Source: Odontocerum albicorne (lineage: Eukaryota; Arthropoda; Insecta; Trichoptera; Odontoceridae). From it: 64,000 bases of DNA. How positions within the stretch are numbered: the first letter of the stretch is position 1; each line of letters begins with the position of its first letter. The translations under genes and the position numbers were made by a program. The stretch covers positions 19,866,189 to 19,930,188 of the forward strand of contig OX463852.1 in the NCBI GenBank assembly GCA_949825065.1, in the 5' to 3' direction. Below, in pieces: positions 1-64,000 of this stretch. Under the pieces are notes generated by a model. The model worked only from the letters and a program-made list of their open reading frames with translations, had not been told where the DNA came from and ran no database searches.

Positions 1-780
1 AAATTGTATTTAATCGGTGCATGTCTGGACTGGAGGAAGGCGCTAAAACCTGCTTCACATGTTGCATTCAAGGATTAAAAAATATGTGATCTATGTTCAA
101 ATAGAGTTATTCTGGGTAAGAGATGTGAAACACATATATTGTAACATTTATTCTTGGAAACCTGGAGTGCAACTCTGAGGTTGTTTCCTCAAATATCACA
201 CACTACAAAATATTTATTTTCATTAAAGATCGATAATGTGTTAAAAATGCAATATTACTTGAATTCTTATTTTCCAATCAATTTTAAAACATTGCAATAC
301 GAATTTTAGTGACAAGAAAACTCATTATTAACTTGAAATTGCAAAGGGTTTATGATAACGTAACAAATTGTGAAAAATATTTCATATTTCATGTGTTTTT
401 TATTTATGTTATGTTTTCTAATCAAAATTTTGACAATATACTCGTACAGTTAGTATGATCAACAAAATGATCTGCATAAAATTTCGTATCATCAGGTATT
501 TTAGTTAAAGTGTATATTATTATGAAACATAATTGAACTGAAATGTAGATAAGTCATGGTTGATATCATAAAACTTTAATAGTAAAGGTGAAATTGCTGA
601 TGAATCTGATCATTGGAATTATATTGACATATTTTGATAGATTATTTAAGGTTGATAACAAAGTTAAATCTATCATACTCAGCAATGTAGCGATGTTCTA
701 AATTCCTGAACAAAATAAAATAATATGAACTCAACTCACAAAATATTGGAGACAAAGTTTCATATGTAAGAAATAAAAAA
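1..780 (+). repeat. Duplicated CP upstream DNA, orphan copy
   Basis: This stretch matches the DNA upstream of CP4 (about 12,550-13,100) and of CP3 (about 8,080-8,830), including one copy of the 106-bp unit that is amplified at 7.4-8.3 kb. Here it does not lead into a promoter and first exon but stops beside the 3' end of CP1. It looks like a truncated remnant of a segmental duplication. No gene is visible in it. Confidence 0.6.
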
Positions 781-841
781 ATGAAATATGTTCAATTATA
801 GCTTTATTCAACATTTCAGAAATAGAATAAAAAATTAAGAT

Positions 842-2285
842 TTAATAAGCACATGGAACACAAGGAGAAGGTTGAGAGCATGGTGTTGGAGGAGACGGTG
901 CTGGGCATTGGGGTGGGGGGCATGGTGGGGGTTGTGGTGGAGCACATGGCTGTGGGCACGGTGCAGGAGGAGGTGGTGGTGGGCATGGAGGAGGTGGTGG
1001 TGGGCATGGTGGAGGTGGTGGTCGGCATGGTGGAGGTGGTGGTAGAGCACATGGTTGTTGGCATGGTGCCGGAGGAGGTGGTGGTAGAGCGCATGGCTGT
1101 GGACATGTTGCTGGAGGAGGGGAGGGTTGGCATGGTGGAGGTGGTGGAGAACATGGATGTGGGCACGGTGCTGGAGGAGGTGGTAGTGGGCATGGTAGAG
1201 GTGGGGGTGGAGCACATGGCTGTGGGCACAGTGCTGGAGGAAGTGGTGGTGGACATGGTGGAGGTGGTAGTGGACATGGTGGAGGTGGTGGTGGAGCACA
1301 TGGTTGTGGGCACGGTGCTGGATGTGGTGGGCATGATGGTGGTGATGGTGGAGCACATGGCTGTGAGCATGGTACTGGAGATGGTGGTGCTGGGCATGGT
1401 GGAGGAGCACATGCTTGTGGATATGGTATGCAAGCTGGTTGTACACTCTGAAAGTAGAAAATTAAACCAACAAATCAATGAAAAAAGATCTCCCATCAAT
1501 TTTAATCTTTAACACAAAAATATTCATATAATATATTAATGGTTTGGGTAGGATAAAAACATTGATTAAAGTGATATAGATCACACAACAGGACGGCATT
1601 TCTAGACAGTGGTTAACCACATTTTCTTCACTAAACAGTGTCTTCAAGTAAACTGGTACAATGCTACAATTGTTTTTTTTCCCGTTAATCTCTAATACTG
1701 TGCAAATTTACTAAATTAAACTTTATAATGGGTATGTATAGGGAAAGAATACCGTATACAGATAGTTAGGGTTTATTACTATCCGCGGTTTAACTCATCC
1801 ACTGTGAGTTCTTCGAAAGTATATCTCATAAATAAGAAGGGACAATTGTATACTTTGACTGTGCCAAAATATTAGCAACAAGACGGGATATAACATAATG
1901 ACGCTCAGCTGTGATCAATTGTGGAGCATGTGCCTAAATTTATACTAAGTGTTAAGGCAGAAATGCAAAATTGACTATTCCCTCAGAAGGAAATATTGTT
2001 ATACATAATGGTTTACAAACTTATAAAGACATCGGTTATTTTGGAATTGACTCTCAACTTATCTTATTTAAATTGGACCTGCATTAATAGCAAATTAGGA
2101 GAACAAAATAAAGCAAAAGAGTTCTTTATTATTTATTCTTGTTGTAAACTACCACCCTTAAATGGCACCAATTAGCTATATTTGAATTATTTTCTGTGAA
2201 GGAAAATGAAAAATTTGGAAACTCTTACCTGCAGAACCAACAGAACTAGAAAACCAGAAAGACCAAACATTGTCTTGGAAGCCAT
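842..2285 (-). CDS. CP1, secreted Cys/Pro-rich protein, two exons
   Basis: Exon 1 (2285-2229) encodes a hydrophobic signal peptide, MASKTMFGLSGFLVLLVLQ, and ends at CAG before a GTAAG donor. Exon 2 (1447-842) follows a TTTCAG acceptor, is read in phase 0 from SVQPACIPYPQACAPPPC to CVPCAY and TAA, and has no internal stop when I translate it in full, giving about 220 residues. Apart from the signal peptide the protein is nearly all Pro, Cys, Ala and Gln, with Cys every 3-8 residues. It has no charged catalytic residues and no enzyme domain, so a disulfide-linked extracellular structural role is inferred from composition. An ATG directly upstream (2288-2286) would add one Met; I chose the start by alignment with paralogs. 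The polyadenylation signal is at 808-803. The gene is head-to-head with CP2, and its intron carries a Tigger-like tail. Confidence 0.85.
1683..1850 (+). mobile_element. Tigger-like (pogo) 3' tail remnant in CP1 intron
   Basis: The segment contains ACTATCCGCGGTTTAACTC followed by a CATCCACTG block and ends in AAGAAGGGACAA. From memory this order of motifs resembles the 3' terminal region of pogo/Tigger elements. Related copies occur in the introns of CP5 and CP8 and at 44.5-44.7 kb. The three intronic copies sit in equivalent positions, so this insertion predates duplication of those genes. Confidence 0.5.
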
Positions 2286-2303
2286 CATCTTCTGGGACAG
2301 CAC

Positions 2304-2337
2304 TGATGCCAGGCTCCACTCTGCATCACTATTTATA
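2304..2337 (-). promoter_or_regulatory. CP1 core promoter
   Basis: On the minus strand TATAAATA (2337-2330) precedes a TCAGT arthropod-type initiator with its A at 2304. The leader to the ATG is only about 19 nt, shorter than the 27 nt of most paralogs because about 11 bases before the start are missing. Confidence 0.75.
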
Positions 2338-2382
2338 CCTAACACAGATACACAATGAGCACTCATCTTCATTACTGTTGAT

Positions 2383-2395
2383 TCACGTTTGATAA
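2383..2395 (+). promoter_or_regulatory. TCACGT + TGATAA motif pair
   Basis: TCACGT (2383-2388) is followed at once by TGATAA (2390-2395), about 80-90 bp upstream of the CP1 start. The same pair occurs upstream of CP5 and, inverted, CP8. GATA-factor sites and a TCACGT element are known in silkmoth chorion promoters; that they act here is inference. Confidence 0.45.
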
Positions 2396-2848
2396 TGTGT
2401 ATGCCATTTATCAATGTAACTTGAAGGCATGAAATTTTTACTTCATTAATTTTTTTGCTGGCACTGACATTCTATATTTAATTTAACACTTCAGAGATAA
2501 GACATTTCTCTAATTTAAATGTGTCACAGAAACTGCAGAAGACTTTATACGAACATGGCTCATGCATTAAGATTTTACCTTCATGACAATAGTCTATTTG
2601 ATATTTTCCTGATTAAAGCCATTTATATTTTATCTGGATCACATAATTTTAGATAATAACTATTATTTATAAAAATTATGATTTTCTGCAAATATTTTGT
2701 TTATTTGTACACATAAATCTAATTTCTTTCACACAACAAATAAAAAGATTTTGATTTTATTTATCTCAAATTTCTAATAGAAAACTTGCTTTCAAAGTAA
2801 TTTTGTATTGTACCATACTAAAAAATGTATGCATTCTCAAGAAAAAAG

Positions 2849-2901
2849 TGATAAGTGTTAAGTAGTATGATAAGTGTTTGTAGCAATGTGAAGTATAAAT
2901 A
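2849..2901 (+). promoter_or_regulatory. CP2 proximal promoter
   Basis: Two TGATAA motifs (2849-2854, 2868-2873) precede TATAAATA (2894-2901). The TCAGT initiator has its A at 2927, 27 nt before the ATG. The GTGATAAGTGTT block is shared with CP6 and CP7 and differs from the CP1/CP5/CP8 type. Confidence 0.7.
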
Positions 2902-2953
2902 GTGATGCAGAGTGGAGCCTGGCATCAGTGCTGTCCCAGTTTCTGTACAGAAG

Positions 2954-3992
2954 ATGGCTTCCAAGACAATGTTTGGACTTTCTGGTCTTCTGGTTCTACT
3001 GGTTGTGCAGGTAGGAAGTTTTTCATCATTTTAGGTATTTTTTTATGATAAAAATATTAATATTACTTCGAGGCAACAAAATATTTTTGCCAAAAAATCT
3101 ATCAACATTCAGAAAGACAGAATATTTTTCTTCTTTCAGCATACTTTTCTTTCTTCTTTAATAGTGACAAAGCAGTAATAAGTAAGAAAACTTGTATTGT
3201 TAACCGTCCAAACCACTGTCATAGTTTTTTCAATCTGGGTTACTTTTATTTTCGTTGCTTCCATATCAGCAATGGGTTTGGAATTGGATTAATATTTTTT
3301 CAGTCATTTCAATATTGGTCTTTATATTATTTCAGAGTGTACGAACAGCTTGCATACCATGCCCACAACCTTGTGCTTCTCCACCATGCCCACCGCCACA
3401 ACCTTGTGCCCTACTACCACCTCCACCATGTCCAGCACCTTGTGCTCCACCACCATGCCCAGCGCCACAGCCTTGTGCTCCACCACCACCTCCACCATGC
3501 CCAGCACCACAGCCTTGTGCTCCACCTCCACCATGCCCAGCACCACAGCCTTGTGCTCCACCACCACCTCCACCATGTCCAGCACCTTGTGCTCCACCAC
3601 CACCTCCACCATGCCCAGCACCACAGCCTTGTGCTCCACCACCCCCTCCACCATGTCCAGAACCACAGCCTTGTGCTCCACCACCACCTCCACCATGCCC
3701 AGCACCACAACCTTGTGCTCCACAGTCACCATGCACAGCACCGCTTCCACCATGCCCTCAACATCAACCTTGTGCTCTTTCATGTCCACCTCCCCCTCCT
3801 CCATGCCCACCACCACCTCCACCTTGTCCACCACCACAACCTTGTGCTCCACCACCTCCCCCATGCCTACCACCATCACAACCTTGCGCTCAACCACCAC
3901 CTCCACCATGCCCTGCACCACAGTCTTGTGCTCCACCATGTCCAGCACCACCACCACCATGCTCTCCATGTTGTGTTCCGTATGCTTGTTAA
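2954..3992 (+). CDS. CP2, secreted Cys/Pro-rich protein, two exons
   Basis: Exon 1 (2954-3010) encodes MASKTMFGLSGLLVLLVVQ and ends CAG before GTAGG. Exon 2 (3336-3992) follows a TTTCAG acceptor and is read in phase 0 to TAA, for a precursor of 237 residues. It begins SVRTACIPCPQPCASPPC, so the usual SVQP is altered to SVRT. The body is repeats of CAPPPPPPCPAPQPC spaced by CPAPC, and the C-terminus is CVPYAC. The open frame runs back into the intron to 3255, but the ATG there is inside the intron and lacks a promoter; the start in exon 1 is chosen because TATA box, initiator and signal peptide match all paralogs. AATAAA lies at 4016-4021. Head-to-head partner of CP1. Function inferred from composition only. 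Confidence 0.85.
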
Positions 3993-4021
3993 TTTTAAGT
4001 TTTTAAATATAGAGAAATAAA

Positions 4022-5034
4022 AAATATTTACTTATATTCAGTTTTTCATTTTCATCCCACATAGAATAAAATCGTTCTTTGAAAACTTACATTTTTCAGA
4101 TTATAAAATATTCTGTTTAAATGAAAATAACTATTATTCTGTGACTCAATGCCAAGAGGAGAGTTTTTGGTATGCTAGAAAAAATAATGTGTTTATGGGT
4201 ATTTATATACGAAACAATATTTTGTTTGTCTTATACCCCTTACGTTTGGATCAAGATAGACTGAACAGAAAAGAAATAAGCATAAAAACCAAATCTTAGA
4301 ATATGAATAGGCCACTGAGATTGAGACTGGGATTGCCTGAAGCAGAAGTGCCGACGATGGTGGAGAACATAGACTGATACTGATGGGGGACGGAGGATAG
4401 GAAGAGGGTCACCTCAGCATTGAAGCCTCAACCTATTTAGAATGAAGATGAATGAGTATCAAATGGTTTATCAAATGGTTAAAAATGATTTAACACTCTG
4501 AAAGCATAATAATTAAATTTAATCGCCAGGTTAAAAAAAAAAAAATAATAATTATACATAATCCATAATCCTTAATAAGGTGTCCCTCTACATTTTTGAA
4601 AAGCTGTGAATAGGCTTTAGTTAAAAGGATTTTTTTAAATAAGTGATGTTTTATAACCAAGTTTAACCACACCAGCACTTCATTAAAATGTTCACGGACA
4701 ACCTTATAGTAGCAAAGTACCCCATGGCCAAAATGTTTTTTTTTAACTATTAGTGCCTGTATTGATGTGTATGCAAATTAAGAATACTTAATATTATATT
4801 TACTAAAAAGCACGATCGGCCAAGTCTAATGAAATTTACTGGTAATGGCTGATGGTTATTGCTGAATGTACATCTATTTACTGGTAATGGCTGATGGTTA
4901 TTGCTGAATGTACATCTGTTTAAAAAAAATTAAAACAGATGATGAATTATTACACACAATGCGAGTTTGTATATTCACAATCATATGTGGTTGTATGAAC
5001 TATAGTACTATCATATTTCATGGGGAGTTGTTAA
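4022..5034. other. CP2 3' flank, no gene seen
   Basis: Parts of 4,060-4,720 match the 3' flank of CP3 (9,840-10,250), which lacks roughly 290 bp present here, so CP2 and CP3 share a duplication history that includes 3' DNA. A 42-bp tandem duplication lies at about 4,835-4,918. I see no credible coding region. Confidence 0.5.
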
Positions 5035-5093
5035 GTCATAAGCTATAATCACACTTCTTGATTTGACCAAGAAGTGTGATTATAGCTTATGAC
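5035..5093. repeat. 26-bp perfect hairpin
   Basis: Arms 5035-5060 and 5068-5093 are perfect inverted repeats separated by 7 bp. It could be a solo foldback or MITE remnant; no coding sequence. Confidence 0.7.
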
Positions 5094-5920
5094 TATTTTA
5101 TAGGCTACATTTTCCTACACAAGTTACTGTAATCCATTACGTCAATTGTATTTTGAAATACATATATGTTAAACACTTAGTTTCAACTAGATTTCGTATG
5201 GCGCAATATGTGGGTTAGAAACAATGAAAAACTTGTTTTACGCAAGGATGACGGAAACTGCGAAAAAGGTTGAAGATGTTTATGAAAAAGATCTGCCATC
5301 TGTACCCTCATTTTCGGAAGCAAAGACGCTTTTCGAAAAAAATATAACATTTTTTTATTCACATACAATAACTGATGCCGAAAAGAACGCCATTTGCAAC
5401 ACAGAAAAAATATTGTTTACTTATGAAAATAAATCACCATAAAAGACTTTTTTAATTAAAATATTGTAAAAAATGTTTCTTTTTTTAATATTTCCTATTG
5501 ATTGATTTTTATTTAAGCTAACTTATGAGAACGTCCATTATTTAGAATATTAAATATATAGATATGTTTTTTCCCCTACAGATAGCATGTATTTTTTCGA
5601 ACATTTATTGATAAATTCAATAAGTCCCTTTAGATAGAGGTGTCACATTTAAAATGTAAAAAAAATTATATGATAAATCCTTTCACAAGTGTTAAATCGG
5701 CAAAATAATCCCACTCGGACTCAAGAAATTTTCTATATTTGACTCCGACTTCAATAAATTATAGTACTTAAAGGGTCTTTCAAGCTGAGGGGTTTTTTAA
5801 ATTCTTGGATAAAACCGCCAAAAAATAAATCACGACGATCGACTATGTATTCTAGTTAAAACAAACTATGTTTAAGATTATTTTTTGTTTTCGGCGCAAC
5901 TTCATAATTTTATTTTTATT
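5094..5920. other. No supported gene; short lone ORF
   Basis: One 72-residue ORF (5224-5442, plus strand) is open but has no recognised domain, and I cannot tell it from chance or a transposase tail. The motif AAGGTCTTTCAA occurs in related forms here (about 5,772) and at about 6,234, suggesting repeat ends. Confidence 0.3.
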
Positions 5921-5923
5921 TAC

Positions 5924-6104
5924 ACACATTTATACATACATAAAAATATTTACGCACATTTATACACACATACATGGAAATATTTACACTCATTTACACA
6001 TACATGGAAATATTTATACACATTTATACATACATGGAAATATTTACACACATTTATACATACATGGAAATATTTACACACATTTATATATACATGTAAA
6101 TATT
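5924..6104 (+). repeat. 30-bp tandem repeat
   Basis: Units containing TACATGGAAATATTTACACA recur every 30 bp at 5971, 6001, 6031, 6061 and, mutated, 6091. The two overlapping ORFs across it are products of the repeat and are not called as genes. Confidence 0.85.
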
Positions 6105-6371
6105 TTTTTACCACATTAAAATTTTCGGTTTGTTACTATTTTTATTCATAAATTCCTACATCTATTGTTTTCCGCAATTATCGTTCAGTTCAAAAACTCT
6201 CTTCAAAAACGATAGATAGCGGTTTCATTGTAAAAGGTCTTTCAAATTGAGCATTTTTTTATTCTTGGATAAAACACAGATGACATGACATTTATAAAAA
6301 ATTGAGCCGTATACAATACTACAAAGCGTTCAAATTGTTGAATTATTTTATGTATTGTAATATCCGGAAAC

Positions 6372-6512
6372 GGTGATGTTAATTGGCCACCAAAATCATG
6401 TTATCTAGAACCGCAATTATGCCAAAATGTCATCGAAAATGTTGACAAAAGAGTGGACATTTGTGGAGCTGCAAGAGGTGGACATTTGGTGGATATTGTT
6501 TTTTTTGTTTAA
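6372..6512 (+). pseudogene. Transposase relic (DUF4817-type Tc1/mariner), internally deleted
   Basis: The frame from GGT at 6372 reads GDVNWPPKSCYLEPQ and then LCQNVIENVDKRVDIC and GAARGGHLVDIVFF to a stop. WPP-(R/K)-SC-(D)-L is the block around the third catalytic acid in this family, and the R-GGH-DIVF block is its usual C-terminus. The two are joined with the roughly 50 residues between them missing, and the Asp of the first block reads Tyr. I see no inverted repeats that I can assign to it. Confidence 0.6.
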
Positions 6513-6603
6513 ATGTCATACATTATACTTCAACGACCAATAAAAAGTTTTTTTAAAAATTATGTCTATGGGAATTCCTCATCATAGTACATTATTTATA
6601 TTC

Positions 6604-6822
6604 TATAGTTCGGAAATTCTAGGATGAGTCCTGTGACAGCTCACAAATTTGCCCCAATACAACCTTGTAACGATGTTCAGTAATTTTAATTATTTTATCA
6701 ACTTTAATATAAGCCTCAATTCTAATAAATAGCAAGTTATTTTGGTAAATACATTACATAAGGTTGTATTGGGGCAAATTTGTGAGCTGTCACAGGACTC
6801 ATCCTAGAATTTCCGAACTATA
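6604..6822. mobile_element. 219-bp foldback MITE with perfect 63-bp inverted repeats
   Basis: Arms 6604-6666 and 6760-6822 are identical in inverted orientation over 63 bp; the outer ends are TATAGTTCGG. The core is AT-rich and non-coding. The outermost TA may be the target duplication. It lies exactly at the left edge of the segment shared with CP4 upstream DNA. Perfect arms suggest recent insertion or arm conversion. Confidence 0.8.
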
Positions 6823-7260
6823 CTAGATGGAACATAATTCATAATGTAATTTAAGTAACCAATATGTTTTAAAATATGTAGAAAAAATTGAAGCTGAAGT
6901 CAAATTGGAAATAATATCTCCTGAATCTGATTTTATTCCGTTTCCACGAAAAAACAACCAACTCCATGACTTTGAATCCTGACTCCAACTCCACAGCCAT
7001 TGCTTTCACTCCGATACCACCATAGTGGCAGTTTTGGGAATATTACTTTTATTTCGGATTTAGTCACATCGGTGCGATTTTTTTACGCTTCAATTTTATT
7101 TGCCCTGAAAGAATATTATGTAACAATTTCTTATTGATGGTGTATTTCTTATCAATAGCAAAATTAGCAAAAGTGATCAATTGGTGCATGCTGGACTGGA
7201 AGAAGGCACAAAATTAGCAAAAGTGATCAATTGGTGCATGCTGGACTGGAAGAAGGCACC
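6823..7260. repeat. Upstream duplication (CP3 copy), distal part
   Basis: 6,823-7,157 matches 11,770-12,090 upstream of CP4. A 50-bp unit is tandemly duplicated at about 7,161-7,258. No gene seen. Confidence 0.55.
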
Positions 7261-7371
7261 AAAATCCGCTTCATTTTGGTGCCTTCTTCTTGTGCCTTCT
7301 CCTTCTTCTTGTTGTGTATCAAAATGTTGACAAAATGTAACACACATTCAAGCACTAAAAATATGTGATCT

Positions 7372-8335
7372 GTGTTAAAATAGAGTAATTCAGCATAGGA
7401 GACGTGAAACACATATACACGATATTGTAACATTTGTCCTAGGAAACCTAGAGTGCCACTCGGAGATTGTTTCCTTAAATATCAAATAGAGTAATTCAGG
7501 ATAGGAGACGTGAAACACATATACACGATATTGTAACATTTGTCCTAGGAAACCTAGAGTGCCACTCGGAGATTGTTTCCTTAAATATCAAATAGAGTAA
7601 TTCAGCATAGGAGACGTGAAACACATATACACGATATTGTAACATTTGTCCTAGGAAACCTAGAGTGCCACTCGGAGATTGTTTCCTTAAATATCAAATA
7701 GAGTAATTCAGCATAGGAGACGTGAAACACATATACACGATATTGTAACATTTGTCCTAGGAAACCTAGAGTGCCACTCGGAGATTGTTTCCTTAAATAT
7801 CAAATAGAGTAATTCAGGATAGGAGACGTGAAACACATATACACGATATTGTAACATTTGTCCTAGGAAACCTAGAGTGCCACTTGGAGATTGTTTCCTT
7901 AAATATCAAATAGAGTAATTCAGGATAGGAGACGTGAAACACATATACACGATATTGTAACATTTGTCCTAGGAAACCTAGAGTGCCACTCGGAGATTGT
8001 TTCCTTAAATATCAAATAGAGTAATTCAGGATAGGAGACGTGAAACACATATACACGATATTGTAACATTTGTCCTAGAAAACCTGGAGTGCCACTTGGA
8101 GATTGTTTCCTTAAATATCAAAATAGAGTTATTCAGGATAGGAGACGTGAAACACATATACACGATGTTGTAACATTTGTCCTAGGAAACCTAGAGTGTC
8201 ACTTGGATATTGTTTCCTTGAATATCAAAATAGAGTAATTCAGGATAGGAGACGTGAAACACATATACACGATATTGTAACATTTGTCCTAGGAAACCTA
8301 GAGTGCCACTCGGAGATTGTTTCCTTAAATATCAA
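7372..8335 (+). repeat. 106-bp minisatellite, about nine copies
   Basis: GACGTGAAACACATATACAC starts units at 7401, 7507, 7613, 7719, 7825, 7931, 8037, 8144 and 8251, so the period is 106 bp (107 for the last two). Copies are nearly identical. Single diverged copies of the unit exist at about 100-220 and 12,600-12,700, so the array grew from one unit inside the duplicated CP upstream DNA. It is not a CRISPR: there are no unique spacers. Confidence 0.9.
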
Positions 8336-8895
8336 AAACTACAAAATATTTTTTTCATTAAATATCGACAATGGATTAAATATGCAATATTATAATACTT
8401 TAATTCTTATTTTACAACAAATTTTAAAAAAATTCAATACAAATTTTAATGATACAAAAAAAATGTTAACCTTAAATTGCAAAGGGTTAAAGATACCGTT
8501 GTAAATTGAGAAATTATCTCTCATACTTCATTGTTTTTAATTTATGCTTTAAAAATGAAGCAAAATGTTGACAAAATACAATTAGTATGGTCAGCAAAAT
8601 GAATTGCATAAAATTTCGTATCATCAGGTAGTATAATATGTGTATATTATTATGAAACATAATTAATCTGAAATGTAAAAAAGCCATGGATTATATTATG
8701 AAAATTTGATAGCAAAGGAAAATGCTGATTTGAAAGTAAAGGGAGGTTGATAACTAAATGAAATATGCATAGTCGGTAAAATAAATATGTTCTTAATTCC
8801 ATTCCAACAGGTTATAGAGATAAACTGCATACACATTATTATATGTGAGTGAACAGCAATGAAAATATAGAAACTTGTTGTGTATCAGTGTTAGG
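8336..8895. repeat. CP3 proximal upstream DNA, shared with CP4
   Basis: Similar in order and sequence to 12,680-13,155 and to 180-770. It contains AAATTTCGTATCATCAGGT in all three copies. No coding region. Confidence 0.5.
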
Positions 8896-8931
8896 TATAA
8901 ATAGTGGTGTAGAGTAAAGCCTGGCATCAGT
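8896..8931 (+). promoter_or_regulatory. CP3 core promoter
   Basis: TATAAATA at 8896-8903 and TCAGT initiator with A at 8929, 27 nt before the ATG. Confidence 0.75.
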
Positions 8932-8955
8932 GCTGTCCCAGTTTCTGTACAGAAG

Positions 8956-9788
8956 ATGGCTTCCAAGACAATGGTTGTACTTTTTAGTCTTCTAGTTCTG
9001 ATGGTTGTGCAGGTAGGAATTTGAATTTTTTTCATAATTTTGGGTAATTTGTTATGATAAAAAATATTTATATTACCTCGATGCAACAAAATATTATTGT
9101 AAAAAAAATCTTTCAACGTTCAGAAATAGTTGACAAGCAGTACTTTTGGATTACTTTTCATTTAAAAAAAATTTTATACCCATAATAGGTTTGGAATTTA
9201 ATTAAGATTTTTCAATCATTTCAATACATGGTCTTTTTCTTATTTCAGAGTGTACAACCAGCTTGCATACCATGCCCACAACCTTGTGCTCCTCCACCTC
9301 CTCCACCATGCCCACAACCACAACCTTGTGCTCCACCATGCCCACCACCACCTCCACCATGCCCGCCTCCTCCTCCACCATGCCCGCCACCGCCTTCAAC
9401 ATGCGCTCCCCCACTACCTCCTCCATGCCCACCACCGCCTCCACCATGCCCACAACCCCAACCTTGTGCTCCATTATGCCCACAACCACAACCTTGTGCT
9501 CTATTATGCCCACTACCCCCTCCACCATGCCAACCACCGCCTTCACCATGCGCTCCCCCACCACCTCCTCCATGCCCACCACCGCCTCCACCATGCCCAC
9601 AACCCCAACCTTGTGCTCCATTATGCCCACCACCGCCTCCACCATGCCCACAACCACAACCTTGTGCTCCACTATGCCCACCACCCCCTCCACCATGCCC
9701 ACCACCACCTCCACCTTGTCCATCACCACTGCCTTGTGCTCCACCATGCGCACCACCACCTCCACCTTGTGTTCCATGTGCTTGTTAA
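8956..9788 (+). CDS. CP3, secreted Cys/Pro-rich protein, two exons
   Basis: Exon 1 (8956-9012) encodes MASKTMVVLFSLLVLMVVQ; its hydrophobic core is more diverged than in other members. Exon 2 (9249-9788) follows the family's shortest intron (236 bp). The precursor is 198 residues. I count 31 Cys in the 179 residues of exon 2, many exactly seven residues apart (CPPPPPPC), with four PCPQPQPC-type segments and several short CAPLC or CALLC links. The end is CVPCAC. No AATAAA is evident; AATAAG at about 9815 may serve. Start chosen on promoter distance and exon-1 alignment. It stands in the same orientation as CP4, with duplicated upstream DNA. Confidence 0.85.
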
Positions 9789-9820
9789 GTTTATGTATTT
9801 AAATATAAAAAAGAAATAAG

Positions 9821-10229
9821 AAATATTTACATATATTCAGTTTTTCATTCTTATCCCACCTAAAATGTAATCGTTCTTTGAAAACTTATATGTTTCGGAT
9901 TATAAAATCTTCTGTTTAAAAGAAAAAGATGATTACTCTGTTACCCAATACATAAAAGTGAGTTTTTGGTTGATTAGGAAAAAAATTGTATATATGGCTA
10001 TTTATACATGAAACAATATTTTGTTTTAATGGATAATATTTTTTTTGCCCCTTATGCTAGGATCAAGATAGACTGAACAGAAAAGAAATAAGCAACAAAG
10101 GCAAACCTTAGAATATGAATGGTTCACTGAGATTGAGACTGGGATTGCCCAAGGCAAAGGATTTTTTAAATTGATGTTGTTTTTAGTTAAGTAAAAACCA
10201 CACGAGTACTTCATTAAAATGTTCATGGA
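9821..10229. other. CP3 3' flank, no gene seen
   Basis: Matches parts of the CP2 3' flank (4,060-4,720), with an internal gap relative to it. No open frame of interest. Confidence 0.45.
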
Positions 10230-10450
10230 TGACCTAATAGTAACAAGGATGGGAAAAAACCAAAACAGGTCTGTAGATCAATAACCCTCCTCCCACTTTT
10301 GAATGAAATCTTGGAAAAACTCGTCAGTGATAGGTTCAATTCTCATTATGAGCAGAACTGCCAATTTCTCCTTTACAATGGATTTAAAAGAGGAGTCCAC
10401 TGCGAGGATAACATTTACCACCTTCAACCAACCGTGCCCGAGACCGTACT
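10230..10450 (+). mobile_element. LINE reverse-transcriptase fragment
   Basis: The frame reads RSITLLPLLNEILEKLVSDR and then, after more residues, GFKRGVHCEDNIYHLQ. This matches the start of the reverse-transcriptase domain of jockey/CR1/RTE-type elements (consensus YRPISLLP...LEKL...R...GFR.G.S). Both ends are truncated and no catalytic YADD is present. Confidence 0.6.
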
Positions 10451-10771
10451 TTCTATGTTACATTCCTTGTATAGATTATTTTGTAAACTTTACATTATTT
10501 CTACGTAGCTTAACTATCTAAATATTATTTTTTTCATCTAAAGCACTGCATCTTCTTTTAATCTGCATTATTTTCTGAGGTAAGACCAAGACTCCATTAC
10601 AAGAAATCAGTTTTGACGACCAGAGCATTTCAAGAGAAAGAAGAGTTTTAAATTCTAATAAGTAAAATAACATATCGATGAATTTTAATATATGGTATAT
10701 GGTGTTCTGAGCATATAATATGTTTATACGAGTACGCTGTATTACATAATGTTATGCTAAGAGAGAATGCC

Positions 10772-11260
10772 AAAGCAGCATTCACATTAGAGTGAATGCT
10801 GCTTTACTGAGTGGTTTGATAATAAAAAAGGTGTGAAGCAAGGATGTGCAATATCAACCTGGTTTTTTTTATATGTGAAATGTAAAGAAAAGGACCGAAG
10901 AATGAATGTGGTGAAATCAAGAGTCATGGTAATAAAAAAGGGTGAAAGAAGAAAAGTAATATGATGTTTGGGTGAACAATGAAAGAGTAAAATGAGTTGA
11001 AGAATTTGGCAGAATGAGTTAAAGTTTGGAAAGTTTGTTCCCTGATGATGGAAAGGTAGAAAGAGATATTGAACTGCAATTTGTAATAGGAAAGTCAATG
11101 GGGCACTAAAAATAATACTCAAACTAAACAAAATCAATATCTGCCAAAATTATGGTTCACAACAGTGTATTAATGTTAATGTTTTTGTATGTGAAAGAAA
11201 TACGAATATGGAAATGAATGAAAGGAGCCAAATAAATGAGATGGTAATGCGTTAACTCGG
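10772..11260 (+). mobile_element. Decayed LINE fragment
   Basis: A 14-bp-stem hairpin (10772-10805) is followed by a degraded frame with EKDRRMNVVKSRVMVIKKGE, the block that follows YADD in RTE-like elements. The same block is at 14.63 kb. Frames are broken throughout. Confidence 0.5.
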
Positions 11261-11760
11261 AAAAAAATAAGTTTTATACTACTAGGCTTTCAAGTTCGTC
11301 ACATGTTACTTTACGAAAACCTGTAAAAAATATTTCTAAAACTGTATCAAACTGTATGAAACTTCTGCAGTTAAATACAAACTATGTTGGTTTAGCCTTT
11401 ATCAAAGAGCAAAATAGAGAAAATACCTTGAAAGTAAATAATTGTTTGTCAAAGTTTCATGAATACATAAGTTAAGTATTATGTTACGCTTTTGTTGTTT
11501 ACAGTACAACCTGATGGGTTTATTATCATGTTGTAATTTCTTCCATTCAACCAAAGAGTTCCGAAGAGAAAATCCAGATTGGAACCTTTTTTTGAAAACA
11601 CCGTATCAATGGAAAACGAACCCACAATTTGCGGATTGGTAGACTGTCTTACAAGTCATGGAAGTTATCAATAGTACAGTGAAATCCCAATTGATCATTC
11701 CTTGAATAAACATTTTCCCATTAGTGTCCTTTTTTTACTAATTCCATACAAAACTCTATT
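11260..11760. other. No feature recognised
   Basis: AT-rich sequence between a LINE fragment and the CP4 upstream duplication. I see no gene or structured repeat. Confidence 0.4.
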
Positions 11761-11764
11761 TAAA

Positions 11765-13155
11765 CTAGATGGTACGTAATTCCAAATTTCATAATGTAAT
11801 TTATGTAGCCAATAAGTCGGAGTCAAATTAAGATTATCATCTCCCAGCTCCGACTTTGATTTAGACTCCATAAAAAACAACCGACTTCATGACTCTGAAT
11901 CCTGTCTCCGACTGTACAGCCATGCTTTTCATTCCAATACCACCATAGTTGCAGCATTGGAAATATTACTTTTAACTCAGATTTTATCAAATTGGTGCAA
12001 TTTTTTGCACTTAAGTTTTATTTGCTGTGAAAGGGTATAATACTCGTATAACAATTTCTTATTGATGACATATTTCTTATCAATTGCAAAATGTCTGGTG
12101 TACCAAACGTACACATATACGTCACAGAAATTAGGAAATTTATTTTGTAAAATTGTATGAAATTATTATTGTATATCGTTTTATTGTAATGTATCATCTG
12201 TGTTTTACCATTGCTTGTGACTATAAACCTGCACATATTGTAATAAAATGTTCTTTATGCGTGTTCTTCGCAAGTAATCACTATAGAAGATCAGACACCC
12301 CCTATGTGCAGACAGCGTGTGGTATGCGTGACGCTTGTAAGCCGTGATGGCATAAACGGTTGAATCAAGAGGCTTACGATAAGCGATGGATGGGCTGCAC
12401 ATAAGGAAACGGAAAAAAAAAATTTCATCTACTGTAACATTTACTGTATTTGTGTTTCGACAAACTTCTACCTGTCAAAGAGAAATCTCTTCACCCTGCT
12501 CGTCACCGAAAATGCAAGAAGCAAACCGGAATCTCCAAGTTGTCGTACAATCAGCTTCACGTGTCACATTCAAGGACTAAAAAATATGTGATCTGAGTTC
12601 AAATAGTGTAATTCCAGTTAGGAGATGTGACACATTATATTGTAACATTTGACTCAGGATGTGCAACTCGGAAATTCATTCCTCAAATATCACACTACAA
12701 AAAATATTTTTTCTATAAAGATCGACAATGTTAAAATATGCAAATTACTTCAATTCTTATTTTCCAACGAATTCCAAAAAATTGCAATGCAATTTTAGCA
12801 ATACAAAAAAAAACATTCTTTAGTTTAAATTGCAAAGGATTAAAGTGATCGTAGCAAATTGTGATTTTTTTCCATATTACATGTTCTTATTTATGTTTTA
12901 ATAATTGATAAAAAAATTACCAAATGCAGTAAGCATGGTCGACAAAATTTATTGCACAAAATTTCGTATCATCAGGTGTTTTAGTTCAAGAGTAGATTAT
13001 TTAAGATTGTTAATAAAATGAAATATATCATATTCAGCAAAAAGGGAATGTTCTAAATTCCATATCAACAGGTTTATAGAGATTAACTGCATACATATTA
13101 TCACATTTGAGTCAACAGCAATGAAAATGAGTGCTCGTTGTGTATCTGTGTTAGG
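11765..13155. repeat. CP4 upstream DNA, partner of the CP3 upstream duplication
   Basis: 11,770-12,090 matches 6,830-7,157 and 12,550-13,150 matches 8,080-8,895. Here the 106-bp unit is single. About 12,100-12,540 is unmatched and holds nothing I recognise. Confidence 0.55.
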
Positions 13156-13191
13156 TATAAATAATGATGCAAAGTGGAGCCTGGCATCAGT
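13156..13191 (+). promoter_or_regulatory. CP4 core promoter
   Basis: TATAAATA at 13156-13163 and TCAGT initiator with A at 13189, 27 nt before the ATG. Confidence 0.75.
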
Positions 13192-13215
13192 GCTGTCCCA
13201 GCTTCTGCACAGAAG

Positions 13216-14217
13216 ATGGCTTCCAAGACAATGTTTGAACTTTCTGGCCTTCTGGTTCTGTTGGTTGTGCAGGTAGGAATTTAAAACTATTTAATAATAT
13301 CAGGATTTATTTTTTATGATAAAAATATAAATAATATCACCTAGAGTCAACAAAATATTATAGTTAAAAATACTGTCAATATTCAGAAAGAGTTGACACA
13401 ATATTTTTTTCTTCTTTGAGTAAAATTTTCATTCCTCTTTAAGACTAACTAAGCAGTAAAAAGTTTTAAAACTTGTGTTGTTAACTGTCCAAACCACTGT
13501 CCTAGTTATTTTTAACCTGGGTTACTATTCTATTGCATTTTTTTACATAAACAATGGGTTTGGAGTTGGATTAAGATTTTTTTAACCATTTCAATACATG
13601 ATTTTTACTTATTTCAGAGTGTACAACCAGCTTGCATACCATGCCCACAACCTTGTGCTCCTCCCCCTCCTCCACCATGCCCACCACCACAACCTTGTGC
13701 TCTACCACCACCTCCATCATGCCCACCACCGTGTCCACCGCCGCCTCCCCCTTGCCCACCACCACAACCTTGTGCTCCACCACTGCCTCCACCATGTCCA
13801 TCACCACAACCTTGTGCTCCACTACCCCCTCCACCATGCCCACCACCATGCCCACCACCATGCCCACCACCATGCCCACCACCATGCCCACCACCATGCC
13901 CACCACCATGTCCCCCACCGTGCCCACAACCTTGCACTCCTCCACCCCCACCACCATGCCCACCACCATGCCCGCCCCCATGTCCGCCTCCATGTTCTCC
14001 ACCATGCCCTCTACCATGCCTCCCACCATGCCCACCCCCATGCCCACAACCTTGTGCTCCTTCACCCCCTCCACCATGCCCACCCCCGCCTCCACCATGC
14101 CCACAAACTTGTGCTCCCCCACCCCCTCCACCATGCCCCCCACCATGCGCACAACCTTGTGCTCCTCCACCATGCCCACCATCAACTCCAACATCTTGTG
14201 CTCCGTGCGCTTGTTAA
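13216..14217 (+). CDS. CP4, secreted Cys/Pro-rich protein with CPPP run
   Basis: Exon 1 (13216-13272) encodes MASKTMFELSGLLVLLVVQ, with Glu in place of the usual Gly. Exon 2 (13618-14217) follows a TTTCAG acceptor; translated codon by codon it is open from SVQPACIPCPQPCAPPPP to CAPCAC and TAA, for 218 residues in all. Its middle is distinctive: a run of consecutive CPPP tetrapeptides (about 13,837-13,925) in place of the seven-residue spacing of CP3, so Cys occurs every four residues. The same DNA is fully open in the other two sense frames, which I reject as genes. AATAAA is at 14243-14248. Same orientation as CP3. Confidence 0.85.
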
Positions 14218-14534
14218 GTTGACTGTTTTTTATTTTAAAATCAATAAAACAAATTTTTCAAATATTTACGAGTTTTTATTTAATGCCATTTTCTTTATAA
14301 TATTTTCATTAAAAAAATAAAAAGATTTCTCCCAACATGATACAAACTTGGACTCCACTTTTTTACAATTTAATACAAATATCTAACGCGGTAATAGATA
14401 TGGTAATAATTTGAATTATATAAAATATTTAGATTTATCATTGTGATATAAGATAAGCAATTAAATTCACTTTGAGACTTACTAATTTAACTTTGGAGCT
14501 AAATGGATGGCATACTTATGTTGAATGGGAATGA

Positions 14535-15210
14535 ATGAAAATCGCTATATGCTTATGACATGGCAGTGTTGGTAAAGAATAAGGATGAAATACAGAAATT
14601 GATAAGTAAATTGTATGAGATATGCGAAGAGAAAGACTGAGCATGAATATTGCAAAATCCAAAGTCATGGTGTTAAAAAAAATTATGATAAGGAAAGTAA
14701 ATACAATATATGAGTGAACAATGAAAGGTGAAATAACTCTGCTATTTAGGTAGTATTTTCTCAGACGGTAGAAGAATTACAAGAGATATCGAATGCTGTA
14801 TAGTGATAGCAAACCAAATCAATGTGACACTAAAACGTATAAACTCAAGCTAGAGAGTATAAAAAATGCTAAGTCCATAACAGTATTCAGTATTAACTTT
14901 GACGTATGGAAGGGATATGTAGACATAGAAATTACTTAAAAGGAGCCAAACAAATACTGTAGAAATGCATGACTGGGAAGAATACCATCTGTAACAATAC
15001 ATGACAGAATATGGAATAAAGTGATTAGGGATGAATGTGAAATTAAGGCTTATGTATTAAGTAAAATCAAGAACATTCTGAGATGGTTTAAGCATGTAGA
15101 ACAAAATAATGAAAAAAGACTAACAAAATAAATATGAAGTGCAGGTGTGAGTGGAATATGTGGTAGGGTGGTATGCGTACCACTGGTTGAGAATCGCTGG
15201 TGTTCATGGT
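14535..15210 (+). mobile_element. Decayed RTE-like LINE, 3' half
   Basis: In order the frames show AYDMAVLVKNKDEIQKLISK (a YADD-type block that has lost one Asp), RLSMNIAKSKVMVLKK, then a RWFKHVEQNNEKRLTK block. This is the order of the reverse-transcriptase C-terminal half in arthropod LINEs. Many stops and frameshifts. The interval 14,249-14,534 before it shows nothing. Confidence 0.55.
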
Positions 15211-15342
15211 TAAAAATGGTACTTTTGGAGGACTTATTGCTATACAGCAATTTTTCTACCCAACAACTTTCTTATGCATTGAAACATGGTCTTGTGTTCT
15301 AGTGTTTTTTTAATTACGTGAAATTCTATCTCATTCACAATA

Positions 15343-17087
15343 CACCTATACCTCGCTAAACGGTCGCTCTTTATATGGCATTTCGCTATAACGGCCTTTT
15401 TTCATTATGGCACTTTTTCGATTAACGGCCCACAATGTTTCGTTATACGGCCAAAAGAATGCTTATTTTCGTTGCATGTTTAATTAATTCATTAATTCTT
15501 TTAAATGTTATCGTACCTTTTTTAGGAAAAAATGCCACCGAAACGTTCATTGAATTTGGAGATTGATACTGATAAAAATAAAGAGAGATGCCGAAAATAT
15601 GTCACGCTAGAGAGCAAACTAAAAGTTTTGCGTCGTATTGAAGCTGGTGAGAAAACTGTTCAAATTTGTAATGCAATGGGACTGGCAAAGTCTACCATTC
15701 AAACTATTCACTATAGAAAAGAAGAAATTAAAACACATTTGCTCGCTATCTGCTGCACTGTTAAGTGGCTTAAAGTTAACTCGCCAAAGAAGCAGTATTA
15801 TGAAAAAAATGGAAAAATTATTAGATATGTGGATTGAAGACAATAATCAACGAAGGATGCCAAATGACTATCCAAGAAAAGGCTAAAAGTATTTTCGAAA
15901 ATTTCAAGAGGGAGGATACTGATGAATCTGTGAAAGATGTAACATTCCAAGGAAGCCGAGGTTGGTTTGAAAAATTCAAAAATTGCCACAATTTGCACAA
16001 CTTAAAAATGAAAGGGGAAGAAGCTAGTGCCGATGATGACGCAGCTAAAGAATATCCCAACTAAAGAAAAGAAAAGAATTATTGAAACAGGTGGATACCG
16101 ACCTGAACAAGTTTTCAATGTATGATAGACGAGTCAGGACTCTATTGGAAGCGAATGCCTGAAAGAACTTACATTTCAAAATATGAAAAGTCTGCATCTG
16201 GATATAAGGTGTCAAAAGAACGATTATCTTTGCTCCTTGATGCTAATGCTGCAGGGAATCTTAAGCTAAAACCACATTTAGTATATCTTTCCGAAAATCC
16301 AAGGTCTTTTAAAGCGCTGAACAAGAAACAATTGCCCGTCATTTGCAGATCCAACAAGAAAGGTTGGATGACTAAGATTCTCTTTGAAGACTGGTTTAAA
16401 AATTACTTTTGCCCAGAAGTAAAAAATATTTGTTGAAGGACAATAACTTGAGCAACAAGGCATTGCTCATTTTGGATAATGCTCCAGGGCACTCGGTTAA
16501 TTTATCCGAATTATCTGAAGATATGGAGATTGAGTATCTTCCCAAAAATACAAGAGCTCTGATCCAGCCAATGGATCGGGGTGCAATAGCCACTTTTAAG
16601 GCTTATTATTTACGCAGAACTTTTCGTAACCTTATTCACGAAACCGATGGTGAATCTTTGATAAAATAGTTTTGGAAAAACTACGCCATCAGAGATGCCG
16701 TAGACAACATTAGCGAATCGCGGAAGGAATTTAAATCGTCATCAGATTAAAACAGTTTTTAAACATTTTATTTTATGTTTTTTATTATAATATATGTATA
16801 CATATGTGCATTTGATTTCTTTTGTTTTTTAATTTATATGTTTATTTTTTTAATTTCTGTTTATTATTACATTGTTTTGTAGTATTATTTTAATGTAAGC
16901 ATTTTTATAGGAAATAAAAAGAAAAAATGCTTTATGAACTAAAATCTATATTATTTTATAAAAAATTGGAACAGATCCAATTGAATTTGTATGGGTTTGT
17001 ATCAAAATAATTGATTCGTTATACGGCTTTTCGCTTTACGGCCAACTTTTCCGGAACGTATCTAGGCCGTAAAGCGAGGTATGGGTG
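15343..17087 (+). mobile_element. Tigger/pogo DNA transposon, 1,745 bp, with TA target duplication
   Basis: The ends CACCTATACCTCGCT... and ...AGCGAGGTATGGGTG are inverted repeats (about 21 bp with few mismatches) and are flanked by TA on both sides (15341-15342, 17088-17089). Inside is a single broken transposase. The element stands alone between two LINE-rich intervals. Confidence 0.85.
15532..16740 (+). pseudogene. Tigger/pogo-family transposase, frameshifted
   Basis: It starts MPPKRSLNLEIDTDK and has a CENP-B/Psq-type helix-turn-helix (KLKVLRRIEAGEKTVQICNA) at 15,628-15,700, a second DNA-binding segment with SRGWFEKFKNCHN (about 15,953) and a DDE_1 domain. The catalytic acids are visible: DESGLYW (about 16,128), LLILDNAPGH (about 16,470) and QPMDRGAIATFK (about 16,565), with 32 residues between the last two. 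The reading frame changes near 15,835, between about 16,060 and 16,128, and near 16,430, so no intact protein can be made. Just before the first Asp about five extra bases break the frame. Its ends are still well defined, so it may once have been moved by a related enzyme. Confidence 0.85.
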
Positions 17088-17089
17088 TA

Positions 17090-18401
17090 TTTAAAGTAGT
17101 GACATCTAGCGACCAGTGTTAGAACAATTTCGTGGTTATTATAATAGCGATCACTGAAAACATTTGAAAACAATAATTTTGTATTTTTTTCGTATTCTTA
17201 AAAAAATGTATCTTTTAAAATAATTATTTTGTATTTTCATAAAAAAATATATTTTATGATTAAATTACTTCTAAAAGTTTTTAGTTCCTTACCAGCTCAT
17301 ACGAAGCGGTGAGATGTTTCCTCAATGATCTCAGAGCTGGTTATACAATACGGGTCATATTATAGTACACTTTTATCGTATACAGTACAATCTGGCTAGC
17401 TTATTGCCATTTGTTAAATAGGCCTTCAGTCAAAACAAGACTTGAATTTTTAATTTGTTTTAAATCTGGATTTCAATGAGAATTGAACTCATAAATTCCG
17501 ATAGACAAACGTCATACCAATTAGAACACGTAGGTTATTTGGGTACTTTTTGCTAAATTATGTCCCTTTCATTTCTAATTTTTATTATATAGTTATTCAT
17601 GACTCATCTTATATTTTATAGGCATACCATGTACTCGTAATATATGAATTCCATGACAGATTTTGAACTAGAGAAAATACATTATAATTCTCAAAAATTC
17701 ACCAAACCTATACTTTCACTTATGGTGATGCTTGCTTACTTCAAATTATTACTTATCTGGGAAACATATCTAGGGTTGCCTATCTGGGGAACAGAATATA
17801 TATATATATTTTTTAATTCAAAAATTCTTTTTATTTGTGTTATACAATTATTTTTACTGTGATATTATCTGTATTTCTTCACTATATGAGATGGTGTCAT
17901 TGTGCAATAGGCAAGTATTTTTGAAGTTGTGTTAGGGAAGTTGGTTTACTTATCACGGGGGCTAACAGCTATTTTAAAAAACAAATCAATGGATAAAAAG
18001 TGTGATCCTGGAATTAAGAACAATTTTTTCATGCCTCAAATAACTGTTAAAAAAGTCAAGCTGAGACCATTTCCTTATCTCAACCCCTGTCGGATGAATG
18101 TTTTTCCTGTTTTGAGGTATTTGGGAAACATACCATATCTTTGTATGGACTTTGTATTGGAAATATATTTTTAAGCATGTTTAAGCGTGAACTACACATT
18201 TCCTTGACTTCATAATTTTGTAAATACAGAGTTGAAGTATGTTAATTTGATTTTGTATAAAACTAATAAATTACTATATAACATATTGGAATAAAGCTAC
18301 GGTTTTCTTGAAGTGATTTACAGTATTTCTGTTATTTTTAATTTTTTTTTATTTCTTTATTGTTTTAAATCAAGAATTCTATTAAATTTTTAACAAAGGA
18401 A
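17090..18401. other. Repeat-bearing gap, no gene
   Basis: About 17,465-17,530 (minus) has a tRNA-like SINE head (GAGTTCAATTCTC as B box). About 18,090-18,320 is a dispersed repeat also found at 24,890-25,150 and, inverted, 26,490-26,740. An 81-residue ORF at 17929-18174 overlaps that repeat and is not called. Confidence 0.45.
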
Positions 18402-19479
18402 TTAGTTTTTAAAAATAATTTGTTTTAGATGTCCTCCACCTTCGTTAATGCAAACCCTGCATCCGACCAAAACGTTGTTCATTGCCGCTGTTAATGTTGC
18501 CCGGGGTATTGCTTCAATAACGGCCCTTATGGATTCTTTTAACTCGTTTTTATTGCGTGGCTTAGTTTTATACACCTCTTGATTACAATATCTCCATAAA
18601 AAAATCTGGAACAGTGAGGTCAGGCTAAATTGGGGGCCGACGATGTTCGGTGTTTTGTGAGATTATTTTTTCACCAAATTTTTTATGCAGGGCCGCCGTT
18701 ACTGGTCTTGTTATGTGACAACTGGCTCCATCTTGTTGAAACCATACATTTCGGAAAGGTATTCGTCTTCTGCGCATTTCTGGCAAAAAAAATGGTTCCA
18801 GCATGTTTAGATACCGCTCTCCATTCACTGTAACATTGGCATCGTTATCTTCAAAAAAGTAAGGACCGACAATACAGTTGGCAGATACTGCACACCACAC
18901 AGTCACACGTTCTGCATGCAAGCTCACTGGGTGGATATTTTGAGTATTTTCATTGGCCCATATATGACAATTTTGCTTGTTTACATTTCTCTTTAAATCA
19001 AAGTGCGCCTCTTCAGACATAAATAAGCAATTTATGAAGTTTACATCGCTCTCAACAAAACGAAACAACTTTTGGCAGAACTCTAGTCGAATCAGTGGAT
19101 CTTCTGAATTTAAGTAGCTTGTTATTTGAATTTTATATGGAAACAAATTCAAATCTTTGTGCAAAATACGCGAACCACTCCTTCGATTGACAGCTGTATT
19201 CAACGCTAATTGTCTTGTTGAAATGCTAGGATTGTTATCAATAGCTGCGGTCACTGCGGCGATAATCTTTGATGTTCGAACTGTTGGATTTCGATGGTAG
19301 AGCGTTCTCTGGACAGTGCCATGTGTATTGAATTTTTCTACAATTCGCATAATGGTCCACCAACTGGACGCATCCCGATTTGTTTGAGTTTTAAATGCTC
19401 TCTGTACCAAAATTGGAGACTTTAGTTCATAATACAGTTGCACCACTCGTATTCTATCTGAGTCTTCAATCCTGTTCAT
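18402..19479 (-). pseudogene. Tc1/mariner-superfamily transposase, DD41D-like spacing, inactive
   Basis: From MNRIEDSDRIRVVQLYYELK the frame is open for 284 codons, with an N-terminal helix-turn-helix of the DUF4817 type and a catalytic domain containing WFQQDGASCHITRP. A TAG stop (18627-18625) then interrupts what should read SPDLTVPDFFLW, and a one-base deletion follows. The C-terminus continues in another frame as CRVCINEGGGHLK to a stop near 18402. Counting from the second Asp (QQDGA) to VPD gives 41 intervening residues. The first catalytic position, normally Asp in SDEAHF, reads SEEAHF. With stop, frameshift and that change the copy is dead. I could not assign its terminal inverted repeats. 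Confidence 0.75.
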
Positions 19480-19589
19480 TTAAAAAAAATTATACACTGC
19501 CTTTTATTCTGAAAAAAAAGAAATTAAAAATTATAACAGAAATATTCACATTTGTTTTTGTAGCAACGTTCGTGCAACACCTGTACAAG

Positions 19590-19990
19590 AAATGTACAAA
19601 AATAATTTTACTTACATTCGTTCTACATGCCCAAAGCATCTCCACGTGCTATTTTTTATCTCACTCAATACATCACCCTCAAATTCACATTCACCCCTAA
19701 TCACTTCATTCTGTTAAACATTGTCACCTTGTGTATTCTTCTCAATGTACATGTGCTTAGAGCACTTATTCGGTTCCTATCAATCATTTTTCATAGTCAC
19801 ATTTCACTTCTGTACATCGAAGTTGGTGCCAAAATACTATTGTGGACTATCTATCGTCTTAGCAGATTTTCATGTCCAGTTCAAAATATATTTGTTTTAG
19901 TGCCTCGTTGACTTTGTTTCCTATCGCAACACATCGTTCATATTACTATATGCTTTAAATTCAATTACACTGGAAATTATTCCACAGGTC
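19590..19990 (-). mobile_element. Decayed LINE fragment beside palindrome
   Basis: On the minus strand broken frames match the RTE-like 3' segment seen at 14.9-15.1 kb. It ends just outside the left palindrome arm. Confidence 0.4.
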
Positions 19991-20313
19991 TGTGACCACT
20001 GAGTTAATGAGAAGCTAAGCTTTGTTCTTCATATGTTATAGATAAAATAACATCTATAGCATTGTCCAGACTGGGCTTCATTCATTGGTAATGTCTTTTC
20101 TAAGCTGGAATTATTTAAAATCTTATATACTTGCCTGGTAAGAACAATTTTTTAATACAATTAGATAATATGGTCACCCCACTACGGTGTCCATGTTGAA
20201 AAAAATTAACTCGATTCAATTGGAGGAAGTTTTATAATGGAAGAAATAAAAAATGAAATATGTTAATGTATAGCTTTATTCAATATTTCAGAAAATGAAT
20301 AAAAAATAGAGAT

Positions 20314-22025
20314 TTAATAAGCACATGGAACACAAGGAGAAAGTTTAGAGCATGGTGATGCAGGAGGAGGTGCTGGGCATGGTGGTGGTGCTGGGCATGG
20401 TGGTGGTGGTGGGCATGGTGGTGGAGCACATAGCTGTGGGCACGGTGCAGGAGGTGGTGGTGGTGGGCATGGAGTAGGCGGTGGTGGGCATGGTGGAGGT
20501 GGTGGTGGAGCACATGGTTGTTGGCACGGTGCTGGAGGAGGTGGTGGTGGGCATGGTTGAGGTGGTGGTGGAGCACATGGTTGTTGGCACAGTGCTGGAG
20601 GAGGTGGTGGTGGGCATGGTGGAGGTGGTGGTGGAGCACATGGTTGTTGGCACGGTGCTGGAGGAGGTGGTGGTGGGCATGGTTGAGGTGGTGGTGGAGC
20701 ACATGGATGTTGGCACAGTGCTGGAGGAGGTGGTGGTGGGCATGGTGGAGGTGGAGCACATGGCTGTGGGCACGGTGCTGGAGATGGTGGTGGTGGGCAT
20801 GGTGGAGGTGGTGGTGGAGCACATGGCTGTGAGCATGGTGCTGGAGGAGGTGGTGGTGGGCATGGTGGAGGGGGTGGGGGTGCACATGGCTGTGCGCACG
20901 GTGCTGGAGGAGGTGGTGGTGGGCATGGTGGAGGTGGAGGTGGTGGTGGAGCACATGGTTGTGGGCACGGTGCTGGAGGGGGTGGGCATGGTAGAGGTGG
21001 TGGGGGAGCACATGGCTGTGGGCATGGTACTGAAGGTGGTGGTGCTGGGCATGGTGAAGGAGCACATGCTTGTAGATATGGTATACAAGCTGGTTGTACA
21101 CTCTGAAAGTAGAAAATTAAACCAACAAATGTAAAAAAGATTTTCAATCAATTTTGTTCTTGAACACAAAATTACTTAACATATAAATTCAATGTTTATA
21201 TCCTTATGAAAGGATAAAAACGTTGATTAAAGTGGTGTGGATCACACAATTCTAGACAGCTGTTAACCACATTTTCTTCACTAAACAGTGTTCTTCAAGT
21301 AAACTAGTACAGTGCTATAATTGTTTTATTTTATATTTAGTTTTTTTTGTTAATCTCCAATACTGCGCTCATTTAATAAATTAAACTTTATAATGGGTAT
21401 GTATGTATAGGAAAAAAAATACAGTATACAGATAGTCAGGGTTTATTACTATCCGCGGTTTAACTCATCCACTGGGAGTTCTTCGAAAGTATATCTCATA
21501 AATAAGAAGGGACAACTGTGTCCTTTGACTGTAGTAAGATATTAGCCACAAGACAGGATTTAATGACGCTCAGTTGTGATCAATTGCAGTTGAGATGCAA
21601 TTAATCACAACTATGTGTCTATTGTGATGTTTTTTATCATCGCATTATAATGTGTGGAGCATGTGCCTAAATTTATACTACGCATTAAGACAGAAATGCA
21701 AAATTGACCATTCCCTCGGAAGGCAATATTCTTATACGAGAACATAATGGTTTACAAAGTTATAAAGACATCGGTTATTTTGGAATTGACTCTCAACTTA
21801 CCTTATTTAAATTGGATCTGAATGAATAGAAAATAAGGAGTACAAAATAGAGCAAAAGCGTTCTATATTATGTATTCTTGTTGTAAACTACCACCCATAT
21901 AAATAGCACCAATTAGTTATATTTGAATTATTTTCAAAGAAAGGAAAATATAAATTTGGAAACCTTACATGTACAACCAACAGAACTAGAAGACCAGAAA
22001 GTCCAAACATTGTCTTAGAAGCCAT
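20314..22025 (-). CDS. CP5, secreted Cys/Pro-rich protein, two exons
   Basis: Exon 1 (22025-21969) encodes MASKTMFGLSGLLVLLVVH. The last codon is CAT where all close paralogs have CAG, so the donor reads CAT-GTAAGG; the splice should still work but is unusual. Exon 2 (21102-20314) starts SVQPACIPYLQACAPSPC and is the longest of the near-identical set: 262 residues of CAPPPPPPCPPPPPPAPCPQ-like repeats ending CVPCAY. The precursor is 281 residues. Its palindrome mirror CP8 has 214 residues in exon 2, so repeat number has changed since the inversion-duplication. Polyadenylation signal at 20280-20275. Head-to-head with CP6. Role by analogy with CP1. Confidence 0.85.
21345..21525 (+). mobile_element. 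Tigger-like 3' tail in CP5 intron
   Basis: Same segment as in the CP1 intron, including ACTATCCGCGGTTTAACTC and GGTATGTATGTATAGG. Confidence 0.5.
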
Positions 22026-22051
22026 CTTCTGTACAGAAGCTGGGACAGCAC

Positions 22052-22085
22052 TGATGCCAGGCTCCACTCTGCATCACTATTTATA
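22052..22085 (-). promoter_or_regulatory. CP5 core promoter
   Basis: TATAAATA (22085-22078) and TCAGT initiator with A at 22052, 27 nt before the ATG. Confidence 0.75.
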
Positions 22086-22130
22086 CCTCACACAGATACA
22101 CAACAAGCACTCATCTTCATTACTGTTGAT

Positions 22131-22143
22131 TCACGTTTGATAA
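22131..22143 (+). promoter_or_regulatory. TCACGT + TGATAA motif pair (CP5)
   Basis: TCACGT at 22131-22136 and TGATAA at 22138-22143, same spacing to the start as in CP1. Confidence 0.45.
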
Positions 22144-22586
22144 TGTGTATGCCATTTATCAATGTAACTTGAAGGTACGAAATTTTTACTCTATGAATTT
22201 TTTTGCTGATACTGACATATATTTAATTAGGCACTTCAGAGATAAGACATTTGTCTAATTTAAATGAGTCACAGAAACTGCAGAAGACTAAATATGAACA
22301 TGGCTCATTCATTAAGATTTTACCTACATGACTATAGTTTATTTGATATTTTGCTGATTAAAGCCATTTATATTTTATCTGGATCACATAATTTTAAATT
22401 ATAACAATTATTCAGTAAAACTATGACTTTCTGCAAAACGTTTGCTTATTTATTAACATAAACCTAATTATACAATAAATAAAAAGATTTCAATTTTATT
22501 TATCTCAAATTTCTAATAAAAAATTGCCTGTCAAAATAATTTTGTATTGTACTATATTAAAAAAATGTATGCATTATAAAAAAAAG

Positions 22587-22653
22587 TGATAAGTGTTCGT
22601 AGTATAGCAATGTGAAGTATAAATAGTGTTGTAGAGTGGAGCCTAGCATCAGT
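22587..22653 (+). promoter_or_regulatory. CP6 promoter
   Basis: TGATAA at 22587-22592 in a GTGATAAGTGTT block, TATAAATA at 22618-22625, TCAGT initiator with A at 22651. Confidence 0.7.
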
Positions 22654-22677
22654 GCTGTCACAGTTTCTGTAGAGGAT

Positions 22678-23841
22678 ATGACTTCCAAGACAATGGTTGG
22701 ACTTTCTGGTCTTCTAGTTCTGCTGGTTGTGCAGGTGAGAATATTTATCTTTTTCATTTTTATTGTTTTTTTTAAATATTAATGATACTTGCATAACCTT
22801 TCAGAGTTAAACAAGTATTCATAATTATTGAATGAAGTATAGTTATATTTTGCTTTCATGTTGGTGTGTCATGTCTTTGACTACCTATTTATTATCTTTA
22901 TTTATCATAAGACAACAAAGTGTTGTCTGGCTATCTATCATTTGAACATTATAAAGGAGTAGAATATGCACACATCTTATTTACACGTTATGCCAATCTG
23001 CTAAATGTTGGTTGGCATAAGCACGTGGACAATTGCTTAAAACTATGGTTTGAACCTTTTTACCTATTGTATTTGTCGTCTTTCGAGATACATATTTCAC
23101 AAGAGTTGGGAAATTATAAAAGATTTATTTTGCAATAAAAAAAACTTTTTTTTCTTATTTCAGAGCGTACAACCAGCTAGTATATTCTACCAACAACCAT
23201 GTGATCCACCTCCACCATGCCCACCACCACCTCCTCCAGCAGCGTGCCCACAGCAATGTGCTCCACCACCACCTCCATCTCCACCATGCCCACCACCGCC
23301 TCCTCCAGCACCGTGCCCACAGCCATGTGTTCCACCACCACCTCTCCCTTGCCCACCTCCACCTTGTCTGGCACCATGCCCACAGCCATGTGCTCCACCA
23401 CCCCCTCCTTCAGCACCGTGCCCACAAACATGTGTTCCACCACCACCTCCCCCTTGCCCACCACCACCTCCTCCAGCACCATGCCCACAGCAATGTGCTC
23501 CACCACCACCTCCACCTCCACCATGCCCACCACCGCCTCCTCCAGCACCGTGCCCACAGCCATGTGTTCCACCACCACCTCCCCCTTGCCCACCTCCACC
23601 TTGTCTGGCACCATGCCCACAGCCATGTGCTCCACCACCCCCTCCTTCAGCACCGTGCCCACAAACATGTGTTCCACCACCACCTCCCCCTTGCCCACCA
23701 CCACCTCCTCCAGCACCATGCCCGCAGTCATGTGCTCTACCACCCCCTCCACCATGCCCTCCACCACCTCCTCCAGCACAGTGCCCACAGCCATGTGCTC
23801 TGCCTTACCCACCGCCACCTTTCCCAGCACCATGTTCATAA
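22678..23841 (+). CDS. CP6, Cys/Pro-rich protein with premature stop
   Basis: Exon 1 (22678-22734) encodes MTSKTMVGLSGLLVLLVVQ with a GTGAG donor. Exon 2 starts at 23164 with SVQPASIFYQQPCDPPPP: the first conserved Cys (SVQPAC) is Ser here. The frame stops at a TAA (23839-23841), where the palindrome copy CP7 has Gln in APCPQPCAPSPC. Beyond it the frame stays open and closes with CSQPSPCVPCAC and the normal family stop at 23925, so a single CAA-to-TAA change probably removed 28 residues including six Cys. Product 244 residues if translated. A 237-bp unit is tandemly duplicated inside the exon (23254-23490, 23491-23727). No hint of expression can be read here; it may be a recent pseudogene or a shortened variant. 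Confidence 0.7.
23254..23727 (+). repeat. 237-bp tandem duplication inside CP6 exon 2
   Basis: Two adjacent 79-codon units with nearly identical sequence, each containing CVPPPP, CLAPCPQPC and SAPCPQTC landmarks. In frame, so it lengthens the protein without a frameshift. Confidence 0.85.
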
Positions 23842-24709
23842 TCATGTGTTCCTTCACCATGTCACCCACCACCCCCTCCAGCACCATGCTCTCAACCTTC
23901 TCCCTGTGTTCCATGTGCTTGTTAAATCAGATTTTTTAGTGTAACTTGTCGAATATTGAATAAAACTATACAAGACACCTTATTTTTTCATTTATAATTC
24001 TGTAAAGTTGAGTATCTTAAAAAGCTTATTTCAGACTAGTAGTTGTGTCAGGCTTAGCCTGGGTCCATGTGCTAGTTGATTTTGTGGCCAACTAAAAATT
24101 TTTTTTTTTTACACATGTCTCAAAAAAAACTTAATACTTTCAAATCTTGTCATAGTATTAAAATTTTCTCCGGAAAGTATTGCAAGTTTTGAAGATACAT
24201 CCCTTGACTAGGCTTAAGAAAAAGGTATTATAAGGAAGGCACCACGTCTGGGTGACATTAATCCTTAACTCCTGATGTATAACATTTGTTACTGAACTAT
24301 CGACATGAGGTAACTCGGTTTACTAGTAGTTTGTAAATAAACAGCAAGGGTTCGTTCACTGATTCATATGGAGCCCCTCTACAGATGATGACAATGCTCA
24401 AATGTTCATGTTAAAGAATATGGCTCTGAGACAATATTATCTTGGGCACAAGTAATAAATTTTTTGAAATTTTTACTTTTTGTATGATAATATTATACGC
24501 CATAAATTGAAGTGGCTCAGCTGTTAAATTACAAACATGTTCGATATATATACTTGAAATCATGAATGCCTCAACAATTTTTTAGACATACGTATGGATT
24601 TGTTTCAGAACACTTCCGCAAATCATTTTCTCACAATTCCTTTCTTAATAGTTAATTAACAAATAGTTATCCTTTATCCCATAATTTATTATTCAATAAA
24701 AAATTGTGA

Positions 24710-24870
24710 TACCAGATATTCTACACAAAGCATACATTTCTACTGCATTTATTCTCTTCTTGTCACTCTCTTTCAACGCCCTAGCTTAAATTCCATATGT
24801 CAAGGTTGGCACTAGCACACAACCATAGAAATTACAATTTTAGATGTAACACCCTTGTTAATTTAAACTA
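24710..24870 (-). mobile_element. LINE fragment in left palindrome arm
   Basis: Minus-strand frames give blocks like FLWLCAS and NKCSRNVCFV, decayed from the LINE segment that reads TLIYGCESW...KKRINAVEM in related elements. The mirror copy is at 26,780-26,960 on plus. Confidence 0.4.
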
Positions 24871-25205
24871 TCATATACATTTAAAATTGACAAATGTTAT
24901 GCAGGATTCAAGCAAATTTTTTTTCTGTTTTGAGATATTTGAGAAAACATACCATCTCTTTATATGAACTTGAAAGAAATATTTTTTTTAGGCATATTTA
25001 ATTTTTACCTTTCCTTGATTTCATAATTTTGTAAATACAGAGTTGAGGTACACTAATTTTGTTTTGTAAATAAACTAAAAAAATACTATTATATACGAGT
25101 ATATTGGCAAAAAGCTACAGTGGTCTTGGAGTGGTTAACAGTCTCCAACTATCATACGAGGATTAAACATCATTTGATTAAAACCAAAATACCATTGTGG
25201 TTTTT

Positions 25206-25401
25206 TTATATCTATCAAGGCTGATGTGTCGTGTAAGATGAAGAAGAGAACTTTTTATATCTATCAAGGCTGATGTGTCGTGTAAGATGAAGAAGAGAAC
25301 TTTTTATATCTATCAAGGCTGATGTGTCGTGTAAGATGAAGAAGAGAACTTTTTATATCTATCAAGGCTGATGTGTCGTGTAAGATGAAGAAGAGAACTT
25401 T
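25206..25401 (+). repeat. 49-bp tandem repeat, four copies
   Basis: CTATCAAGGCTGATGTGTCG starts at 25212, 25261, 25310 and 25359. The unit resembles the 3' LINE segment (compare 46,900), and a single copy is found at the mirror position 26,386-26,440. Confidence 0.85.
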
Positions 25402-25690
25402 GAAATAGTTTATGATGTAGAACAAATAAATGAAGAAAGACTAACAAAACAAATATATAATGTAAATGTGAGTGGAAGATTTGGCAGCGGAAGACCAAAA
25501 AAAGTATAGTTGGATCAAGTGAATTCTATTTTGAAAGAAAGAGACGTAGAAAGTCAGAGAATAGGAATTGTATAAGGTGTATGGATGTAGAAGAGGCAAA
25601 GTTTGTATGTCCAGATAGGAAAGTCAGTCACTCTGTCCTCTCTGTCTATCTCAACAGGGGAATGGCATGATGATATGTATGAATGCTCAG
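25390..25690 (+). mobile_element. LINE 3' fragment in palindrome spacer
   Basis: Frames show RLTKQIYNVNVSGRFGSGRP and further blocks (DVEEAKFVC, DRKVS) known from the C-terminal tail of RTE-like ORFs; similar pieces lie at 15.1, 46.9-47.2 and 52.1-52.3 kb. Confidence 0.5.
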
Positions 25691-26092
25691 TTTGGTATAG
25701 AGTGGGCTGTGCGCCATAAGGTTGTCCCGTAATATATTAATAAATGTGTACATAGGAAACCTTGTAAGTATACGAAACTAGACAACCCATACCATGCACT
25801 GTTTCGGAGTTTTTATCAATACTTCTGGAGTATTATAAAATGCTGTTTGAGAAATAACAAACAAAAAATGTAAATCTGTATTCTCAAAATTGAAAACAAA
25901 AAAAAAATTTGCTTCTGAAAGACCACATTTAACACAGTAATACCCTCATCGAAACATCGACAGTCAGCTGAGTGTAAAAAATATAAAATTTTCACTCGGA
26001 ATTATTATTTAGTCAATACTACAACAGAATGTGGATAAAAATTAATTATTTTTATTCAACAACAGAGTGCGAGTCGCACTCTGTCGCATTTT

Positions 26093-26187
26093 ATGTACGA
26101 AAAACAAAATAATGTAATATCTGTTATTACAAATCAGAACAAATTTAATACATATCGACACTTACTGGGAGAACATCTTTTTTACCG
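26093..26187 (+). other. Spacer DNA before orphan exon-2 fragment
   Basis: Open but unrecognised sequence upstream of the fragment. It contains no signal-peptide exon or TATA box of the CP type. Confidence 0.3.
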
Positions 26188-26380
26188 CAACCTTGTGTTA
26201 CACCACCAGCTTCACAGCCTTGTGCTCCACCACCGTCACCACCACAGCCTTGTGCTCCTCCACCACCTCCACCATGCCCACCACCACAGCCTCGTGCTCC
26301 TCCACTACCACCGCCATGCCCACCCCCATCACCACAGCCTTGTGGTCCTCTTCCACCTCCACCATGCCCACCACCAACCT
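26188..26380 (+). pseudogene. Orphan CP exon-2 fragment in palindrome spacer
   Basis: In one frame it reads QPCVTPPASQPCAPPPSPPQ and onward through CPPPQPRAPPLPPPC to CPPPTYF, clearly CP exon 2 without either end. One Cys is already Arg (QPRAP). It is cut off six bases before the inner edge of the right palindrome arm, so its truncation may mark a rearrangement breakpoint. There is no first exon and no stop codon of the family. Confidence 0.7.
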
Positions 26381-27066
26381 ATTTTAAAGTTCTCTTCTCC
26401 ATCTTACACGACACATCAGCCTTGATGGATAAAAAAAAGCTACAATGGTATTTTGGGTTTAATCAAATGATGTTTAATCCTCGTGTGATAGTTGGAGACT
26501 GTTAACCACTCCAAGACCACTGTAGCTTTTTGCCAATATATACTCGTATAATAGTATTTTTTTAGTTTATTTACAAAATAAAATTAGCATACCTCAACTC
26601 TGTATTTACAAAATTATGAAGTCAAGGAAATGTAAAAATTAAATATGCCTAAAAAAAATATTTCTTTGAAGTTCATACAAAGAGATGGTATGTTTTCTCA
26701 AATATCTCAAAACAGATAAAAATGTTGGTTGAATCCTGCATAACATTTGTAAATTTTAAATGTATAGTTTAAATAAAAAAGGGTGTTACTTCTAAAATTG
26801 TAATTTCTATGGTTGTGTGCTAGTGCCAACCTTGACATGGAATCTAAGCCTGGGCATTGAAAGAAAGTGATGAGAGCAGAATAAATGCAATAGAAATGCA
26901 CGCTTTGTGTAGAATATCTGGTATCACAATTTTTGAGTGAGTAATAAATTATGGGATAAAGGATAATTATTTGTTAGTTAACTATTGAGAAAGGAATTGT
27001 GAGAAAATGATTTGCAAAAGTGTTATGAAACAAATCCATACGTATGTCACAAAAAATCCACATGTA

Positions 27067-27701
27067 CTACCTTGATCAAAAAGTTTTAGGACTTTATTCA
27101 TAAAATCGAAAATAAAAGTTTATTCATCAAAATCGATATGGTCACCTTCAAAGTACTCCCCATCGACTGCAACGCACTTACGCCAGCGCTTGATCCAATC
27201 ATCGAAACACCGCTGGTACTCAATTTTCGGTATGTCCATCAGAGCCGTCTTCGATTTTTTCATGACATCCTCTCGGGTGCTGTAACGCGTTCCGCGAAGC
27301 GGTTTTTTAAGTCGGTTGAACAGGAAAAAGTCGCAGGGAGCCAGATCAGGTGAATTCGAAGGCTGCTGGATAGTATTCGTGTTGTTTTTGGTCAAAAACT
27401 CATGGAAATCATGTCTTTCGCGATTTCAACGCGGTCCTTTTTTTGCATGAAATTGAGGTGTTTCGGCACCTCAATTTCATGTAAATCACTAACCAAAATA
27501 TCTTGAGCGGAATTTGATACACAGTTGATGCCATTTTCAAACTTGTAAAAAATCGAAAACACGCACAAAGGTAGATCTACTCAGTAATTAGGAGGGAAGT
27601 GTCAATGATAGATGTGGTAACCTGACAAAAAAAAAGAATTCCGATCGGGTGAATGACAGCACCACACGGTAGCTGGTATTAAAACTTTTTGATCAAGGTA
27701 G
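27067..27701 (-). mobile_element. Internally deleted mariner, 635 bp, right arm only
   Basis: The ends CTACCTTGATCAAAAAGTTT and inverted partner are about 24 bp and are flanked by TA (27065-27066, 27702-27703). It keeps an N-terminal transposase piece (VPKHLNFMQKKDRVEIAKDM) and the C-terminus from SPDLAPCDFFLF to FEGDHIDFDE; the middle, including the first two catalytic Asp, is deleted. A strong hairpin lies at about 27,447-27,480. The left palindrome arm has no copy at the matching site (about 24,590), so insertion followed the duplication. Confidence 0.85.
27120..27395 (-). pseudogene. mariner transposase C-terminal fragment
   Basis: 91 codons containing the third catalytic Asp (SPDLAPCD), the FLFNRLKKPLRGTRY block and the RWRKCVAVDGEYFEGD terminus typical of mariner. 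It is the 3' part of the deleted element and cannot encode an active enzyme. Confidence 0.8.
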
Positions 27702-28324
27702 TATGTCTAAAAAATTGTTGAGGTATTCATGATTTCAAGTATATATCGAACATGTTTGTAATTTAACAGCTGAGCCACTTTATGGCGTATAATGTTCTCA
27801 AAGCCATACTCTTCAACATGAACATTTACGCATTATCATCATAACATATGTAGGGTGGCACCATATTAATCAGTGAAAAAACCCTTACTGTTTATTTACA
27901 AACTACTAGTTTACTACTAGTAGACCGATTGCCCTCATGTCGATAGTTCAGTAACAAATGTTATACATCAGGAATTAAGGATTAATGTCACCTAGACGTG
28001 GTGCCTTCCTTATATCTTTTTCTTAGGCCTAGTCAAGGGACATATCTTCAAATCTTGTAATACTTTCAGGAGAAAATTTTAATACTATGACAAGATTTGA
28101 AAGTATAATAATAGATTTTATTATTTTGAGACACGTGCAAAAAGAAAAATATTTTTAGTTGGCCCCAAAATCAGCTAGCATATGGACCCAGGCTAAGTCT
28201 GACGCAACTACTAGTCTAAAATAAGTTTTATAGGATACTCAAATTTACAGAATTATAAATAAAAAAATAATGTGTCTTGTATAGTTTTATTCAATATTTC
28301 ACAAGTTACACTAAAAAATATGAT

Positions 28325-29784
28325 TTAACAAGCACATGGAACACAGGGAGAAGGTTGAGAGCATGGTGCTGGAGGGAGTGGCGGGGAGCATGGTGAAGGA
28401 GCACATGGTTGTGGACATGGTGCTGGGCAAGGTGGCGGTGGGCAAGGCAGAGCACATGGCTGTGGGCACGGTGCTGGAGGAGGTGGTGGAGGGCATGGTG
28501 GAGCTGGTGGTAGAGCACATGGCTGTGGGCATGGTGCTGGAGGAGGTGGTGGTGGGCATGGTGGAGGTGGTGGTGGAGCGCATGGCTGTGGGCACGGAGC
28601 TGGAGGAGGTGGTGGTGGAGTACATGGTTGTGGGCACGGTGCTGGAGGAGGTGGTGGTGGGCATGGTGGAGGTGTTGGTGGAACACATGGCTGTGGGCAG
28701 GGTGCTGGAGGTGGTGGTGGTGGGCATGGTGGAGGGGGTAGCGGAGCACATGGCTGTGGGCATGGTACTGGAGGAGGTGGTGGTGGGCATGGTGGAGGTG
28801 GAGCACATGGCTGTTGGTAGAATATACAAGCTGGTTGCACACTCTGAAATAAGAAAAATAAGTTTTTTTTATTGCAAAATAAATCTTCTATAATTTCCCA
28901 ACTCTTATAAACTTACTCGTATGTGTCTCGAAAGACGAAAAATACAATGGTTAAAAAGGTTCAAACCACAGTTTTAAGCAATTGTCCACGTGCTTATGCC
29001 AACCAACATTTAGCAGATTGGCATAACGTGTAAATAAGATGTGTGTATATACAATAGTATTCTACTCCTTTATAATGATCAAATGATAGGTAGCCAGACA
29101 ACACTTTGTTGCCTTATGATTTTTAATTTTTTTATTTAACACATGACAAGAAATATACATAATTTGCGATAAAACAACAGGTATTTTAATTCGGACACAC
29201 CATTTTAATGGATCTGTGTTTGTTGCCTTTCATTTGTTGTGTCCCCAGTAAACTAGGCTTTTGCCTGTATCTCACTGAGGACATTAAATATGAAAAAATA
29301 AATCGAACTTCTTTCACATTCTTGATTATATAAAACCCAGTTGCACATTCTCATCAACCTGACAAACAGTGACACTCAATTACATATGTATACATCACGC
29401 GAAATCAAACTCCTCACACTTCACTCCAGACAGACCAAAACATCCACAATATACCGCACACAAACGTAAAACAAACAAAAAAAATACATATATTTATAAA
29501 TATAAAACAACAAAAAACACCACACTCAAGAGCTCACGCAAATAATAACTTATGATAAATAAAAATAAGAAAATAGTTAGTCAATAGACATGACACCCCA
29601 ACATGAAAGCAAAATATAACTATACTTCATTCAATAATTATGAATACTTGTCTAACTCTGAAAGTTTATACAAGTATCATTATTTTTTTTTAAATAATAA
29701 AAATGAAAAAAATGTTAATATTCTCACCTGCACAACCAGCAGAACTAGGAGACTAGAAAGTCCAACCATTGTCTTAGAAGTCAT
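28325..29784 (-). CDS. CP7, secreted Cys/Pro-rich protein, two exons
   Basis: Exon 1 (29784-29728) encodes MTSKTMVGLSSLLVLLVVQ with a GTGAG donor. Exon 2 (28843-28325) reads SVQPACIFYQQPCAPPPP through to CSQPSPCVPCAC and TAA, 172 residues, precursor 191. It is the intact mirror of CP6: it keeps the first Cys, has Gln where CP6 has the stop, and lacks CP6's 237-bp duplication. The IFYQQPC start separates CP6/CP7 from the IPYPQ/IPCPQ group. Polyadenylation signal at 28291-28286. Head-to-head with CP8. Confidence 0.85.
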
Positions 29785-29810
29785 ATCCTCTACAGAAACT
29801 GTGACAGCAC

Positions 29811-29875
29811 TGATGCTAGGCTCCACTCTACAACACTATTTATACTTCACATTGGTATACTACAAACACTTATCA
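29811..29875 (-). promoter_or_regulatory. CP7 promoter
   Basis: TGATAA (29875-29870), TATAAATA (29844-29837) and TCAGT initiator with A at 29811. Confidence 0.7.
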
Positions 29876-30303
29876 CTTTGTTTTGATAATGCATTCATTT
29901 TTTTAATATAGTACAACACAAAATTATTAGTATAGGCAATTTTTTTATTACAAATTTGAGATAAAGATAATTAAAATCTTTTTATTTATTGTGTGATTAG
30001 GTTTATGTCTATAAATAAGCAAAAGTTTTGCAGAAAGTCATAATTTTACTGAATAATAGTTATAATCTCAAATTATGTGATCCAGATAAAATATAAATGA
30101 CTTTAATCAGCAAAATATCAAATAGATTATTGTCATGTGGGTAAAATCTTAATGCATAAGCCATCTTCAAATAAAGTTTTCTGCAGGTTCTGTGACTCAT
30201 TTAAATTAGAAAAATGTCTTATCTCTGAAGTGCCTAATTAAATATAATGTCAGTGTCAGCAAAAAAATTCATAGAGTAAAAATTTAATACCTTCAAGTTA
30301 TAT

Positions 30304-30334
30304 TGATAAATGGCATACACATTATCAAACGTGA
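30304..30334 (+). promoter_or_regulatory. GATA and TCACGT motifs upstream of CP8
   Basis: TGATAA at 30304-30309, its inverse TTATCA at 30322-30327 and ACGTGA (inverse of TCACGT) at 30329-30334. This is the mirror of the CP5 motif pair. Confidence 0.45.
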
Positions 30335-30379
30335 ATCAACAGTAATGAAGATGAGTGCTTGTTGTGTATCTGTGTGAGG

Positions 30380-30415
30380 TATAAATAGTGACGCAGAGTG
30401 AAGCCTGGCATCAGT
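30380..30415 (+). promoter_or_regulatory. CP8 core promoter
   Basis: TATAAATA at 30380-30387 and TCAGT with A at 30413, 27 nt before the ATG. Confidence 0.75.
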
Positions 30416-30439
30416 GCTGTCCCAGCTTCTGTACAGAAG

Positions 30440-31998
30440 ATGGCTTCCAAGACAATGTTTGGACTTTCTGGTGTTTTAGTTCTGTTGGTTGTGCAGGTAA
30501 GAGTTTCCAAATTTTTCATTTTTCTTCATAGAAAATAATTCAAATGTAACTAATTGGTGCCATTTATATGGGTGGTATAATAAATAATAAAGAACACTTT
30601 TGCTTTATTTTGTTCTCCTTATTTTCTATTAATTCGGATCCAATTTAAATAAGATAAGTTGAGAGTAAATACCAAAATCATCATAATAAGTTTGTAAACC
30701 ATTATGTATAAGAATATTGCCTTCTGAGGGAATGGTCAATTTTGCATTTCTGTCTTAACGCTTAGTATAAATTTAAGCACATGCTCCACACATTGTAATG
30801 TGATGTTAAAAAACATCATAATAGACACTTAGTTGTGATTAATTGCATCTCAACTGCAATTGATCACAACTGAGCGTCATTATATCCTGTCTTGTGGCTA
30901 ATATCTTACTACAGTCAAAGGACACAGTTGTCCCTTCTTATTTATGAGATATACTTTCAAAGAACTCCCAGTGGATGAGTTAAACCGCGGATAGTAATAA
31001 ACCCTAACTATCTGTATATTGTATTTTTTTTCCTATGCATACATACCCATTATAAAGTTTAATTTATTAAATGAGTGCAGTATTAGAGATTAACAAAAAA
31101 AAAAACTAAATATAAAATAAAACAATTATAGCACTGTACTAGTTTACTTGAAGAACACTGTTTAATGAAGAAAATGTGGTCAACAGCTGTCTAGAAATGC
31201 CATCCTATTGTGTGATCCACACCACTTTAATCAATGTTTTTATCCTTTCGTAAGGGTATAAACATTGAATTTATATGTTAAGTAATTTTGTGTTCAAGAT
31301 CAAATTGATTGAAAATCTTTTTTATATTTGTTGGTTTCATTTTCTACTTTCAGAGTGTACAACCAGCTTGTATACCATATCCACAAGCATGTGCTCTTCC
31401 ACCATGCCTAGTACCACCACCTTCAGTACCATGCCCACAGCCATGTGCTCCACCACCACCTCCACCATGCCCACCACCTCCGGAACCGTGCCCACAACCA
31501 TGTGCTCCACCACCACCTCCACCACCACCTCCACCTCCACCATGCCCACCACCACCTCCTCCAGCACCGTGCCCACAGCCATGTGCTCCCCCACCCCCTC
31601 CACCATGCCCACCACCACCTCCTCCAGCACCATGCCCACAGCCATGTGCTCCACCACCACCTCCACCATGCCCACCACCACCATCTCCAGCACCGTGCCC
31701 ACAGCCATGTGCTCCACCACCACCTCCACCATGTCCACCACCACCTCCTCCAGCACTGTGCCCACAACCATGTGCTCCACCACCACCTCCACCATGCCCA
31801 CCACCACCTTCTCCAGCACCGTGTCCACAACCATGTGCTCCACCACCTCCACCATGCCTACCACCACCTCTTCCTGCACCGTGCCCACAGCCATGTGCTC
31901 CACCACCACCCCCACCATGCCCACCACCACCATGCCCTGCACCACCTCCTCCATCACCATGCTCTCAACCTTCTCCTTGTGTTCCATGTGCTTATTAA
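30440..31998 (+). CDS. CP8, secreted Cys/Pro-rich protein, two exons
   Basis: Exon 1 (30440-30496) encodes MASKTMFGLSGVLVLLVVQ with a CAG-GTAAG donor, the ancestral form of the CP5 donor. Exon 2 (31354-31998) begins SVQPACIPYPQACALPPC and ends CVPCAY, TAA; precursor 233 residues. Modules are CAPPPPPPCPPPPPPAPCPQ with a 12-Pro stretch near the N-terminus. AATAAA at 32032-32037. It mirrors CP5 and its 857-bp intron carries the same Tigger-like tail, inverted. Confidence 0.85.
30925..31100 (-). mobile_element. Tigger-like 3' tail in CP8 intron
   Basis: Inverted copy of the CP5 intronic segment, so its orientation relative to the gene is the same. Confidence 0.5.
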
Positions 31999-32416
31999 AT
32001 CTCTACTTTTCATTCATTTTCTGAAATATTGAATAAAGCTACAGATGAACATATTTCATTTTTTATTTCTTAGAGTACAACTTTGCCTCCAATTGAATTG
32101 AGTTAATTTTTTTCAACATGAACATCGTAGTGGTGTGACCATATCATTTAATTGTATTTAAAAAATTGTTCTTACCAGGCAAGATTTTAAATAATTCCAG
32201 TTTAGAAAAGACATTACCAATGAAGCCCAGTCTGGACAATGCTATTTTATCTATGTGAAAAACAATGCTTAGCTTCTCATCAAATATAATTCAAATTCCT
32301 ACCATCAAATAATTTCAAATTCCATACCATCAGGTTATAGAGATAAACCGTAAACACATTATCAAATGTGAGTGAACAGAGATGAAGATGAATGCTTGTA
32401 GTGTAGCAGTGTGAGG

Positions 32417-32452
32417 TATAAATAGTGGTGCAGAGCGAAGTCTAGCATCAGT
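32417..32452 (+). promoter_or_regulatory. CP9 core promoter
   Basis: TATAAATA at 32417-32424 and TCAGT with A at 32450, 27 nt before the ATG. The upstream block (AACAGAGATGAAGATGAATG) follows the CP1/CP5/CP8 type. Confidence 0.7.
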
Positions 32453-32476
32453 GCTGTCTTAGCTTCTGTACAGGAG

Positions 32477-32536
32477 ATGGCTTCCATGACAATGATAGGG
32501 CTTTCTGGTCTTCGAGTAGTTCTGTTGGTGGTACAG
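32477..32536 (+). pseudogene. CP9, orphan first exon
   Basis: Promoter, leader and a 60-bp exon encoding MASMTMIGLSGLRVVLLVVQ with a CAG-GTAGG donor are all present; one codon longer than paralogs and with Arg inside the hydrophobic core. No plus-strand second exon follows: the next CP exon 2 on this strand belongs to CP12, 9 kb away. The nearest exon-2-like DNA is inverted (CP10). It may be a gene that lost its second exon by inversion or deletion. 32,537-33,094 otherwise shows nothing. Confidence 0.65.
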
Positions 32537-33094
32537 GTAGGAATTAATATTGTTTTATTTATCTAGTTATCTTTGTTACCAATGGACTTTTGTCATGAAT
32601 TTGTTTTGCTACTTTGTAAAATGTTAAGATTATCGCCTTGAGGTTCTCTTTACATATTGTAAGATAAATTTCATAATTATTGTCCATACACACATTTGTA
32701 TATAAATTTTATTCCAATATGTCACCTAATAACTTCGTTCCTATATAAACATCTCATTTCTAGTAACTATAATTAATACAATTAATGAATTATTTAATAA
32801 GAAATTGTCCATCTAATGTTTGTATAATTTAGTAATCAAACAGTATACCTTGAAACATATAATAATTTTTCTACGATACATCAAAATTAACGAAACTGTT
32901 CACTTTAAGTGAATGTAGCAGGAATATTTCTCAAAAGTCTCTAACATTATAATAGATACACTAAACATTTTTTTTTATTCTACTTTTACTTATCATGGTA
33001 AAAACAGAAGTAAAAGTGTTGTTGATTCTGCAGTGATAACAATTTATATTTCAAATTTGTTTCTTCACGATCTCTACATTTTCAAGTTGTCTCC

Positions 33095-33829
33095 TTAATA
33101 AGCACACGGAACACACAGCCAAGGACGTGAGGGGAGTTGTAAGCACTTTATGTGAGGTACCAGTGGAGCCAATAGTTGTGGGCATAGCATGGGAGGAGGT
33201 GTTGTTGGATATGGTGGAGGTGTTGTTGTACATGGAGGTAGAGCACATGGTTATGAGCACCGCACAGGGGAGGTAGTGGTGTAGCACATAGTCAACCGTG
33301 CTCATAAAGGGCATTGAATGGTTGGGAGGAGGTGGTTTTGAGCACGGTGTAGGTGGTGGTGGAAGTGGTGATGGGCATGTTGAAGTTGTTAGTGAAGCAC
33401 ATGAGTGAGGGAGTGAAGTACATGAGTAAACAAGATGATTATACACTCTGGAATAAGAAAAAATAATATGAAATTATATTTCTTTTCCAATATTTGTTCA
33501 ATTTTATTTTATTAGATGATACATATTTCGGACAGAAAAAAATAAAACATACGGTTTTTCCGGGCAGCTGCTTACAAATCATAAAAATCAAAGTTCTGGG
33601 AAGTCATACAGCACCCAAAAAATGCATAATAAATATTACACGTTCCATTTATACAGATTGAAAAGTGAATATCAAATGTTAGTATTGGTTAATAATGAAT
33701 CATGTAAAAAGGGAGAAATTGTGAAAAGTATTGAAAGAGATGGTGTGAATTATAAATTATTAAGTGCAACTGTGTACGGAAACTGGGACAGCACTTATGC
33801 CAGATTCCACTATGCAACATTCTTTATAC
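33095..33829 (-). pseudogene. CP10 pseudogene with decayed exon 2 and promoter
   Basis: On the minus strand TTCCAG (33453-33448) precedes exon 2 (33447-33095), which still begins with the codons of SVQ, but Gln is a TAA stop, and ends CVPCAY, TAA. Its length, 353 bp, is not a multiple of three, and most Cys/Pro modules have become Thr/Ser/Leu-rich after frameshifts. About 33,829-33,772 matches the CP leader and initiator region (TGCTGTCCCAG kept; TCAGT now TAAGT). The signal-peptide codons are gone. The TATA box is split by two nested transposons. Confidence 0.75.
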
Positions 33830-34348
33830 CAGCGGTCGCCAAACTTTAGGACCTCACGGACCACTAAATTCATAATTTTAAATCCCGCGGACCATAGTAG
33901 GAAATTTCTTACATAATTTTTTCTTACATAAGAGGAGACATAATTTTTTATCATGGTAAGGGACGGGTTAATAAACAAAAATATATGCAAATTTCTGCGT
34001 AATGAAGGGAGTCGACGATATGTTTTAGGAATACATCCGTGTGCGGGGGCGTGGACAGAGAATAATATTACCTATAAAATATATAAAGAAGAGCCCCACT
34101 GTGAAACATTAGAAGAGTGCGCAACGAGGCAATAAGACAAAACATGTGCAATGCAGCTAGCTACACGTCTTACGAGATTGTCATGATTTCATGCATCTTG
34201 CATCGTTCATCCTTGCAAGTCACTTATTTTTCCGGGTTGGTTTGCTGTGGATTAAAAAATGCAAATAATGTCCACATTTCTCTGCGGACCAGTGAAATTT
34301 TCTCGTGGGCCACTGTTGGTCCGCAGACCACCACTTTGGCGACCAGTG
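33830..34348. mobile_element. hAT-like non-autonomous element, 519 bp
   Basis: Starts CAGCGGTCGCCAAACTT and ends with the inverse of CACTGGTCGCCAAAG. The 8-bp target is CTTTATAC on the left (33822-33829) and CTTTAT plus AC on the right once the nested piggyBac-like element is removed. No transposase. Confidence 0.75.
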
Positions 34349-34354
34349 CTTTAT

Positions 34355-34594
34355 CCCTTTCCGGTCCTATGTCGAATGTCATTCGACATCGACTTTATTC
34401 CAGTGAGTCCTATGTCAAATGTCATTCGACATTTTTTTCTTGTGAACATAAATATAGTTTTATTAAAAACAACCTTGTGAACATAAATATAGTTTTATTA
34501 AAAACAACCTGGATGTATTGTTTTACCCTGTAGTTCCGTAAATCTTTTGTGGACCTGATGGAACTTTTTTTTTTTTTTTGTGGACCGGAAAGGG
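34355..34594. mobile_element. piggyBac-like MITE, 240 bp, nested in the hAT target site
   Basis: Perfect 13-bp inverted ends CCCTTTCCGGTCC, flanked by TTAT on both sides (34351-34354, 34595-34598), close to the TTAA of piggyBac. It includes a 34-bp tandem duplication at about 34,438-34,508. It splits the right target duplication of the hAT-like element. Confidence 0.65.
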
Positions 34595-34802
34595 TTATAC
34601 TACACACTGTGACACCACAAGCAATCATCTGCATTTCTCTACACACATATTTGATAATAACGTATGTATGCCGTCTATCTCAGTAACCTGATATAAGCAA
34701 TTTGTGACAGTATAATTTTTTGCTGATTACAATATATTATATTTTTACAATTCAGCACTAAGATAAAGAGATTTATTTTAACTAACGCTAACTATATTAA
34801 TA

Positions 34803-35025
34803 TGACGACTTCAATGGTCTTATGGTAGGACATCTGTCTTCCGACCTGGAGTTTGCAAGTTCGATTCTCATTAGTACTCAGATTTTCTTTTAAAAAAGTT
34901 CCTGTCTAGTTTTCACTTAAGACTTGTGTTAACGCCTTTCTGGTTATTTAGAAGAGATTGCACATGACAATAGATCTACCAGGTTATACTGAATTCAATC
35001 AAAGTGTAATACAATACAATACTTA
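34803..35025 (+). mobile_element. tRNA-derived SINE
   Basis: The head has an A-box-like TATGGTAGGACA and B box AGTTCGATTCT (about 34,857), and the 3' end is a CAATACAATAC tail. The same family is at 43,920-44,136 and, longer, at 61.5-62.2 kb. Confidence 0.65.
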
Positions 35026-35295
35026 GAAGGGAATAGTTGAGATAATTCCAGTTAAATTTACATGCATACCCTTACATCATATCCCTTTTTGTAATCTCAG
35101 AGAAGACAGATCTTCATGCCTTTCTATCCATGCATATTCTTACCTCGTCCACATTTATATATCTCAGCTTACATGATTTTGTGTTTCTTACACTTATTAA
35201 ATTTCTCTAACTATATCCTTTTACTATTTATTACATCCTCATAAAATTCGATATGTTATATTAACTCTAAATTTAATACTTGACACATTTATTAC

Positions 35296-35960
35296 TTGAT
35301 ACTTGAGGATCAAATTGATAAAAAAGATAAAAACTCTAATGGACGGAAATCTTGGAGGGGTAACAATGTTTCATTCCAGGTACAGTTGTCCAACAAATTT
35401 GCTGCTCTGGAGGAGTTATCCATTCCATTAGAATCTAAGCTAATGATAATACAAAATATTGTTGACTGTGCTAAGACTCACTGAGGCAAATCTTCTGTAC
35501 TGAGACAATCAAGGTTAAATATAAGTAAGCATGAACTTCCAAAAGAATGATGGGAAAAGAATGCATAAGTACGATGAGAAGATATTCCATCCTACTCAAC
35601 ACTATGTAAAATGATTTGTGCTAAAATCAAAGCAAATATAGAGCAGAGCCTCAAAAAACACCTCTCCATGGGCAAGCAGCACATTATTGCTATAAAACTT
35701 GCCAGTAGATTGGTTACAAATAACCGAATTCTCGAATGCGAAATACACGGATTTGAGAGCTAACAGGAGTTAAGGACGTGATAGTAAAAATTAAAGAAAT
35801 TAAATGGCAATGGGCTGATTAATATTATTAGAATGAAGGACAAGAGATGGACATACGAGATTCTTCAATGGTATCCACCAGACAAAAAACGTCCGAGAAG
35901 AAGATCGAATATACTTTGGAGAGACGATGTGTAGAAGTTTAGCGATGTAACATGGCAGTG
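35296..35960 (+). mobile_element. RTE-like LINE remnant, internally deleted
   Basis: 5' frames (LSNKFAALEE; SLKKHLSMGKQHII) are linker/endonuclease-side segments, and close behind comes the C-terminal block DKRWTYEILQWYPPDKKRPR followed by RSNILWRDDV. The reverse-transcriptase core is missing. Confidence 0.55.
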
Positions 35961-37065
35961 ACGTGCTCAGTACTGGTGTCACATTTGATAGCTGTGTTTT
36001 GCACTGGTATCGGACCATTACAATATCTGGAGACTTTGGTAATGCCGATATATTACGAAATTTGGATAATTATTTGATTAATTCTGAACTAGAATATGCT
36101 TTGAATGTTTGTGCTCCCCACCATGCAAAATATGTTGGAATAAATGCAATAAAAGTTTGGTAGATATTTATGGTGTAGAACAGAGGTGATTCAAAATATG
36201 CACACCATATCAAACTTTTGACAGTATGAAATAATAGATGTCTCATAACAAGAAGGTTTTATTCATATAAAAAGTACTGAAATGTAATTTCAAGTGTCCC
36301 ACAAAATTAGAGGCCCTTAGTTTTTATGTTTCCAATAATTAAAAACATACTAGAAATCATCCACTATTCTATGTTCTAGCTTACAGCACCAATGTGATGG
36401 GTCGACACTCAGTGATGTGTGCAGTTGAAAGATATTTAACCACAAGATTGACACATTGGATATACAATATATTCTCGGTTCGACTATAAGAAGAATCCTC
36501 AGTAGAATTTTTCCAAATGAACAAAAATCACAAACGCATTATGTAACAGAAGAAATTCATACAATGTGGACATTAAAAGAAATATATATTTAGACCAGTG
36601 AAACATAATTATCTTATTTACATGTGAAAAATATGTACGAAAATGACATTATCCAGAGCTAGAAGATCATTGAGATCAAAATAAAAACAGGATGAGAGTC
36701 GAACTGCTTCATGACAGTGCTTAGTGAAAGAACTATGATTTAGGAAAATTGCTCTCATGCAGGGTAATTGGAAGATGTAGTTGGATGATAGTGAAAAGAG
36801 AAACACTAGGCAAAGGTAGGTATGCACTGGCTGGAACCTTGTTGCACATGATTTTGTGTTATACATACTCAATACAATAATCACTCAAAGCAGCGGCGGC
36901 TTTGCTGGCAATATGAGTTGAAGAAAATTCGCTCTTGATTTCGGGGCCTATACATTAGGACATGGATTCGAGAATAGCTGACTCTAATATTGAGGCCTAT
37001 TAACTTTTTCAGAAATCCACCCGATGCTAGTGTTTCAGAAAAGAAATTCATATGAGCAATACTTT
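35961..37065. other. No feature recognised
   Basis: AT-rich DNA with short chance ORFs only. Confidence 0.4.
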
Positions 37066-37276
37066 TTTTCTCTATCCTTAGCATAAATATTCACGGTAGA
37101 CTTTTTAAATAAACAGTTGTAAAGAGTCTTTTTTCCTTTATCCGTAGCATAAATATTCACAGTAGCCATTTTAAATAAACAGTTGTAAAAAGTCTTTTTT
37201 CCTCTATCCGTAGCATAAATATTCACAGTAGCCATTTTAAATAAACAGTTGTAAAGAGTCTTTTTTCCTCATCCGA
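37066..37276 (-). repeat. 66-bp tandem repeat, three copies
   Basis: GCATAAATATTCAC recurs at 37081, 37147 and 37213. Confidence 0.85.
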
Positions 37277-37522
37277 ACATTTGTTTTTTTATTTCTATTA
37301 TATCATATTAAATTGCATAATGATATCACTATCAGAATTTTGGATATTTTTTAAATAAATATATTTATATCCGATTTGATCGATTAATTTTTTCAAGTAA
37401 AAGTTAGGCACATCGATATTATTTGAAACTCAGAGTTTCAGAATAAATAATAAGAATAAAAAATAAGTTTGGTATCCTGTAAAGTTTTATTCAATATTTC
37501 TGAATTTTACAAAAAAAAAGAA

Positions 37523-39648
37523 TTAACAAGCACATGGAATACACGGAGATGGTTGACAGGGTTGAGGTTGTGGTTGACCACATGGTTGTGGGCATGGTGA
37601 TTGAGGAGGTGGTGGTGCACATGGTTGTGGACATGGTGGTGGAGGAGGTGGTAGTGGGCATGGTGGAGGTGGTGGTAGGCATGGTGGAGGTGGTTGTGCG
37701 CATGGTTGTGCGCATGGTTGTGGGCATGGTGGAGGTGGTGGTGGGCAAGGTTGTGGGCATGGTGGAGGTGGTTGTGCGCTTGGTTGTGGGCATAGTGGTG
37801 GTGGGCATGGAGGAGAGGGTGGTTCACATGGTGGAGGGGGTGGTGGACTTGGTTGTTGGCATGGTGAAGGTGGTGGTGTGAGTGGTTGTGGGCATGGTGG
37901 GGGTGGAGGTGGTGGCGGGCAAGGCAGAGGGGGTGGTGCACATGGTGGAGGTGATGTGGGGCATGGTTGTGGGCATGATGGAGGTGGTGGTGCGCTTGGT
38001 TGTGGGCATGGTGGAGATGGTGGTACGCATGGTGGAGGTGGTGGTGCGTATGGTGGAGGTTGTGGTGCGCATGGTGGAGGTGGTGATGGGCATGGTTGTG
38101 CGCATAGTTGGGGTGGAGGAGGGGGCGGAGGAGGTGGTGGAGGAGGTGGTGGAGGAGGTGGAGGAGGAGGTGGGGGAGGAGGTGGTTCGCATGGTTGTGG
38201 GCATGGTGGTGGTGGAGGTGGTGGGGGGCATAGTTGTGGGCATGGTGGAGGAGCACATGGTTGAGGATATGGTATACAAGCAGATTGTACACTCTGAAAG
38301 TAAAAAAACAATTAAAAAAAGGTTTACTATCGATTCTATTCTACTCTGTGATAATTTATTTGGAAAAAGGGGCACTAATGGAATTGGATATAGATGTAGT
38401 AGTACCAGGTTGAATGGCATCACTGTTGCAGGTATTCAATATTGTCATTAACAAAAGATTCAAGGACAATTTTAGAAAATAATATAACAATTGGCTATTA
38501 GCGGGAAATCACTCAACGACACCATCCTCCTTCAGTTTCCCTCTTAAGTGAATGGATTGTGAGAGTCTGACATAAAATTGAACCTGAATAAATCATATAT
38601 GACTTATAAATATTTGGCTTCCAACAATTTGGGTGGGACGGAAGACATCTTATGTGGAGATTCGATCAATTCTGAATGAACAGTTTGACCATTAGACAAA
38701 TTAATATTTGTAATACATTTAAACATCTTTAGTATTAATTATGTTCACTTTTTGTCAAAATATCTTAATGAAAAATCAATGGGCGGCATTAAATTTGATA
38801 TCGCATTATTTTTGGGCAAATGTTATTATTATTATTGAATGTCAGAGCTCTTGGTGACTATGGCAACTATTCAGTGTTTCTTAATGTTCACAAAAAAGGA
38901 TTATGATATTAAATTTTCAAATTCGCCTCACTTTTTCGTTTTATTAAAAAGTTTTATTAATTTTTAATATTGTATGTGTTGTAGAGTATTCATAGAAACT
39001 GTTGTAGGCAAATTTAGAAATTAAGTCATTGTTTAGTATAAAACAAAATACAATACAAAACTTTATTATTTATTGAGAAAGTTAGTAAGTCCTTGTGTCA
39101 AGATATGTACTATTCAAGTTAATGCATATTCAACTCAGGATACCATAAGATAATAATAACAATACATCAGAATTGGTTGAATTTCTTACTTAATTTGCAT
39201 TTAATATATGAACCATGTAGAGATAGAAAGCCTGTAATTAGGTTTTGAAATAAATTCAATCAGCTAACCGGAAGCACTTTGCTTTGAAAGGACTTTGAAG
39301 AAGTCGATAAATTGAGGTTTTGAAACAGAGAGTCAGAGACAAATTGTGATGGCAAAATCTGCTATGACCAAACATATGAATATAATATATGTAACATATA
39401 TGGAAAAATTGACCTTCTCAACACCAAAATTTATTAAAAATAAAAAATACAGAACTGAGAAAGCAGGCGTTATGTACTGCTTCTTGCAGTGAACCACTGA
39501 CTTTAAGTAGTTAACTTTAAGTAGTTAGTTGACTTTAACCAGTTACATTCAAACTATTTTCTAAGAGAAAAAAACATATTTTAATTCCTACCTGTACCAC
39601 CAACAATACCAAAAGACCAGAAAGTCCAAACATTGTCTTGGAAGCCAT
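37523..39648 (-). CDS. CP11, secreted Cys/Pro-rich protein with long poly-Pro run
   Basis: Exon 1 (39648-39592) encodes MASKTMFGLSGLLVLLVVQ, with GTACAG as the last codons. Exon 2 (38293-37523) reads SVQSACIPYPQPCAPPPC to CIPCAC and TAA, 256 residues; the precursor of 275 residues is the second longest after CP5. Near its N-terminus, after CPQPCE, is an uninterrupted run of more than 20 Pro, which breaks the usual Cys spacing. The rest has more Gln and Ser and many PCPQPC links. The 1,298-bp intron is the longest of the CP genes. TATA box is TATATAAT. Polyadenylation signal at 37491-37486. Head-to-head with CP12. Confidence 0.85.
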
Positions 39649-39674
39649 CTTCTGTACAGAAGCTGGTACAGCAC

Positions 39675-39709
39675 TGATGCTAGACTCCTCTCTGCACCAC
39701 TATTATATA
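39675..39709 (-). promoter_or_regulatory. CP11 core promoter
   Basis: TATATAAT-type TATA box (39709-39701) and TCAGT with A at 39675, 27 nt before the ATG. GAGATAAGTGCTT lies upstream. Confidence 0.7.
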
Positions 39710-40389
39710 CCTCACATTGCTACACCACAAGCACTTATCTCATTGCTTTTTACTCACATTTTAATATGTGTGCTATTTATCTGTACAACCTGACAATTTT
39801 GCTGAATTAACATTACATTTCATTTAATACTTCAGAGATAAGACATTTCTCTAATTTGAATGATTCACAAGAACTGTAGATTACATGATTTGAATGTGTC
39901 TCATACATTTAAGGTATTACCTATATGACGGTAGACAATTTGATATTTTCCTGATTGAAGTAGTTTATATTTTACGTAGATCATTTCACCTCTTTACACT
40001 ATAAAGATTTTACTTCATTTTTTAGATTTGCTTACAAATCATTTAATTACTTACCTTATATGTGTACTATTCACAGGAGTTGAACCTTCTCGTTTAATAT
40101 TTGAATCATTCAGAGGAATTGCAACTAACGTCACTTTTTTGCTAACTCAAGTATTATGATAATAATGTACGCATCTTATCACAAAGTTACATGGCTATAT
40201 TCAATTTGATATTTTGCTGAATGCTGTAATTTGTGTTTAATCTAAGACACAACATTTTCGAGAGTAAAATATTTTATAATTATTCGTTACATCACTTTTC
40301 TTTGATACTGTTATAAAATCTAATTACTGAAAATACCACAAAATGAACAAGTGTTAAGCAGAAAGTCTTATTGGTGTATCAGTGTGAGG

Positions 40390-40425
40390 TATAAATAGTG
40401 ATGCAGAGTGGAGCCTGGCATCAGT
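40390..40425 (+). promoter_or_regulatory. CP12 core promoter
   Basis: TATAAATA at 40390-40397 and TCAGT with A at 40423, 27 nt before the ATG. Confidence 0.75.
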
Positions 40426-40449
40426 GCTGTCCCAACTTCTGTACAGAAG

Positions 40450-42070
40450 ATGGCTTCCAAGACAATGTTTGGACTTTCTGGCCTTTTGGTTCTACTAGTT
40501 GTGCAGGTATAGGTTATAATTTTTTTCATTAATCTTGTTCTTTGGAAATTGTAATCAAATAAGCATTCAGAGTTGAGCAAGTATTTCCTTTCATTTGACA
40601 CACATTAATATATCTGAATTAGTGTTTTGAACATATTGAAGAGAATGGCTGGGAGACAATATTGTGTTGGGCCCCAGTAATCGAACCTTCATTTTTAGAC
40701 CCAAATATGTGTGTACTAACACCCAAATATGTACCCACTCCCGAGAGTGGGCACGGAACTCGCGATTAGTTTTTTAATGTGTTGGCAAAACTACTGATTG
40801 GCACGTGCAAATATTGTAACTATACAAACTTTTTTAACATGTTGGCACATTTTTTTTTATTGAATACCTTCGGGAATCGAACCCAAAACCCTCGGGTGGA
40901 AATCAAGAATCTTACCACTAGGCTATGTAGGTTGTCTATAAGTATTAATAATATGTTTTGAGGTTTTTATGGTTCTTTGTATCAGATGTTTAAGGTCTAA
41001 GGATTGTACTGTGTGGTTTGACTTATGATACCAATGTTTTGAAAACATTGCAGTTTTCATCTTCTCGGTTTGTTTGTATTCAAAATATCTGTATCATAGC
41101 CAAACCATATGGCACAACCCTTAAAATGTCCTTATACATCTTATACGAAGAACCACTAAAACCTCAAAACATATTATGAAAACTTGTAGATGACCTCCAA
41201 CCTCCTGTAGCCAAACCACACGTGGAAAGACATAAACATTGAGTAAAGGAATGAGGCTAGTTATATTTTGCTTTCATCTTGAAGTGACATGTCTATTGGT
41301 TTACTTTTTATATTTTTTGTGTAAATATCAGTTACTCAGAAAACGTAAATGAGACCATGGTTTTTTTTTACCATGATGTAGCCTTAGAGGACACATTATG
41401 CTAGAAGTTTTAAATTCATTAGACATTCAATTTCTTTTAACATACTATATGATAATTTTACTTATTTCAGAGCGTACAACCAGCTTGTATACCCTATTCA
41501 CACTCATGTGTTGCTACACCTCAACCTTGTGCTCCACCACCTCCTCCACCCCCTCCACCATGCTCACCACCCCCTCCAATACCACAACCTTGTGCTCCCT
41601 CACCACAACCATGTGCCCCAGCACCTCCTCCGCCATGCCCGCCACCACCTCCACCTCCTCAACCTTGTGCTCCACCATCACCTTCACCATGCCCACCCCC
41701 ACCTCCACCACCACAACCTTGTGCTCCACTACCACCTCCGCCATGTCCATCCCCACAACCATGTGCTCCACCACCTCTTCCACCGTGCCCACCACCACCA
41801 CCACCACCTCCACCACCACAATATTGTGCTCCACTACCACCTCCACCATGTCAAACACCGTGTCCCCCACCATGCCCACCACCACAACCTTGTGCTCCCC
41901 AACCACCTCCACCATGCCCATCACCAGAACCTTGTGCTCCCTCACCACCTCCACCATGTCCACCACCACCTCCACCGTGCCCACCACCACCACCACAACC
42001 ATGCCCTCAACCATGTGCTCCGCCACCATGTCAACCATGCCCACCACCATGTGTTCCCATTGCTTGCTAA
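40450..42070 (+). CDS. CP12, secreted Cys/Pro-rich protein, two exons
   Basis: Exon 1 (40450-40506) encodes MASKTMFGLSGLLVLLVVQ with a GTATAG donor. Exon 2 (41471-42070) follows a TTTCAG acceptor. Translated codon by codon it is open from SVQPACIPYSHSCVATPQPC to CPPPCVPIAC and TAA, 199 residues, so the precursor is 218. It is one of the more diverged members: more PPPPQPC than CPPPPPPC, a His near the start, one Tyr replacing Pro (PPPQYC), and CVPIAC at the end instead of CVPCAC. AATAAA at 42100-42105. The 964-bp intron holds a SINE-like segment (40,858-40,938) in which a tRNA-like head lies on the minus strand. Confidence 0.85.
40858..40938 (-). mobile_element. tRNA-derived SINE head in CP12 intron
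   Basis: Minus strand: CATAGCCTAGTGGTAAGA (A-box region) and GGTTTTGGGTTCGATTCCC (B box). It would not fold as a complete tRNA. Confidence 0.55.
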
Positions 42071-42105
42071 TTTAAACAGATTATATACAAAAAATATTCA
42101 ATAAA

Positions 42106-43255
42106 ACAACTATCTGAACTATTTCTTTTCTTTTTATCCATTTTCGCACTTTATTTTGGATGAAAAATATATTTGGTTAGTCGCCTACAAAAACCTTTTC
42201 AATTCTGCAATTTCTTTAAATTCTATGTAGAGGAATTGCAAAAAAAATCTTAATAGTATCAATTATTTGATTCACTCCTGGTATACATAATTACTTTTCA
42301 ATCATTGCCTAGAACAGCTATGCCTAGGGTATTTAAAAGAATATTATTTACATAACTAACTTGAGCTGTTGAAACTGATCAATGTTCAGGACTAAATTTT
42401 TTAGGATGAGTTCAGACTCTTAGAGAAACATTGCCAATAATTAGGTTTAAATAAGTTAAGATATTATTTTGAAATAAATATTTGATTTTTTTCTTTTGTT
42501 ATTATTTTTCAATATTTTACATGTGTTTGTTCAAAAACAAAGAACGTTTTATTAATTAATTTAGTTTTAACGATTCGACAAAAGAATCTGTAAAAATTCA
42601 AAAGACTAATTTATTATTTTAAAATTATCGAGACAAATATGTGTTTCAAAAGTTAAAATAAACAAGTTACTAACATATTTTTACTGTTCAGAGCATAAAA
42701 TTGCAAGAAACGTGAAAAAAAATTAACTTTTTTTCAATAAAATAAAAATTTCCATTTAAACTACAGGGAGATGTGTTATCATTGAATTGGCAGGAGCTCA
42801 CTGTAAAAGCAGAATATTACCATATTGGCCCGACAATAAGGCAACTCTGATTACAAGGTGACTCCCATTTTTTTAAATTTCTTAAATAAAAAAAATTACC
42901 CTTCTTTTTTATCAATAGATTCATAGTTTCCTTTCTTTAGAATGCCTTTTTTGTAGAATATGTAAATATATATTCTTCGTATTCAGTTATACCAATTTTA
43001 TGTCAGCTTCACAGTTATTTGTAGATTCTACAGCACCCACTACCATAGCCTTACGATTGGAATTGTAACTCCTGCGAGTTCCTTGATTGATTTGATTTTT
43101 TGAGTTCCTAGGATATCAAGAACATATTTTCGAGGCTATAAGAATATGAAAAATGTAGTACAAAAAATAAGATAAAATACAACTATCAGAAACTCTGTCA
43201 ACAGCATGCTCTTTGTCAATAAGCTCATTTAAAAATATTGTAAGACCGAAATGAA
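42106..43255. other. Gap after CP12, no gene seen
   Basis: AT-rich and without ORFs or structured repeats I can support. Confidence 0.4.
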
Positions 43256-43331
43256 AAGAAGTATTTGGGGCAATATAGCTGTGTCGATCATCATGCGATG
43301 ACCGAGACAGCTATATTGCCCTAAATACTTC
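43256..43331. repeat. Foldback repeat, about 35-bp arms
   Basis: AGAAGTATTTGGGGCAATAT and the following bases pair with an inverted arm after a short loop, with a few mismatches. MITE-like. Confidence 0.65.
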
Positions 43332-43919
43332 TGAAGAATTTATTATCCATTTGTTTGACACCCAAATATAAAGTGATATTTTCGTATTCGTTCTTTAAAT
43401 AAAAACCTTGCCTTATAGTCCGGTCTATATAATAAGTTTGAAAACTTAATTTTTCACAATGAAAGGTATATTTGGCAGATACATATTTGAAAAAATTTAT
43501 TGATGTATTTTATTTTACTGTCAAAAGCAACTTTGTTGTTATTTTGATTTTATATATAAATCAATATTTATAATGATTTAAAATAGCAGGGTAAAACAAC
43601 CTAAACCAAAATTACTGAAATAGTTTTGAATAAAAGTAGTTCATGAGTAGCATGCTAATTTAGATTTAATAATCGCTGTAATAGTGCTATTCTTTCAAAG
43701 TAGCTTTAACCACACTGGTAAATTATTCTATAAACAAGAACTTTCCTATGGTAGAAGTGGGGTGGATGAATACTTGCACTCACTGTCAGTACAGACCATG
43801 CATCATTAAGGAAGTCACCTACATTTTAGCTATATGAAAACCATTTTTTGGAAAAAAAATTGAATTTGAGTAGGAAAAGAATGTTTGTTTATTTCAATAA
43901 TCTGCTTAAAATTGAACTT

Positions 43920-44136
43920 GATGACCCCATATCTTAGTTGGTCTAAGCCTGTCTTCCAGCCAAGGAGATTGCGGGTTGCATTGGACGTGTCCCCAGATTT
44001 TTAAAAAAGGGTTTCAGTCTGATTTTCACTTAAGGTCTCTTTAACGTATTTCTGATTGATTAGAAAAGATTGCCACAAGACAATAAATCCGACAGGTTTT
44101 AATGTATACAATCACAGTGAAATACAATACAATACA
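43920..44136 (+). mobile_element. tRNA-derived SINE
   Basis: Head with TTAGTTGGTCTAAGCC; the B-box position has GGGTTGCATTGG, mutated. Tail CAATACAATACAA. Same family as 34,803-35,025. Confidence 0.6.
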
Positions 44137-44329
44137 ACCTTTTCTTTACTGATTTCTAATAAATAGCAATAAGCAACCTAGAAATACAATACTTCTCCAA
44201 AACTCTGATTAAAATAATTATTTTTAAAACTGTTCAGAATATTTTTTTCAAGTATATTGCTAGGTTCCCCTATACATGCCCTATGATTTTAAATTATTGT
44301 ATAAATATAATCACATTTTTCTTTCAGCG

Positions 44330-44700
44330 TTTGAGTACAGTAGCCTTCCCTTATCTGCATTATTCACCTTACTTCATGCATCACATCATCAAAAGAAGAA
44401 GAGTGAGTAAAGTATAGTAAGAGATTTCGAAAGAGAATAAGAGAGAGACCACATTCACATAACTTTTATTACAGAACATTGTTAAAATTGTTCTAATTTA
44501 TCATTAGTTTTTATTGTTATTCTCTTACTGTTAAAATTATTAAATACAATTTTTAGAATCAATTCCTAAGTTACTAAATTAATTGTGTGTATATAGGAAA
44601 AAAAACATTGGATATATGGGGCTCAGTACTATCCATGATTTCAAGCATCCACTGGGTGTTTTGGAACATATCACCTGTGGATAAGGGGAACATAGCCATT
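44330..44700 (+). mobile_element. Tigger-like non-autonomous element
   Basis: Left end CAGTAGCCTTCCCTTATCTG and right end GGATAAGGGGAACAT are roughly inverted. The 3' part has CAGTACTATCCATGATTTC and a CATCCACTGGGTGTT block, like the intronic tails of CP1, CP5 and CP8. Confidence 0.5.
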
Positions 44701-45001
44701 TAGGCAAAATATTTTTAATAACTGGGATTTAATCATATTGTTAATTTTATTTTAACAAACTAAAAAAAAACCTTAACCAATTGCCAAGTAGAAATCATAC
44801 CTGGTAAAATTGTTTAACTAAATATACACCAACCAGACATGTAGTAATTAAAAAATATATGTGCAAAAAAACTGATATATTTGCAATTTAATTGTGAATT
44901 ACAATAAAATGAACCATCAGAGATACATTTTAAAATTTTCTCTGTCATAAAGTTTAATTTTACAAAAAAAAAATGTTTTCATAAAATTAGAGCTCTTCCA
45001 A

Positions 45002-46469
45002 TTAACAGGCACATGGGCATGGTGCAGGTGGGGGAGGAGCACAAGGTTGTGGTGGAGGACATGGTGGAGGTGGTGATGGAGTACAAGGTTGTGGTGGTGA
45101 GGGTGGGCATGGTGGAGATAGTGGCAGAGCACAAGGTTGTGGTGGTGAGCATGCTGGAGGTGGCGGGCATGGTGGAGGTGGTGGAGGGGGTGGAGGGGGT
45201 GGAGGGGGTGGGCATGGTGGAGGTGGTGGGCATGATGGAGGTGGTGGTGGGCATAGTGGAGGTGATGGTGGGGATGGTGGAGGTGGTGGTGGGCATGGTG
45301 GAGGTGGTGGGCATGGTGGAGGTGGTGGGCATGGTGGAGGCGGTGGTGGGCATAGTGGAGGTGTTGGTGGAGCACAAAGTTGGGGTGGTGGGCATGCTTG
45401 AGGTGGTGGTAGTGGACTTGCTGGAGGAGCACATGATTGTGATTGTCCACATGGAAGACAAACGGTTCGGATGCAGGCTGAATATGAACCCTGGAAATAA
45501 TTATTATTGGATTGTTTATGAAAAATATATTCGAATTTGTAAAACATAAAAAAATTTACAATATAAATAATTTTCTATATTACGAGTTTTATCCCTTAAA
45601 ATTGCTAACTGGTTGTGAATTGACGTGTATAATCTGTTTGAATGACGTATATAATCTGTTTCAAGCAGACAATGAAGAGCTTACAAACAAAGATCTGCTT
45701 AAAATATAAAAGCGAAATTCAAGAAACTGAAACTCCCATTCATTTACAGATAAGGGATGAAACATAGAATAAACATTCAAAATCTTGAAATTAATTTAAA
45801 TTCTTAAAAATCAAACATAGAGCTAGACAGTCAGTTACAATATGCTGCAGCTTATATGAAAATATATTTTATAAGGATAAAAAGAATTACTTGCAAGCAA
45901 ATGAGAATTGAAGTTTTTGTCAGAGAAAAGCAGTAAATAATGAAAATGTCTAGATAAACGGTTTTTTACTAATAATCTATCGAAGTATTTTATTTTTCCC
46001 CTAATTTTGTTTCATTTATAAAATTTATACATTATTATTATAGATTGTTTATTTTTACCAGGTCAAATATGGTTTTTGAGGATGTTTAATTTATAATAAT
46101 AATGTTATTGGGAAACATTTGACCCCTTTCAAGTGATGATTAGAAACAAATCAACCTGATTATAATCGGTGGCCATGTTTATTTATTTTATTTCTCTCAT
46201 GTCTAATATTCTATATAAAATATCCTATTTACTCAAAATATTTTTGTTAGTAATAAGTCCTGGCCTACTTATCAATGAGTTACCTACTTTTAATCCTCTA
46301 AGAAATTGTAAAAAACACATCGGGATACTTTTGATGCTTGGTTGAGCATCCTACCCAATTGTGAAGAAGATAAGCACGTGAAAGAAAAATGATAAGGTGT
46401 AAAGTCTCTTACCTGTAAGGCTAGTAAAAATAGAAGACATGACACTCCGAACTTCTTGAAAGAACCCAT
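45002..46469 (-). CDS. CP13, diverged Cys/Pro-rich secreted protein
   Basis: Exon 1 (46469-46413) encodes MGSFKKFGVSCLLFLLALQ: same length and phase as the family but a different signal peptide. Exon 2 (45490-45002) starts GSYSACIRTVCLPCGQSQSC, lacks the SVQPACIP start, then becomes CAPP/CPPPPPPC repeats with a run of about 14 Pro and ends APCPCAC, TAA. The precursor is 181 residues. The N-terminal charged residues and extra Cys suggest an older branch that links the amplified CP genes to the Gln/Pro gene next to it. No clear AATAAA. Head-to-head with the Gln/Pro gene at 47.5 kb. Confidence 0.8.
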
Positions 46470-46494
46470 CTTTCTGTGCTAAAATTGAGTAAAC

Positions 46495-46526
46495 TGAATG
46501 AAGAACACTTTTTCAGCTTATTTATA
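46495..46526 (-). promoter_or_regulatory. CP13 core promoter
   Basis: TATAAATA (46526-46519) and TCAGT with A at 46495; leader of 26 nt, as in the rest of the family despite the diverged exon 1. Confidence 0.7.
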
Positions 46527-46789
46527 CTTATGGACACCTCAGTTCTCTGATTTTATCTCATCAAGTTTAAGTATAAATATGAGTCATATTCAACACTGAA
46601 AAATATCACGTCCCATAAATTAGTATCAGGTTTTTTTTTTAAATATCTACGCATTTTTTATTTTATATCTAATCAATTGAACACATTATGCGGATTCTAA
46701 AATTCTACATATGTGCTGATAAGTAAAAATCTTTAATCAAGTTATTGTTCTCTTTACCTCTTGGTGTTGAGTGAAATATAGACGTAAAA

Positions 46790-47240
46790 ATTTTTTAAAA
46801 GGAGCCAAATAAATGCTCGAGATATACATGTACTGTGAAGAATACATGAGGGGACAATTTGTGACAGAATATAGAATAAAGTGATTGTAAACTTAAGGCT
46901 GATGTGTTAAGATGGAGTAGATCACTCTAAGATGGTTTGTAGAACAAAATAATGAAGAAAGGCTAATAAAACAGATATACAGTGCAAATGTGATTAGGTG
47001 TGATGTGGTTGTAGAGTAAAACGGAAAGTATTTTTGTTTCTTATTTTGAAAGAAGTAAATGTATAGTCACAGCGATCATATGAGTTGTATGAAAATGTGT
47101 ATAGATCTAAAAAAGGCAAAATATGTATGTCATGTAGAAAAGTCTGGCGCTCATGTTCTCTCTGCTTCCCGATAGATAAAATCTCAGATTTTAAATATGT
47201 TCACAAAAAAATTATGCATTGATGCAATTTACGCAGAAAT
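46790..47240 (+). mobile_element. Decayed LINE 3' fragment
   Basis: Nucleotide similarity to 14.93-15.2, 25.39-25.69 and 52.08-52.32 kb, running from AGGAGCCAAATAAATGCT to the GAAAAGTCTGGCGCTCATG block. All frames broken. Confidence 0.5.
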
Positions 47241-47410
47241 AAACTGACTGACGTAATTAAATGAAAATAATAATAATTTAAGAGTATGTGACAATTTCTG
47301 TACGTTTGGCACATTTTATCAAAAAAAACGTATTTGCTGAGTAGTTATAATTCAATAATATTACTATCAACTCGCACATGACTTACCATTCCTTATTGAA
47401 ATTCTCCACA

Positions 47411-47418
47411 TATAAATT
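47411..47418 (+). promoter_or_regulatory. TATA box of Gln/Pro gene
   Basis: TATAAATT about 75 bp before the ATG; a TCACATT initiator-like site is some 30 bp downstream. Confidence 0.5.
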
Positions 47419-47485
47419 ACCATGATGGATTTAAAAACATCACATTGTATTTTAGAGAGTTATTACGTATTGTTCAAATTTTAAA

Positions 47486-50118
47486 ATGGAGAAAATATAT
47501 TATATTGGAGTATTTATTAGCATAATTGTTACCCAGGTAAGAATATATTTTTCACTAAGATGTATATAAAAACTAACATTTGAATAAGAGTTTATAGATG
47601 TGCACCATTCTTATAAACATTCAAAAAGAGAATAGAAAATAATATTACATTACTCAAAATCCCTTTCATCCTAATTTCCCTTTCGTATCATTTAACATAT
47701 TTGTTTCCTTTAGATTTTTATCGCTCCGAAATAAGACTAAAAGAACAAAAAAAATACTTGAATTTAAATACAGAAGGGCGCCGATTATCCAGGACTCAAT
47801 TATTGGTGAGTTGGATTAACCGTGGCCATGGTGCAGCCCAAATTTTTTTTTGTAATCTTGAAAAATATTTTTTCCAAATTTTTAATGAACGTCCACCTCT
47901 TGAAAATTACAAAGCAAGGACCTAAACTGTTATAAAATCTATAGTTTACATTATACCAATTAACTAACACTAGTAAGTTGGCGGTGTTTCCTCGCATTCA
48001 CACTGATACGAAAATTCCCAATGTAATTGCCATGGTATGATACCAGCTAGATTGTATCTGTCAAATATTGAAAAAGCTTGTTCGTGTACTCACCTTATGT
48101 AGCTAAATTTATCAAGCATTTCAACTCTTAAAATGTTTAACTCAATAAAAATTTAATTTGAATTAACCATGACGTTCAACTATCCGGACTCGAGTGTCCT
48201 CCAATTACCGCGGATAATTGGCGCTCAAGTGTAAATGTTTTCCTTTTTTTTGTAAAGCCTGTCATGAGTTAAAACAGTTTGACATATTCAAGATAAGCTG
48301 GTTGTTTGAAATAAATTATTGTACAGCAATAAGGCCACCAGATGTACCATGTATAACCATGTACACAAAAAAAAATTCACTTTATGTTAAAAATTCATTA
48401 ATTCGCATGGTATCCCTCAATTCATCTAAATTGGTGATTCAGATATGTTGAAGATCGTGACTGGTAGACAACATTGTCTTCGACCCCATTAATCAATCCT
48501 TTGGGTTTAGAGCCACTGAAGCAAACACATAATACGTTGTTTGTAATCGCATGTGTTAGCAATACTGTCACACGTGAAGCGACAACACTCGCTCACGTCT
48601 AGCACATGTGAGTATTGCTACAAGGGGAACTCTTTTACAATATTGGGACCATTTTAAATTTTTTTTTTGTTAGGTATTATCAATAATTGAACTTGAAATG
48701 TGTATATAATGAGAATTGAAATAAAAAAAAAAACTATGTTTAACCTCTTAAGGCGCTAGAACTAGCATGGATAGCATACCTCGTACGTACCTGCTGATCT
48801 TAACTAAATCAAATAACCTCATATTTTATCTTATGTTACAGATAATAGTAGCCACAAAGTTACATAATAAACATATCATTAAGATGAATACAATTTACAT
48901 AAAAATACATTTTTAAATTTTAAAAAAAAATCCTTTCAAAGAGTTTATTGATACTGTAAATATTAGATAGTTTGAGAATCTTACATAAGCTCAAAATAAT
49001 TTATCAACCTAAATTTGCATTCCAACCCTTACATTAAGAAATAATTAACACATAGTAGATTCAAGGGATGATTTTTTTCAGGACTATCACATCGACAATT
49101 CCACTAAATTTAACTATTTTATTTATATTCTCTGCACATTTCTATGAAATTGAATTTGAATACAAATCTCAATTTATTTAGAAAATTTTTGTTTGTTCTA
49201 TTTAAGAAAATTCATACACTATCTTACCAATCTTGTAATTAAACCATCATTAATTAATTAGATTATCTCTTTCAATTACAAATTTAATAAGAAAATCTTG
49301 CTTTTTGGATAATAGCCGATTTAGAAATATCCAGGATTTGATTATTAATATTAATTAGAAATAAAAATATTTTCATTGCAACTAACCAAATGTTCAAAAT
49401 AATAACAACTTGAATAATGTTTTGACTTTTCTTTTTTTAGCAAACAAATGGAGCTTGTTTACCCGAGTGTTATCAATATTACTCTAACATTCCCTGTCAC
49501 CAATATCAGCAATCAATTTGTGATCAACCACAGTCATCTGTGCCACAGCCTTGTATTCCCCAACCACAATGTTGCGTTCCAGAACCTCAACCTTGTAATC
49601 CGCAACCCCAACCCTACGTTCCACCACAACAGCCTTGTGTTCAACAACAATATGTTCCACAGTCCCAACCCTATGTTCAACAACCACAGCCCTGTATTCC
49701 ACAACCACAGCCTTGTATTCCACAACCACAACCATGTGTATGTGAGCCTCAACCCTGTGTGTCACAACCAGAACCTTGTATCCCACAGTATCAAATATGC
49801 ATTCCACAATCACAGCCAAGTGCTCCAGAACCACTGTATCAAAATTACTATCAATCAATGAATTATGCAAATTGTTATCATTATTATTTACCATTAAATT
49901 ATTGTGATACGCCATCTACCCAAGGAATTCAAAATACAATTTCACAAAACACAACAACAAATATGGAGCCAAATTCTTCATTAAATTCACAAAATCAACC
50001 CATAGAAGCAGTAAACATAACGTCGGGAGATATATCATCAAATTCTACACGAAGTGGAATTCAAGAACTAAATACATCACAAAATATGCCGAATAATTTC
50101 ATTCCATTTGCTACATAG
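47486..50118 (+). CDS. Gln/Pro/Cys-rich secreted protein, two exons
   Basis: Exon 1 (47486-47536) encodes MEKIYYIGVFISIIVTQ, a signal peptide ending at CAG before GTAAG. Exon 2 (49441-50118) follows a TTTTTTTAG acceptor in phase 0: QTNGACLPECYQYYSNIPCH, then a central array of PQPQPC / CIPQPQPC repeats (about residues 50-135 of the precursor), then a Ser/Thr/Asn-rich non-repetitive tail without Cys ending NNFIPFAT. Total 242 residues. Intron length 1,904 bp. Same exon layout and Pro-Cys repeat logic as the CP genes, but with Gln, Tyr and Val in place of poly-Pro and a non-repeat tail. It may be close to the form from which the CP arrays grew. AATAAA at 50423-50428. Alternative start in exon 2 excluded because the signal peptide would be lost. 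Confidence 0.8.
48440..48660. repeat. Dispersed repeat in intron
   Basis: ATATGTTGAAGATCGTGACT and what follows resemble 53,945-54,010 and less closely 40,650-40,770. Probably a SINE family; boundaries uncertain. Confidence 0.4.
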
Positions 50119-50764
50119 AAAAATATGTAATACATTAGAACATCATTTCCCAAACTGTGGGTTGCAAGTCGATTTTTAGTGAGCTGTGAAAAGTTTTTAA
50201 AATGTTTTTTTTATAAGTAACTTTATTAAAATATGAATCCCGTGTAGATGTACTACTCTTATGAAATTACTACAGGCGCCATATACAATGTGATTATGGT
50301 ATATAATAATACATAAAAAGCTGGATTTGATTTTTTTTCACATTTGTTGTACGAATGTCTTCAAATAAGTTCACATGTTATTATTATTTAATTTGAATAT
50401 AATTGTATTTGTTATTGTTATAAATAAAAATATTACTTCTTTCTAGAACTTTATTTTTGTTTTATAAAGATATGTGGGTTGAGAAAGATGTCATTCTAAA
50501 ATTTTGATAACGGTGCTAAAAAGTTGGGAAACCACTGCATCAAACGATATATAGAAACAAGAAAGTCAATATTCATTAACTTAATTTTTTATAATATAGC
50601 ACCACTCTTTTATAATAAAATGCAAACAACCACAAGTACTTTTTAGATCTATTTGATGTATAATATACAGATGGTTCAGAAAGTGATATATGATACGAGT
50701 ATTATAATGGTTTTAAAAAGTGGCATGGCTCAGTGTGAAGCTTATCCGACGTATTCAAGGTTGA

Positions 50765-51078
50765 CGACCTATGTTATGTATCCTAGTTGGTAAGACACTG
50801 CGGTTCCACCTGGGAGTTTTAGGTTTGATTCCCAATAGTACTCAAAAAAAGGGCCTCACACTGGGTAAAGAGTTTATCTGGTAACAAGACCTGCACACAC
50901 TAGACATGTGTGAGTATTGTTGCCTATCTATGTGCAGTAGTATTTCTAACACGTATGATTGCGAACTGTGAGTTACTTGCCTACTCAAGTTATTCTTAAC
51001 TTGAAGTTTTCATCGTCTTCTGGTCACGGTATTCAACACGCCCGCATTAAGGGGTGCTATATGAATGAATGAATCGTA
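50765..51078 (+). mobile_element. tRNA-derived SINE
   Basis: Head with ATCCTAGTTGGTAAGACA and B box GGTTTGATTCCC, body with GTGTGAGTATTG, and a GAATGAATGAATC 3' tail. Confidence 0.65.
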
Positions 51079-51954
51079 CACAAGCAACCAATCTGGAATC
51101 GTCCAAAAATAGATTCCAAGAGGTCATAGTGCTTAGCATTCTTTTATTAAGGAGTAAAAAATAAGACAGTTTGATTTTCCCACTAAAGGTTTTTCAAGGT
51201 TGCTTTAACTATCCCGCTATACTAGAAGCACTAAATTTTTGTAATCACCCTCTGTTCTACATACCAACTTACAGGACGAAAATCATGACTAAACATTCAG
51301 TCACGCATGGGATAGAGATATTGAACAAACTGAGTGACACTGGATAAATTCTCAGCACGGCCTAGCAGTATCAGAAGAATCCTGGCTGATATTCTTTCTT
51401 ATGAATAAGCTAGAAGCAGACCCTTTTTGCATAACAGGAGAAATCTAAGCAAATTGGAGAAAAAAATCAAATGTTTATCGTCATGGATTTGGCCATTATC
51501 CATTTCTATGCATAATTTCAGTTTCAATATTTTTTTTTTTTATATTTCTTCTTTTAGAACACTGGAGGAATACATGTCCCTGGGTGCCGGGTTTAGGGGG
51601 TGAAAAGTCAAAGACCAAAAGTATTTTTTTTTGTTATTAAACAATTAAATAAGTCAACTGTTGTGCATGTATAATTTAAATTAAAAATTTGATGTACTGT
51701 GCCCACCCACTTGCATCAAAGTAAACACTGAATTTGCAAATATAATACAAACAAATCAAAGTAAACACTGATTTTGCAAATATAAATTCGTCAGTTTAAT
51801 TTTCTGATATATCTTATCTGATCTAATGAAAAATATTTTTTACTTCTAAATAATATTTTGAAATATAATTAAAAAAATTTAACTGTCCTGGTCAATGAAT
51901 CTCAGATAATCGAGTCTATTGTACAATATATATTGCTTTTGAACTCAAAAACTA
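51079..51954. other. No gene seen
   Basis: Contains a partial direct repeat of about 33 bp (51,716-51,786). Otherwise AT-rich and unassigned. Confidence 0.35.
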
Positions 51955-52320
51955 CTACATGTATACATATCACGCCGTGTCCCTTGCGAGGCAGGCAGAG
52001 AGAACAGATCTCCTAACTTTCTATCTAAGTACACAAGATTCACCTCCTCCACATTCGTACATCTCGTCATACACAATCCTCTATTATTCATACTAAGAAA
52101 GACAAACAAAACGCATGTACAGTGCAAATATGAGTGGAAGGTGTGGTAGAAGAATACCAAGGAAAATGTGGTAGGATCAAGTGAACGATACTTTGAAAAA
52201 AGGTAATGTGGAGTCAGAGAAATCATATGAGTTATATGAAAAAATGTATGGATGTAGGAAACACAAAGGATGTATGTCAGGATAGAAAAATATGATGGTC
52301 ACATTCCTTAACATTGAGGT
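51955..52320. mobile_element. Two LINE 3' fragments in opposite orientation
   Basis: 51,955-52,080 reads on minus with a DRKLGDLFSLPASQGTRRD block; 52,080-52,320 reads on plus with the GGRCGRRIPRKMW and EKMYGCRKHKGC blocks. Both are the C-terminal tail of the same LINE type. Confidence 0.5.
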
Positions 52321-52447
52321 CATGGTGCAGAAGAGAAAGTGAAATTTGTTGCAAATCAAATCTACAAAAGAACAATACGTAATAAACAAGCTAAGCCACA
52401 GACTCCGATGTTGATTCTGTGAAAATCAATATATTATCTCAGTGACA

Positions 52448-52650
52448 ATCACCGTAGCCCAGTTGATAAAATGCTTGACTTCCTCTTAGGGGGTTCGGTT
52501 TCAATTCCTGATGATACCAAAAAAATGGTAACAACACTTTTACTCACTGGACATGTTTGAGTGAAGATAAATAATGAGTTATGTGCCTATTCCAGTGGTT
52601 AGAAGTCCAAAGGCTAAAGACAATGTCATATCCCAGCCATGCTTTTTAAT
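52448..52650 (+). mobile_element. tRNA-derived SINE
   Basis: Head CCGTAGCCCAGTTGATAAAA with B box GGTTTCAATTCCT; body similar to the 50.8-kb copy. Confidence 0.55.
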
Positions 52651-52952
52651 ATCTTGCAACCACAAATTGGGATATTTTGAAGGGTTATCATACTAATTAA
52701 TGAAATGAAAATTTCAGTTTCCCAATCAATGGAAACATGCAATCAGAAATTAAAATTGATTCTTAAACATAAGAATAACTTATATATGTCTTCATTTAAT
52801 GATAAATGTTATTAAAACAGTGTATTACGTTGAACCTTTGTTGAACGAATTTCATCAAATAAACCATTGTTAAATAAAACAGTTTTTAGAACCCATTTTC
52901 ATAACAATGAAATGTTGAATGTGTCAATTATAAAATGTAAATAATATTGGAG

Positions 52953-52989
52953 TATATAAGGAGATGGTCAGAGGTAAAACATCTACAGT
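52953..52989 (+). promoter_or_regulatory. Promoter of small secreted peptide gene
   Basis: TATATAAG at 52953-52960 and an ACAGTG initiator-like site with A near 52987, about 42 nt before the ATG. Confidence 0.5.
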
Positions 52990-53028
52990 GGTCTTCAGTG
53001 TTTCATCAGTTCATTTCATACATACAAG

Positions 53029-56000
53029 ATGAAGAAATCTCATGTGTTGGTCTGCTGCGTTGTACTGCTTGCCGTTTTATTAGAGGTAATATATATTTTT
53101 TAAAGGATCACTTATTTTAGTCGATAGATACCAAAACAAATGGTTTTAGATTTATTGCAATTTTTTATTCAGGCATGACAGTTGACTATTATATTGTTAA
53201 AAACATTTACGAAATCTAGATTTCATTACCTTTAATAACTTATACTCCAAAATTATTGATTTTATGTAATTTAAAAAAAAAGTCTACACGTTTTTTTTTA
53301 ATTTTTGTAATAAAAGAGCAATATTTTTATTAGTATTAAAGTAGTCATTGCTGAACTCTTAGGTAGTTTGGCAAATTATTTGTTCTTTAACCTGTGTAAA
53401 AATTATGATAAACCATTAAAAAAACGTAAGTTCCACAAACACTAACATATTTCACTTATTGGGGCTTGCCATGCAATTACTCCGAATATCAGGAGTCACC
53501 AGATCTTAATTAATATTTCATATAACTCAAATATGTTATATAGCATAGATCAAATCACTAACATTTATGATACATACTTTATGATTTTGTTATTCATTCA
53601 GTAGCCCTTAATAAGAGACTTAAAGATTTTTACTAGCTAAAGATAATTGAACAAAGAGTATGCTTATGGTATTGCTAGCTTCAATCTAAACCTTTTTTTT
53701 TTCTACTCAGTTATCTGAAAATGTAGTCACTATATCCAGCCTTTCCATATAAAATAATTAAACCTGCATAAGGAAAATTTTATAGTAGAGAAAAGAATTG
53801 TGGCAGTCAATTTTTTATAACAAAATTGTAAAAAGTACATTGTACCAACTAGGCCACAGAGCCCTTCTTAGGTAGAATGATTTTCATTCAGTTATCGATA
53901 ATTAATTAATCAATACAAATAATACTCCTCAATATATCCGCATTGGTGGTGCAGATATGTTAAAAAGGGTGACCGGAAGACAGCACTGTTTGGTCCCATT
54001 AATCGAGGAAACAACACTGATACAGCAAAAAGCAGCCTGTTTATTTATCTATTGAGTAAATCTTTATCCATCGAGTAAACAGTAAATATCTTAAAATAAA
54101 TATCTTTATTCAAATCATTACACGTGTTAAAATATGGATAAATCTAAGAAACGAGATTGAAGGGAGTTTTCAGAATCAGAATGTAAAAATAGTCCTTATA
54201 ATTAAGGAATGGACAAGGATATGAAGGAGATATCTGTAAAGGAATTTCATTGATCGGATATCGATTAAAATCTTAATGCAATATGAAAACTGACAGGCTA
54301 CACAATTTTTATATTTGAATCAATCTAATGCCAGTATTTCTGCAATTTAATTAATTGATTATATACAAACTTATTGATTGACCAATTAATTGATTACATA
54401 CAAAACAATTGTATATACAAAACAAAGTGTATGACATTCTCCAAAGACCCACTAGAGTGCAGAATATCAGTACGTGACGAGCCAATTGAACAAACAACAC
54501 AGTTCAGATATCTTGGCAGTGAACTGCTCAGCTCTCATGACCTCCCCAGAGAAGTAAGGCCTCAGGTAGATAAAGCTGCAGTTGTGGCGGGCTGCCTGAG
54601 ATGTTACATGGAGGAATAAAGATATGAGAACAGATAAGGTACGCATTTATAAGACCTGTGTGCGACCTATCCTCACATATAGCATTGAAGCAAGGGTGGA
54701 CACTGTTAGGACCAAAGTATGCTAAGGACAACAGAAATGAGAACTCTACGTGTTATTGCTGGGAAGACTTTGCGTGATCGTATAAAGAACACCACAATCC
54801 GAGAGGTCTGCGAGGTTCAAGATGTGATCAGATGGCGGTGACAGCATCGACGATACTGGTACCAACATGTACAGAGAATGAATTCCACAAGAATCCCATA
54901 CATAACTCTGCATGGGGTACCGGATGGACGGTGTCCACCAGGGAGACCCCCGAAATGATGGAGAGATACCTGGAGCTCAGCATCACAAGAGGATAATCCT
55001 GTAATAACAGACTCTTGAGTCTACAGAAAGTTGAAGAAGAACACTATATACAATATTTGGCAACAATAAAACAATTTCTGATATCTTGTATAATCACATT
55101 GAATTTGACAAATCACTTGCAATATTTGTAACATATTCTTTATATTCTTCATGTGCCATTTCTGGTCCTCCTGAGGTTGGTAATCACTCTTGAGAAAATA
55201 TCTGTCTTTGGCTGTATGGAATAGCTCCTCAACTGTCTGGATACCTGTCCATTCGCGATTATTGTGTAACCAAGATAGGCACCTTCTTTCGATTGTGTGG
55301 ACCTTCGATTTTGCCCACAGATATTTATTTTAGAAAATGGTATTTTTCTCCTCTCAATATTTGATCCAGAAAGGCAATCTTTCGGTATTTTATGTTATTT
55401 AAGAGCTCTTACTCTAGACTTGCTCGACGTAGTACCTTGGTGTTTGAGATATGGTGAAACCAAGAAATTCTGAGCATTGTCTGATAAATCCACATTTCGA
55501 ATTCTTACAGCTTATTTAGCGTTGTGGTCTTTATGATTCATGTGTCAACACCATAAAGTATTATAGAATAGACCATATAAAGCACTTAATTATGTATTCC
55601 CGAAATTTAAGATTTAAGATATTATTGCAGAATACTGATCTCATCTTGAAAAATTCTGTACATGCTAATTCACCTCAGCATGTAGCGTCTCTGTTCAGGT
55701 TAAGGTTATGAGTACTTAAATTTCCTACATATTTAAAACTGTTGACTTGCTCTTTAGGTTGCCCAGTTAGTTACAAATATACACCGTTATGAGACTGTCG
55801 CCTTAAAAATGTGTTGTATCAAGTTTTAGATTAAATTAGTGTTTTGTAATATGTAAATACAATCAAATTATACAAGATACTTTTTTCAGAATTCTGACGC
55901 TATCTGCACAAAACAACATGAAAAAGGAAAACAAGACGCAATGAAAATCATGCCAGAAAAAACAAATGCGACTGGATTAGATGAAGATTTTTTTCCACCA

Positions 56001-56057
56001 GCACATCGTTTAAACACAACATCTCTAAATAGCCAACCAAAAAGCGAAAAGCATTAA
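53029..56057 (+). CDS. Small secreted peptide, two exons
   Basis: Exon 1 (53029-53085) encodes MKKSHVLVCCVVLLAVLLE, a clear signal peptide of exactly 19 codons, before a GTAATA donor. Exon 2 (55890-56057) follows TTTTTTCAG in phase 0 and encodes NSDAICTKQHEKGKQDAMK, then a charged segment with a DEDFFPPAH motif, ending QPKSEKH and TAA: 55 residues, precursor 74. The family is unrecognised. The exon layout copies that of the CP genes, but the mature part is charged, with a single Cys and no repeats. The 2.8-kb intron is filled with LINE fragments in both orientations. AATAAA at 56164-56169. The pairing of exons is inferred from phase and distance and needs a transcript to confirm. Confidence 0.65.
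54400..55040 (+). mobile_element. LINE C-terminal fragment in intron
   Basis: KCMTFSKDPLECRISVRD, then FRYLGSELLSS, REVRPQVDKAAVVAGCLR, EMRTLRVIAGKTLRDRI and TLHGVPDGRCPPGRPPK in broken frames: the thumb and C-terminal tail of a jockey/RTE-like reverse transcriptase. Confidence 0.65.
55100..55760 (-). mobile_element. BovB/RTE-like LINE fragment in intron
   Basis: Minus strand: REWTGIQTVEELFHTAKDR after SWLHNN, preceded by degraded blocks of the type GHV-R...RR-LA-LGH. From memory this is the C-terminal tail of BovB/RTE ORF2. Confidence 0.65.
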
Positions 56058-56169
56058 AAGAAACATGAAATAAAAAAAAAATACTATCATTTCGCTTTGG
56101 TGATTTATATGAACACAAATAAAAAAAACAATAATTTTATGGCAACTGATGTACGAAAAGCTTAATAAA

Positions 56170-56866
56170 TGCATGTCAAAATTTTAAATGGTGTTTTATT
56201 AACATTTTTGCTTCTTAAAACATTGTTCAATGGGTTGACATTTTCATTCGAGTTTTGAAGATCCTTTTTTTTAGTGTTAGGTAGTTGATTGTGTTTTTGT
56301 AGAAGAGTCAACTGTGTCTCCTCACTGGATTATGTTATTGTTAAGGCAGGAAGAAGTTATCTGGTGCAACGGGCAAGGATTTTTGAAATTGTCATGGAGA
56401 ATTTGTTTTTCCCACTGAGAGAGCTCATCGCCATTCTACAGAAAGTAGTTAACTCTCCATAATGGGAAAAAAGTATGAACCTGGCAATAAATATTATATT
56501 TCTGCCATAAATCGTTGTTGAATAAAAAAATAAGTACCAAAAATGAGTCATGAGAGAAAAATACGAACCTAGCAATAAGGATTATATTTCTATTAAAAGG
56601 ATTATATTTCTATTTAAAAATTATTTAAAAAAATACCAAAAAATAGTCTCATTCCTACATGCAAACAAAAACAATACCTAATAATTGTTTAATATGCTAT
56701 TTCAGTCAACCATGTTATAAGTATATTTACTCCATGAATAGGATTATTATATGTATAATTCGAGAGTTTATTGTCAAACAATTCATTCATAAAAAATAAG
56801 GAGGAATCAAAAATGACCAGAAAATATTAAATAAAAAAACGTTTTGCTTGGTCCTTTTTATTAATG
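56170..56866. other. No gene seen
   Basis: A segment at about 56,340-56,470 is weakly similar to 17,885-17,970. Nothing else recognised. Confidence 0.35.
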
Positions 56867-58525
56867 TTAACAAGGAAATTCATTAGTAACTGGAAGAGAT
56901 ATCTCGTCTTTTGGGGCGTGTGTTGATTTCAAATGTCTTCTTAAATCAGGCAATCTATAAAACCCTTTGGAGCAATATTGACACACATGCGGTGTATGGT
57001 TTGTGTGATATTTTAAAATATGAAAATCTAATTTACACTGTTTTGAAAAGGTCGATTCACAATTTTCAAATGTACAAGGAAATGTTGCAGTTTCATTCTG
57101 ATGTTTTGCCATGTGAGAAGTGAGTCCTTTTTGACGGAAAAATCTTTTACTACACATCTGACATCCAAAGGGCCTTTGCCCTAAATGTGTATTCATATGT
57201 TTAGCTAAATTTGAAAAGGATTTTTTACAGACATCACATATTCCTGAACGTTCAGAATGTCTAGCTTTCATATGAGCTTTTAGATTATATTGTAAAGCAA
57301 ACGCAGCACCACATAAATCACAAATGTTTTTTCTTTCAGATGTATGCATTACTAAGACATGCTTTTTAAGAGAATCACTCGATTTAACCGCAATATCACA
57401 GATGTTACACTTGAATTTTCTTTCCTCCGAATGAACTGTTAAATGTCTTTTTAAAGGAGTGTGCGATACAAAGGTTTTGCCACAAATGTGACAAGAGTAT
57501 GGACGCTCGCCTGTGTGAATCCTTTTGTGTTGGATGTAATCAATACAGCGCCGAAACCCTTTGGGACAATACGAGCATTGATAGGGTTTCTCTAAAGTAT
57601 GTACCCTCATATGAACAGTTAAATAGTTCTTTTTTAAAAACTGTTTTCCACAAATATCACATGTGTATCGTTTTTCTAAGCCGTACTTATCTTTCATAAG
57701 CTTTTTCCTTATTCGTTCAGTGAGATCGCTCGCTTCTATAAATCTTTTATCTTTTAAATGATGCCGTTTTATATGGTCTGTCAGCGTTCCCATTTGTGTA
57801 AAGCTCTTCTCGCAATGGGGACACTTGCAAGGCTTTTCCCCAGTGTGCCTTCTGTAGTGTATAAAAAAAGCAGACCTACTTTGAACCAGCAATCCACAAG
57901 TCAAGCACTGCAACATATTCTTTTTTAAACCATGTTCTTCCGATCTTAATATTGCATATTTCAAACCTTTTTCATCTTCCGTATTACACTCTTCATTTAT
58001 ATAATAAAAACCATCCGAAAATTCAACATCTGAGATTTCTTTCTTTATAGCATTTTTTTCCTCTTTAATTCGTTTCTTTTCTCCCTTTGAAGATTTTTCT
58101 TTCTTTATTGAATTTTTTTCTTTCTTTGGAGTATTTTTTTCTTGCTTTATTGTGTTTTTTTCTTCTGCTATTGGGTTCTTTTCATGCTTTATACAGCTAC
58201 TAATGATACTCAGAGGCAAATTATCATCGTCCTCTTCTTTAATATAATTTGTAAATAATTTATAAAAAGGAACATTTAAATCTAAAGCTTCTTGAAGTTT
58301 ACTATCGGATGATCTAAATTTAGATACAAATTTTATGGACACGTTTAATTCTGAGAAACATTCATCACAAATTCCTTTTGGCAGGTTATGATCTTGCTCA
58401 ACTTTCAATCCGATGTATTCCTTAATTAAGTCGCTGTATGTGGAAGAGTCTTTCTTATCGAAAATTGAAACGTTGCGATCACTTTCAGCCAAACATATCC
58501 TGCAGGTTTGAACATTTTCATTCAT
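56867..58525 (-). CDS. ZAD-type C2H2 zinc-finger protein
   Basis: Single-exon ORF of 552 residues, probably a nuclear DNA-binding regulator. Residues 8-90 form a ZAD domain (Cys8, Cys11, Cys53, Cys56), used for dimerisation in insect zinc-finger proteins. A Lys/Glu-rich linker (about 115-165) repeats EKNxIKKEK and may be disordered. Eleven C2H2-type fingers follow at about 207, 235, 289, 317, 345, 373, 402, 430, 455, 484 and 515. The finger at 430-447 (CDVCKKSFSNLAKHMNTH) has only nine residues between the second Cys and first His in place of the usual 12, so it may not fold normally. Linkers HTGEKP and HTGERP appear after fingers 1 and 4. No TATA box stands out. It is not related to the CP genes; whether it regulates them is unknown. 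Confidence 0.9.
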   Translation of the reverse strand: MNENVQTCRICLAESDRNVSIFDKKDSSTYSDLIKEYIGLKVEQDHNLPKGICDECFSELNVSIKFVSKFRSSDSKLQEALDLNVPFYKLFTNYIKEEDDDNLPLSIISSCIKHEKNPIAEEKNTIKQEKNTPKKEKNSIKKEKSSKGEKKRIKEEKNAIKKEISDVEFSDGFYYINEECNTEDEKGLKYAILRSEEHGLKKNMLQCLTCGLLVQSRSAFFIHYRRHTGEKPCKCPHCEKSFTQMGTLTDHIKRHHLKDKRFIEASDLTERIRKKLMKDKYGLEKRYTCDICGKQFLKKNYLTVHMRVHTLEKPYQCSYCPKGFRRCIDYIQHKRIHTGERPYSCHICGKTFVSHTPLKRHLTVHSEERKFKCNICDIAVKSSDSLKKHVLVMHTSERKNICDLCGAAFALQYNLKAHMKARHSERSGICDVCKKSFSNLAKHMNTHLGQRPFGCQMCSKRFFRQKGLTSHMAKHQNETATFPCTFENCESTFSKQCKLDFHILKYHTNHTPHVCQYCSKGFYRLPDLRRHLKSTHAPKDEISLPVTNEFPC

Positions 58526-59580
58526 TGTTATTCTTTATTATTTAATTCCAATTGTCAAACAAAAACGAATTTGTCAAACATATTTTTTGTATATTTTTTA
58601 TTGTCTATGATTGATACGTATCATAAACAATAATATTAATCTTTATGGCTATAAAATTATATATTTATTTGAAAATATAAATGTGGGAGTAAATATTCCC
58701 TTTTCTATTGTATTACACTTTTGTCATATACATTACAACCCGGTTGGTTATTTGTCACGTAGCATTTTTTCATAGTATATCTTATTATATTACTATACTA
58801 TCATTTTGAGTCACGTTGAAATAAGGTTTTTGTACTCTGATATAAAATCTTCTTCATTTCCGACATCTATAGTGTGTCACTATTATTAAACTTTGTTTTT
58901 CATAATTTATAAAAAAAAACAGCTTATTTAAAGTATCTGCAACAGTGTTAAGTAATTTTAGCAACACTAACTTTTGTATTTTTTTAAATCGAGGCACAGT
59001 ATCCTTCTATCAAAAGGTTTGTCCAGTTCCAGAACCTTAATTTCCTCAATAATTAGAACATCTCATATGTGTATATTTAGAACTTCCAATATAATATACA
59101 AATACAGTAATCCCTAGAGTTACATTCTGAAGAAATACTTATATTGTCACTACACTACAGAAGTCAACTTTATATGAAAAATTGATATTTTATTATTGGT
59201 CACGAAAAATGTAAAAAAAAAATAATAAAAGAAATCTTTATTTATCACCAACAGCCAAAAAAATCACGTTTCTTTAGAAAATGTGATCTGTGCACTTTTT
59301 TCTTCATATACATTATTGATGACACTAAAAAGAAAAAAAGCAAGACAGTGAAATAAAAACAATATTCAAGGTGAGTACATAATTTATTTTAAAATAAATC
59401 AACACAAGATTAATGCAGTTTAATTTTTATGTATTTAAAACTTGAAAAATGTTCATTACATGATATGTTATGTATAATTAATTTCCTCAAACATATTCAT
59501 ACAAAATTACCATAAATTAATCCAGTGACATGTTTGTGTTTTAGGCTCATATAATACATTACAAAAGTTACTAGGAGCTG
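58526..59580. other. Intergenic, no gene seen
   Basis: AT-rich upstream region of the zinc-finger gene; no supported features. Confidence 0.4.
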
Positions 59581-60079
59581 AATCTAGTGTGGTTGGAAAT
59601 GAGCTCCATTAATAGCAGAGCCTGCAAAAAAATCTACAGCCCTTCGACAGCAACGTGCACAAAAAACCCCCCAACAATATCTAGCACACTGTGGAGCTGT
59701 AGTCAGCCCTTAGACCCAAGAATGTTAAAATCAGATGGTTGTACAAGAGGTAGTTCATTTTGCTAAAGCATGTGTCAACACCTTGACCATTATGCATTAA
59801 ACATGATTTGCCAGTTCTGCAAATCTAAGAATTTTCTTGCTGAATGAAACACAAAATTTACAAGCTGCTGTTGCAAGATAATAGTCAAGCTGCCAAAAAC
59901 CAATCGATGAAAATCGTATTGAGCTGACATACCCACTTTCATCAAATGCTTTTGTCAGATACAGCTTCTCCCAGCTGAACACATTTTCACAACATTGAGC
60001 ATATCTATTCTTACATATTATATTCTGTTCCACAAGACAATTAAGCTCCACAGTTTGCTCAGCTTATGTTATTGACAGC

Positions 60080-60520
60080 ACTCAGGCAAGAGCTTCACCT
60101 TAACCATTCAGCCAATAATAGATGTTTTGCTTGGATCTTTGACGAAATTGACCACTAGTTCTGACAAAACAACAGAATTGCTCAAAGCTATCACCTAATG
60201 TAGCTGCTAATCAATCTGTTTTAATTGTCAGCATGGTATTTCATCAGGACCATCAGTCAGATCAGCAATGCTTCAATGCTCCTACATGAAACGAAATTAC
60301 CATGATTTTTGTTAATGAGGAAGGAGAACCTCCATTTAAACAAGACAATCGAATTTACACTCAAGATCCAAGAAAGCGGTTTGTGAACATCAACATTTTT
60401 AGTGCTAATCTTGATCTAATGGCTTATGCATTTCTATTTCCATATACTGAGCCAGAATGGGAACCCAATTGGAAATGCAAACCATATAAAAGCGCTCAGT
60501 TAATATCAATCGTATGAAGG
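60080..60520 (+). mobile_element. Helitron replicase N-terminal remnant
   Basis: The frame at 60302-60517 reads VNEEGEPPFKQDNRIYTQDP and then LMAYAFLFPYTEPEWEPN. This matches the helitron-like N-terminal region (consensus DGEPP..RDI.IY...YDPL.YPLLFP.GE.GW). Upstream frames with VIDSTQARAS are degraded. No rolling-circle or helicase motifs are present. Confidence 0.6.
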
Positions 60521-61490
60521 CACTTCAATACATTAATTGTGCACCAAGAGTGAGGTTATGTTTTTTTTTATTCTTCACAATTGTTATTTTTTCAAACTTC
60601 CTAAAAGGATATTCAATATTTAAATTATCTGTGAGTTGGTGATACCTCTTGAATATTTTTCTTTAAAAACAAAATAAGCATATAGTATTTTGAAAAAAAA
60701 TTGGTTGAGTTTTGAAGGAAGAATCTTCAATATTGGAATAATATAGCGAGTGATTATTAATTTTTTAATTATACACATTAGTGTGTGCTACACTATGTGA
60801 TATGCCGTGCACACACATATGACTGCAACAGCTGATCACATGTTTTTTTATAGTGACCAGACACTTCAAATTGATGGTACTAGTGTTATGGGCTGTCGTC
60901 ACCTAAATCAAGACTGCCGACATTTTCATAGTTTTTTTTTAAATTTATTTTTATTATATCTCTTCTTTCCATAAAAGAGTAGAAAAATCATGAAATTGCA
61001 TCCTGAAGAAACTGACATGAAGTAGGTAGGGTGCTGACCCCTACCTTCTCAGGGTAATAGGCCCTCACACTGTGCAACTTCGTAGCTAAGTACGCCTAAG
61101 TATAAGTCTGCCCATACTAAACGAGTAGACATTGCGCATCGTGACCGGGAGCCTTAAATCTGGGCTGATCACTAAGGTACGAACCCTTACTGGAATTGCA
61201 TCTCCTGCTATACACTGTCAAAGTGCAGCCCGCATTGAGAAGAGTGCTCAAGAGACAGACCCGTACCACCTCATGTACAGGTACTAGAAGCAGGGTCAAA
61301 GGCTAAAATCTAAGAGCTTCATGCCCACCACTGTAGGTCTGACTGTCCCGCAAGACATGAAGCGCGTGTCTGTCTGGAGAGCAAAACTAGCTACAATAAT
61401 GCCCAACTTGGCCTGCTGTGTGCTTGTCTATGCGGTTGTATAAGTGTGCTTCTTTTGATTGTAATTTTGTATAAATCATGTTAATGTATT
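60521..61490. other. Unassigned, locally GC-richer stretch
   Basis: About 61,020-61,430 is less AT-rich than its surroundings and contains several short broken ORFs. I do not recognise it. Confidence 0.3.
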
Positions 61491-61494
61491 AAAT

Positions 61495-61860
61495 TTAATC
61501 CAAAGAACTATTTTATATAGCGCCATTTAGAGAGCAAACTCTCCTCAATAGTTCCTTAACTTGGGACTCGAACCAACTAATATTAAACAAATCATGTCTT
61601 GCAGCTATAACAGCGCCCGAGCGAATCACATTGAACACTTTCTTTGCATACAGCACAACCTTGTAGGACTACTTGTAGGTGTTAATCTCCTCCAACCAAC
61701 CAGAAAGATGTTGAAGAGGCCTTAAGTAAAAACCAAACTGAAATCCTTTTTCCTTTTTAAAGAAACTGGGTTCCAGCGGGAATTGAACCCCCAACCTCCG
61801 GGTCGGAAAACGCGTCTTACTAACTAGGCCACGGAGGGCGTCATTTTAATGGTCAAAATC
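61495..61860 (-). mobile_element. Full-length tRNA-derived SINE
   Basis: Minus strand: head GTGGCCTAGTTAGTAAGACG, B box GGGGGTTCAATTCCC, a body ending AATGGCGCTATATAAAA. The longest copy of its family here. Confidence 0.75.
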
Positions 61861-61919
61861 GACCATGCATTGTACAAAAATAAAATAAGAATAATTCACC
61901 AACTAGGTGGTCATTCATT

Positions 61920-62225
61920 CATTCGAAAGACAATTTTATATAGTGCCATTTAGAGTCAGCTCTCAAGGGTACTCTAAATCGGGACTCGAACCCACTATTA
62001 TTAAACAAATCACGACTGACAGCTATAAAAGCGCCCAAGCGAATCATGTATAACACTTTCTTTGTAAACAGTACATGTAGAAAGATGTTTATAAACTTGA
62101 GTAAAAACTAGATAGAAAACTTTTTTAATTTTTCTTAAAAACTGGTTCCATTGAGAATTAAACCTGCAACTTCCAGGTCGGAACATAGGCATCTTACCAA
62201 CTAGGTCATGGAAGTCGTGAAAGAG
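61920..62225 (-). mobile_element. tRNA-derived SINE, second copy
   Basis: Minus strand: head CATGACCTAGTTGGTAAGAT with AGGTTTAATTCTC at the B box, and a 3' end with AATGGCACTATATAAAA. Same orientation as its neighbour, about 60 bp away. Confidence 0.7.
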
Positions 62226-62864
62226 GCCATCAATCCAAGAAACTATGTTTAAATAAGCTAATAGTAAAGAATCATACAAATTCAGTTGTAATTTCTAATC
62301 TGAGGTATTACATATGTCAATGCGGGGTAATACTAAATGAGAGGACGGAGCAGGCTTGAAAAATCACATAGGCTGCTTATCATAAGAGGATTTCTTCTCC
62401 AGATCCTTTTTATTACTTAAGGTTAACTCTGCTAGTAGTTGTAGATCCGATATCTTGATTTGCCTGATGTAAAAGTTGACCTCATCTTAGCTCCTCTTAA
62501 AATCACCTAAAAACAATGAAAACCATGAGCTTTAGAGATTATGATATAATAGGCTATCCCTCGTGATCGAGTATGGTTGTCAGCCATACTATGGATGGAA
62601 GACACCTGTGAATGAATTGGTTTATTGTGTGCAAGTTGTTGCACTTCAGTAAGCACATAGTCTTGACAAATCAAACTCCAAGTTTCAATGACAAGAAGAA
62701 GCTTCCAAAACAATTGACAGGTATGATCTACTGCAGCATTTCATTCGAATTTTTTTATAAAGCACTATTTATCATATTGTTTAATAGCGATTAGGATAGG
62801 AAATAATGATAAGCAGTATATGTTATAAGCTACAGAAAACATAAATTCAGATGATATACATAAC

Positions 62865-62960
62865 CTAAGAGTAAAACCAATCTGGAAGTAAATCTGCCAG
62901 GAATCGAGCCTAGGGTGGTGGCACCTGCATGCTAACTGTTAGACCACAGCTGCCGACAAA
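62865..62960 (-). mobile_element. tRNA-like SINE head
   Basis: Minus strand: GGCAGCTGTGGTCTAACAGT then GGCTCGATTCCTGGC. The A and B boxes are clear, but the stems of a real tRNA do not form. Confidence 0.55.
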
Positions 62961-64000
62961 TTTGTAAATTAAGGGTACATTTTACATTCGATTCTTTAAA
63001 AAAGTTTTCAAAATATTAGTCTCATACTTGGTATACATAATTATTATTATTTTGAATGGTTTCTTATAAGGTTTATACAGGTTATAGAACAAATAAATTA
63101 TCAAAGTAACTAACAGTTTTTTAGCAATGCTTCTTCAAACAAAATATGAACTTTTTTATACAATAATAAAAAAAACATAAATTTTAAAGATATTACCCAA
63201 AATATTCTAACAAAATAACCCAAGTCCGTTTCACAATATTCGATAAAGGAGTAAGGTGACCTTTAATCGGACCGATACTCCGAACACAAACCATCAACAA
63301 ACGAAATCCAAATAGATAATTAAAGAAATTCTAAATGCGATATCCAAAATCCGTAATAATATTGAAATATTGAGAATTTGATAATCATTAAGTCAAATAT
63401 ATAAATTACTATCACTGCTTTTATTAATCTTTATGTTTGAAAACAACTGCAAATAGTTATTCCCCAATGTTCTTCGAAAAGATGTTGATTTGAACAATTA
63501 TCTCATAAGATTATTCAAATTAATGTCTAAGCTTCACTGGACAATGAATTGTCGTTAACACATCCAGGTTAGTGTTCATATAAACTTTTGTCTAATTCTG
63601 AAAACGTCCATTGCCATTCTATGCTGAATTATTTTAGATGGATTCAAAAACAAATGAGCCCGGAGTGGCCTAACAGTACTAATAGTTTGTAAATGATAAT
63701 CAATTTTACTACTTTTGAAGAATTTAAAATAAGGGAAATTTTTCTAGTACCAATTTAAAATAAATTATTCAGCAGTCAGTTTGTTGAGAAAAAGAAAATT
63801 CCAATAAACGTGGTCATCAAAAAGATAAAAATAATTAGGCTTTACCCAACTACAGGTACATCTCATCTTTATTTCATTTCACAGTGTTTGTTACCAGTGG
63901 TTAACCAAGGTTAGAAAAATTAAATGGAAAATTCCAATATATCATCTGGTTAATAGAAGCCTAATGCTACATCACTTTAATGGTTATAAAGCTTAAAGGC
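62961..64000. other. No gene seen
   Basis: AT-rich sequence to the window end, no supported features. Confidence 0.4.

Follow-up and report, generated by a model that had tools for sequence, protein, structure and literature searches.

A cluster of head-to-head gene pairs for cysteine- and proline-rich secreted proteins, with a possible role in an insect eggshell

The stretch of DNA analysed here (the window, 64,000 nucleotides) carries ten intact two-exon genes (a, b, c, d, e, g, h, j, k and l), reconstructed from the sequence, for Cys/Pro-rich (C/P) proteins with precursors of 181-281 aa. We propose that their products may form a lineage-specific, disulfide-crosslinked matrix, most likely the eggshell (chorion), and we hold this proposal to be evenly balanced between right and wrong. 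Eggshell is the most likely material because the gene layout and the shared GATA-bearing promoters match those of the silkmoth chorion locus.

Counted from the first Cys on, Pro, Cys, Gln and Ala make up 84.7-92.0% of the ten intact chains, each of which has 0-2 aromatic and 0-3 charged or His residues. Cys content is 13.9-20.1%, mature C/P chains have at most one Gly, and Lys is found among them as a single residue, in e. Over the ten intact chains and the truncated gene f, 259 of 342 Cys-Cys intervals span 4-8 residues. A preliminary description of this DNA had reported a mature part of almost only Pro, Cys, Ala and Gln, with Cys every 4-8 residues and nearly no aromatic or charged residues, and these values bear it out. 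Our reconstruction also returned its ten intact loci at the same size range and its at least four damaged loci (f, i, i2 and n), and its interval, 842..46469, omits the neighbouring gene m. Its proposal of secreted, amplified two-exon Cys/Pro proteins for a crosslinked extracellular material is supported by gene structure and composition, while the function in a material is what we infer.

Each gene pair would be co-activated and strongly expressed in a single secretory epithelium, with an eggshell being deposited by ovarian follicle cells. The signal peptide, called from the hydrophobic exon 1, would be cleaved at a conserved A-C step; the chain would be secreted as a stiff poly-Pro II rod bearing 23-39 thiols, and oxidation would link such rods by disulfides into an insoluble network. 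Because Tyr and Lys are almost absent from C/P chains, no residue but Cys is an obvious candidate for crosslinking, and the Tyr/Gln-rich partner m could contribute a second chemistry.

Paired genes and their promoters

Every intact gene on the minus strand (a, e, g, j and l, five in all) stands head to head with a gene on the plus strand. In four of the pairs both members are C/P genes, with 653-802 bp from ATG to ATG. Gene a (842..2285; exon 1 2229-2285, exon 2 842-1447; 220 aa) faces gene b (2954..3992; exon 1 2954-3010, exon 2 3336-3992; 237 aa) at 669 bp; gene e (20314..22025; exon 1 21969-22025, exon 2 20314-21102; 281 aa) faces the truncated f (22678..23925; exon 1 22678-22734, exon 2 from 23164) at 653 bp; gene g (28325..29784; exon 1 29728-29784, exon 2 28325-28843; 191 aa) faces h (30440..31998; exon 1 30440-30496, exon 2 31354-31998; 233 aa) at 656 bp; and gene j (37523..39648; exon 1 39592-39648, exon 2 37523-38293; 275 aa) faces k (40450..42070; exon 1 40450-40506, exon 2 41471-42070; 218 aa) at 802 bp. 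In the fifth pair, the diverged member l (45002..46469; exon 1 46413-46469, MGSFKKFGVSCLLFLLALQ; exon 2 45002-45490; 181 aa) faces the Tyr/Gln-rich gene m (47486..50118; exon 1 47486-47536, MEKIYYIGVFISIIVTQ; exon 2 49441-50118; 242 aa) at 1017 bp. The product of m is rich in Cys, Pro, Gln and Tyr, and the gene has a TATA-like site and no TCAGT initiator. The plus-strand genes c (8956..9788; exon 1 8956-9012, exon 2 9249-9788; 198 aa) and d (13216..14217; exon 1 13216-13272, exon 2 13618-14217; 218 aa) have no partner, and relic i is an exception to the pairing. Across 12 gene models, a set that counts f and m but no relics, the pairing of every intact minus-strand gene has a p value of 0.027, for cases that are not independent because the pairs are copies.

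The regions between both TATA boxes of a/b (2337..2894), e/f (22085..22618), g/h (29844..30380) and j/k (39709..40390), and the l/m region from the TATA box of l to the TATA-like site of m (46526..47411), carry 8, 6, 8, 5 and 5 GATA-type sites, respectively. The background averages 1.96 sites per 556-bp window, and a count of 8 is reached in none of its 789 overlapping windows. A clear excess (shuffle p 0.003, 0.02 and 0 of 300) is confined to a/b, e/f and h/g, three promoters that resemble one another and are 88-92.5% identical between their TATA boxes, and the same test gives no significant excess in the longer j/k (p 0.16) and l/m (p 0.36) regions. C/EBP-type sites, counted with a wider pattern, number 1, 1, 1, 4 and 4 in the five promoters and are no denser than in the background (mean 2.16); a narrower pattern gives 1, 0, 0, 3 and 2. 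By sequence, the members of each pair lie on a shared promoter region and may be under common control, and duplication of head-to-head pairs is the best explanation for most of the growth of the locus.

Comparison with silkmoth chorion and other candidate materials

The chorion locus of the silkmoth, Bombyx mori, is described as comprising 44 gene pairs in which most A/B genes are divergently transcribed, each with an exon 1 of about 50 nt and a single large exon 2; the Hc inter-TATA regions are more than 90% identical, GATA sites and pseudogenes are present, and the shell is crosslinked by high-cysteine proteins (PMC4639761). The Hyalophora chorion is reported to be hardened through disulfides (PMC13409908). 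The present cluster resembles silkmoth chorion as described there, and the HcA/HcB pairs especially, in its clustered divergent pairs with a shared promoter region, its first coding exon of about 50 nt, its large exon 2, its GATA sites, its high Cys content, its near-identical promoters and its pseudogenes (PMC4639761). The two-exon plan holds in 12 of 12 models, the divergent pairs number five, and each promoter has 5-8 GATA sites.

Other properties depart from that published account: exon 2 measures 489-789 nt here versus 300-500 nt in silkmoth chorion, and both partners of the four C/P pairs are alike whereas silkmoth chorion has alpha and beta classes (PMC4639761). C/EBP sites, an element of the common promoter in chorion pairs, occur at least once in each of the five promoters here by the wider pattern, without enrichment. 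The C/P chains also have Pro in place of Gly, and no conserved central domain was found in them. The chorion central domain is Gly-rich, and Pfam includes a chorion model; the members scanned gave no Pfam match to the alpha/beta domain, and the near absence of Gly from the mature chains is at odds with it. The C/P protein thus does not appear, from its sequence, to belong to the chorion family. None of the silkmoth locus neighbours (diacylglycerol kinase, dihydrofolate reductase and antizyme) was recognised by eye among 47 ORFs of at least 55 aa at 50-64 kb.

A fuller scenario is that this is a chorion-type locus of a caddisfly or another non-ditrysian amphiesmenopteran, in which the moth paired plan was kept and the Gly-Cys protein was replaced by, or independently arose as, a near-pure Pro-Cys chain, giving an eggshell of thiol-studded polyproline rods. 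We put it forward tentatively, with somewhat more doubt than belief. If true, a locus built like that of moth eggshells, with paired genes on shared promoters, can encode a protein of another chemistry, the cluster provides a model from nature for a polyproline material held together by disulfides and nearly devoid of further chemistry, and the origin of chorion loci in the moth-caddisfly lineage becomes testable. Among the literature matches listed, no title reported on caddisfly eggshell genes.

Alternatively, these could be structural proteins of another secreted material, such as egg-mass jelly or egg glue from female glands, a larval silk coating, or cuticle, with the same Cys crosslinking in a different tissue. 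Composition and a predicted signal peptide suit any crosslinked secretion, insect cuticle genes likewise have short first exons, and secretions of the egg-jelly, glue and silk kind are prominent in caddisflies, which counts for this alternative if the host is one. We know of no such head-to-head, shared-promoter plan for silk or egg jelly. That plan, with its GATA-bearing promoters, is documented for chorion (PMC4639761), and neither a chitin-binding nor any other Pfam domain was found in the members scanned; we regard another material as an appreciable possibility, though on balance a doubtful one.

Evidence that the loci are genes

The 11 C/P genes with both exons (the ten intact genes and f) follow one plan, in which a TATA box and TCAGT initiator precede a 57-nt exon for the signal peptide, and a phase-0 intron separates this exon from a single large repeat exon; with m included, exon 1 is 51-57 nt and exon 2 keeps within the size range given above. 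The promoter-signal exon cassette reads TATAAATA ... TCAGT ... MASKTM...VVQ, and its TATA and TCAGT elements occur together at 12 loci (the 11 genes and relic i2), with three matches elsewhere in the window. The exon-2 start, AGTGTACAACCAGC..., occurs eight times at up to three mismatches and in none of 100 shuffles. C-terminal endings are related, mostly CVPCAC or CVPCAY, and AATAAA lies 23-33 nt past the stop in nine of the 11 genes (for f, measured from the stop of its conserved tail), against a background of 0.157 per 80 nt.

Four copies are damaged. Gene f has an early stop at 23841, with its conserved tail out of frame to 23925. Relic i (33090..33830, minus strand, low end approximate) retains a degraded exon 2, from 33447 downwards, that is stopped at its third codon; a remnant of its promoter, without the TCAGT initiator, lies at 33773-33830. 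Relic i2 (32417..32536, plus strand) keeps only its promoter, with TATA box, and a 60-nt signal exon (ATG 32477), with no recognisable exon-2 start on the plus strand before 41471. Relic n (26190..26380, ends approximate, plus strand) is an exon-2 fragment with no recognised promoter or signal exon; next to it lies part of an element with 49-bp repeats.

Three relics and one truncated copy would also suit dying or non-coding repeat loci, in which CCA-rich expansions sit on an old promoter-signal-exon cassette and little protein is made. Open frames are weak proof of genes on their own because other sense frames are also nearly stop-free, and the codon-position test is weak: mismatches of 85, 99 and 118 at the three positions, pooled over four of the eight aligned paralogue pairs (e/h, f/g, a/e and b/c), do not differ significantly (p 0.066). 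The pairs c/d, k/b, b/d and f/g plainly show more mismatches at the third position; e/h and b/c do not. All 54 gaps in the eight alignments are multiples of three, which is weak frame evidence because triplets repeat. The case for real genes rests instead on the signal exon, splice phase, TATA/initiator and polyadenylation signal, which agree in frame and strand. In ten of the 11 C/P genes the reading frame runs unbroken from start codon to stop codon once introns of 236-1298 bp are removed, and this, together with the related endings and the polyadenylation signals, makes decaying or non-coding repeats improbable. Antisense Gly/His-rich frames were rejected because the promoter, splice and polyadenylation signals are all oriented for the opposite strand.

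Homologue searches and other crosslinked proteins

Residues 1-45 of gene k, used as a database query, found no candidate sharing three words, and a five-sequence profile (k, d, c, g and h) scored 7944 candidates with none at E <= 1. In a control at the same database size, the profile recovered ten of the 11 C/P members, including the five that built it, with E values between 3e-41 and 2e-9, and m at 0.077; it would miss distant relatives because it failed to list the diverged l. Pfam gave no match at E up to 10 for five full-length models of the 12, nor did exon 2 of c, h or m match any family at E up to 1; the chitin-binding domain of insect cuticular proteins was not found in either set. No solved structure matched exon 2 of c, the only query, at E <= 1. 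Six peptide motifs of the C/P chains were absent from the literature searched, and "cysteine- and proline-rich" literature, judged by title, held no insect shell family. The database searches thus found no already characterised family, and the preliminary claim that none is described stands for Pfam (members scanned), homologues and peptide motifs in the literature; for gene organisation, silkmoth chorion is a precedent that the preliminary description did not bring up.

The SPRR proteins of the mammalian cornified envelope also have Pro/Cys/Gln repeats, belong to a clustered multigene family and form a crosslinked barrier, and C/P chains are like them in repeats and clustering and, presumably, in the barrier. 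SPRRs lack a signal peptide, stay in the cytosol and are crosslinked at Gln and Lys by transglutaminase, whereas C/P chains have a predicted signal peptide and only e has Lys, one residue. Cnidarian minicollagens, as described in PMC7981951, share with C/P chains the signal peptide (predicted here), polyproline stretches with Cys, disulfide linkage and a tough wall material (both putative here); unlike them, C/P chains have Cys along the whole chain, without a Gly-X-Y collagen core or separate Cys-rich end domains (PMC7981951). With so little Gly in any mature chain, no central Gly-X-Y stretch was found. Secreted defence proteins, that is, Pro/Cys-rich antimicrobials amplified as a cluster, are very improbable: invertebrate Pro-rich antimicrobial peptides are a known class but usually cationic, and these chains are almost uncharged, 181-281 aa long, and have evenly spread Cys with no compact scaffold.

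Outside the cluster, a zinc-finger gene lies at 56.9-58.5 kb. In a tree of 16 sequences drawn from the best 120 of 1754 matches, where Arctopsyche, Plutella and Ischnura form long branches, its product groups with contig proteins and then with the caddisfly Arctopsyche (support 81/81), apart from the moth Achroia, a placement that does no more than suggest a caddisfly host.

Gene anatomy and composition of the C/P loci

The C/P loci, two-exon genes for secreted Cys/Pro-rich chains, are real and unusual. Repeated second exons in the window begin AGTGTACAACCAGC, directly after a TTTCAG acceptor. Upstream of exon 2, every full C/P gene has a 57-nt exon 1 that codes for MASKTMFGLSGLLVLLVVQ or near variants and terminates at a phase 0 GT donor, which is CAG|GT in all full genes except e (CAT|GT). 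Mean exon 1 identity is 88% over ten genes, a set that includes f, a truncated member, and omits l, whose exon 1 is a clearly diverged version of the common signal exon. A TATA box followed by TCAGT marks relic i2 and each of the 11 two-exon C/P genes, 12 loci in all, and occurs at three further places in the window; in 10 of the 12 loci, the first ATG lies 24 nt after this unit. Neither gene m, a Tyr/Gln-rich gene, nor what remains of the relic i promoter has TCAGT. At the other end, AATAAA is found 23-33 nt past the stop in nine of the 11 C/P genes, with f measured from its conserved tail. The remaining sense frames of the C/P genes are nearly open too, which counts against coding, and a pooled codon-position test was not significant; the case for coding therefore rests on gene anatomy.

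Ten intact two-exon genes (a, b, c, d, e, g, h, j, k, and l) were reconstructed, encoding 181-281 aa, in agreement with the ten intact loci of 181-281 residues reported in the preliminary description. Its count of at least four damaged loci is likewise matched: gene f has an early stop, with the conserved tail downstream and out of frame; relic i is an exon 2 whose third codon is a stop; relic i2 retains only the promoter and signal exon; and relic n is an exon-2 fragment. The interval first assigned to the cluster, 842..46469, does hold a through l but leaves out m, which is paired with l.

In the ten intact chains, the part that begins with the first Cys contains 23-39 Cys residues (13.9-20.1%), and Pro, Cys, Gln, and Ala together make up 84.7-92.0% of it, bearing out the earlier statement that the mature part is almost only these four residues. 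Aromatic residues number 0-2 per intact chain, and charged or His residues 0-3. When f is added to the ten, Cys spacings fall between 4 and 8, the range originally noted, in 259 of 342 cases; a spacing of 4 is the most frequent (92/342), and Pro directly precedes the counted Cys in 292 of 342. The suggestion that no described family has this composition held across the databases searched: no Pfam family was found for the C/P members scanned, the single exon compared with the PDB had no match, and searches of about 5.8 billion proteins gave no homologue. A control shows that the profile used would detect near relatives but miss a member that has diverged as far as l.

Head-to-head pairs and their shared promoters

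Five pairs of genes are arranged head to head, a layout that covers every intact minus-strand gene and was overlooked in the preliminary description. ATG-to-ATG distances are 669 bp for a/b, 653 bp for e/f, 656 bp for g/h, 802 bp for j/k, and 1017 bp for l/m; c and d have no head-to-head partner. Gene m, on the plus strand (exon 1, 47486-47536; exon 2, 49441-50118), is the diverged partner of l. Its predicted signal exon, chosen as the strongest among four candidates within 3 kb, encodes MEKIYYIGVFISIIVTQ and ends at the donor CAG|GTAAGA. Cys, Pro, Gln, and Tyr are abundant in the predicted secreted chain of m, whose C-terminal tail is rich in Asn, Ser, and Thr.

In a comparison covering the four C/P pairs, the a/b, e/f, and h/g regions between the two TATA boxes share 88-92.5% identity with one another and 61-66% with that of j/k. 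Pairs e/f and g/h are inverted copies, with approximately 1.8 kb at 91%. The cluster has therefore grown, at least in part, through the copying of pairs.

GATA-type sites number 8 in a/b, 6 in e/f, 8 in g/h, 5 in j/k, and 5 in l/m (shared regions of 532-883 bp), relative to a background mean of 1.96 over 789 overlapping 556-bp windows. The count exceeds that of shuffled sequences (p of 0.02 or less) in three of the five shared regions and is not above shuffles in the other two; because the three GATA-rich regions are mutual copies, they amount to about one independent observation. C/EBP-type sites showed no enrichment in the five shared regions.

Comparison with the silkmoth chorion locus

In silkmoth chorion genes, too, the intron splits the signal peptide, a few residues ahead of the cleavage site. 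The A and B chorion genes of Bombyx mori are mostly divergent pairs that share common promoters, with an exon 1 of roughly 50 nt, a single large exon 2, and GATA and C/EBP sites in the promoters; among the high-cysteine (Hc) genes, inter-TATA identity is over 90% (PMC4639761). The layout is the same in both loci, whereas the protein differs, so we liken the C/P cluster to a chorion locus in how it would work and do not class it as a member of the chorion family. The C/P gene organization has a clear precedent. By analogy, eggshell is the best-supported single tissue for the C/P products, an assignment to which we give about an even chance.

Neighboring elements

A gene for a C2H2 zinc-finger protein of the ZAD type lies near the cluster, at 56870-58525 on the minus strand, and has a long open frame. 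It is 66% identical to a contig protein; the named sequences with coverage of at least 95%, among the 120 matches listed, come from two moths, one caddisfly, and, lower, a cockroach. In a tree, it joins the caddisfly Arctopsyche with modest support. A caddisfly is our tentative guess for the host.

A transposase-like ORF at 18625-19479 (minus strand), which we take to be mariner-like, matches the DUF4817 helix-turn-helix. CENP-B N-terminal and DDE_1 pieces at 15526-16436 (plus strand), in separate ORFs, are probably a broken pogo/Tigger-type transposase. A short distance upstream of gene c, a 106-bp tandem repeat is present in nine copies (7378-8336; 97% matches), and related copies occur near 97-198 and 12599-12692. 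A 49-bp unit is repeated four times at 25203-25401 (100% matches), and a piece of this element adjoins exon fragment n in inverted orientation. Downstream of gene j, a 66-bp tandem repeat occurs three times (37062-37275).
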